A stretch of 36,529 nt of DNA from a virus. The stretch's first letter is position 1. Every line of letters begins with the position of its first letter. The position numbers were made by a program, and so were the translations under genes. Below, piece after piece: positions 1 to 36,529 of this stretch. The DNA lies in IMG/VR virus record IMGVR_UViG_3300021132_000006, positions 1 through 36,529 of that record. One strand, given 5' to 3'. The notes under the pieces are model-generated. The model saw only the letters and a list, made by a program, of their open reading frames with translations. It was not told the origin of the DNA and did not search any database.

Positions 1-1
1 T

Positions 2-190
2 AGAGAACATTCTACTATTAGAGCTAAGTCAGTAAAAACTGACGAAATAGAAGAAATGGCAGGTATGGAACATCTAATAGATTATGCTCTATTATCTCAA
101 GAGATAGTAGATTCATGCATTGAAGGTGCTGATATGCCAAAATGCTATATTAAGTCTAAATCTGTAGTAAAGTCAGCTATTAATTGGTAA
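2..190 (+). CDS. Partial hypothetical protein, C-terminal end
   Basis: An open frame enters from the left window edge and stops at TAA 188-190, leaving the last 62 residues. The fragment is charged at first (TDEIEEMAGMEH) and ends in a lysine/serine-rich tail finishing AINW. There is no recognisable domain and the start lies outside the window. The frame is open from the edge and codon choice matches the neighbours, so it is probably the end of a real gene. It is followed by an AT-rich gap holding a promoter-like motif and a long palindrome. Confidence 0.6.
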   Translation, partial: REHSTIRAKSVKTDEIEEMAGMEHLIDYALLSQEIVDSCIEGADMPKCYIKSKSVVKSAINW

Positions 191-216
191 AACTATAGAT
201 TCAAAATTAATTAACA

Positions 217-231
217 TTTATATTATCTAAT
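217..231 (+). promoter_or_regulatory. Promoter-like motif upstream of the 291 gene
   Basis: The bases TTTATATTATCTAAT match 13 of 15 positions of the TATACATTATCTAAT signal found upstream of genes at 1412, 6829 and 22472. Here it lies 59 bases before the start codon, further than the 24-28 bases elsewhere, and its end overlaps the palindrome at 228-261. If it is a promoter, the palindrome would fall in the 5' leader of the transcript. Confidence 0.35.
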
Positions 232-261
232 TGGAATAATCACTAGTGATTATTCCAATTA
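228..261. terminator. 34-base perfect palindrome centred on ACTAGT
   Basis: Each half runs TAATTGGAATAATCACT read inward, and the two halves are exact reverse complements with no spacer. In RNA the central CTAG would form the loop of a roughly 15-pair hairpin. It lies between the partial gene ending at 190 and the gene starting at 291. No clean T-run follows (CCCTTTT at 273-279), so it may be a terminator for the upstream gene, a leader hairpin, or a protein-binding site. It belongs to the palindrome family found through the window. Confidence 0.55.
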
Positions 262-290
262 ACTTATTCAAACCCTTTTGGAGATTTACA

Positions 291-953
291 ATGAAATATC
301 GTTCTGAATTTAAAGTAAGTGGCCTTACCCGGCCTTTAGTGTTGGCTGCAATTGCAAAGATGGTTGCAGCCGATAATCAGTATCCTTTAGAGAATCCTCA
401 GTTTGGAACTGGGCTGTTAAAAACGGTACCCATCAAGATGAAGGGCAAATTAGTTGGCCATCAACTAGAAGTAATCAATCCTAAAAACTTGGAGATTGAA
501 ACTCAGGTTGAGAAATTTGAGCCTACATGGGATTGGGTTAAATCCCTTAAAGGTCGAGAAATCGGCTGGTGGTCAGAAAATGGAGATAAAGAACTGATTC
601 AGGAGTTTCCCGATGGAAAAAGTTTCTATTATGTTCGTGAAGGAAATCGTGACACCATTCCAGATTGGTTTGCAGCTCTGGCAGATATTAGACCAATGAA
701 GGTGCTAGAGTATCATGATGCACGTAAGCGTGATGCTACACCTTGGCAGAAAAATCTTTTTCCTCTATTTAAAGACCATCCTGAATGGAAGCAAGAAGCA
801 TTGCAATGGTTGGGCCAAGTTGGCATTTATGGTCAGTCGTTAAACGATGTGAAGGAGGCTTGGTCTGTAAAGCGTCTTAATGATGCAATTACTGCCATGG
901 AGGCCATTGATCCAGCCATGGCCAAGAAATTCCAATCAGTATTAAAGGGCTAA
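291..953 (+). CDS. Hypothetical protein, probably abundant (220 aa)
   Basis: The ATG at 291 is preferred over an upstream in-frame GTG at 246 because GGAG at 280-283 is well spaced before it and the GTG lies inside the palindrome. The protein is soluble and rich in tryptophan (for example WDWVKSLKGREIGWW near residues 80-95), with no signal peptide or membrane segment. No family was recognised. Arginine is often encoded by CGT rather than AGA, a bias shared with the capsid gene and unlike most neighbours, which suggests high expression. It ends 6 bases before the next hairpin, so it appears to be transcribed as a single gene. Confidence 0.85.
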   Translation: MKYRSEFKVSGLTRPLVLAAIAKMVAADNQYPLENPQFGTGLLKTVPIKMKGKLVGHQLEVINPKNLEIETQVEKFEPTWDWVKSLKGREIGWWSENGDKELIQEFPDGKSFYYVREGNRDTIPDWFAALADIRPMKVLEYHDARKRDATPWQKNLFPLFKDHPEWKQEALQWLGQVGIYGQSLNDVKEAWSVKRLNDAITAMEAIDPAMAKKFQSVLKG

Positions 954-959
954 TACAGT

Positions 960-1005
960 AGATAGAGTAGGGCATATGCCCCACTCTATCTGAATTATGT
1001 TTTTT
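960..1005 (+). terminator. Hairpin terminator centred on CATATG with displaced T-run
   Basis: The repeat at 960-991 has arms AGATAGAGTAGGGCAT and ATGCCCCACTCTATCT, complementary apart from one position that gives a G-U type pair or mismatch. It is followed by GA, then ATTATG at 994-999, then a T-run starting at 1000. The AGGAGA ribosome site of the next gene starts only a few bases after the T-run, so either the next gene has its own promoter in this short space or read-through occurs. Confidence 0.7.
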
Positions 1006-1023
1006 ATTTAGGAGAAAAAAAAA

Positions 1024-1293
1024 ATGAGTACAAAAAGAGATTATAAGGTCGGCGATCTGGTAGTGTTAACAGCAGATGCTATGACTACATTTATGGTCGG
1101 CGAAATCAAAGACTGTTTAAAAACAGTGAATTCCAAAAAAGAAATAACATCAGTTCATTATGAGGTGGAGGTAAAAGCCATGAGTGGCAATGGCGTAAAA
1201 ACTGTAAGGTCAACGTCAGCTACTATGATGTTGGCATCCACATTTATGGCAAGGATGAAGAACCCTTTACCCAAAGAGGACGATTATCTGTAA
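1024..1293 (+). CDS. Small hypothetical protein (89 aa)
   Basis: ATG at 1024 follows a good AGGAGA site at 1010-1015 and a run of ten A. The protein begins DYKVGDLVVLTADAMTTFMVGEI, a spacing of valine, glycine and acidic residues that resembles the first strands of SH3-like small beta-barrels; this is only a pattern reading. It is lysine- and methionine-rich with no membrane segment. It is flanked on both sides by hairpins, so it seems to form its own unit. Function is unknown. Confidence 0.75.
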   Translation: MSTKRDYKVGDLVVLTADAMTTFMVGEIKDCLKTVNSKKEITSVHYEVEVKAMSGNGVKTVRSTSATMMLASTFMARMKNPLPKEDDYL

Positions 1294-1299
1294 ATGTAT

Positions 1300-1350
1300 T
1301 TGTAGACTAGCTTAGGCTAGTCTACAATAAACATGCTAATATTTTTTTTT
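1300..1350 (+). terminator. Hairpin terminator with T9 run
   Basis: Arms of 12 bases (TTGTAGACTAGC and GCTAGTCTACAA) at 1300-1327 enclose TTAG. After 14 further AT-rich bases comes a run of nine T at 1342-1350. It directly follows the stop of the gene ending at 1293. The long space between stem and T-run is unlike a textbook intrinsic terminator but recurs in this window. Confidence 0.7.
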
Positions 1351-1367
1351 CTCAAAATTATATTAAG

Positions 1368-1384
1368 TATACATTATCTAAATG
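1368..1384 (+). promoter_or_regulatory. Phage promoter-like motif
   Basis: TATACATTATCTAAATG lies between a terminator and the next gene, 27 bases before the start at 1412. The first 14 bases are identical to the signals at 6786 and 22431, which also sit 24-28 bases before a start codon. It has no sigma-70 style -35 box at standard spacing, so recognition by a phage-encoded or phage-modified polymerase is inferred. Confidence 0.55.
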
Positions 1385-1411
1385 ATATCAATATCATTTA
1401 TAGGAGAAACA

Positions 1412-1702
1412 ATGAATGCTGAAGAAAAGAATTTAGCGACATTAATGGTAGCTAGAATAGCTAAAATTAATGATTCTAAAATAATACTGGTTTTAAGGAA
1501 TGTGTTAGATCCTAATGTTCTTACTAGAGAAGAACTAGATTCTGATTACAGGACTTTAAATGAGCAAGTTAAATACTTAAAGTCTTTAAGAAAAAGAATC
1601 GTAGAAGCTAACTATGATACTAAACCATCCATGCTTGAAAGAATTGACATATGCTTAGACCGTGTTGGTTTAGGCATTACTAACTACAGGAGATTAAAAT
1701 GA
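1412..1702 (+). CDS. Small hypothetical protein (96 aa)
   Basis: The start is ATG 1412, seven bases after TAGGAG at 1401-1406; the upstream in-frame ATG at 1382 lies within the promoter motif and lacks a ribosome site. The product is helical and charged (EELDSDYRTLNEQVKYLKSL near the middle), with no recognisable domain. Its TGA overlaps the next gene's ATG in an ATGA junction, so the two are translationally coupled and form a two-gene unit. Confidence 0.75.
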   Translation: MNAEEKNLATLMVARIAKINDSKIILVLRNVLDPNVLTREELDSDYRTLNEQVKYLKSLRKRIVEANYDTKPSMLERIDICLDRVGLGITNYRRLK

Positions 1703-2013
1703 GTGAATTAGAAGTACTTGTTCCTAAAGACATTGGAACGATTAGTTTTGAAAATTGGTTTGAAGCTTATAAGCCAGTTAAAAATCCTAATAATGAAGCC
1801 AGTGATGGTAGGGAGTATCTTTATGATACAGATCCAAACGACATGTTGTATGTAGCTGCAGCCTTTCATGCAGACCAATATACCGTTTGGACCATGATTG
1901 AGGAAGAAGATAATTTTTATATTATCTCAGACCTTCATTACGTGAATCGGCTTGGTTACTTTATTACCGAAATTCCTTTTATGGGAAATGAGCAGTTGAC
2001 AGTGTGTGCCTAA
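1699..2013 (+). CDS. Small hypothetical protein (104 aa)
   Basis: It starts at the ATGA junction with the upstream gene, with AGGAG just before it inside that gene. The protein is acidic and ends with VNRLGYFITEIPF, preceded by VWTMIEEEDNFYIISDLHY. I recall this VWT...VNRLGY-IT pattern from small uncharacterised phage and plasmid proteins, but have no function to offer. The next possible small frame begins at 2006, inside its last codons. Confidence 0.75.
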   Translation: MSELEVLVPKDIGTISFENWFEAYKPVKNPNNEASDGREYLYDTDPNDMLYVAAAFHADQYTVWTMIEEEDNFYIISDLHYVNRLGYFITEIPFMGNEQLTVCA

Positions 2014-2131
2014 AGAATTTCTAGATGAATTCTTTGATAAAGCTATTAAGCTTTCAGAAGAGGAGTAGGTGGGCATCAGTAAAGTTTTATTAGAATCTTT
2101 TAAAGAAGATTTAACTAACTATAAAAAGTAA
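2006..2131 (+). pseudogene. Possible 41-codon small gene interrupted by one TAG
   Basis: A GTG at 2006 opens a frame overlapping the previous gene's end. It runs 20 codons to TAG at 2066-2068 and continues in the same frame for 20 more codons (starting with GTG 2069) to TAA at 2129-2131. Both parts read as a charged helical peptide (FDKAIKLSEEE, then VGISKVLLESFKEDL), as though one gene. The options are a broken gene, two tiny genes, amber read-through, or chance. There is only a weak ribosome site before 2006. AGGAG at 2061-2065 is too close to 2069 for ideal initiation. Confidence 0.3.
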
Positions 2132-2135
2132 CATA

Positions 2136-2190
2136 GAGTAGAGATAGAGCCTAGGCTCTATCTCTACTCATTATCTAATTATTTTTTTTT
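2136..2190 (+). terminator. 34-base perfect palindrome centred on CCTAGG, then T9
   Basis: The perfect palindrome at 2136-2169 has half-site GAGTAGAGATAGAGCCT. It is followed by ATTATCTAATTA and nine T at 2182-2190, directly abutting the stop of the minus-strand helicase gene. It lies between converging transcription units and would stop the plus-strand unit. The spacer also contains CATTATCTAAT, the core of the promoter-like motif, with no plus-strand gene after it. Confidence 0.75.
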
Positions 2191-3717
2191 CTAGTCCCAG
2201 CTCTCTACCACATCATCCATACTAATACTTCGTGGCAATTCATACAACACTCTACTATTTTCCTCTAATACATCAGGTACTATACCACCTACTTGTTCAA
2301 ATTTATATATAAAATGATTATACTTTAAAGGTACTTTACTGCCGCCAATTCTATGTTTACCCTTACTAAACATCAAATACTTATTACCATCTTGATGTTC
2401 ATGAATGTGCATTACAAATTCTAAGTCTAGTTTAGTATGCAGCGCCTTACAATGCATATACCAGCCACCTGTGCACACTTTTCTAGTAAAGGTAGTAGTA
2501 TTCTCTCTGGATAATTGCTGCGCCTCTGTGCTTAACTGATGGCCTGTAAAGAAGGTTATTCCTCTTGGATAACAAAAGTTCCTTGTCATCTCAAAAGTCT
2601 TTTGTATTTTCATTTCGTCTTTATCTCCAGCTGTATTTTTTGCAATCTGAGATAAGTAATCACAAATAACTGCATGGATTTCATAACCTTCATCTATGTA
2701 TCTATTAAGTATATCAAATAAATCATAGATGCAAAAATTACTCGGCTCATAATGCTCCATTAAAACAGTATAGCCATTTTGTTCTAAATACTCTTTTAAT
2801 TCCTTTTTAGCATCCCCATAATTAATATCTTTTATATTACAAGGTTTATTATACTTCACTTCATAGAACTTTTCATAGAGCAAAATAATGTTTTGATCTA
2901 TGGTTTGCTCAAAGGAGATATTTAAAATTAATGGCTTTTTGGTACTATCCCACATCCAAGGTTGATTAAATACAGGTAAATTAAGAAATAGATCATTTAA
3001 TATACCTGATTTATAATTGTGAGTTAATGCACCAAAGTTTACTAATGCACCTCTACTAGGACCACCACCTGCTGCCGCATTTAATCCTCTTAATCCTGTA
3101 TTCCATAATCCTTCTGCACTATTTAATTCCACACCTTTAGTTAAAGCTTCTTCAATACTTTCTTCATCGGTAAAATTAACTCTACCCACAAAGCCTGTAA
3201 TCTCTTCACTGCTTTTATTAAATTGTATTTCTTGTAATTCCATCATGATAGTGTTAACTAAAGGAGAGAGTTCAAAAAACTCACCACTAAAATTAACTTT
3301 AGCATTCATCTTAGTTACGACTTGTCTTAGTTTATTCTTTTTCTTCTCATATCTTAATTCTTGCATAATTGAAGTCACACGTTTTCTAGCATCAATGCTA
3401 GTAACATTTTCTTCTAATGCATTTTTAGCAATTAAGATATATTCGTTATTGCCTTGTAAGTTAATAGATAGAGTGGTTATTAAATCTTGTCTATCATAAT
3501 GACCTTCTTTATTAGCCAGCATTCGCTCTAATGTATATCTTAAAGCTTCTATTACTAATTCTTCACCACCTAGGCCACTGCTGGCTCTAGTATCTATTTT
3601 TATCTCAGATACCATACTCTGTATTTCTTCAAATAACTGAGGATTATTATCTTCAGCTAAATCATTATAATACAGTGCAGTAATCATTTTAGTTAATTGT
3701 AATATACAGTTTTCCAT
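2191..3717 (-). CDS. DnaB-like replicative helicase (508 aa)
   Basis: The C-terminal half looks like a RecA-fold DnaB-family helicase core. Around residues 229-238 is a degenerate Walker A, GALTHNYKSG, with K236 and S237 but a tyrosine where the usual glycine precedes the lysine. ILNISFEQ (E270) resembles the DnaB segment with the catalytic glutamate, HAVICDYLSQI (D353) is Walker B, GHQLS (residues 392-396) fits the H4-like sensor, and SKGKHRIGG near 451-459 matches the region of the arginine finger. The N-terminal 200 residues are helical and could serve as the DnaB-type N-terminal region. It would unwind DNA at the phage replication fork. It starts at ATG 3717, alone on the minus strand, convergent with the small genes. 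No primase domain is seen. Confidence 0.75.
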   Translation of the reverse strand: MENCILQLTKMITALYYNDLAEDNNPQLFEEIQSMVSEIKIDTRASSGLGGEELVIEALRYTLERMLANKEGHYDRQDLITTLSINLQGNNEYILIAKNALEENVTSIDARKRVTSIMQELRYEKKKNKLRQVVTKMNAKVNFSGEFFELSPLVNTIMMELQEIQFNKSSEEITGFVGRVNFTDEESIEEALTKGVELNSAEGLWNTGLRGLNAAAGGGPSRGALVNFGALTHNYKSGILNDLFLNLPVFNQPWMWDSTKKPLILNISFEQTIDQNIILLYEKFYEVKYNKPCNIKDINYGDAKKELKEYLEQNGYTVLMEHYEPSNFCIYDLFDILNRYIDEGYEIHAVICDYLSQIAKNTAGDKDEMKIQKTFEMTRNFCYPRGITFFTGHQLSTEAQQLSRENTTTFTRKVCTGGWYMHCKALHTKLDLEFVMHIHEHQDGNKYLMFSKGKHRIGGSKVPLKYNHFIYKFEQVGGIVPDVLEENSRVLYELPRSISMDDVVESWD

Positions 3718-3804
3718 AGTTTAATATTACCGGTAGTGAATGTTAGATAGTTTGAGTGTAATTATTATGACTAGTAACTACAACCTCTTACAGGAGATAT
3801 ATAA

Positions 3805-4245
3805 TTGAATTCAGTTATCTTTTTAAATTTACAACAAAAAAAGATACTCGATGAAGCTGGTATTGGCATAAGAACATTAACGATTGAAAAATTGTATGAG
3901 ATACTATCAGCAGCTGATTATAGATCTGTTGTTGCTATGACCGATTACCTACAAGAAAAGGGTAAGCTTTTATATGAATGTGGTTTTAAAAAAGTAGTCG
4001 ATGTTATTGATAATACTTATTTAAAACCATTACATGCTGTTGTAGATAGAAACACTTTATTAAATGCAGTGTGTCCAAACAAAAATACTATTATCATGTG
4101 GGAAGAATATAATGAATCCTATAATACTGATAATATGTTCAGACAGAGTATGTTGAATATACTCAACGCTATGTCGGCAGTACTGCTATTTGAAGACTTA
4201 AAACAAACTAAACAGTTCGAAATCTGTTATCTCAATTATTTATAA
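3805..4245 (+). CDS. Hypothetical protein upstream of the capsid gene (146 aa)
   Basis: The start is TTG 3805: CAGGAGAT at 3791-3798 is ideally spaced and there is no ATG in frame until well inside the protein. The product is helical with several isoleucine/leucine-rich stretches but no clear signal peptide or membrane segment. It ends 12 bases before the capsid ATG and should share a transcript with it, which suggests a head-related role, though no family was recognised. An ATTATG lies 36 bases before the start, a possible phiKZ-type late promoter element. Confidence 0.75.
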   Translation: MNSVIFLNLQQKKILDEAGIGIRTLTIEKLYEILSAADYRSVVAMTDYLQEKGKLLYECGFKKVVDVIDNTYLKPLHAVVDRNTLLNAVCPNKNTIIMWEEYNESYNTDNMFRQSMLNILNAMSAVLLFEDLKQTKQFEICYLNYL

Positions 4246-4257
4246 AAGGAAAAACAC

Positions 4258-6603
4258 ATGATCAGAAGAATACAGGCTAATGGTGGTTCTCCAGAGAGAG
4301 AATTACACACTGCTGCAGTAAATGAAGTAGCAGCAGTTATTGCACAGGGTGGAAGTAACTACGTTAATGCTGAGACCGCTAATCAGTTTATCGGACTAGA
4401 AACTTTAAATGACTCTGAATACGGCATGGCAATGTCTAAAAAAGACATGCTGGTTAATGAATTAAAAGGTTGTGATTCATTATGCAAACTGTTAGGTGGC
4501 GCTAAATACAAAGATATGAATCCTATGCGTTTAAATGCAGCATTGGAATCAGCAGCTTACTCTATTCTTTATTCTAAAGAAGCAGCTAGGGCTTACACTG
4601 AAGCTAATCGTTCTATCGTTCCATTGGAAGGTGGTAAAGGTGTTACTGTATCGCCTGCAGACGGTGATCAAACCGGTATTGGTTTAGAATCATTTGATCC
4701 TATTTCAGTGCAAAAATACCTGCCAGCAACTGCTATTGCAAATGCTCAAGCAGCAATCTCTGGTAGTTTTGAAGAAGTTTGGTTTCCACAACAAATTGTA
4801 CCAGCCGGTCAAAACGGTGTGGATGTACAAATTACTATTCCTAAAATCTTTAGTACTACAGCGCACAACTTGTCAAGTCCTTCTGCTTACAGATTGACTA
4901 AAACTAGTTTGATCCAAGCATTGTTAGATCCATCTATTTTGGAATCTGAAGCGACTTCTATTGTTCCTAACTCTGATGTTTCTACTAACTTAACTGCTTT
5001 AGTACCTGCTACTAAAGTTCCAGTTATGTCAAGAAACATTAATGGCAACTCTATTAATACTTTACCAATTTTGTTTGGTACTTCAGCCGACGTATTAGTT
5101 CTTTCATATGCCTCTTCTTTATTTGCAGCAGGCGTATTGGATGAAACTGACTCTCTGGATAACATTATCAATATCGGTACTGTTTATACTCAGTTAACAT
5201 TTAATAATGGTACTAGAACAACCAATGCTATTATTGCAACTGATATTTCTGGTCAATTGGGCGCTGTATTATCACAAGTGAACCAAGGCTTAGGTCAAGA
5301 GTATCAAACTACCATGGTAGCCGCTCTTAGCTTTGACCAAAACTTAAGCACTTATGCATTGACTCCAGTTGCTTCAGGCGCGCTTACTGTTAGTCCAACT
5401 AACATGGTCACTGATATTTTAGCAGCATTAAATATTTCTGGTTCTAGCAATTTCCAAATTGTATTGAATGTTAACTTATCAGCTCGTGCTAACATTGAAC
5501 GTGGTAATGTTCGTGTCGATGCGGCAGGTGCAAGTATTGCGCAAATCTTTGATCCAACCGGTACTTTGGTTTATGACGTTAATGTTCCAGCTCTATCTGC
5601 ATCTAACCCATTATTAGCTGCAACAGGCAGTGCATTTACTGTAACGCCATTAGGCTATCAACCCCTCGCTCGTCGTACTAACAGCAACTTACGTCAAAAT
5701 GGTACTATCATTGATTCTAACACAATGATCATGTATCGTTTCCCTGTAAACTTGCAAGCACCTATTATTTCTCAAGCTCCAATTGGCGCACCTAACAATG
5801 TTACACTGGAAGGTTTAGGCTATGGTGCTAAGATCAGAAACAATGGTCGTGCTGTTCAAGCATTGGCAAATGCTGAAATTGTATTATCACAAATTAATGG
5901 TACTACACTTTCTACAATGAACTACAATTCACCTTTCATGGGTGCAGAGTTTGTAACACCTACTTACATCTATAACCAATTAGATGTTGCACAGGCAGTT
6001 ACTACAATGAACTCTAAAGATGCGTTGGATAACTTAAGAGGTCAATTGATTGCAACGGTTACTAACATGGTAAACCAAATGTTGACTCAATCTCATTACT
6101 TAGCTGCTCTGGAAATGACACTAGGTGACATTGATGCATTTGATATCATTTTAGCAACTGATCCTAAACTGGCTCCACATTTCATGGAATCAGGCGATAC
6201 TCGTACATTCGGTGATGGTCGTCGTTATTTCATTACTAAATCAAATAACAATTTCTTTCATGATGCTACTAACTCATTGTCTAAACTCTACATCTCTTTC
6301 CGTAGAGCTGGTGGTGGTGAAGAAATCCATCCATTAGATTTTGGTAGAATGTTAATTACTCCACCTATTACCTATGATGTGGCTATTAACAGAAATGGTC
6401 GTACAGTACAAGAAATCCATACTGTTCCACGTTGTAATTCTTATGTTACTCTGCCTATCTTAGGTCGTTTGGACGTATTGAACTTGAATACTCTGTACCC
6501 AACATTAGTTACTAATGCTGGTTTAACAGCTACCAACAATGTACCTTCTTACAACTCACAAGCTCCAGTAAACAATCCAACTAATGGTATCATGCATTAC
6601 TAA
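4258..6603 (+). CDS. Probable major capsid protein (781 aa)
   Basis: Assigned as the main shell protein from several lines: length near the approximately 747 residues I recall for phiKZ gp120; location upstream of the portal; and strong codon bias (CGT for arginine, GGT, AAC, ACT) unlike most of the window, as expected of the most abundant protein. The N-terminal 110 residues are helical, then the composition switches to beta-rich, asparagine/threonine-rich sequence. Sites of the S-x-E or A-x-E type favoured by phiKZ-like head proteases occur near the switch, such as SKE at 106-108, so removal of an N-terminal segment is plausible but inferred. ATG 4258 follows AAAAGGA. A palindromic terminator follows the gene. 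No sequence motif proves the HK97 fold by eye. Confidence 0.72.
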   Translation: MIRRIQANGGSPERELHTAAVNEVAAVIAQGGSNYVNAETANQFIGLETLNDSEYGMAMSKKDMLVNELKGCDSLCKLLGGAKYKDMNPMRLNAALESAAYSILYSKEAARAYTEANRSIVPLEGGKGVTVSPADGDQTGIGLESFDPISVQKYLPATAIANAQAAISGSFEEVWFPQQIVPAGQNGVDVQITIPKIFSTTAHNLSSPSAYRLTKTSLIQALLDPSILESEATSIVPNSDVSTNLTALVPATKVPVMSRNINGNSINTLPILFGTSADVLVLSYASSLFAAGVLDETDSLDNIINIGTVYTQLTFNNGTRTTNAIIATDISGQLGAVLSQVNQGLGQEYQTTMVAALSFDQNLSTYALTPVASGALTVSPTNMVTDILAALNISGSSNFQIVLNVNLSARANIERGNVRVDAAGASIAQIFDPTGTLVYDVNVPALSASNPLLAATGSAFTVTPLGYQPLARRTNSNLRQNGTIIDSNTMIMYRFPVNLQAPIISQAPIGAPNNVTLEGLGYGAKIRNNGRAVQALANAEIVLSQINGTTLSTMNYNSPFMGAEFVTPTYIYNQLDVAQAVTTMNSKDALDNLRGQLIATVTNMVNQMLTQSHYLAALEMTLGDIDAFDIILATDPKLAPHFMESGDTRTFGDGRRYFITKSNNNFFHDATNSLSKLYISFRRAGGGEEIHPLDFGRMLITPPITYDVAINRNGRTVQEIHTVPRCNSYVTLPILGRLDVLNLNTLYPTLVTNAGLTATNNVPSYNSQAPVNNPTNGIMHY

Positions 6604-6643
6604 GATTGTTTAGTAAAATAATTAAATAAAAGTAAAAACATGT

Positions 6644-6680
6644 TAGATACACAGAGCCTAGGCTCTGTGTATCTATTTTT
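6644..6680 (+). terminator. 32-base perfect palindrome centred on CCTAGG, then T5
   Basis: The perfect palindrome at 6644-6675 has half-site TAGATACACAGAGCCT and is immediately followed by TTTTT. It closes the 146-residue protein/capsid unit. Unlike most of its relatives, the T-run directly abuts the stem here, so this is the most conventional terminator of the set. Confidence 0.75.
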
Positions 6681-6785
6681 ACAGTCTATATTTCATTAGT
6701 GTCGCACAAGGATTTAGTTAAAGCAAACAACTTGGGTATCCTACTATAGCTATGTCTTCTTTTTTATTCTTAAAAAAATTAAATA
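6681..6785. other. Non-coding gap between capsid terminator and next promoter
   Basis: About 105 bases with no open frame of useful length. It contains a more GC-balanced patch (GTCGCACAAGG near 6701 and CTTGGGTATCC near 6731), then a T-rich stretch TCTTCTTTTTTATTC. A short untranslated RNA is possible but there is no clear fold. Nothing else is recognised. Confidence 0.3.
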
Positions 6786-6802
6786 TATACATTATCTAAT
6801 TA
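6786..6802 (+). promoter_or_regulatory. Phage promoter-like motif
   Basis: TATACATTATCTAATTA lies 26 bases before ATG 6829, after a terminator and a non-coding gap, exactly where a promoter for the following three-gene operon is needed. It matches the signals at 1368 and 22431 over at least 14 consecutive bases. Confidence 0.6.
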
Positions 6803-6828
6803 CATATGCCACTTTAAAGGAATATAAA

Positions 6829-8175
6829 ATGGAAAAAACTAAAAGTAGATTTCGTGAAACAATAGATGCGACTGTGGTAGAAGGAACATTTCAGAAAGAT
6901 AATAGGGATATGATCACTAAATTAAATGCATTAGGTTATGGCAATATAATGCATTCTACATTGGAATATATCAACAATACACCGTCTAAAATTTATATTA
7001 GTTTTAGAGATGGTAGTGTTAGTTTATTACCACCAGTTTGTAATCCAGACTTACCTAAAGAATTCATTGTAGTCCACAGAAAAAGAGTTTCAGGAAATCC
7101 AGACTTTAAAATATTTGTTAGACCGATTAATGGAAATGATCCATTAACTGAGCAGCTAACAGCTATTGCTAATGAAAACCAAAATAGATGCATTGAATGG
7201 ATTGAAACAATTCCATTTAAATTGCTAAAGAAAAAAACTAGAGGAGTCTATTTAGCTCGCTCTGATGTAATGATTACTTTAGGTTGTAATGGAAAAACCA
7301 TATACGACCACCCTTTTAACAAAGAAGCTGTCATGACTAACTATCTTAATCATCATGACAGATTTAACCCGGAGACAGACTTTATGGCAGCAGTAATGTA
7401 TATGCCCGAAAATCCAGAAATTCAGCATCAGCCAATTTATGCTGTATGGAATAACATAATCGCTGAAGTTAAACCAAAACGACCCAATGTTAAAGTAGCA
7501 CCTGGTGTAAAATTTGCAGGCTTTTCTAAAGAAGAGGAAGGTGTTGATTCTAACATGATGATAAATTTTACTTTAGAACAGGTATTGAATCATCAAGGTC
7601 CAGTTCCATGCTTTAGAACTCATGCTGAAGCAGTGGATTGGATTAGGAAGGGAAATAACCAACAAGCTTATAGTTTAAAACAGTATGAGCTTGAAATAGA
7701 AAGAACTAAAAAAGATATTGCAGCTCAGCAGCTTGAACTGAGTCAACTAAAAATTGATTTAGAAAATGCAAAAGCAAGACGTGATGAAGCGCAAGCTATT
7801 TTAGATGCCAAGAATAAAGAAGAAGAAGCTAGACTCGATAAAATAAAAAGGGCGCATGAAGAAGAAATGTTAAAGCTTAAAGCCGAAATGGCACGAGAGA
7901 AAGATAAAATAGAAAGAGAAAAGTTAGCGGCAGATAAAGAAGATTTGGAAAGAAAAAGAGAACAGGCTAGAGTTGAGGAGGCGTTTGCAAAAGAAAAGAT
8001 AAAATATGAACAAGAAAGAATGAAGTCAGAAGAAAGAACAGCTAAGGAAGAAAGAGAAAAAGCTAAGACAAAGTCACGAATGCAATTTTTTACCGATTTA
8101 GCGAAAGTAGTAGTCACAGCGATTACCACAGCATTCGCTGTATTTAAGATTATGAAGACAGCGGCTGCTGGGTAA
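6829..8175 (+). CDS. Coiled-coil protein with C-terminal membrane segment (448 aa)
   Basis: Three parts are visible: a mixed globular N-terminal region (about residues 1-275), a long highly charged coiled coil (about 282-415, dense in E, K, R and A with heptad-like leucine/isoleucine spacing), and a hydrophobic C-terminal stretch near 424-441 (VVVTAITTAFAVF) followed by a short tail. This is a tail-anchored membrane topology, or a hydrophobic virion-associated tail. No signal peptide is present. ATG 6829 follows AAAGGA. It is the first gene of the operon with the 555- and 506-residue proteins. It could tether something to the membrane or be a structural component; no named family was recognised. 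Confidence 0.85.
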   Translation: MEKTKSRFRETIDATVVEGTFQKDNRDMITKLNALGYGNIMHSTLEYINNTPSKIYISFRDGSVSLLPPVCNPDLPKEFIVVHRKRVSGNPDFKIFVRPINGNDPLTEQLTAIANENQNRCIEWIETIPFKLLKKKTRGVYLARSDVMITLGCNGKTIYDHPFNKEAVMTNYLNHHDRFNPETDFMAAVMYMPENPEIQHQPIYAVWNNIIAEVKPKRPNVKVAPGVKFAGFSKEEEGVDSNMMINFTLEQVLNHQGPVPCFRTHAEAVDWIRKGNNQQAYSLKQYELEIERTKKDIAAQQLELSQLKIDLENAKARRDEAQAILDAKNKEEEARLDKIKRAHEEEMLKLKAEMAREKDKIEREKLAADKEDLERKREQARVEEAFAKEKIKYEQERMKSEERTAKEEREKAKTKSRMQFFTDLAKVVVTAITTAFAVFKIMKTAAAG

Positions 8176-8177
8176 AA

Positions 8178-8203
8178 ATATACAATGCAGTTGTATTGTA
8201 TAT
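8178..8203. repeat. Small inverted repeat in an operon gap
   Basis: Arms ATATACAAT and ATTGTATAT flank eight bases, between the stop at 8175 and the ribosome site AGGAGA of the gene at 8228. No T-run follows, so termination is unlikely. A role in message processing or translation of the next gene is possible. Confidence 0.35.
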
Positions 8204-8227
8204 CCCAACCACAATTAGGAGATATAC

Positions 8228-9895
8228 ATGCCAATAGATTTAAATCTATTAGGTCTAGTTGATGCCCAACAGCCTCGAATGAATAAAAAGATTATAAATA
8301 ATATTGCCGTTAATCAAGTTAATGAAGAAGCAGAAGCTTGGATACACGATACTATTCGTTGCGCATCTGAATCCTTCCCGCCAGGTTTAATTTATACTGG
8401 TGGTAAAAGATGCACACCTGTTGAGCAATTTAGAGAAATTACTCGGCAGTTAAAACCAACGAGATCTTTTGACCTATTAAGATCCGATGTATACCTGATG
8501 AAGTACCAATTCAAGTTTAAAGGTACAGAAGTTCGCCCCCACTACAGTTTTTTACCATTCATAAGTGATGGCGGGATTTATTATTTAAAGGGTACCCAAT
8601 ATCTGTTGACACCAGTAGTGGGAGGCAAAGTTTTCAACATTGAGAAAAATAGTATTTATATGCCCACGCCTAAAATTAGGATGGGTTTTCATCAGAAGGA
8701 CGTGTCATGTTATCTTAACAATAGGGTAATAAATTCAAGTTGCGTTACCAGCTATCTCATGAATGGTATGAAAGAAAAAGAGAGAGCTCAGTTAAATCCA
8801 ACATTAGTGCACTATATGTTGGCTGAATATGGTTTGCCAGAAATGCTTAGACGCTTATTTAAAGTCAATGCAAAGATAGGTAAACAAGAGTTAGATCAAT
8901 TAGATCTAAATGAGTGGATGGTCTATCGGAGTAGGCAGCTTCCACCTGTTGTAAATAAGGGCGATTATACCCCCACTGAAATTAGGATTGCTATTAATAA
9001 AGGAGAGTACTATCCTTTACTCGATGGCATTATTGCGACTATCTTTTATATCATAGATAATTGTAGTGATAATTTAGCTGAAGTTGAAGATTTAGCTATT
9101 CCTGATTTATGGTTAATACTACTGGATAGATTTATCTATCGTATCAGTGGTACAGAAAGAAAGCAATATGAGAAAATGGAAACCCATTTACAGTCTACTA
9201 AGTCTAATATGGATCCGATTACTCGTAGAGTGTTAGCCAGTGATAACATACATTGCAATGATATCTTTGAGTTATTCCATTATATTTGTGTTAACTTTCA
9301 AGATATAGTTATCCATCATGATGTCGGTAGCATGTATTATAAAGAGCTATCAACTGTCAAGCATTTACTATACCATGTTGTATATAACATACATATGGCA
9401 ATGTATATGTTGCAAAAACTACCGGAGAATTTGCAGACAGTAGAAAAGATTAATAATATCATGATGAAAAAGCTAACTAAAGATGCTATCTTTACAACCA
9501 TGGGACATGGTGAGTTAACACCTATTAGTATTGCAACCGATTGTAAAATGTTTGCAGCAACTTGTAATACCATTTCTCATGGTAAAGCAACTGTAGTCGG
9601 TGGTAATAAACGGGCTAAGAAAGTAACTAATGATCCTGGATTATTATTACATGCATCACAGGCAGAGGTAGGTACTTATCAGTGGATTGGTAATAAAGAT
9701 CCATTGGGTAGGGAAAAGATGAATCCATTTGTAAACTTTGGTGAAAGAACTTATATTACACCTAGACCTGAATTAGAAGAGGAAATTAACTCGATAAGAC
9801 AGTTACTAGGAAAACATAAGATTTCTAATCTAATTGAACATGAATTGGATGAGGTAGAGGAACTGAGAGATTTGAAAATAAAAGGAGAAGATTAA
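8228..9895 (+). CDS. Candidate N-terminal part of an RNA polymerase beta-like subunit (555 aa)
   Basis: Residues 109-125 read LPFISDGGIYYLKGTQ, which lines up without gaps with the bacterial RpoB segment IPLMTDNGTFVINGTE (from memory). About 70-100 residues later LVHYMLAEYGLPEMLRRLF resembles, in the expected order, the RpoB segment on IILRALNY and the following LF. phiKZ-type phages split beta into separate N- and C-terminal proteins, and the non-virion N-terminal one (gp123) lies between capsid and portal genes as here. No catalytic residue would be expected in this part. The alternative is an unrelated virion protein. ATG 8228 follows AGGAGATAT. The stop is one base before the next gene. 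An earlier in-frame start is absent. Confidence 0.5.
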   Translation: MPIDLNLLGLVDAQQPRMNKKIINNIAVNQVNEEAEAWIHDTIRCASESFPPGLIYTGGKRCTPVEQFREITRQLKPTRSFDLLRSDVYLMKYQFKFKGTEVRPHYSFLPFISDGGIYYLKGTQYLLTPVVGGKVFNIEKNSIYMPTPKIRMGFHQKDVSCYLNNRVINSSCVTSYLMNGMKEKERAQLNPTLVHYMLAEYGLPEMLRRLFKVNAKIGKQELDQLDLNEWMVYRSRQLPPVVNKGDYTPTEIRIAINKGEYYPLLDGIIATIFYIIDNCSDNLAEVEDLAIPDLWLILLDRFIYRISGTERKQYEKMETHLQSTKSNMDPITRRVLASDNIHCNDIFELFHYICVNFQDIVIHHDVGSMYYKELSTVKHLLYHVVYNIHMAMYMLQKLPENLQTVEKINNIMMKKLTKDAIFTTMGHGELTPISIATDCKMFAATCNTISHGKATVVGGNKRAKKVTNDPGLLLHASQAEVGTYQWIGNKDPLGREKMNPFVNFGERTYITPRPELEEEINSIRQLLGKHKISNLIEHELDEVEELRDLKIKGED

Positions 9896-9896
9896 A

Positions 9897-11417
9897 ATGG
9901 CAGTAATAGATATCCCTAATATTTATAGGGCTGATATCCATAACATGGTTTATAACAATACTAAGGCTGTCTTAACTAATGCAGCTAAGATTGTTACTCA
10001 TAGACCTGATATTCCACCTCATGTAAAAGATGCGGTTATTAATAATCTTCCAGCCATTGAAGCTATCATATTAAGTGATGGTAGAGGATTAGTTGATGAC
10101 TTTCTTTTAACCTTCTTTAATAGTACGCAGTGGAATATTCAACAAGCCAATGATATTATTATTAAAGCAATTGAGAGAATAGCGCATGAGGAGATTTTCA
10201 AACATGGCATTCAAATAGTTGAGTTTGATAATTCAGCTAATTGGATCAAAAGTTACCATGCTGGTGTGTTAGAATACGCTAGAGCGTTCCGTACTCAACC
10301 ACAGGCGATGAATCCTGCTCAGCAACCCTATGGTAGTGGGTATCAGTATTCGGGGCAACAGCAGCCTTATATGCAGACTAATGCAGTTAACAATGCACCA
10401 CTGCAATCTAGCGTATATACAGCGCCTATTAACCCCTATGCAAATAGTCTAGCAAATGGGGATAATTTAATTAGTCAAAGTCCGCTGGCAGCGGCAATAG
10501 GAGAAACAATGCAACGAGAAAACCATGTAAGCAGCACTGCAATACCCAATCCAACACCGGATGCTTTTGAGTTTAATGAAAGAACAGTTACTCAAAATAA
10601 TCCATTGGCTGCAAAGAAAGAGCATATTGTTCCTATCAAGAACAAGCTCTTAACACCCGAAGCAAAAGAACATCATATTCTTTCTTACAAGAGTGATGAA
10701 AAGACATTTAACGATGATCTAGTGGGGTTAAGTGACATTACTATGCCAACATTAACTGGATACTTTTCTGAAACCATTATTCCAGGTTTTGATGAGCAAG
10801 AAGAAGATGCATTTAAAAATGCATTAGACAGTGTTATCTCAGCCGATAGTTTAGTTGAGATGTCAGCTATCTTTAAAGAAGTCTCTAAAAATGTTCCTGA
10901 GTCCTACAAAACAATTGTTTGGTTTGCAAACAATATCAGTGACTTTATTATTAATACCATGGATAAACGCTATGGCATTAATGATGCTGAGTTTTTACCC
11001 TTCATCGGTAATCCAGTATCAGTTTGTCAGTATTTAAGCAATGTCGGTGCTTTGGAAGATATGTCTGCCATTATTGAACACTATATTGATAAACTAGTTG
11101 ACAGTATAGTACCAATTACTATCAGGAGTTATTCTGATAAAGAAATCCCTGCTATTATGATTTCTAAGTATACTGAAGTTATATTCATGCCTTATCTGTT
11201 TAAGTATCTTAAAAATAGCAAAGCATTAAAGTGCTTAGAGCCTGGTGTTAATGAGGAAATTATCAATGATCTATTTGATCAGGCTTTTGCTTTGTTACCC
11301 CCTGCGGCAGTCTGTGTCGAAATGTTGGATCAAACTTATACCCGATATAAAGTGTGGCGTTTAGGTAAACCTATTATGTCACCTTGTGAGTATAAGTACT
11401 CAGTTGAACTGATGTAA
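9897..11417 (+). CDS. Probable structural or morphogenesis protein (506 aa)
   Basis: It starts one base after the previous stop with AAAGGAG upstream, so the two are coupled. Three zones are visible: a helical N-terminal region (1-130), a disordered proline/glutamine/tyrosine/asparagine-rich linker (about 133-190, including QQPYGSGYQYSGQQQPY), and a helical acidic C-terminal domain (about 240-506). No enzymatic motif was recognised. The position between capsid and portal suggests a head-related or polymerase-associated protein, but that is inference. It ends at a bidirectional terminator. Confidence 0.7.
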   Translation: MAVIDIPNIYRADIHNMVYNNTKAVLTNAAKIVTHRPDIPPHVKDAVINNLPAIEAIILSDGRGLVDDFLLTFFNSTQWNIQQANDIIIKAIERIAHEEIFKHGIQIVEFDNSANWIKSYHAGVLEYARAFRTQPQAMNPAQQPYGSGYQYSGQQQPYMQTNAVNNAPLQSSVYTAPINPYANSLANGDNLISQSPLAAAIGETMQRENHVSSTAIPNPTPDAFEFNERTVTQNNPLAAKKEHIVPIKNKLLTPEAKEHHILSYKSDEKTFNDDLVGLSDITMPTLTGYFSETIIPGFDEQEEDAFKNALDSVISADSLVEMSAIFKEVSKNVPESYKTIVWFANNISDFIINTMDKRYGINDAEFLPFIGNPVSVCQYLSNVGALEDMSAIIEHYIDKLVDSIVPITIRSYSDKEIPAIMISKYTEVIFMPYLFKYLKNSKALKCLEPGVNEEIINDLFDQAFALLPPAAVCVEMLDQTYTRYKVWRLGKPIMSPCEYKYSVELM

Positions 11418-11469
11418 AAAAAAAAGAACATAATTAGATAGTGCATGGCCAATTGGCCATGCACTATCT
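11416..11469. terminator. Bidirectional terminator centred on CAATTG
   Basis: The perfect 34-base palindrome at 11436-11469 has half-site AGATAGTGCATGGCCAA. It lies between converging genes and begins one base after the minus-strand stop. On the minus strand the stem is followed by AATTATGTTC and ten T (the A-run at 11416-11425); on the plus strand a T-rich stretch inside the end of the minus-strand gene follows. The minus-strand order stem, ATTATG, T-run repeats that at 960 and 24590. Confidence 0.75.
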
Positions 11470-11470
11470 G

Positions 11471-11824
11471 TTATTTATTCTCTTCTTCTTTTTTCTTTCT
11501 ATCCGCATTTGACATTTTGGATAAACGTTCAAAAGCATCATCTACATTTTGTCTTCGTTTTCTTCTCTGCATAAATCTAATAGAATCTTTATAAAACCGT
11601 ATTCCTTTATATATAACCACAACCAATACTGGCATTACTTTAATAGCATATGTAAATACAATACCTAATATTGCGTAACCACCTAATTCATGAGTTGTGT
11701 TTATTTCCGCAGCATTGTCATTAGAATTTAATTCCAGATAGAGTTGAATGTAGAGCAATAGTCTTTCTACAAATGAATCTAAATCTGAACTATCTATTTC
11801 CAGTAGATGTTTAAATAAACCCAT
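11471..11824 (-). CDS. Small membrane protein (117 aa)
   Basis: The short N-terminal helical region is followed by one long hydrophobic segment or two close ones at about residues 49-76 (YAILGIVFTYAIKVMPVLVVV), then a strongly basic stretch (MQRRKRRQ) and a lysine/glutamate tail. This suggests an integral inner-membrane protein with a basic cytoplasmic C-terminus. GAGGAG lies upstream of ATG 11824. It is the last gene of a four-gene minus-strand operon. A holin or a membrane-anchored accessory are possibilities; neither is supported by family recognition. Confidence 0.7.
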   Translation of the reverse strand: MGLFKHLLEIDSSDLDSFVERLLLYIQLYLELNSNDNAAEINTTHELGGYAILGIVFTYAIKVMPVLVVVIYKGIRFYKDSIRFMQRRKRRQNVDDAFERLSKMSNADRKKKEEENK

Positions 11825-11839
11825 TTGTGGCTACTCCTC

Positions 11840-12388
11840 TTATAGCTTATTTAATTCAACACATTTATAGTACGCAACAGCTACTGCATCGACGCTATGT
11901 TCGTCTAATGCAGTAATAGTTACATGTTCGTCATATAATATTGGTTGTTTTAATAAACCTTCTAACATCAAGTTTTTATCACCTGATGTTCCAGATACCT
12001 TTAAGCACTTTTTTACTGAACTAGGATCAATCGTTTCAAACTGCAAAGTATTGCTAACTTGAAATACAAAGTGTCTAAACATGGTGAGTAATTCTACTAA
12101 TACGGAATAAACTTGAGGTCTGCCTGGATTAAAATAAGGTGCTTCAGAGATAACTAAGTTAGGTCTATAAAGATTAATTATTAATTTGAATTTATCACCA
12201 ATAGCTAATTCTTTAGCAAATCTTTCTCCATGAATATAAATAACATCCTGATAATGCTTTAATAAAAGATCAGCATGAATAGTCTCTATATGACATACTC
12301 TACACTGACCTTTTATATCCATATCCATTATACATATACCGCAATGGGAAGAACCAGGATCTATTCCCATCACTCTATATGTATTCAT
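11840..12388 (-). CDS. RuvC-like Holliday junction resolvase (182 aa)
   Basis: The RNase H-fold signature of RuvC is present: GIDPGSSHCG with D10 at the first strand, LVISEAP with E82, and DEHSVDAVAVAYY at the C-terminus with D162 and D167. These acidic residues would bind the two metal ions that cut four-way DNA junctions. The length is close to that of bacterial RuvC. In a large phage it would resolve branched replication intermediates before packaging. It starts two bases after the stop of the 281-residue protein, so its translation is probably coupled. Its presence inside a structural-protein operon suggests late expression. Confidence 0.85.
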   Translation of the reverse strand: MNTYRVMGIDPGSSHCGICIMDMDIKGQCRVCHIETIHADLLLKHYQDVIYIHGERFAKELAIGDKFKLIINLYRPNLVISEAPYFNPGRPQVYSVLVELLTMFRHFVFQVSNTLQFETIDPSSVKKCLKVSGTSGDKNLMLEGLLKQPILYDEHVTITALDEHSVDAVAVAYYKCVELNKL

Positions 12389-12390
12389 CT

Positions 12391-13236
12391 TTAAGAAGTA
12401 ATGACTGGTGGGTAAGGCGCTGAGTTAGATATTGCATACTGCAATGTTATGGAGGATGGATTTTGTTGTAGTTCTAACTGAGTACTTACAAAAGCCATAA
12501 TCTGAGCTGTTTGAATATCAGTATAGGTTACAGTAGAGCCACCTGCACTCGATGTTACACTAATATCAAAACCACCAACAATACCTACTTCAGAGATAGT
12601 CGCATAGCGAGGATCACCATAAATGATATTAACTGCATTATTAATGTTAGTAATATCAGTACTGTTTAAAGTAATAGGCAATACTGCTTGTGTTACTAAG
12701 TGCTGACCTGTTGAAATATTGATAGTGGTATTAGATACATTAACAGGACTAGGACTTAAATTGGCAATAGATGTAGAAAAAGGAGTATCGGTAGTTACTA
12801 TACCATTAGATAAAGTAACAATGTTTGAACTGGGTGTAATGCCACTAATGCTAATGACTTTTAAGTAATATGCAAAATATGCGTTTCCACCAATAGTAAC
12901 AGGCACTCTCAGTCTATAATTAGCTCTTTGTAATGTAGTAAGATCATTGCCCACAGGTGCTAATACAAAAGGTATTTGTTCAAATAAAGCAGAATCTGTA
13001 CAACCATGAAATAAAGGTTGTGTTAAAGTGTTATTTCCAGAGCCTACCACATTTTGATGTCCACCGCGGCCAATTGCTAAATACTGAATAACTGGATAGC
13101 CAGATGAAGGAGGCGATACATTGCCTACATTAAACTTTTCATTTAATGTAGTGTATTGATCTACTGCAAAGGGTAAGTTTAAAGCTCTTAGAATATCTAA
13201 GTTAGTAAAGTTTCTTGTTTTAACTGAGTTTGACAT
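12391..13236 (-). CDS. Probable virion structural protein (281 aa)
   Basis: The N-terminus contains FTNLDILRALNLPFAVDQY and IQYLAIGRGGHQN, followed by beta-rich sequence full of threonine, serine, asparagine and isoleucine, typical of tail or baseplate components. There is no signal peptide, coiled coil or catalytic motif. TAGGATT precedes ATG 13236. It lies 15 bases after the 741-residue protein, and the pair are probably assembly partners. The precise place in the virion is not determinable by eye. Confidence 0.65.
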   Translation of the reverse strand: MSNSVKTRNFTNLDILRALNLPFAVDQYTTLNEKFNVGNVSPPSSGYPVIQYLAIGRGGHQNVVGSGNNTLTQPLFHGCTDSALFEQIPFVLAPVGNDLTTLQRANYRLRVPVTIGGNAYFAYYLKVISISGITPSSNIVTLSNGIVTTDTPFSTSIANLSPSPVNVSNTTINISTGQHLVTQAVLPITLNSTDITNINNAVNIIYGDPRYATISEVGIVGGFDISVTSSAGGSTVTYTDIQTAQIMAFVSTQLELQQNPSSITLQYAISNSAPYPPVITS

Positions 13237-13251
13237 ATTAATCCTAAATGT

Positions 13252-15477
13252 TTAGTGTGTGTTTACGTTAACGCCTATGTGTACTCTATCATAGGAATCA
13301 ATGAAAGTAGTACAATTTAACCCAAGTCCAGCCTCTATAGTGGCTGATATTTCTACCACATTAGCAGTATCTAATCCATAATCTAATTCAATATCTCCAG
13401 ATACATCAATTTCATGCAGTAAAGGCATAATAGATTGCACATCGAGTCCATTAGATATAATGGTATAACTGTCTGTAAAGTCTATTCCTACACCGGGATC
13501 AATTAATCCTTTTTGATACCACGATATATTAGAGAAACTTAAATCAATAGGTTCGATATCATTAGTGGCATTGCCTTCAACAAACTGAATAGTATAGCTA
13601 CAAACAGTTCTTAAGATTTCAATTAATGCCTCATAAGGCTGTTGTAGTGTATAAGTCTCTGGCAGTATACCCACAAAAGTTTGTAGTATTGTATTAATTA
13701 AATCTAATGTTTGTCCAGAATCTAATGTAGATGGGTCAAATCCTATTCTATTAAAGAAGTCTGCATATTTTGTTTCAGCGGTCGCTATGGCGCAAACACT
13801 ATTTTGATAATACAAATCTAAAATGGTTTGTATTTCAGATTGTCCCATAGAGCTGGGTTCTGAATACTTTAATAAAATGTGAAAAACTTTATTATTAATG
13901 ACTGAGTTAATAAAGTTATTAAATTCATCCAATGAATAAAGAATAGTATTTGGAAAGGTAATATGATTTGCAATGACTGAGTAGTAATCTATTTGACTAG
14001 AAATATAATTATCAATTAATCCTCTAGCCTGATATTCAGTAATTAATGTAATGGGCTGCATGATATCCATTACATTAATAGTGGGTATATTAACTAATAA
14101 ATTAGGAGCAGGGGTAAATGTAGTTTTGTTGTTAGCTAAAAAGTACTGACTCGATGCATAAATTAATAAAATAGCAGCATCTTGAGCATTAATACTTAAA
14201 CCACTAATTGCTAAACCTGGAATATCAATAGATAGATTAACATCCATTTTTCCATTAGTCGTTAAATAGAGCCAATAATTTATTCTCTCCTTATAGTTAT
14301 AAACTAAAGCTACTGTACTGGTAACAATAATCTCTGCATCAATAACGCCTGTAGGCATCTCAATGCTCGGTGTAACATTATAAAGATTGTTTAAGTAATC
14401 AGTATCTGCTTGTAAATTAACCAAATTTAAAGGTGCGCTATTAACTAACTTATTAACTAAGTAATCTGGGGTATCTAATCGAGTGGTACTATTAATAGTA
14501 TCTATTTGATTATAAGGATACCTACTAATTCTAGTCTCTCTATTTAACTCTTTTAAATTACCTAGATTTAAATTATCCAGTGCTGTACCCATTGCTATCC
14601 TGATATCAAAACTATATAACTGAATACCAAAGGGATAAGCAAAATTACTGTTTAAAAAGTTTAGAGTCGATTTCTTACCCGCATTATGAGTAATCCAATC
14701 TATGTTTCTATACAAAAAGAAAGCTTGTTCATAAGGAAGTATATCCTTAAACTGGCTAATATTAAAATAACCAGATAAGTAATTCCAAATATGATATTCA
14801 TGGACTTGATCAGTTTTACAATTTTCTAAGCGAATAGCGATAATAGCGGGTACTAGATTGACGTATAAAATACCTAAAAAAGCAGCAGGGTATAATGGAT
14901 CAGATATTGCAAAGGCAGGGACTTCCCAACGAGTAGTCACATTGTTGATGTATTGCTGAATATCATTAATTAGATTATATTCCCCCAATCCAATTAAATT
15001 AATATTACCTTGCCCAGTCATTGTTTTATTATAGTGTAAAATGGTATAATTATCAGCCGCTATAGCATCAGTTATACTCGGTATAGGAGAGATAATACCT
15101 CTAATTAAATCAGTCTGATGTAGCTTACCTGCATTATCACAAACTAATTCATATTGAGCTACCAAATTATCATATGTTGTTTGATAAGTCCTTAAATTAG
15201 CCATTGTCATTGGGTGATTTAGCATTGTTGTACTATCAAAACTAACTAAAGATTTAGTATCTAAAGAATAAATTTGCATAGGAATATCAGATGGATGATA
15301 TTGCCCTACTAAGTTTAAATAGTATTTCCAGGTAGTAGGATCTGATGAAACAGTATAACCTATTACTGATAAATAAGAATTTATCGAGTCTATCGTTTGT
15401 TGAGACTTTATAACAAGACCTCGTACTAAATTAATAGTATCCCTAACATAGTTAGAGTAATCGTCAGAAATTAACAT
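13252..15477 (-). CDS. Large probable virion structural protein (741 aa)
   Basis: ATG 15477 is chosen over an in-frame ATG at 15501 because AAAGGA lies at the right distance before it. The protein is long, rich in asparagine, isoleucine, leucine and tyrosine, alternating helical and beta-like segments, with no enzymatic motif. Its position beside the portal gene and its operon partner suggest a tail or baseplate component. It is the first gene of the minus-strand operon that also carries the resolvase. A TATG lies 22 bases before the start on the minus strand. Confidence 0.65.
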   Translation of the reverse strand: MLISDDYSNYVRDTINLVRGLVIKSQQTIDSINSYLSVIGYTVSSDPTTWKYYLNLVGQYHPSDIPMQIYSLDTKSLVSFDSTTMLNHPMTMANLRTYQTTYDNLVAQYELVCDNAGKLHQTDLIRGIISPIPSITDAIAADNYTILHYNKTMTGQGNINLIGLGEYNLINDIQQYINNVTTRWEVPAFAISDPLYPAAFLGILYVNLVPAIIAIRLENCKTDQVHEYHIWNYLSGYFNISQFKDILPYEQAFFLYRNIDWITHNAGKKSTLNFLNSNFAYPFGIQLYSFDIRIAMGTALDNLNLGNLKELNRETRISRYPYNQIDTINSTTRLDTPDYLVNKLVNSAPLNLVNLQADTDYLNNLYNVTPSIEMPTGVIDAEIIVTSTVALVYNYKERINYWLYLTTNGKMDVNLSIDIPGLAISGLSINAQDAAILLIYASSQYFLANNKTTFTPAPNLLVNIPTINVMDIMQPITLITEYQARGLIDNYISSQIDYYSVIANHITFPNTILYSLDEFNNFINSVINNKVFHILLKYSEPSSMGQSEIQTILDLYYQNSVCAIATAETKYADFFNRIGFDPSTLDSGQTLDLINTILQTFVGILPETYTLQQPYEALIEILRTVCSYTIQFVEGNATNDIEPIDLSFSNISWYQKGLIDPGVGIDFTDSYTIISNGLDVQSIMPLLHEIDVSGDIELDYGLDTANVVEISATIEAGLGLNCTTFIDSYDRVHIGVNVNTH

Positions 15478-15547
15478 AATGATTCCTTTATTATTGTACA
15501 TACGAAAACAATAATAATTATATTTAAATGATTTCTAAGAGAAATAT
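15478..15547. promoter_or_regulatory. Divergent intergenic region, probable back-to-back promoters
   Basis: The 70-base AT-rich space separates the minus-strand structural operon from the plus-strand portal gene, so both must be started from here or by read-through. A minus-strand TATG at 15502-15499 lies close before the structural gene. On the plus side only AT-rich sequence (AATAATTATATTTAAATG) is seen, with no copy of the TATACATTATCTAAT motif. Confidence 0.4.
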
Positions 15548-18091
15548 ATGAAAGATAAAAAAGACAAATTACAATTAAAGTCTGAAATACAAAAACAATG
15601 GAAAGTACCTATTTTAGATGCAGTAGAACAATCAGTAGAAAAGAAGACTCGGATAGACAGACATCTAGATTATAATAAGCTTCGTGCTATCGTTATTGAA
15701 CACGCAGAAAAACTAGATGATAATGAAGGTATTATGGAATTACTCCCAGACCTAGAACAAGTTAGAGAGATCCTAGTATCAACGATACTATCGCCTACTG
15801 ATATGAAAGATACTAATCTTAATATCACTGTGGATAAAGATGCTCCGCCAGAAATTGCTGAACTCATTAAAGAACATTTTTCGACAGTCTATGATTTAAA
15901 TGGTGAAAAGGCTGATATCTTAGGGAAAGCTCTCTTTAGTAAAGGCAGTTATCCCATTATGGTTATACCACCTTCTGCAGTTTCTAATTTAATTAAAGAA
16001 AATACTCACGGCTTAGAGTCTATTAGTGAATTAGATTCCAGTAAAATTACTAATCAAAGATTAGGTAATATAGGCATTATTTATAATGACCGAAATAAAG
16101 ATTACACCTATGCCTTTGAAGCTATTAATGATGTGGGTCCTGATAATAAACCATTAGATCCTGATGACCTATTTAAAGAGTCTTATGTTGAAATTACTGA
16201 TAATCTTTTATATCTAGCACAACCTGCTATAGCCGATGGTATTAGTTCTGCTAAAGTAAAAGATGTCCTTATGCATGCTTATGGCCTAGAAGCTATTATT
16301 GATAAAAAGACAAATAACATTTATAAGAACAGGAGTGTAGCTTATAAACCCTTTATTGGATTAAAAACAGAATTAGTCGATGGTGTACAAGAAAAAGATG
16401 TCGATGAGGATTATGATCCATTAGTCATTACTCTACCGCCTGAATCGGTAGTACCTGTCCATAAACCATCTGAGCCTAAAGAACATGTAGGCTATTTAAT
16501 CTTTATAGACGAAGATGGTGTGCCGATTCATTATGCTAAAAATAGTAATAAATGGAAGCAGTTAAATCAACGCTTAGAAAACCAAATGGAAAACCAAACA
16601 CTAATGAATCATATTGGTTTAGGTGTTTCCTATGTTAATAATAACTTAAAGCAAGATCATAGTACAGAATTTAATAAGACTATTAACAGTGCCTATCAAG
16701 AACAGTTTGAAGCTAAACTAACGGCTGCTATTGGTAAAGGCGTTACTGGAAAGAAAATACAAGTGGCAGACCTTGGAGAGTTTTATAGAATCATGCTCTA
16801 TAGACAGTTAGAAAAGCAAAAGACTAGAATTCTCTATGTACCTGCTGAAATGATCACTTACATTGCTTTTAATTATTCAGAAACAGGACATGGTATTTCT
16901 CTATTAGAGAAGACTAAACTCTATGCTTCATTTAGAGCTATTCTTACCTTTGCTATGGTCATGACAGCTATTAAATCTTCTGTTAATTTAAGAAGATTAG
17001 AGATTACGCTAGATGAAGATGACATTGATCCTCAATCAACTGTAGAGCAAATCCTAAATGAATATGTAGCACTACAGGCATCTGGCGTTCCAATAGGTCG
17101 ATTAAACCCATTAGATATTATTGACTCACTGCAAAAAAGTGGTATTCAAGTTAAGATTAATGGCGGGAGTAGATTTCCTGGCACGGAAATAGATGTAGTA
17201 GAAACTAAAAAAGAAATTACTCCACCCGATACTGGTATTATGGATATGCTAAAAGATATTCACTATGCAGGACTTTGGGTATCTAGAGAGGACGTTGATA
17301 AAACAGGAGAAGCTGATTTTGCAGCCACTGTAATATCTAATAACTTAATTAAAGCTAAAAAATATGCTCTAGTACAAAAAGACTATACAGGTCATTTAAC
17401 AGACTTTGTGCAAAAGTATATTAGTCATGGTGGTTCTTTATTTTCAGAAATAAAAAAGAAATTTGAAGAACTCGGTAAAAAATCTAAATTAACCATGCCT
17501 GAGTTAATTGCTAGTATTAAAGTCGTATTACCACAGCCTGACGATGCTGTTATTAAAGCACAATCTCAAGAGTATGATGATTTCTGTAGTCTAGCTGAGA
17601 AAGTAATAGATAACTATATCTCTGAAGGTATGATTAAAGATATGCTAACAGGTGAGTATATAGGTTTAGGTATTGAAGATGTTAAAGCGTGTTATTTAAA
17701 TCTATTAAAGAGACAGTTCTTAAGATCTAAAAACATTATGCCAGAAATAGATGCTATCTTAATTAACCCTGAAAACAACGTAGAAGAGCAATTGAGTAAA
17801 CATAATGACACTGTTATGAAACTAATAGCCGACACTATTAAACATGTTAAGAAGGTAGAAAATAAAGAAGAAAAAGAAATTCAAGCTGAAGTAGATAAAC
17901 TCAATCCACCACCTCCAGAAGAAACAGATGATGGAATGGGCGATATGGATAATGGTGAGGGAGAAGATACTGAGGGAGCTGATGATGGCTCTACAGAACC
18001 TACTGATGATGAAGATGATTTTGGAGTAGGTGATAAAGACTTACCTACAGTCGATGAAGAAGAAGAAGAACCAGATGATACTAAAAAGTAA
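15548..18091 (+). CDS. Portal vertex protein (847 aa)
   Basis: Assigned as the dodecameric portal through which DNA enters the head. The size is close to phiKZ gp129 as I recall it. The sequence has an ordered mixed N-terminal region, then KTRILYVPAEMITYIAFNY and ISLLEKTKLYASFRAIL near residues 424-465, a pattern (ILYVP followed by a long helix) common in large-phage portal proteins. The middle includes GADFAATVIS-type sequence, and the C-terminal 75 residues are an extremely acidic tail (EEEEEPDDTKK end), probably disordered. The ribosome site before ATG 15548 is weak (AAGAGA). It is followed by a CCTAGG palindrome and forms a single-gene unit. Confidence 0.72.
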   Translation: MKDKKDKLQLKSEIQKQWKVPILDAVEQSVEKKTRIDRHLDYNKLRAIVIEHAEKLDDNEGIMELLPDLEQVREILVSTILSPTDMKDTNLNITVDKDAPPEIAELIKEHFSTVYDLNGEKADILGKALFSKGSYPIMVIPPSAVSNLIKENTHGLESISELDSSKITNQRLGNIGIIYNDRNKDYTYAFEAINDVGPDNKPLDPDDLFKESYVEITDNLLYLAQPAIADGISSAKVKDVLMHAYGLEAIIDKKTNNIYKNRSVAYKPFIGLKTELVDGVQEKDVDEDYDPLVITLPPESVVPVHKPSEPKEHVGYLIFIDEDGVPIHYAKNSNKWKQLNQRLENQMENQTLMNHIGLGVSYVNNNLKQDHSTEFNKTINSAYQEQFEAKLTAAIGKGVTGKKIQVADLGEFYRIMLYRQLEKQKTRILYVPAEMITYIAFNYSETGHGISLLEKTKLYASFRAILTFAMVMTAIKSSVNLRRLEITLDEDDIDPQSTVEQILNEYVALQASGVPIGRLNPLDIIDSLQKSGIQVKINGGSRFPGTEIDVVETKKEITPPDTGIMDMLKDIHYAGLWVSREDVDKTGEADFAATVISNNLIKAKKYALVQKDYTGHLTDFVQKYISHGGSLFSEIKKKFEELGKKSKLTMPELIASIKVVLPQPDDAVIKAQSQEYDDFCSLAEKVIDNYISEGMIKDMLTGEYIGLGIEDVKACYLNLLKRQFLRSKNIMPEIDAILINPENNVEEQLSKHNDTVMKLIADTIKHVKKVENKEEKEIQAEVDKLNPPPPEETDDGMGDMDNGEGEDTEGADDGSTEPTDDEDDFGVGDKDLPTVDEEEEEPDDTKK

Positions 18092-18098
18092 TTAATTG

Positions 18099-18132
18099 AG
18101 TGAGTATAGTAGCCTAGGCTACTATACTCACT
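18099..18132. terminator. 34-base perfect palindrome centred on CCTAGG, no T-run
   Basis: The half-site is AGTGAGTATAGTAGCCT and both halves are exact complements. It starts seven bases after the portal stop. The following bases ATTCTAATTAATTAG contain no T-run, so termination by this element alone is less certain than for its relatives. It may serve as a 3' end protector or processing site. Confidence 0.55.
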
Positions 18133-18150
18133 ATTCTAATTAATTAGATA

Positions 18151-18167
18151 AATATATTATTTATAGG
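18151..18167 (+). promoter_or_regulatory. Variant promoter-like motif
   Basis: AATATATTATTTATAGG keeps the AT-step pattern of TATACATTATCTAAT and lies 28 bases before ATG 18196, the same spacing as the better copies, and after a hairpin. The match is weaker, and AT-rich sequence produces such similarity by chance. Confidence 0.35.
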
Positions 18168-18195
18168 ATATTAATAATCTTTAGGAGAAACTAAA

Positions 18196-18825
18196 ATGCA
18201 AGAAAATGAATTTAAAGAAGGTGAGTATGTATTAATTCAATTAGATAAAAACTCTGACGAAAGATTGTTTCGTTTTGGCAATAATATATTATTGGCTGAA
18301 ATACACTCTGCTGGTGAAAAGGTGTGTGGTGTTTACTTTATCGGAATGGAAAACATTTACCAATCCGTAAATAAAGCTCAATTGCAAAAAACAGATGTTG
18401 ATCATTTGCCAGGTAACTTAGGTAGCATTGTTACACCATGGAAAGGTTGTGAAAACTTTTCCATAATCCAGATATATCAATTGGATGAGAAATTGATTTA
18501 TCTGCTTTATTCCGTCCATAACGTAGTCTATACATGTAACTTTTCAGACATTAATTGGTCCGATGAAGAAAATGCATGGGCATATAAAGGGTATACCCTG
18601 CGAAGGAAAGAGAATACTAGAGTGTCTATCGTATTAGATATTCAAGACGATTATTCTCGTCAATTTGCATTCCAAGCGGCTGCAGAAAGAAATGAAAGCA
18701 GTCAGCGTATGGCAGATATTTTAAAGGCTTCCTGCAATCCTGACAGAACTGTGCTTTCAAGGACCAGTAATCCACAAAGCTATTTTATGGATCCAATACA
18801 TGGACACTTAACTACATTGGATTAA
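18196..18825 (+). CDS. Hypothetical protein (209 aa)
   Basis: ATG 18196 follows TAGGAGAAAC. The N-terminal half begins FKEGEYVLIQLDKN and contains short strands suggestive of a beta-barrel, while the C-terminal 60 residues are helical and end in a flexible tail. No family, signal peptide or membrane segment was recognised. CGT arginine codons are more frequent than in the neighbours (for example near 18270 and 18655), suggesting good expression. It is followed closely by a 63-codon frame. Confidence 0.8.
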   Translation: MQENEFKEGEYVLIQLDKNSDERLFRFGNNILLAEIHSAGEKVCGVYFIGMENIYQSVNKAQLQKTDVDHLPGNLGSIVTPWKGCENFSIIQIYQLDEKLIYLLYSVHNVVYTCNFSDINWSDEENAWAYKGYTLRRKENTRVSIVLDIQDDYSRQFAFQAAAERNESSQRMADILKASCNPDRTVLSRTSNPQSYFMDPIHGHLTTLD

Positions 18826-18838
18826 TCCATGAACATTA

Positions 18839-19030
18839 GTGGTAAATTCTTTACCGCACCTACTCACAGATGCTACAGTACCGCCAGAAGTATTTCATAA
18901 ATTTATTGAAGGCATTACCTGTTATTCAATCTTTAAATTGCTGCTGCAAAAGAAGTCCCTTAATAGGCCTAAAGATCAAGAAGATATTAGAAAGCTAAAA
19001 ATAGCTTATCGACAATCTGGCAAAAGTTAA
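18839..19030 (+). CDS. Small hypothetical protein (63 aa), GTG start
   Basis: Open frame from GTG 18839 to TAA 19028-19030, just before a hairpin terminator. It has no ribosome site of its own and the only upstream codon choices are blocked by TGA at 18830, so translation would depend on coupling to the gene ending 14 bases earlier. The product is basic (KKSLNRPKDQEDIRKLKIAYRQ near the end). The reading frame looks protein-like, but the start is doubtful. Confidence 0.45.
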   Translation: MVNSLPHLLTDATVPPEVFHKFIEGITCYSIFKLLLQKKSLNRPKDQEDIRKLKIAYRQSGKS

Positions 19031-19035
19031 CTAAT

Positions 19036-19085
19036 TAGATAGAGTAGGGTATATACCCTACTCTATCTATTCTATGTTTTTTTTT
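19036..19085 (+). terminator. 34-base perfect palindrome centred on TATATA, then T9
   Basis: The half-site TAGATAGAGTAGGGTAT has an exact complement at 19053-19069. It is followed by TTCTATG and nine T at 19077-19085. The outer arm AGATAGAGTAGGG is identical to that of the hairpin at 960, indicating that the two elements are related by descent or shared function. It closes the 18196-19030 unit. Confidence 0.75.
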
Positions 19086-19115
19086 GTTTAAAATGGATTC
19101 AAAAAAAATTTCATG

Positions 19116-19154
19116 TATATATTATTTTAATGGATTAACTTATATAAGTAATCC
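19116..19154 (+). promoter_or_regulatory. Possible promoter and operator before the 19201 gene
   Basis: TATATATTATTTTAATG (19116-19132) resembles the window's promoter motif loosely. It overlaps an imperfect inverted repeat at 19132-19154, GGATTAACTTAT then ATAAGTAATCC, with one unpaired A. The leader of the gene is about 70 bases. An inverted repeat at this place could bind a regulator or fold in RNA; the sequence alone does not decide. Confidence 0.3.
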
Positions 19155-19200
19155 AACTTACCATAACTTTTAAAGTCCTCATAGAGGCAGGAGATTTGAT

Positions 19201-19665
19201 ATGAAAATTTTAAACGCCACGCAACACCAAAGAACGGCTGATCAAGTTGAAGTTGTTGACCTTCAAGGTCAACAACTAGAAGTCCTGAAAACTGCGCTGA
19301 CCCTTGGCTCAGCTTTAACCAAAGCGGAGTTGCTCGAAAGGGCAACCCTGATTACCGCTTTAGCGCAAGAATGGCGCTATGGGGAGGTACATGAGTACCT
19401 CAAAAATGTGTGGACCGACGGGAACGGGAACTTCCCTCAACCTGATAGAGAGGATGCACGCCACATCCTCTCAATTGCCACCACTGTAATGGTAGGGGGC
19501 CATGGAGGGTTATTACATCACTTAATCCCTATGCTTGAGAAAGCCGGCTTCACCGTGGTGCACGCCTTTTCAGTTCGCCAAAGTGTGGAAACAACCGACC
19601 CTGTTACAGGTGTTGTAACCAAAACCGCTGTATTTAAACACGATGATTATATCGGACTAAAATAG
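19201..19665 (+). CDS. Compositionally foreign small protein, MKILN-TQH family-like (154 aa)
   Basis: ATG 19201 follows CAGGAGAT. The gene is visibly richer in G and C than its neighbours, with codons such as GCC, ACC, CTG and CGC that are rare elsewhere here, pointing to recent acquisition. The protein begins MKILNATQHQRTADQ and ends VHAFSVRQSVE then VFKHDDYIGLK, with VMVGGHGGLLHHLIPMLEKAG between. I recall uncharacterised bacterial and mobile-element proteins with the same layout (MKILNLTQH start, GG-then-LE helix, AFS-R-SVE, VFKH). The alternation suggests a small alpha/beta fold. No catalytic function is known to me. It stands alone between hairpins and ends in TAG. Confidence 0.75.
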   Translation: MKILNATQHQRTADQVEVVDLQGQQLEVLKTALTLGSALTKAELLERATLITALAQEWRYGEVHEYLKNVWTDGNGNFPQPDREDARHILSIATTVMVGGHGGLLHHLIPMLEKAGFTVVHAFSVRQSVETTDPVTGVVTKTAVFKHDDYIGLK

Positions 19666-19677
19666 TCCATCGTGTTG

Positions 19678-19714
19678 GTGGGAGGGTAAAACCTCCCACT
19701 TTATATTTTTTTTT
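19678..19714 (+). terminator. Hairpin with T9 run
   Basis: Arms GTGGGAGG and CCTCCCAC flank GTAAAA (19678-19699), followed six bases later by nine T at 19706-19714. The stem is GC-rich and has a normal loop, unlike most hairpins of the window, and fits the foreign composition of the gene before it. The next gene's ribosome site AGGAGA begins right after the T-run. Confidence 0.7.
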
Positions 19715-19725
19715 AGGAGACAGGA

Positions 19726-19899
19726 ATGGCTAGAATTCCTCAAGCCAAAATTATTGAAGCGAGTAGATTTTATCGGTTCTGCCGACACCCATTAGAGCCA
19801 TCACAGTTGGTTCTTACTGAAGAACAAAAACAAAAACTTATCATCTTAAACGTCGATCAATATTTTAGCAGTGCATTAAGTAACCATTCTTCTAGATAG
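19726..19899 (+). CDS. Small hypothetical protein (57 aa)
   Basis: ATG 19726 follows a strong TAGGAGACAGGA site. The frame runs 57 codons to TAG 19897-19899. It begins MARIPQAKIIEASRFYRFCR, is basic and short, and has no signal peptide. Its stop codon lies inside the left arm of the next hairpin. There is no separate promoter visible, so it may be transcribed by read-through past the T-run just upstream. It is too short for motif-based assignment. Confidence 0.6.
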   Translation: MARIPQAKIIEASRFYRFCRHPLEPSQLVLTEEQKQKLIILNVDQYFSSALSNHSSR

Positions 19900-19947
19900 A
19901 CTCCCTAAGGGAGTCTATCTACCTATCTTTATTATTCTTTTTTTTTT
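19893..19947 (+). terminator. Hairpin with 14-base arms, displaced T10
   Basis: Arms TAGATAGACTCCCT (19893-19906) and AGGGAGTCTATCTA (19908-19921) are exact complements with a single base between them. Seventeen bases later comes a run of ten T at 19938-19947. It separates the small genes from the ribonucleotide reductase. The outer AGATAG is shared with the hairpins at 960, 11436 and 19036. Confidence 0.7.
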
Positions 19948-20013
19948 CAATAAATTTATAGTCCTAATTCCTATCATTTGTCTTCACTAATAACACAAAA
20001 GGAAATATTAATA

Positions 20014-22146
20014 ATGACTCAATCTATTAATAACGAAACTATTATTCCAGTACAACCTGCCTCTTATGATATCTGGGATAAAAAATATAGATTAAAAGAT
20101 AACAATGGAAATATCATTGATGAGACTATGGAAGACTCTTTTAAAAGGGTCGCTAGAGCACTCGCTAATGTAGAACATGAATCGTTAAGAGAACACTGCT
20201 ATAATAAGTTTCTATGGGCTCTACAAAACGGTGCAATCCCAGCTGGTCGTATTATGTCCAATGCTGGAGCAGAGCAATATAAACCTGCTACTTCTTTAAT
20301 TAACTGTACAGTATCGGATACTATTAATGACTCTATGGATAGTATTCTTGCTAAGCTCCATGAGGCCGGTTTAACACTAAAGGCTGGCTGCGGTATTGGT
20401 TATGAGTTTTCTACACTTAGACCCAGAGATTCATTCGTTGCTGGTGCTGGTGCTTATACCTCTGGTCCATTATCCTTTATGGACATCTACGATAAAATGT
20501 GTTTTACAGTATCATCAGCCGGTGGTAGACGCGGTGCTCAAATGGGTACTTTTGATATACACCATCCAGATATCTTAGAATTTGTTAAAGCTAAAAAAGA
20601 AGATGGTAGATTAAGACAATTTAATCTTTCTATTCTAATTACTAATGAATTCATTAATGCTGTTAAAGAAGATAAAGACTGGCCATTATCTTTCCCTATT
20701 ACTCTAAAGGAACAAGAGCTCAATCAATTTGACTTAACTGATCCAACCATTATTAAATATAGAGAATTCCCAGTTACTGAAAACTATATTACTAATGATA
20801 AAGGTTTTGTAGCTTGTAGAATCTATAAAACAATTTCTGCTAAAAGATTATGGGATGTCATTATGTCATCTACCTATGACTATGCAGAGCCTGGCTTTAT
20901 CTTAATAGATAGAGTCAATGAAATGAATAACAATTGGTTTTGTGAAAACATTAGATCCACTAATCCCTGCAATGAACAGCCGCTTCCGCCATATGGTTCT
21001 TGTTTGCTTGGATCTATTAATTTAACTAAGTTTATTACTAATCCTTTTACTGAAAATGCAAGATTTGACTTTGATAAGTATACTGAAGTAGTTAGAATAT
21101 TCACACGAATGATTGATAATGTCGTTGAGATTAATGGATTGCCGTTAGCACAACAACGTTATGAATTAGAACAAAAGAGAAGACATGGTATGGGTTATTT
21201 AGGATTAGGCTCCACAATAGCTATGTTAGGTAAAGTCTACGGCAGTGATGAATCTATTTACTTTACTGAACAGGTAACTAAAATCATGGCAGTAACTGGA
21301 TTTGAAGTAGGGTTAGAATTAGCTAAAGAGAAAGGTGCAGCGCCTATAATGGATAAAATGTTTACCATTACAGAGGGCATGGCTAATAAGAATCCTTCTA
21401 TTTTAAATGGGTCTAAAGTCGGTAAACAAGTTCCTGGAAAATATTTATTCAGTAAAAGTGTTTATATGGCAAAAATATTTGATGAATTAGGACCAGTCTT
21501 TAGAAGAGAAATAGAAAGATATGGTTGTCGTTTTACCCATCATAGCTCAATTGCACCTACTGGCACTATATCCTTATCATTAGCCAATAATGTATCCAAT
21601 GGTATTGAGCCTAGCTTTGCACATCACTATTCTAGAAACATTATTAGAGAGGGTAAGAAGACTAAAGAGAAAGTAGATGTATTCTCTTATGAGTTATTAG
21701 CTTATAGAGAATTGATTAATCCTAATGCAATACCCTACAGTGAAAAAGAAGAAGAGAAATTGCCAGATTATTTTATCTCATCTGAAACTATTACTATAGA
21801 GCAGCATGTTAATATTCAAGCTGCTGCACAAAAATGGATTGACTCATCTATATCTAAAACAGTGAATGTACCTACTGATTATCCCTTTGAAGACTTTAAA
21901 AAGGTTTATATATACGGCTATGATAGTGGGCTTAAAGGAACTGCTACTTTTAGATTTAACCCTGAAGTTTTTCAAGGCGTTTTAGTAAAAGAATCTGATT
22001 TAGAAAATACTATTTATCAGTTTACATTGGAAGATGGTAGCATAGTAGAGGTAAAGGGTAATGAAGAAATAGAATATGATAATGAATTGCATTCTGCTGC
22101 TAATTTATTTGATGCTTTAAAAGAAGGCTATTATGGTAAGTTTTAA
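20014..22146 (+). CDS. nrdJ: Class II adenosylcobalamin-dependent ribonucleotide reductase (710 aa)
   Basis: It makes deoxyribonucleotides from ribonucleotides using vitamin B12 coenzyme, with no need for a separate radical-generating subunit. Diagnostic sequence: GAIPAGRIMSNAG near 73-85, LKAGCGIGYEFSTLRP at 122-137, SSAGGRRGAQMG near 167-178, NPCNE with the thiyl cysteine C319 and E321, GSCLLGSINL with C330, and C98 in INCTVSD; C98 and C330 fit the redox pair. SIAPTGTISL is present in the C-terminal half. The last 100 residues contain no cysteine, unlike relatives that use a C-terminal cysteine pair for re-reduction. ATG 20014 follows AAAAGGA; the upstream TTG at 19978 has no ribosome site. 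It overlaps the next gene by 14 bases. Confidence 0.93.
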   Translation: MTQSINNETIIPVQPASYDIWDKKYRLKDNNGNIIDETMEDSFKRVARALANVEHESLREHCYNKFLWALQNGAIPAGRIMSNAGAEQYKPATSLINCTVSDTINDSMDSILAKLHEAGLTLKAGCGIGYEFSTLRPRDSFVAGAGAYTSGPLSFMDIYDKMCFTVSSAGGRRGAQMGTFDIHHPDILEFVKAKKEDGRLRQFNLSILITNEFINAVKEDKDWPLSFPITLKEQELNQFDLTDPTIIKYREFPVTENYITNDKGFVACRIYKTISAKRLWDVIMSSTYDYAEPGFILIDRVNEMNNNWFCENIRSTNPCNEQPLPPYGSCLLGSINLTKFITNPFTENARFDFDKYTEVVRIFTRMIDNVVEINGLPLAQQRYELEQKRRHGMGYLGLGSTIAMLGKVYGSDESIYFTEQVTKIMAVTGFEVGLELAKEKGAAPIMDKMFTITEGMANKNPSILNGSKVGKQVPGKYLFSKSVYMAKIFDELGPVFRREIERYGCRFTHHSSIAPTGTISLSLANNVSNGIEPSFAHHYSRNIIREGKKTKEKVDVFSYELLAYRELINPNAIPYSEKEEEKLPDYFISSETITIEQHVNIQAAAQKWIDSSISKTVNVPTDYPFEDFKKVYIYGYDSGLKGTATFRFNPEVFQGVLVKESDLENTIYQFTLEDGSIVEVKGNEEIEYDNELHSAANLFDALKEGYYGKF

Positions 22147-22381
22147 AATCATTCCTAATAAAGAGAGTTATTGGATACATTTAAAGACTAATAACATTTA
22201 TCAGGTTATTGTAGTAACTAACTTAGAGGCAGAAAGACAGGAAGAATATCCAGCCACTGTAGTCTATAGACGATTAAAGGATAATACCTATTGGTCTAGA
22301 CCACTTAGTAAATGGTTTAGTTCATTTACTTTGCATCCAGCACCTTTGAAAGTATATGAAGAAGAAATGAAAAAGAAATAA
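22133..22381 (+). CDS. DUF1653-like small protein (82 aa)
   Basis: ATG 22133 lies inside the end of the reductase gene, so the two are coupled. The body, YWIHLKTNNIYQVIVVTN then TVVYRRL and WSRPLSKWFSSF, follows the pattern of DUF1653-type domains (short beta-barrel, Y-K-NIY-V, VVYR, RPL--F). Function of that family is not established to my knowledge. The coupling suggests it accompanies nucleotide metabolism or is simply co-transcribed. It ends at a CCTAGG palindrome. Confidence 0.7.
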   Translation: MVSFKIIPNKESYWIHLKTNNIYQVIVVTNLEAERQEEYPATVVYRRLKDNTYWSRPLSKWFSSFTLHPAPLKVYEEEMKKK

Positions 22382-22391
22382 AGAGACTATT

Positions 22392-22427
22392 AATACTAGA
22401 GTATCCTAGGATACTCTAGTATTTTTT
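22392..22427 (+). terminator. 32-base perfect palindrome centred on CCTAGG with adjacent T-run
   Basis: The perfect palindrome at 22392-22423 has half-site AATACTAGAGTATCCT. Its last two bases begin a six-T run at 22422-22427. It ends the reductase unit and lies three bases before the next promoter-like motif, a compact terminator-promoter junction. Confidence 0.75.
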
Positions 22428-22430
22428 ATC

Positions 22431-22447
22431 TATACATTATCTAATAG
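22431..22447 (+). promoter_or_regulatory. Phage promoter-like motif
   Basis: TATACATTATCTAATAG lies 24 bases before ATG 22472, immediately after a terminator. It matches the copies at 1368 and 6786 over 14-15 bases. It should start the five-gene unit that ends at 24581. Confidence 0.6.
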
Positions 22448-22471
22448 ATGTTAGTATATTGGAGTAAATTT

Positions 22472-22678
22472 ATGGCAAAGAAAATACTATATCTTAATGG
22501 AGGATATATAATAGGAGAATGTCAAAAATGTAGAAAAGCTGGTAGAGTATTAAATGAACATACTCCAGTGGGTAAAAAGAAAGGTAAACGACTTTATTGC
22601 AATGAATGTTTAAATGATGTTCTTGAAGAAACTATTAAACAAAACTTAAGTGGAAATAAAGATGAAAGAAAAAATTAA
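22472..22678 (+). CDS. Small zinc-ribbon-like protein (68 aa)
   Basis: ATG 22472 is chosen because TTGGAG lies just before it; the upstream in-frame ATG at 22448 abuts the promoter motif. Two CxxC pairs (CQKCRKAG near residues 17-24 and CNECLND near 44-50) separated by about 25 residues form a probable structural zinc site. The remainder is basic and would suit nucleic-acid or protein binding. It is the first gene of a tightly overlapping unit. Small zinc ribbons in phages often interact with host transcription or replication proteins, but no specific partner can be inferred. Confidence 0.75.
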   Translation: MAKKILYLNGGYIIGECQKCRKAGRVLNEHTPVGKKKGKRLYCNECLNDVLEETIKQNLSGNKDERKN

Positions 22679-23192
22679 TGAATTAAGAATTAAACTATAT
22701 AATAAATTATTTAAATGGATACATTCTATATTGCCAAACCAGGACCATTCTAGAACAGTATTTGTAATGGCAGGTGGTGGAGTATATCAGTCTGAGTGGG
22801 TTGGGTATATTACTGATAGAGAGTATATTGAACCCAATGTCTATATAATAAAGGTTTTATCCTTTGATAGTATAGACAATGGAATGCAATTGTTTACCTT
22901 TAAAGTAGACTTTAATAAAAAGGTTAGAAAGAATACCTATCTAGTCACAACCTTTGATAGGGTAAGTAATGCATCATTGGAAGTAGAAATAACATTTTGT
23001 AAACCCTTTGAAAGTCATAAAGAAGATTTAATTAAGATTATGACAAACTGTATGATTGAAAGTGGAAATGTTGGGATGTTTGATAATGCCTTTGAACACT
23101 CCAACGGTATTCAAGATTTAGTAAATGCTGCTAAACGAATTAAAGCAAGTGGTAGAAGATTGGAGCTAGATACTCATGCCGACAGCCAGTGA
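22662..23192 (+). CDS. Hypothetical protein (176 aa)
   Basis: ATG 22662 overlaps the preceding gene by 17 bases. A GTG at 22650 in the same frame is an alternative start. The product has a basic helical N-terminus (INELRIKLYNKLFKWIHSIL), then a beta-rich middle, then a short helical C-terminal part. No family was recognised. It overlaps the next gene as well, so expression is coupled along the unit. Confidence 0.7.
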   Translation: MKEKINELRIKLYNKLFKWIHSILPNQDHSRTVFVMAGGGVYQSEWVGYITDREYIEPNVYIIKVLSFDSIDNGMQLFTFKVDFNKKVRKNTYLVTTFDRVSNASLEVEITFCKPFESHKEDLIKIMTNCMIESGNVGMFDNAFEHSNGIQDLVNAAKRIKASGRRLELDTHADSQ

Positions 23193-23889
23193 ACTCAGCA
23201 CAATGAGTAGTCGAATAACAAAGTTAATGTTGGAAGAGCCTGCTACACTAACCAATAAAACTCTATTTATCAGCAAAGAAGATTATCCGAATTCTCTTTA
23301 TGAAACAAAACTGTTGCCCTTTATGATATCGTTAAACAAACACGATGTTGAAAATGGTCTATTAAATATTCATAGACTCAAAACAAGACAGACTGTTAAA
23401 GATATGCCGCCTCCGGATTTCTATTTTGTTGAAGATGATATTGACGCAGAAAGATTTGCTGAGCTGTATATTGGGTTTGCAAATAACCTATTATCCAATA
23501 GGTACTTTAGGTTAAAGCAGTATTCTTTTTTTAAAAAATCTGATTCTGAAGAGTATATAATTAATGATCCCTTTAAAGCATTAGGGTTTGTTAAAGCAAT
23601 GTATTACCTTGCTAATCCTCTTGAATTAAATAGAGTAAAAGGAGTGATGAATACTCTTAGTTTATATGCCAATTATTATCAACCAGTTATTGTCACAATA
23701 GACTCCTACAGTAGCTATTCTCAAGGCTCATCTATTAACGCTGGATATAAAGAGGTTATCACAACCTGGGATGGTTATCAAGTTTCAGTTAGTAGAAATT
23801 CTTTTCCAAGACTGTATAATAAAACTAAGCCGGTTAAGGAACCTGTGAAAACAGATAACTGGAAGAATTTAATCAAGAAGATAAAATGA
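23176..23889 (+). CDS. Hypothetical protein (237 aa)
   Basis: ATG 23176 overlaps the previous gene by 17 bases and has GGAG at 23162-23165; an internal ATG at 23203 is a less likely start. The protein has no signal peptide, membrane segment or recognised motif; it ends with a basic tail (TDNWKNLIKKIK). A central segment FAELYIGFANNLLSNRYFRL looks helical. It is part of the unit 22472-24581. Confidence 0.7.
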   Translation: MPTASELSTMSSRITKLMLEEPATLTNKTLFISKEDYPNSLYETKLLPFMISLNKHDVENGLLNIHRLKTRQTVKDMPPPDFYFVEDDIDAERFAELYIGFANNLLSNRYFRLKQYSFFKKSDSEEYIINDPFKALGFVKAMYYLANPLELNRVKGVMNTLSLYANYYQPVIVTIDSYSSYSQGSSINAGYKEVITTWDGYQVSVSRNSFPRLYNKTKPVKEPVKTDNWKNLIKKIK

Positions 23890-23963
23890 TAATAATCAAG
23901 AAATTATTAAAGTTAGATAGTGTAAGGCAGTATGAAATTGAATTAAAACCGTTTAAAATTTAA
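23886..23963 (+). CDS. Possible 25-residue peptide at an ATGA junction
   Basis: ATG 23886 overlaps the TGA stop of the previous gene, a common coupling arrangement in this window, and the frame runs 25 codons to TAA 23961-23963, just before the AAAGGAGA site of the next gene. The product is basic at the start (MIIIKKLLKL). It could be a real micropeptide or only spacer. Confidence 0.3.
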   Translation: MIIIKKLLKLDSVRQYEIELKPFKI

Positions 23964-23975
23964 AGGAGAAAGAAA

Positions 23976-24581
23976 ATGGCAAAAATAATTAAAGAATTAT
24001 CAAAGGTTAAATATTACCATTGTGTTTATGGTATTATTCCAGGATTAGTTGAAGAAAAAGCTGATAAGTCATGCAGAGTGCATACCACGATTACATTAAC
24101 CCATGGACATTCTTGTACAAATGAAGAAATGTTTTCTTTGGAACTGATAGTCCATGAAGATGCGCTAGAGCTCATCACTGATAAGGAACAAAAAGATTTA
24201 TATGAAAAATTGAAATCTACTTTAAAGGCTAAATTAACAAATGGGCCAAAGACAGTTAGCGCTGAACCTGAAGTTAATATTGAAACTAAAGGTATAATAA
24301 CTATTGATACTAATAAATACATTAGATTTAAAAACAGTGAATTAGCATATGAAGAAAATGAACGCCAGCTAGTTCGTATTGCTGAACCTGTTTTGGAAGT
24401 GGGTCTTAATACCATCAATGTTAGATATTGGGTTACCACAGTATATCGTGATTTATCTATTGGGCAGAATGAAGTGTGGATTACAGAAGATTGTAACTTA
24501 CTTAAATTGCCCCATAGTTCAGAGGAACTAATGGAGTCAGAAAATATGATTGCTAGAGATTTTAATTATAACTTAAAGTAA
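23976..24581 (+). CDS. Hypothetical protein (201 aa)
   Basis: ATG 23976 follows a strong AAAGGAGAAAG site. The protein is soluble, with a mixture of beta-like stretches (VLEVGLNTINVRYWVTTVYRD) and acidic helices, and no signal or membrane segment. No family was recognised. It closes the plus-strand accessory unit, followed by a palindromic terminator that faces the converging transglycosylase gene. Confidence 0.75.
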   Translation: MAKIIKELSKVKYYHCVYGIIPGLVEEKADKSCRVHTTITLTHGHSCTNEEMFSLELIVHEDALELITDKEQKDLYEKLKSTLKAKLTNGPKTVSAEPEVNIETKGIITIDTNKYIRFKNSELAYEENERQLVRIAEPVLEVGLNTINVRYWVTTVYRDLSIGQNEVWITEDCNLLKLPHSSEELMESENMIARDFNYNLK

Positions 24582-24589
24582 ACATAGTA

Positions 24590-24639
24590 CCATACAGTGA
24601 TCCTAGGATCACTGTATGGATTATGCTCGTTTTTTTTTT
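24590..24639 (+). terminator. 30-base perfect palindrome centred on CCTAGG, then ATTATG and T10
   Basis: The perfect palindrome at 24590-24619 has half-site CCATACAGTGATCCT. It is followed directly by ATTATG (24620-24625), CTCG, and ten T at 24630-24639, three bases before the stop of the minus-strand transglycosylase. On the minus strand the T-run becomes an A-run before the stem. It is the clearest example of the stem, ATTATG, T-run arrangement. Confidence 0.78.
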
Positions 24640-24642
24640 GTT

Positions 24643-25278
24643 TTAAATCACCCTATAATAACTACTCATTACTAAATCTACATAATTTTTAGTTTCTTCA
24701 GATTTCTTACTAGTAAAGCTCTTTAAACACCCCATAATCGCTCTGTAATCGCCACTACGACATTTTTTCTTAGATCTGGATATATTACCTTCCCCAGCAT
24801 TATAACTCGCCAGAACTAATTTAATGCGGTTTTCTTTATTATCTATATTTCTCCAAAAATTATCTAAATAATTAAAATAAGTGGCAGCTGCATGAATAGA
24901 TTGATGAGGATCTTTTATTTTATTTAATTTCTTCTTACTGATTTTCTTTATGTTATTCCAAGTCTTTGGCATAAGTTGACAAAGTCCAATTGCACCTTCT
25001 TTAGATACTGCATCATACTTTAGTTTTGATTCTACAGTGCAGACTACTTTGAGTAGCCGATAGTCAAGTGAATATTGGTTACTCGACTGTTTAAATGAAT
25101 CATCGTATTGTTTATTGGCATTAAAGATCGAAAGTACTTCTGTCACTTTGCTTTCATTCTTTATAAAAGATACGACGTGACTACTATGTTGTTTCTTCGT
25201 TGTTATTGATTTCTGTATAGGTGCTGAAAAGACAGCACTACTAAACAGTAGGATTAATAATCCGATTAACTTTTTCAT
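24643..25278 (-). CDS. Exported soluble lytic transglycosylase (211 aa)
   Basis: It cleaves peptidoglycan glycan strands. The N-terminus is a Sec signal peptide (KK then LIGLLILLFSSAVFSA, cleavage probably after A19). The SLT domain occupies about residues 58-180: TVESKLKYDAVSKEGAIGLC carries the catalytic glutamate E83, then QLMP at 101-104, and SYNAGEG near 158-164, all hallmarks of GH23-type lysozyme-like enzymes. ATG 25278 is preferred over an in-frame TTG at 25284. The cysteines C80, C100, C173 and C184 could form periplasmic disulfides. Probable endolysin acting after export, or a host-envelope modifier. Confidence 0.88.
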   Translation of the reverse strand: MKKLIGLLILLFSSAVFSAPIQKSITTKKQHSSHVVSFIKNESKVTEVLSIFNANKQYDDSFKQSSNQYSLDYRLLKVVCTVESKLKYDAVSKEGAIGLCQLMPKTWNNIKKISKKKLNKIKDPHQSIHAAATYFNYLDNFWRNIDNKENRIKLVLASYNAGEGNISRSKKKCRSGDYRAIMGCLKSFTSKKSEETKNYVDLVMSSYYRVI

Positions 25279-25303
25279 AATCAAGTCTCTTAAATTAGGA
25301 ACA

Positions 25304-25348
25304 TATCAGATGCGTTAGATACCTTTTGAGTATCTAACGCATCTGATA
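25304..25348. terminator. 19-base-pair hairpin between minus-strand genes
   Basis: Arms TATCAGATGCGTTAGATAC and its exact complement flank a seven-base loop (CTTTTGA). It lies between the stop of the 222-residue protein (25365) and the start of the transglycosylase (25278). No T-run follows on the minus strand; the next bases are TGTTCCTAATTT. It may terminate, or control or protect the transglycosylase message. The TATG formed on the minus strand at the stem edge lies about 25 bases before that gene. Confidence 0.6.
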
Positions 25349-25364
25349 CATTGTTAGAACGTTT

Positions 25365-26033
25365 TTATACTACGATATACTTATCTTCTTTGACAAACTC
25401 TTCTAGCTTAAATAAAGCTATTTTATTATTTCTGTTAATGAAGTAGGCCTCCTCGCCAGCAGCTGTTCCATAGATAGGACCAGCAATACCTTTAAAGAAA
25501 GATACGCTAGGAAAAGATACAGGAGATATTGTTTTTCCACTATCTAATAATTTAATCGCTTCTTCAAAGGTATAAGTTTGGTTTTGCTCATACATTTTTT
25601 GTTTTAAAAGATAGCCTTCTAATTCCCATATTTTCTCATAAGCTTTTTCTCTGGCGTATTTCTCACCCATTGCTTTATTAAAAATGGTAGCATCAACACA
25701 AGACGATTCACCTGTTACCACAAACCCGTTTAGCAATGTTAAGGCACAATGAGTGATAGTAGTACCTATAACGCGACTATATTGCTCGTCAATGATAATA
25801 CTATCAATATGCTCTTTAGTAACTGTATTAGCCATGCCGTAGGTTAAGCCACTTACTTGACGATTGTATTTTTCAAACTCGACCTTTGGGCACCAAGATA
25901 AATAACCATCTGGGTATTTAACCTGATAACCTAGAGCACCCACTGGATGTACACCGCGTCTATCTTCTTCAGTCGCTGCTCTTTCAAAAGCTTCTACTAA
26001 TTTAACACCGATGTATTGTTTATATTCTGACAT
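25365..26033 (-). CDS. N4 gp49 / Sf6 gp66-family protein with N-terminal extension (222 aa)
   Basis: The central part matches the Phage_gp49_66 pattern: HCALTLLNGFVVTGESSCVD followed by a helix with GEKYAREKAYEKIWELEGYLL at about residues 96-143. The N-terminal 60 residues carry another widespread small-phage-protein pattern (YIGVKLVEAF, GYQVKYPDGYLSWCPKVEF). The C-terminal part (about 175-222) is unassigned. These families are common in phages and prophages; their biochemical role is not established. GGGAA is spaced before ATG 26033. Flanked by hairpins, it forms its own unit. Confidence 0.8.
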   Translation of the reverse strand: MSEYKQYIGVKLVEAFERAATEEDRRGVHPVGALGYQVKYPDGYLSWCPKVEFEKYNRQVSGLTYGMANTVTKEHIDSIIIDEQYSRVIGTTITHCALTLLNGFVVTGESSCVDATIFNKAMGEKYAREKAYEKIWELEGYLLKQKMYEQNQTYTFEEAIKLLDSGKTISPVSFPSVSFFKGIAGPIYGTAAGEEAYFINRNNKIALFKLEEFVKEDKYIVV

Positions 26034-26050
26034 TTATTAATTCCCATTTA

Positions 26051-26089
26051 GTGAGTTAAAGACTGCCTTTTGGCACAGTATTAACTCAC
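26051..26089. terminator. Imperfect hairpin between minus-strand genes
   Basis: Outer arms GTGAGTTAA and TTAACTCAC pair perfectly. The inner part (ACTGCC and GGCACAGT) pairs with a bulge around a TTTT loop. It lies downstream of the lipoprotein gene and upstream of the gp49-like gene on the minus strand. No T-run is present on the minus strand. Confidence 0.5.
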
Positions 26090-26099
26090 CTCATAAATT

Positions 26100-26513
26100 T
26101 TAATTACAGGTAATAGATACACTAATTGGGCTGAGTACAGTATTGACTTCTGTTAAAATGCCCCCAGCTAATAGTGGGTCAGTACAGTAAGTTAATACAC
26201 TACCTTTAATAGCGGTTAACTGTAGTTTAGAAAAAGGTTTTAAAGTAGGTAAGTTAACTGTACTAATAACTTGTTGTGGACAACTTATACTTAAGGTATT
26301 AGGTTTAATTTCAGAATTAACCATATTTACTAAAGCAACTACTCTAGTATCTTCTGGTTGACTACAGATAGTTTCAATAGCTACTTTATTAATAGCTGTA
26401 ATGGTTGGGATAATTAAAGCTTCTTCTTTTTTAATTAGAGAATCTGTTACTGAACAACTTGCTAAAAAATTAACAAAATTAGCAATAATCATAAGCTTAA
26501 TAAATTTTTTCAT
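26100..26513 (-). CDS. Lipoprotein (137 aa)
   Basis: ATG 26513 is preferred over an in-frame TTG at 26522. The N-terminus KKFIKLMIIANFVNFLASC is a lipoprotein signal with lipobox L-A-S-C, so C20 would carry the lipid. The mature part has four more cysteines (in ETICSQ, SISCPQ, LTYCTD and the final TCN), probably disulfide-bonded in the periplasm. It lies near the transglycosylase on the same strand, so a role in the envelope during lysis (outer-membrane spanin-like) is imaginable, but the cysteine-rich beta-like body is not a typical spanin. No family was recognised. Confidence 0.75.
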   Translation of the reverse strand: MKKFIKLMIIANFVNFLASCSVTDSLIKKEEALIIPTITAINKVAIETICSQPEDTRVVALVNMVNSEIKPNTLSISCPQQVISTVNLPTLKPFSKLQLTAIKGSVLTYCTDPLLAGGILTEVNTVLSPISVSITCN

Positions 26514-26550
26514 ATTTTTCAATATCCAGGTAATTAAAGGTTAAAACAAA

Positions 26551-29500
26551 TTACTTCCAAACTAATGTATTCCAATAACTTAAAGAAGGCGCACCTACTT
26601 TAGCAAAATAGCTATTGTTATACATATAAAAATTACTCATATAAACCCAGCTATTATTAACATAGACCATGGGTTTACTCGTATATGTATTACTAGGTGA
26701 AATAGGTATAGTAATAGTAGGCATTCCCATTCTACCAGCCGTTTGACTATAGAGTCTAGGCCTTGGAAATTGATAATACTGAGTATCAGTATAATTGCTC
26801 TTATCAGATAAACCCCATTGTCCACTGGATGCCCACTGTACACTACTTTCCCATTGGTTATAAACAGCGGCATCTAGATCACAGTTACTCATCATAGGCA
26901 ACATGGTATTAGTCCACCAATTAAATTGCTGTAATGATAGATTATAAACAGTGTTAGTGGGTGCATCTTCTTCAAAGCATAACTGCATAATAGCTTGTAG
27001 CATTAAAGGGCTAGGTCCGGCACTACCGAATCCTCCTTCATACATACAAATAAGTGGACTGTATAGATCGCCTGTACTGTCTCTACCTAATACGCCATTA
27101 CTGCCAGTGCTAATAGTACTGGATAAAATACCTATTGCTGCTGCTGTTTCTTGACTAGTCTGATTATTTAAAGAGGTTGCAAAGATAGGCTCTAATTCTT
27201 CTTTAGTCCAAGGCCACTCATTGGGAGATGCTGCTAACGTATTAGCATTAACTGTTGCATCACCTATAATGTCATAATAGCCTGCAGGTGTAATAACATC
27301 ATACGGAATATTAAAGTCCGCAGTACAGTAAGGCAATGCAAAGGACCATATTTGAGAAGTAATGGATTGACTACCCTGCATGGTACTTAAACATCTAAAT
27401 AATCGTCTTTTTTGATTCTTAGGATTATCCCATAGTCTTGGAGGATTGAGTTTATTCCTACAGCCGATAAATACATTAGCAAAGATATTAAATACTTTTT
27501 GAGATAAAATAGCATATGCAAACATGTGATTATACCATAGCAAATTAGGTGGATTTGAATATACCTTAGTGCTATCATACCCATAAAAGGTAGCCGCTTG
27601 AGTAATCCAATAACCAGGTCCTAGTCCACCATTCCACTGCTCATTGCCATATTCAATATAAAGTCTTAATGAGGGATCTAAAGTACTTTGAAATAGATTA
27701 GCAATATACCAATAATAAGCATCCCCATCCGAGGAATAAACGGGTATGTTAATCCAGCAATCTTTCTTAACTAAATTACACAAGCCAATAATAACAGATA
27801 AGGGCACCATATTACCATTAGCCCATGATACATGAGACTCAGTAGTTAAACTATTAATAGATGTTAAGTACTGATAGCTATTACCTGCCATCCAGTCTAG
27901 AAATCTTAAGCATTTAAAATCAGCTAATCTATTAATAAAATCTGGATAAAAAATATCACCAGCATTAACTAAATCAGCATATTGAGTTTCAAAGACTTTA
28001 ATATTTCTAACATAGTTTCCATTGTTATTAGGATTACTACTTTTAATGATAGTAAAAATACCTGTCTCAGAGTTTAAAGCAGTATAACCTTGCAGTGTTA
28101 AATTACCATTAGTATCATAGCCTCTATAGTATTTAAAACTAGCGGATGTCTTGGTGTTAGCCGTATAGTTTTGACCACCCCAAGGGATAGTTACCTTATT
28201 ATGATTGCTAGTATCTATCTTACAGATAAAGCCATTTCCAGTACCACCCATTAAAGTATTATCTACTGTATAAACAGTATTTGCATCGCCTCCAGTAGGC
28301 GCTGTAGTCACAAAAACTGCTGATACATACTTTGCATAGTAATCCACACAAAGTGTTGCCACGGGCATTACAGAAGGCCGTGTGCCACTACTATAACTTA
28401 AGGTAATATTAGTATAGGTAGTAAAGGCAGCACTACCACTGGTATCGACGTAATATAAGGCACTATTTGAAGTAGAAGATATTAAAGTGGCAGGATACTG
28501 TTTAGGTAAAATAGCTACATCGGTCTCTAAGGCAACAATGCCCTCGCCATCCCAAGTAACTGTATAATAACCTGTTGGTAAAATAGGATGATTCAGCTGT
28601 GCTACTGGATTTAAAAATAATAAAAATGATATTGGTGTTGTTCTATAGACTAAAGAATATAGATAATAACCAACCGGTAAGTTTCTAGGATAACCATCTG
28701 AATCTAAATTCAAAATAGTATAATCATCTATAAGCTCTGCCTTAATACCATATTGACCACTACTGTTTCCTGTAAAGGGAGTATCAACTACCCAAGTAAC
28801 CAAGTTAGTCGTGTTATTAACAGTAAAAGAAACTACTTTAGTATTGTTGGCCACATTAGTGCCAATTAATAATCTAACTAAATTAGTGGGATCAAAACTC
28901 CACCAACTATCACCATTATTACTAGGGGAAGTCATCGTCGTTGAACCCGTAGTAAAGACTACACCATTTAATATTAGACGAGTACCTAATACATTACTAG
29001 AAGTATCAATGTTATTAACCGATAAAGATCTATAGAGTCTCCAGAGTGTAGTCGACTGAGCAGGCCATGTGCCAGTTGGATCATTTACAGTGAGTACAGG
29101 ACTTGCATTACTTAACTTCATTAAATTAAGAAATATTTTAGCAGTTCCATAATAACTACAACCTGCTACATCTATACCAATGTGATGATGAGGATATTCA
29201 TCTTCAGCTAATATTCCACCTGAGGTTATCTTGCTAGGGCCATTAACATGTTGCAGTGTATGTGAGCTATTATAAACTTCTGAGTCAATACCTGGAAAGC
29301 TATAGGCATATAACTGATAAGGATCAGGAAAATATACTGAAGGCACAGTCCCTTCATTAATCATTATTCCATAGATGTAATAACTACTGTATAAAGGTGA
29401 CCATGGCGTATGAATACCATCATTTGGATTAGTAGGCATAAAAGCTGTAATAGTCCAGGAATTAGTATTCTGAGTAAATAAAGGTCCTGCATTATTCCCA

Positions 29501-32500
29501 GGTCTATCTAGAAAATGAGTTAAGTTATTCATAGGTAGAGTAGCTGTAAATGGTAAAGATACCCTAGTCCAGACATTGGGTAGGATACTGATATTAGTAG
29601 GTGTAGTCTTACTACTATTATCATAAATCCTAATACCACCATAAATAGATAAATAACCGGTAAAAAAGAAACCATAGCCTACGGGCTTAGTTAAATCTTG
29701 ATTAACAGAGTCATAAAGGCTATAAGCCTGAGTAGATTGATATCTCCAGGTATCCCCAAATAGGGTACCATAGAACTGGAATATCTTAACCACCTTAGTA
29801 CCATCTTTCATTGGGTAAATAACAGCCCATGCTGTAATAGAAGCTAGTTTAGTAGAATCTAATGCAACAATTGTATTTCCATTGCCATTTACATACGAGT
29901 AATCGGCAGCATATTTAGCCCATAGATCATAATTGTAGCTACTGGTATTGGGATCATACGCTAATTCTTGATAGATTAAAACAGATGATTTAATATTAGC
30001 AATTTCAGTAGGTAGACTCGTTGCTGTAGAGATATCATAAACGGTACTATTAGTCCAGCCTTGTACTAACAGACTAGTAGAGCCATTATTACTAATGGCT
30101 CTAATTTGGTCAGCTCGTTTAGTAAACAATAACTCATTAGTAGGTATTACATTAGGAATACCCATGTCATTGTATAAACCTGCATTATTACTATCATTTT
30201 GTAAAATGATAGAATAACTACCATTTAATGTTTTCCATGATGGATCAGCTAAATTACCTTCAGAGCCTTGAACCTGTAAACCTGTATTCCAATTACCACC
30301 TGGACTTACTGACATAGTTCCTGTTAACGGTAAGTACTTAGACATTACCCAACAGGAAATAACATATTGTTTTCCTATAGTTAAAGCAGGCAATAGATTC
30401 CAAGATAAAGGTGTGCTAAAATAACTACCAATTAACGTAGGATCATTAGGCGCTTGTATTAGATCAGCAGCATTGCCTAAGTAAGCTGGGTTATTAACAA
30501 TATCGGCAGGCGGCGTCGCTACGTCATTAATGATCTGTGTTCCAACACTTGTATTAACAGTATATAAGAAAGCATTGTTAACTAACTTACCGATAGTATT
30601 TCCCCATGGAAAATAGTTTTTCCCTAAGTAAGTAGTCTGTGCTAATCTATAAGGGTCAAAAGGTACTGTTGTTAGCTCATGATTAGAGTTGTATAAATCA
30701 ATAGATGGGAAGCGGGTATCACTAGCTGAGTCATCATCTATTCCATAACCATTAAAGTTATATGAAAATAAATAAGGCTCTAAATAAGAAATAGGTACAT
30801 TACCTAAGACATTATTAAACCCATAAAACACAATGCTAGTAGCACCTGTCATATAGACAACTAAGGTAGCTGCATTACTGCTAATATTAGCAGGCACAGT
30901 ATAGGTATAAGTGTAAGTAGTCCAAGCCGTTGCTGCGGTTACAAAGTTATCATAATTGGTTTGATATCCACTGGTAGCTGTATTATTTAAATAAAGATTA
31001 GTACTTAAGTTATTAATACTTACCCTTAAGCGCAGTGCAAAGCTACTACCATTAGGATTTATTCTGTTAGCACTAAAGGTTAATGTATAGGTAGCTCCAG
31101 CAGACACTGTAATAGCTTTACTAACACCGCCATAACTACCTGTATCTGATACGACTAGGCTAGTTAATTTAGAGGTATTACCAGGATTCTCATATAGACT
31201 ATTAGTAATAGTTAATCCAGCTTGAGAACCAATCGTGCCTACTGCTATGCTAAACCCAGATCCTTTATTTCCAAGCAGTGTATTACTGCATGTAAAGGTA
31301 GTGGTAGTGCTCGTAATGCCAGAACCATTAGTGACTAGAGTAACAGAAGATACTGATCCATTATAAACAGTAATATTTACAACAGGACATGTTGTAACAG
31401 CTGTACCTGAGTTATAAACTAATTGTACGTTATTATAAACACCGTCCGCATAACCACTACCTGCTACTAAATTATTTAATGCAGTGACTGTATTTAGAGT
31501 AGATTTAGTATAAGTCCATTTAGTTAAATCATAAGAGTCTGGAAAGGGCAATAAATTGTAATTATGTACCCTATACCTAGCTGGATCAAATGGTGTAGTA
31601 ATCAGATTACCTGAGCTATCCTTTAAATCAATAGAGACCGTATTACTCAGTACAGTATCATCATCCATACCTAACATGCCATAAGACATATTGGTTTCAA
31701 CATAGCCAGTATTACTAGTATCCAGTACCCCGCCCCAAATAACGACTTGAGAGGCATTAGCTATTTGCGGGTAAGGCGCACTAATATTAATAGTAACACG
31801 AGTAGTGGATGTATTAACAAAAGTACTAGGCGTAGTCAAATTCCAAACTATTCTGGTATAAGGTGTTAATCCAGTTAATGCAGAATGACTAATACTAAAC
31901 CCACTACCTGTTCCACCAATAGAAGAAGGCGCTACTGAATATAGTGTAGTAATATCCCCACCGACTGGATTATTTACCAAGGCTACATTAACCACTTTAC
32001 CTGCAGTCACTGTAATGTTAGCCGTAGGTAGGGTAGTAACAATAGTACCTGAAACATAAGTTAAAGTAACATTAGGATAAACAGTTGTACATAAAGGTGT
32101 ATAACCGCCTCCACCTATTATAGTGGAGGTACTAGCGCTATAAGTAAATCCAGATCCAGTCCCACCTAATAGATTGCTAGTAGCTGTATAAATAGTTGTG
32201 TTATCACCGCCGGTAACTGGTGTTACAATGGTAACTGTACTAACACTACCATTAATGACTTTAATATTGGCAACGGGATAAACGGAAGGTGGCGTACCAG
32301 AGACTAAAGTTAAGGTTACATTGTTATAAGTAGCTTCTTGATAAGAAGGTGTATAGCCACTACCTTGAGTAAAAGTAGTGGGTGAAGATAGATACTTGGT
32401 GGTTGCTGTTGTTGTAGTGCCTGTATTAGAATCCCAGTAAATGCTATTAACACCTTGAGTTAGATTTAAACTAAAACTAACATATTTACCAATCGGCGTA

Positions 32501-32721
32501 TACGTGTAAAAAGAAAACCAATAAGTAGTGTTTGGCTGGAGAATGATATCCTCATATAACCCACCATAGGCATTAATATCGGGTACTATTAAATCAGCTA
32601 AATTATCTGTTCCAAATGGATTTTGAGCAATGTCCTTATAAATAGTAAAGCATGGTACACCACCTGTCGTTTTATTAAAAGACCACAGATTAAACGATGT
32701 TGGGTTTAAGAGTAAATTCAT
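26551..32721 (-). CDS. Giant tailspike/fibre with glycoside-hydrolase-like domain (2056 aa)
   Basis: ATG 32721 follows TAGGATTT; the in-frame TTG at 32733 is less likely. The N-terminal two thirds are threonine, serine, asparagine and glycine-rich beta sequence, with four copies of a module of about 75 residues (NVTLTYVSGT, P-ANI-V, GGTGSGF) near residues 120-197, 200-280, 423-493 and 1432-1498. YYTVTWDGEGIVAL near 1390 and RFLDWM through YIEYGNEQWNG match a glycoside-hydrolase-type module seen in depolymerase-like proteins. E1694 in GNEQW would be the acid/base and E1895 in MYEGGFG the nucleophile. It probably binds and cuts a capsular or surface polysaccharide. One continuous frame of 6171 bases is unusually long. 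Confidence 0.8.
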   Translation of the reverse strand: MNLLLNPTSFNLWSFNKTTGGVPCFTIYKDIAQNPFGTDNLADLIVPDINAYGGLYEDIILQPNTTYWFSFYTYTPIGKYVSFSLNLTQGVNSIYWDSNTGTTTTATTKYLSSPTTFTQGSGYTPSYQEATYNNVTLTLVSGTPPSVYPVANIKVINGSVSTVTIVTPVTGGDNTTIYTATSNLLGGTGSGFTYSASTSTIIGGGGYTPLCTTVYPNVTLTYVSGTIVTTLPTANITVTAGKVVNVALVNNPVGGDITTLYSVAPSSIGGTGSGFSISHSALTGLTPYTRIVWNLTTPSTFVNTSTTRVTINISAPYPQIANASQVVIWGGVLDTSNTGYVETNMSYGMLGMDDDTVLSNTVSIDLKDSSGNLITTPFDPARYRVHNYNLLPFPDSYDLTKWTYTKSTLNTVTALNNLVAGSGYADGVYNNVQLVYNSGTAVTTCPVVNITVYNGSVSSVTLVTNGSGITSTTTTFTCSNTLLGNKGSGFSIAVGTIGSQAGLTITNSLYENPGNTSKLTSLVVSDTGSYGGVSKAITVSAGATYTLTFSANRINPNGSSFALRLRVSINNLSTNLYLNNTATSGYQTNYDNFVTAATAWTTYTYTYTVPANISSNAATLVVYMTGATSIVFYGFNNVLGNVPISYLEPYLFSYNFNGYGIDDDSASDTRFPSIDLYNSNHELTTVPFDPYRLAQTTYLGKNYFPWGNTIGKLVNNAFLYTVNTSVGTQIINDVATPPADIVNNPAYLGNAADLIQAPNDPTLIGSYFSTPLSWNLLPALTIGKQYVISCWVMSKYLPLTGTMSVSPGGNWNTGLQVQGSEGNLADPSWKTLNGSYSIILQNDSNNAGLYNDMGIPNVIPTNELLFTKRADQIRAISNNGSTSLLVQGWTNSTVYDISTATSLPTEIANIKSSVLIYQELAYDPNTSSYNYDLWAKYAADYSYVNGNGNTIVALDSTKLASITAWAVIYPMKDGTKVVKIFQFYGTLFGDTWRYQSTQAYSLYDSVNQDLTKPVGYGFFFTGYLSIYGGIRIYDNSSKTTPTNISILPNVWTRVSLPFTATLPMNNLTHFLDRPGNNAGPLFTQNTNSWTITAFMPTNPNDGIHTPWSPLYSSYYIYGIMINEGTVPSVYFPDPYQLYAYSFPGIDSEVYNSSHTLQHVNGPSKITSGGILAEDEYPHHHIGIDVAGCSYYGTAKIFLNLMKLSNASPVLTVNDPTGTWPAQSTTLWRLYRSLSVNNIDTSSNVLGTRLILNGVVFTTGSTTMTSPSNNGDSWWSFDPTNLVRLLIGTNVANNTKVVSFTVNNTTNLVTWVVDTPFTGNSSGQYGIKAELIDDYTILNLDSDGYPRNLPVGYYLYSLVYRTTPISFLLFLNPVAQLNHPILPTGYYTVTWDGEGIVALETDVAILPKQYPATLISSTSNSALYYVDTSGSAAFTTYTNITLSYSSGTRPSVMPVATLCVDYYAKYVSAVFVTTAPTGGDANTVYTVDNTLMGGTGNGFICKIDTSNHNKVTIPWGGQNYTANTKTSASFKYYRGYDTNGNLTLQGYTALNSETGIFTIIKSSNPNNNGNYVRNIKVFETQYADLVNAGDIFYPDFINRLADFKCLRFLDWMAGNSYQYLTSINSLTTESHVSWANGNMVPLSVIIGLCNLVKKDCWINIPVYSSDGDAYYWYIANLFQSTLDPSLRLYIEYGNEQWNGGLGPGYWITQAATFYGYDSTKVYSNPPNLLWYNHMFAYAILSQKVFNIFANVFIGCRNKLNPPRLWDNPKNQKRRLFRCLSTMQGSQSITSQIWSFALPYCTADFNIPYDVITPAGYYDIIGDATVNANTLAASPNEWPWTKEELEPIFATSLNNQTSQETAAAIGILSSTISTGSNGVLGRDSTGDLYSPLICMYEGGFGSAGPSPLMLQAIMQLCFEEDAPTNTVYNLSLQQFNWWTNTMLPMMSNCDLDAAVYNQWESSVQWASSGQWGLSDKSNYTDTQYYQFPRPRLYSQTAGRMGMPTITIPISPSNTYTSKPMVYVNNSWVYMSNFYMYNNSYFAKVGAPSLSYWNTLVWK
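31882..32364 (-). repeat. Tandem pair of beta-rich repeat modules inside the tailspike gene
   Basis: Two adjacent copies encode about 75 residues each with shared marks GYTP, NVTLT-VSGT, P-ANI-V, GGD-TT-Y and GGTGSGF. Two further single copies occur at about 31240-31455 and 28215-28435. Sequence between copies has diverged, so the duplication is not recent. Spacing suggests independent modules inserted between larger domains. Confidence 0.65.
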
Positions 32722-32746
32722 AAATCCTACCAAAAAATAAAATTAA

Positions 32747-33229
32747 TTATAATCTAAAAATACCCTTTGTGGTATCCCATATTACCTGTATGTCAAACCC
32801 ATTAGTGCCTGCACCAATACCTTCCCCTGAATCCATTAAAGCGATTAATGGGCAAGCTTGGTTAGCTAATATTTGAGAGCCATAAGAGCCTTGTAGTGGT
32901 GCACCATTAATATTAGCTAAGTTATAATCTTTAAAGATAGCTAAAAATCCAATGGTTTGGTTTCCAGATAACGCTACAAAGTTAAATTGACCTGACGAAA
33001 AAGCACCGGCTAATGATCCAACACTGGTTACTTTATTAGTGAGTGTGATAATAGGCTGACTGCCCGTTAATACATAACTAGCAATATCATTAAAGGTAGA
33101 ATGAGTAGTTAGAGCAATAGTACCGCCTGGATAGCTAGGTGATAGTGCAGCGCATTTAATATTATCATTTAACCAATCTATTTGTTTAGTACCAAAGGCA
33201 ATTCTAGCAGAATCATATTTTGAATTCAT
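32747..33229 (-). CDS. Tail-fibre-associated protein (160 aa)
   Basis: It begins YDSARIAFGTKQIDWLNDNIK and continues with glycine, serine and alanine-rich beta-type sequence (SLAGAFSSGQFNFVALSG), ending DIQVIWDTTKGIFRL. Many phages carry similar small proteins between fibre genes, with an N-terminal K--A---G---IDW-ND pattern as seen here; this is a pattern recalled, not a named family. It lies 25 bases from the tailspike start and 5 bases after the fibre gene end, so the three are one unit. It may be a fibre adaptor or trimer partner. Confidence 0.65.
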   Translation of the reverse strand: MNSKYDSARIAFGTKQIDWLNDNIKCAALSPSYPGGTIALTTHSTFNDIASYVLTGSQPIITLTNKVTSVGSLAGAFSSGQFNFVALSGNQTIGFLAIFKDYNLANINGAPLQGSYGSQILANQACPLIALMDSGEGIGAGTNGFDIQVIWDTTKGIFRL

Positions 33230-33234
33230 AATGT

Positions 33235-36084
33235 TTATCTCACTAAGTTAGTAACTGAATATAATAAATAATCTAAAGCAATGTAATCAATGCTGGTAGT
33301 TGAAGTACTGTAAGCTGATAAATAAACTCTCATTGGCATCGCATTAGTGCTGGGTATATACTGAGCTAAAGCAGCAGCTGTTGTTCCATTAGCTGTTCTA
33401 ATGGCAGCAACTGTACTACCCCCACCATTAGCACTTTGCACACCTACTAGTGTTAATGTATTAGTAAATACTACAGTATCACTACTGTTTAAAATGTTAT
33501 AGGCAATGCTAATATCCATGTCACCACCGCTAGGATAAGTAGTCGTTATTACTATCTGGAATGTATACCAGACATTAGCTGATACTGTAAAAGTAGTAGA
33601 TGTGTGAACATTTGTATTATAGTTTGGCAAATAAGGACTACCAGAGTGATTACAATAACCGGTAAATACAGCGCCTGTATTTTTAAAGTAAATACCATTA
33701 GTAGAAGATCCACTGGTATTACCATCATAAATACCAAAAATAAATATCTCATTAGATGATGGTAGAGTTGGGAACATCACTTGATTTTCATAGGTATAAA
33801 CTGTTGGGTTAGTGGTATTAGCTGTAGGAAATATCATTATTTCCTTATCTGCCCAAATACCATTTCCATTACCACTCGTTCCAGAGTTTAAAGTCACTAC
33901 ACCAGGATGATTAGGGTCTATATAAGCTGTACTAGCTCCTTGCCAGTAATTGCCGTATTGATTAATCAAAGAAAAGGGTGCAAAAGTAGTATTTACCGAA
34001 CTAATGAAATCACACATTAAAGTGGTGGATGTTCTAGTAAAACCACCTGAAGCACCTGCTGGTCCTGTAGCACCGGTAGCACCTACCTGAGTAATAGAGA
34101 TTGGTTGTATAGCTTGATAAATGGTAATACTATCTGACATGGTAATAACTAGCTTAACTGCATTACTTGCTAAAGCTGAGTTAAAGTTACTGGCTAATGT
34201 AGGTGTAAACGTAGCGGCAGTGCTTGTACCCGATAATAAACTATTAGCACTATTAGGAATACTCCAAGCTATTGTATAATTGCTAGAATTAACAGTAGCT
34301 CCATTTTGCGTAAAGGTAAAACTAAATGCTTGTATGGCAGGTGCAAAGCTAGTGCCTGCTGCATTATATAAAAAGCTAGTCGTGTTACTAGTAATAAATA
34401 ACTGAGTAGTAGGACCTGCTGCACCATTACTACCTATTGATCCATTAGTGCCATTTGCACCATTAGTTCCTAATTGAGTAATGGAAATAGGCTGAGTGAC
34501 CACATAAGTACCAGAACCATCATTCATTGTAATAGTTAGTGTAATAGCATTATTACATTTAGTCGCATCAAAAGTACTATTTAAAGTAGGTGCAAAGCTA
34601 GTGCCTGTAGTTGATCCACTCACTGTAAATAAACTATTCGTAGGATCTGACAATGCCCAAGCTATTGAATAAAGTGAAGAACTTACCGCTACCCCATTTT
34701 TTGTAAATACAAAGGTATAAGGAGCTACAGAGCTTGGATATTTAGTACCATTATTTGGGTTATAAGTAAAGGTAGTATAACCCCCTGTAATATATACTTG
34801 AGTAGAGGGTCCAGCAGGTCCAGTCACTAAAGTACTCGGATCAGTTGGATTAATCCATACATCACCAAAGACAGGCGTGCTAGGCTGAGTACTGGTTACA
34901 AAGACTCTACTGTTCATATAGTTTAATCTAGAATCATTCCCTTGACAAAAAGTACCAGCCGTTGTACCATACGTAGGTGTAACGGTACCACTGGTATTTA
35001 TTAGTCCATTAGTAAAGGTTAAATTAGCAGAAGCATGAGAGGATACATAGTTAATTGCACTCACTAAATCGGTTGTAGCGCCTGGCAAATTAGCCATTGT
35101 ACCAATCTTTGTATTAACAGAAGTTAAAGAAGTGTTAACTGAATTAATAGCTGAAATAATACTCGTTGCACTGACAGTTAGATTACTTAATAAACCAATA
35201 GCACTATTTCCACTTGTTTCAAAAATAGCAATCCTATTACTGAGAGCTGTATCCGCATTCGTTCGACTAGCCGTTTCTGCAGACAGTGTGGAGGCAGAAG
35301 CTAAGCTACCTAAAGAACTAGTGCTAGCATAATTAGCTAAAGTTGTTGATAAGCTACTAGAGGTAACATAATTGGCTGAACTAGCAGTAATGCTATTTAT
35401 TGCAGCAACAATACTGGATGCGCTATTAGTCAATGTAGATAAAGAACCTATTGCGCTGCTGCCAGATTCAAACACAGCTAGTCTATTACTTAATGTAGTA
35501 ATCGCAGAGCTGCGGTTAGTAATCTCACTAGATAACGAAGAAGCTAATGCATAACTAGAAAGTGTAGAAGTTAACCCACTAGAAGTTACATAACCTGCTA
35601 ATGTAGTTGCTAAAGATGTATTAGAGACTAAATTACTCGTGTTTACGTTGCTTCCACCACCATTAGCAAAGTAGGTATTTAAAGTAGTGTTAATGTTATC
35701 AATGGAGGTAACCATTGACGTAGAAACATTATAGGCTGCTAATACACTAGTTAATTGAGAATTAATGTAACTAATAGCTGAAACAATAGTTGATGTGCCA
35801 TTAGGTAAATTATTTAAATTACCTGTTAGACTACTAACATAGTTTACCAAGCCTAGAGTGGATGGATAATCATTGCTATTAACATTAGATAAAATAGCAT
35901 CTACCTTATTAGATAGACTCTCTTTAGTAGTAATAGCATTTTGTAAAGATTGAATATTGGGTACTTGTATTGAATTAATGGTTGTTTGCAAACCAGCAAT
36001 CGTACTATTAAATGTAGTATTTTGTACATTAAATAGATTTAATAGGTCTTCAAATTTCTGATAGAGTATATCGGTTGTACTCAT
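33235..36084 (-). CDS. Long tail fibre with collagen-like and Ig-like repeats (949 aa)
   Basis: The N-terminal 390 residues are low-complexity serine, alanine, leucine and asparagine-rich, with several repeats of an ETxSRTxADTALSNRIAIFE-like pattern and LVSAINYVSS-like segments, fitting a trimeric fibre shaft. TPTYGTTAGTFCQGNDSRL near 362-382 is a common phage-fibre motif. Then a collagen-like GPAGPS, an Ig-like repeat (about 428-545), a G-x-y stretch (TNGANGTNGSIGSNGAAG), a second Ig-like repeat (about 558-665), another G-x-y stretch, and a unique C-terminal domain (about 675-949) that should be the receptor-binding tip. AAGGAA is spaced before ATG 36084. It forms a unit with the next two genes downstream. 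Confidence 0.8.
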   Translation of the reverse strand: MSTTDILYQKFEDLLNLFNVQNTTFNSTIAGLQTTINSIQVPNIQSLQNAITTKESLSNKVDAILSNVNSNDYPSTLGLVNYVSSLTGNLNNLPNGTSTIVSAISYINSQLTSVLAAYNVSTSMVTSIDNINTTLNTYFANGGGSNVNTSNLVSNTSLATTLAGYVTSSGLTSTLSSYALASSLSSEITNRSSAITTLSNRLAVFESGSSAIGSLSTLTNSASSIVAAINSITASSANYVTSSSLSTTLANYASTSSLGSLASASTLSAETASRTNADTALSNRIAIFETSGNSAIGLLSNLTVSATSIISAINSVNTSLTSVNTKIGTMANLPGATTDLVSAINYVSSHASANLTFTNGLINTSGTVTPTYGTTAGTFCQGNDSRLNYMNSRVFVTSTQPSTPVFGDVWINPTDPSTLVTGPAGPSTQVYITGGYTTFTYNPNNGTKYPSSVAPYTFVFTKNGVAVSSSLYSIAWALSDPTNSLFTVSGSTTGTSFAPTLNSTFDATKCNNAITLTITMNDGSGTYVVTQPISITQLGTNGANGTNGSIGSNGAAGPTTQLFITSNTTSFLYNAAGTSFAPAIQAFSFTFTQNGATVNSSNYTIAWSIPNSANSLLSGTSTAATFTPTLASNFNSALASNAVKLVITMSDSITIYQAIQPISITQVGATGATGPAGASGGFTRTSTTLMCDFISSVNTTFAPFSLINQYGNYWQGASTAYIDPNHPGVVTLNSGTSGNGNGIWADKEIMIFPTANTTNPTVYTYENQVMFPTLPSSNEIFIFGIYDGNTSGSSTNGIYFKNTGAVFTGYCNHSGSPYLPNYNTNVHTSTTFTVSANVWYTFQIVITTTYPSGGDMDISIAYNILNSSDTVVFTNTLTLVGVQSANGGGSTVAAIRTANGTTAAALAQYIPSTNAMPMRVYLSAYSTSTTSIDYIALDYLLYSVTNLVR
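34075..34805 (-). repeat. Duplicated Ig-like module in the tail fibre gene
   Basis: Two copies of about 115 residues, each starting TQ-(V/L)-(Y/F)IT, with A--F-F-FT-NG--V-SS-Y-IAW in the middle and ending QPISITQ-G, are each followed by a collagen-like G-x-y segment. Divergence between copies shows an old duplication. Confidence 0.65.
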
Positions 36085-36134
36085 GATTAGAGTTCCTTAT
36101 AAGAGTTCCATACATAGAATTTTGTAAACATAAT

Positions 36135-36166
36135 GAGCATAGAGAGGATTAATCCTCTCTATGCTC
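36135..36166. terminator. 32-base perfect palindrome centred on ATTAAT
   Basis: The half-site GAGCATAGAGAGGATT is followed by its exact complement. It sits downstream of the partial fibre gene on the minus strand and upstream of the 949-residue fibre. On the minus strand the next bases are ATTATGTTTAC, the ATTATG seen after other hairpins here, but no T-run follows. The ATTATG lies 45 bases before the fibre start. Confidence 0.6.
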
Positions 36167-36180
36167 TATTTATAAAGCTT

Positions 36181-36529
36181 TTATATTAAACGCCAGTTAC
36201 TGCCATTGCTAATGACTCTAATAGCAGTATTTGTAGCTACTGTATTAGTCGTACTACCATTGATAGTTTGGCTAGAAGTCGTATTAACAGTAATATTTCC
36301 AGAACTACTATTGTCAATGGTAAACTTCTTACCTGTATTATTGACTGCTGTAGGTAGCGTAATGGTAACACCTGATGCTGTTACTTCTACATGTCCATTA
36401 GCAACAGTTAAAGTGGTATTAACTGCAACACTAGCATAAGCCATTGCATTAATATCATTTTTAACCCACGTATTAGTAGCGGTACAGATATAAAGATAGT
36501 TACTATCCCAACAGAAAGTACCTGCGGTA
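36181..36529 (-). CDS. Partial tail fibre protein, C-terminal end
   Basis: The frame is open to the right window edge, so the ATG at 36444 is unlikely to be the true start. The visible 115 residues include AGTFCWDSNYLYICTATNTW, a signature of phage fibre proteins, followed by ANGHVEVTASGVTITLPTAV and a beta-helix-like run of N-T-S-rich repeats ending in SNGSNWRLI. The sequence probably forms the C-terminal trimeric end of a fibre or spike. It lies at the start of the minus-strand adhesion module in reading direction. Confidence 0.75.
   Translation of the reverse strand, partial: TAGTFCWDSNYLYICTATNTWVKNDINAMAYASVAVNTTLTVANGHVEVTASGVTITLPTAVNNTGKKFTIDNSSSGNITVNTTSSQTINGSTTNTVATNTAIRVISNGSNWRLI

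Follow-up and report, generated by a model that had tools for sequence, protein, structure and literature searches.

Of 240 intergenic hairpins in five related jumbo phages, we found 131 to be exact palindromes and 107 of these 131 to be centred on TA. We regard the palindromes as candidate intrinsic terminators at which the phage's own RNA polymerase would end transcription, in both directions in convergent gaps, and on the sequence comparisons below this reading is very probable. Their position, the paired changes in their arms, a T-run enriched on the sense side and the polymerase genes were observed; from these we infer termination itself. Hairpins at jumbo phage gene ends are already known, and what is new here is the loopless, exact-palindrome, TA-centred form.

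The DNA analysed, a window of 36,529 nt, is part of a 220-kb IMG/VR contig (identical sequence). Judged by its genes the source is an uncultured phiKZ-like jumbo phage. Capsid, helicase and RNA polymerase genes stand in the order shared by that group, PHROG matches are to a DnaB-like helicase, a major head protein and a 'polymerase', and the gene neighbourhood recurs in BONAISHI, pir03, sm033, pVa-21, LucasX and PhiPA3. An earlier note on this DNA had proposed a phage using its own polymerase. Consistent with this, a homologue of phiKZ gp123 was found in the window and an RNA_pol_Rpb2_6 domain was matched in the 220-kb contig; a search of the contig for RNA_pol_Rpb1_5 gave no match. The hairpins, promoter motifs and polymerase gene of the window are as follows.

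212–230, plus strand: promoter motif, directly before the palindrome at 228–261
228–261, plus strand: exact 34-bp palindrome adjoining the 3' side of the promoter motif at 212–230; unit starts at 291
960–991, plus strand: 32-bp palindrome, 15 of its 16 pairs intact, 6 nt past the stop at 953, TATGTTTTTT in its tail
1300–1327, plus strand: 12-bp stem with a 4-nt loop, 6 nt past the stop at 1293, T-run from 1342
1363–1381, plus strand: promoter motif for the unit that begins at 1412
1379–1400, plus strand: leader hairpin of 10 bp with a 2-nt centre, directly 3' of the promoter motif at 1363–1381
2136–2169, unstranded: exact 34-bp palindrome in a convergent gap, 3' end of the helicase gene
6644–6675, plus strand: exact 32-bp palindrome, major capsid protein stop 40 nt upstream
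6781–6799, plus strand: promoter motif for the unit that begins at 6829; the palindrome at 6644–6675 lies upstream
8228–9895, plus strand: gene for a phiKZ gp123-type non-virion RNA polymerase subunit (by homology), part of the polymerase presumed to read the palindromes
11436–11469, unstranded: exact 34-bp palindrome; lies downstream of the polymerase gene block, in a convergent gap
18099–18132, plus strand: exact 34-bp palindrome, 7 nt past the stop codon of a gene for a virion structural protein
19036–19069, plus strand: exact 34-bp palindrome, 5 nt past the stop of a 63-aa ORF (18839–19030), TATGTTTTTTTT in its tail
19678–19699, plus strand: hairpin of the ordinary terminator-like kind, with an 8-bp stem, a 6-nt loop and a tail rich in T
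19893–19921, plus strand: 14-bp stem with a single central base (CCCTAAGGG centre), ribonucleotide reductase ORF 56 nt downstream
22392–22423, plus strand: exact 32-bp palindrome flanked by the stop at 22381 and the promoter motif at 22426–22444
22426–22444, plus strand: promoter motif, directly 3' of the palindrome at 22392–22423
24590–24619, unstranded: exact 30-bp palindrome in a convergent gap, 3' end of an endolysin-like gene
25304–25348, minus strand: 19-bp stem with a 7-nt loop, downstream of the minus-strand gene 25365–26033
26051–26089, minus strand: imperfect stem-loop (stems of 9 and 4 bp separated by an internal loop), ruled out as a palindrome with only 10 of 19 mirrored pairs
36135–36166, minus strand: exact 32-bp palindrome downstream of the minus-strand gene 36181–36528, tail ATTATGTTTA

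Fifteen of these sites had been described in the earlier note as perfect palindromes lying only between genes. Nine of the fifteen are their own reverse complement, with no spacer and arms of 15–17 bp, whereas the longest spacer-free arm reached by chance in 200 Markov shuffles of the window was 11. The description is therefore correct for nine sites and nearly so for two (960–991 and 19893–19921), but not for the other four. When folded, all 15 sites were 4.3 to 11.3 s.d. below their own shuffles. Set against a hand-picked ORF list all 15 are intergenic, and 12 are within 21 nt of a sense stop codon; those farther away are at 228 (37 nt), 6644 (40 nt) and 19893 (227 nt). Among window gaps of at least 30 nt, one of the 15 sites was present in all 3 convergent gaps, in 11 of the 13 co-directional ones and in neither of the 2 divergent ones. 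Spacer-free palindromes inside window genes have arms of at most 9, and looped repeats with arms of 10–11 occur within large genes (13125–13151, 30078–30103 and 30191–30212). An inverted repeat with an arm of 13 and a 1-nt centre (19251–19277) lies within a 154-aa ORF (19201–19665) that had no Pfam match, so confinement to intergenic positions holds for the listed sites but not for inverted repeats in general. The stems of 960–991 and 19036–19069 are similar.

Both 228–261 and 1379–1400 sit 3' of a promoter, which counts against a terminator reading at these two places. Because the promoter-like motif at 212–230 precedes it, 228–261 more likely forms a hairpin in the 5' leader of the unit that begins at 291 than a 3' terminator.

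We compared the loopless clade (G001, G002, G003, G006 and G007) with phiKZ, PhiPA3, Yong XC31, G004, AR9, BONAISHI and G008. The earlier note had suggested scoring palindromes against gene borders, and they were not equally frequent inside genes: G001 has 71 intergenic and 27 in-gene hairpins, with 90.5% of the genome coding. Spacer-free hairpins of G001 numbered 38 between genes and 0 within them, and the in-gene share was 2/19 in G002 and 2/26 in G003. Hairpins were found in 13/14, 5/7, 14/15, 13/16 and 7/8 of the convergent gaps of G001, G002, G003, G006 and G007 respectively, and in 3/14, 2/7, 2/15, 1/16 and 0/8 of their divergent gaps. Co-directional hairpins of G001 lie a median 11.5 nt past the upstream stop and 65.5 nt ahead of the next start. 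Thus stable hairpins stand just past gene ends and are mostly missing from divergent gaps, as intrinsic terminators are. By a strict criterion only 5/20 convergent gaps of phiKZ and 6/22 of PhiPA3 are filled, and at the cut-off used for shorter relative loci 5 of 21 had no intergenic hairpin. Among seven phages compared by gene layout, that of the window included, the major capsid gene ended in a hairpin in six; Yong XC31 had none there at the cut-off of this comparison. The convergent gap corresponding to 11436–11469 has a hairpin in all seven (layout match, flanking genes checked in part). Promoter motif hits were intergenic in 22 of 28 cases, each on the strand of the following gene, and 10 of the 18 hits in co-directional gaps have a hairpin at most 80 nt upstream. 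In raw counts, hairpins were held by 12/17 co-directional gaps with a promoter versus 36/78 without.

Stem sequences turn over while hairpin-bearing gene ends stay conserved. Such gene ends co-occur between phages at 30–43% mean protein identity (G001 against G002, p = 1.6e-5; G003, 2e-7; G006, 5e-7; Yong XC31, 4.5e-4; BONAISHI, 5e-3), and 6 orthologous gene ends have a hairpin in one phage only. Fifteen distinct hairpins are shared by G006 and G007; at the nine that could be aligned (the six unalignable ones being left out) we counted 18 two-sided changes, 1 one-sided change and 130 unchanged pairs, in a scan that allows at most one mismatch and so hides one-sided changes. This ratio indicates that pairing is selected or copied between arms. 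Together with the sharing of gene ends it strengthens the suggestion in the earlier note of selection on hairpin shape, and its reading of the sites as selected hairpins, either terminators or RNA-processing sites, is supported by these comparisons. Small stem families apart (10 similar pairs were listed in G001), the copies share no sequence beyond the centre, and a REP-like dispersed repeat was excluded on the same ground.

A T-run is commoner on the sense side of the hairpins, though absent from more than half of them. TTTT occurred within 16 nt downstream of 51/116 co-directional hairpins of G001–G003 (it was missing at 65) versus 18/116 mirrored upstream (p = 3e-6). In the proposed mechanism, the phage multisubunit RNA polymerase would transcribe a gene group up to the palindrome just past the stop codon, where the nascent RNA would fold into a hairpin of 13–15 bp with a tight tip. 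The polymerase would then halt in the T-rich tail, sometimes TATGTTTT, and be kept out of the next promoter. In a convergent gap a single palindrome would stop both directions, so that the opposite unit is not entered. Template switching or quasi-palindrome correction may copy one arm onto the other, keeping the loop-free TA-centred form.

RNA hairpin shape alone neither requires nor explains a complementary centre. Within the tetraloop class exact palindromes make up 38/48, 21/28, 32/38, 31/43 and 9/15 of the hairpins in the five loopless phages, with arms mostly of 15–18 bp and spacer 0. Hairpins are looped in phiKZ, PhiPA3, Yong XC31 and G004, and the loopless share is intermediate in AR9 (11/32) and BONAISHI (10/40). 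It is possible, although we hold this tentatively, that DNA-level events on top of RNA-hairpin selection keep the form. Template-switch footprints comprise matched two-arm changes and inverted loops (Monttinen and Loytynoja 2022, PMC8794818). The excess of two-sided changes resembles them, as does one site pair with reverse-complement loops; however, the hairpins reported there are those of rRNA and other RNA genes instead of phage terminators, and the TA centre is left unexplained.

A somewhat unlikely alternative is that the palindromes work on both strands everywhere, ending antisense transcripts in co-directional gaps too, so that GU pairs and non-palindromic tips are disfavoured. In its favour, the perfect Watson-Crick fraction is 0.75–0.88 in the loopless phages versus 0.09–0.61 in phiKZ, PhiPA3, Yong XC31, BONAISHI and G004 (AR9, 0.73; G008, 0.55). 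Imperfect pairs point the same way, with GU:AC in the sense strand only 21:14 (p = 0.31) in the five loopless phages. In G004, Yong XC31, PhiPA3, phiKZ, AR9 and BONAISHI pooled the ratio is 137:29, a mark of folding in the sense RNA that favours the terminator reading; the low ratio of the loopless phages and the 2:6 of G008, which was excluded from both groups, speak against that reading. These counts include some chance two-mismatch hairpins (in shuffled gaps, no more than 9 for any loopless phage and 16 for AR9). The loopless share is also greater in convergent gaps (37/53 versus 80/148, p = 0.052). However, the latter figure shows that loopless hairpins are frequent co-directionally, the shares in G001 alone are equal (29/49 and 9/15), and the co-directional T-run is enriched on the sense side only.

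We consider it unlikely that the polymerase or a phage factor favours an N-UA-N' tip closed by an extra pair, in which case palindromy would follow incidentally from the self-complementarity of UA. TA is innermost in 79 of the 102 hairpins of G001–G003 with a complementary next pair, while ten other dinucleotides occur 1–2 times each, including CG and GC once each despite their self-complementarity; TAA, TTA and TAT account for 11 of 19 triloops. Against this, AT is in excess too (10/102 in G001–G003 and 10/46 in G006 and G007), and the added pair is C-G, A-T or T-A with no clear preference. To our knowledge no tip motif of this kind is known.

RNA processing or 3'-end protection instead of termination seems improbable. 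The palindromic signals of Mimiviridae, which guide both polyadenylation and cutting by a viral RNase III-like enzyme (PMC4402537), look the same, being consensus-free 3'-end palindromes in a large virus that has a polymerase of its own. Unlike the mimivirus case, no Ribonuclease_3 domain (PF00636) was found in the 220-kb contig, which may be incomplete; the same search was positive in 8/14 control genomes. A host enzyme could serve, but the sense-side T-run suits termination. It is very unlikely that the sites are DNA-level elements such as cruciforms, protein-binding sites, or replication or packaging signals. The DNA symmetry is exact, centre included, and a RuvC-like resolvase gene is present (PHROG match; the Pfam match is under its cut-off), but the sites follow transcription logic across convergent and divergent gaps, have the sense-side T-run, and lack a common sequence past the centre. 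N4 virion polymerase uses hairpin promoters, and palindromes together with a phage polymerase recall it, but such a role is extremely improbable here since divergent gaps must hold promoters yet mostly lack hairpins, and a separate promoter motif exists.

Terminators remain the preferred reading, and they resemble those of phiKZ-like and AR9-like jumbo phages: hairpins stand at gene ends, convergent gaps have a single one, and the borders are often shared. They differ from those of phiKZ, PhiPA3 and Yong XC31, whose hairpins carry true loops, UUCG among them, and often contain GU pairs, in their complementary centre and near-perfect pairing. Intrinsic (Rho-independent) terminators have been predicted in Xanthomonas phage LucasX and Klebsiella phage N1M2, and AR9 RNA-Seq is reported to show strong termination at predicted sites. 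More widely, inverted repeats are described as concentrating past stop codons, with spacers mostly of 4 nt in bacteria and 0 or 4 in viruses (PMC13155455). E. coli gene-end repeats are said to belong mostly to intrinsic terminators; that genome is poor in repeats of at least 13 bp with spacers of at most 8 (PMC6060812), in contrast to the long loopless arms here.

How the multisubunit RNA polymerase of jumbo phages stops seems little studied. In the accessible text of a review of these polymerases promoters are treated and no terminator structure is named, and the accessible text of a 2026 review on jumbo phages uses none of the words terminator, hairpin and palindrome. About 240 candidate stop signals that are easy to score are available in the five loopless phages, and relatives whose hairpins at many of these borders are looped provide a control set. 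This is a clean natural case of perfect hairpins kept either by selection or by template-switch mutation. If termination is true, palindromes identical on both strands are possible compact two-way terminators for laboratory constructs. Our comparisons raise the possibility, which we advance with some reserve, that one jumbo phage clade swapped looped terminators for exact TA-centred palindromes, the same on both strands, whose arms co-evolve by template switching or two-strand selection. If the arms do evolve in concert, these would be self-repairing terminators, in which whole stems turn over while the site stays.

The window lies, with zero mismatches over its 36,529 bases, within a 220,366-base contig, IMGVR_UViG_3300021142_000002 (G001). 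We found that its helicase, capsid protein and one polymerase subunit matched phage families typical of phiKZ relatives. The capsid protein shared 32% identity with its counterpart in Vibrio phage Yong XC31, and gene order agreed with PhiPA3, BONAISHI and other phiKZ-like phages. A non-virion RNA polymerase subunit of the phiKZ gp123 type is encoded at 8228-9895. Another polymerase match, to RNA_pol_Rpb2_6, was found elsewhere in the G001 contig, where a profile search gave no match to RNA_pol_Rpb1_5. A megablast search of 6500-18500 against the phage collection returned no DNA relatives for that stretch, Rfam gave nothing in the window at gathering thresholds, and zero tRNAs were found there. 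The window also holds two very long open reading frames, one of 2060 aa (26551-32733) with no PHROGs match and one of 949 aa (33235-36084) with no match in PHROGs or Pfam.

The earlier note described fifteen inverted repeats in the window as perfect palindromes. We found nine exact palindromes of 30-34 bp that lack any spacer. The other six are not exact: one is broken at a single pair, one is centred on a single base, three form stem-loops with 4-7 nt in the loop, and 26051-26089 is an imperfect stem-loop. The arms of the nine spacer-free sites are 15-17 bases long, and when the window was Markov-shuffled 200 times no spacer-free arm was longer than 11; these shuffles, together with the intergenic excess across G001, rule out a chance origin. 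Among gaps of at least 30 nt the fifteen sites occupy 3/3 convergent, 11/13 co-directional and 0/2 divergent gaps. The observation was confirmed in substance. The window also carries a gene for a RuvC-like Holliday junction resolvase (11840-12388; a PHROG match, with a Pfam match under its cut-off), and cruciforms extruded from such palindromes could be a substrate for it.

Across G001, when hairpins with outer arms of 10 bp or more and no more than one mismatch were counted, they were not equally frequent within genes: 71 hairpins were intergenic and 27 in-gene, at a coding share of 90.5% (p=2e-50). Spacer-free forms made up 38 of the 71 and none of the 27; in-gene spacer-free hairpins were seen in G002 (2/19) and G003 (2/26), two related phages. 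An earlier count, with different gene calls and thresholds (arms of at least 12), gave 63 intergenic and 5 in-gene. Hairpins were present in 13/14 convergent, 3/14 divergent and 48/182 co-directional gaps, the co-directional ones at a median of 11.5 nt downstream of the upstream stop. Stems of similar sequence were seen at G001 71138, 87323 and 152862, at G001 30242, 70299 and 148679, and at window 960 and 19036 with G001 146633. These within-genome families are small, and some members differ by matched changes in both arms. Such families suggest that some of the putative terminators were multiplied by duplication. One G003 palindrome is present in three copies (4-37, 150289-150322 and 181019-181052), two of them close to contig ends; to the extent listed, the three share their short flanks too.

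Twelve phages or contigs were put through one identical scan, and the loopless share was counted within the tetraloop class of hairpins. This share was high in G001 (38/48), G002 (21/28), G003 (32/38), G006 (31/43), G007 (9/15) and G008 (10/15), intermediate in AR9 (11/32) and BONAISHI (10/40), and low in phiKZ (1/7), Yong XC31 (3/27), G004 (1/18) and PhiPA3 (0/11). Base composition was ruled out as the source of the zero-length loops, with 38 found in G001 against 3.7 expected among 48; AR9, at 28% GC, had 11/32 against 2.9 expected. Convergent gaps held a hairpin in AR9 (20/23), BONAISHI (21/24), Yong XC31 (23/25) and G004 (20/23), and under the strict criterion in only 5/20 for phiKZ and 6/22 for PhiPA3. 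Of 21 shorter relative loci of up to 22 kb, scanned at an earlier cut-off, five (L038 and L042-L045) lacked intergenic hairpins. Spacer-free forms in that locus scan numbered 2/6 in L046, 1/4 in L047 and 1/1 in L040. The scan that gave the 71 intergenic hairpins of G001 also covered L099 and L100, with 2/4 and 0/2 loopless in the tetraloop class. Gene-end hairpins are thus widespread, and the loop-free form is found mainly in one clade. G001, G002, G003, G006 and G007 form a single clade with 100/100 support in polymerase and capsid trees (16 rows). A single origin of the loopless form is possible, but G008, which is loopless too, falls outside this clade.

We found that, at larger evolutionary distances too, the hairpin-bearing gene ends of G001 tend to coincide with those of G002, G003, G006, BONAISHI and Yong XC31 (p 5e-3 to 2e-7). 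Between G006 and G007 there were 68 reciprocal best hits with a mean identity of 79%, and at their orthologous gene ends a hairpin was present in both phages at 20, in one only at 1 and 5, and in neither at 42. The 20 common ends represent 15 distinct hairpins, nine of which could be aligned on their centres (two identical); six with largely unrelated stems were excluded. At the nine aligned sites 130 pairs were the same, 18 were altered on both sides and 1, an innermost pair, on one side, one-sided changes being under-counted because the scan allows at most one mismatch. This argues that base pairing survives sequence change.

A promoter motif with consensus TAATATATACATTATCTAA had 28 matches over cut-off in G001, 22 of them intergenic. 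All 22 are oriented toward the next gene, and 18 sit 28-50 nt ahead of its start. By eye the motif resembles one published for the jumbo phages OBP and N1M2. A hairpin lies within 80 nt upstream of the motif in 10 of 18 co-directional-gap cases in G001; as plain counts, co-directional gaps of at least 25 nt carried a hairpin in 12/17 with the promoter core and 36/78 without it. Hairpins at window 228-261 and 1379-1400, like the leader hairpins of G002, G003, G006 and G007 listed below, start immediately 3' of the promoter core ATTATC and stop short of the next gene's start region.

Putative early promoter motifs and leader hairpins.
Window 212-230: promoter motif, putative early
Window 1363-1381: promoter motif, putative early
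Window 6781-6799: promoter motif, putative early
Window 22426-22444: promoter motif, putative early
G002 66408: leader hairpin
G003 80189: leader hairpin
G006 19087, 91330, 132598: leader hairpins
G007 52814: leader hairpin

One G006/G007 leader-hairpin pair, among the nine aligned sites, keeps its GAAA loop and differs by two compensatory changes. The leader hairpins would be a second use of hairpins, at the 5' end, where they are possible mRNA stabilisers.

Many palindromes are followed by TATG, which in phiKZ late promoters lies over the start site according to PMC7598289. In G001, TATG occurs within 14 nt downstream at 16/49 co-directional and 6/15 convergent sites, on the mirrored upstream side at 7/49 and 9/15, and genome-wide in about 6% of 14-nt windows. 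A late promoter is disfavoured, since TATG is frequent in convergent gaps, where firing would be antisense; it reads better, though not proven, as a piece of the terminator tail.

Among imperfect pairs of the sense strand, GU outnumbered AC 137:29 (p=5e-18) in G004, Yong XC31, PhiPA3, phiKZ, AR9 and BONAISHI, a mark of an RNA hairpin. In contrast, the five loopless phages have few imperfect pairs, at 21:14 (p=0.31; contrast between the groups, p=0.006); G008, in neither group, had 2:6. All these counts contain some chance two-mismatch hairpins, as judged from shuffled gaps. A T-run was enriched on the sense side (51/116 vs 18/116). On this evidence the hairpin acts as sense RNA and is most likely a terminator. 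The earlier reading, that hairpin shape is selected for terminators or RNA-processing sites of a phage using its own polymerase, is supported as far as sequence evidence goes. We conclude that the symmetry of arms and centre in the loopless clade would need something besides sense RNA.

The innermost dinucleotide, in hairpins with a complementary next pair, was TA in 79/102 and AT in 10/102 for G001-G003, and TA in 28/46 and AT in 10/46 for G006 and G007; exact palindromes of the five phages had a central TA in 107/131 (34/38, 15/21, 30/32, 21/31 and 7/9). Concerted evolution of the arms through template switching remains one explanation. A hint of it is that the orthologous hairpins G007 12513 and G006 50285 have identical closing pairs around 4-nt loops, AACT and AGTT, that are exact reverse complements, as would follow from an inversion of the loop; PMC8794818 describes such inversions among the footprints of template switching. 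A need for the palindrome to function on both strands also remains, with loopless forms at 37/53 convergent vs 80/148 co-directional gaps (p=0.052), as does a preference for a UA tip. Bidirectionality as the sole cause is weak because co-directional sites share the palindromic centre. We found no description of loop-free palindromic terminators in jumbo phages in the open-licence PMC literature searched, and a term search of the BONAISHI and pir03 papers met palindromes only in connection with CRISPR and with a protein repeat. Within that literature, the novel element appears to be the loop-free, TA-centred design.
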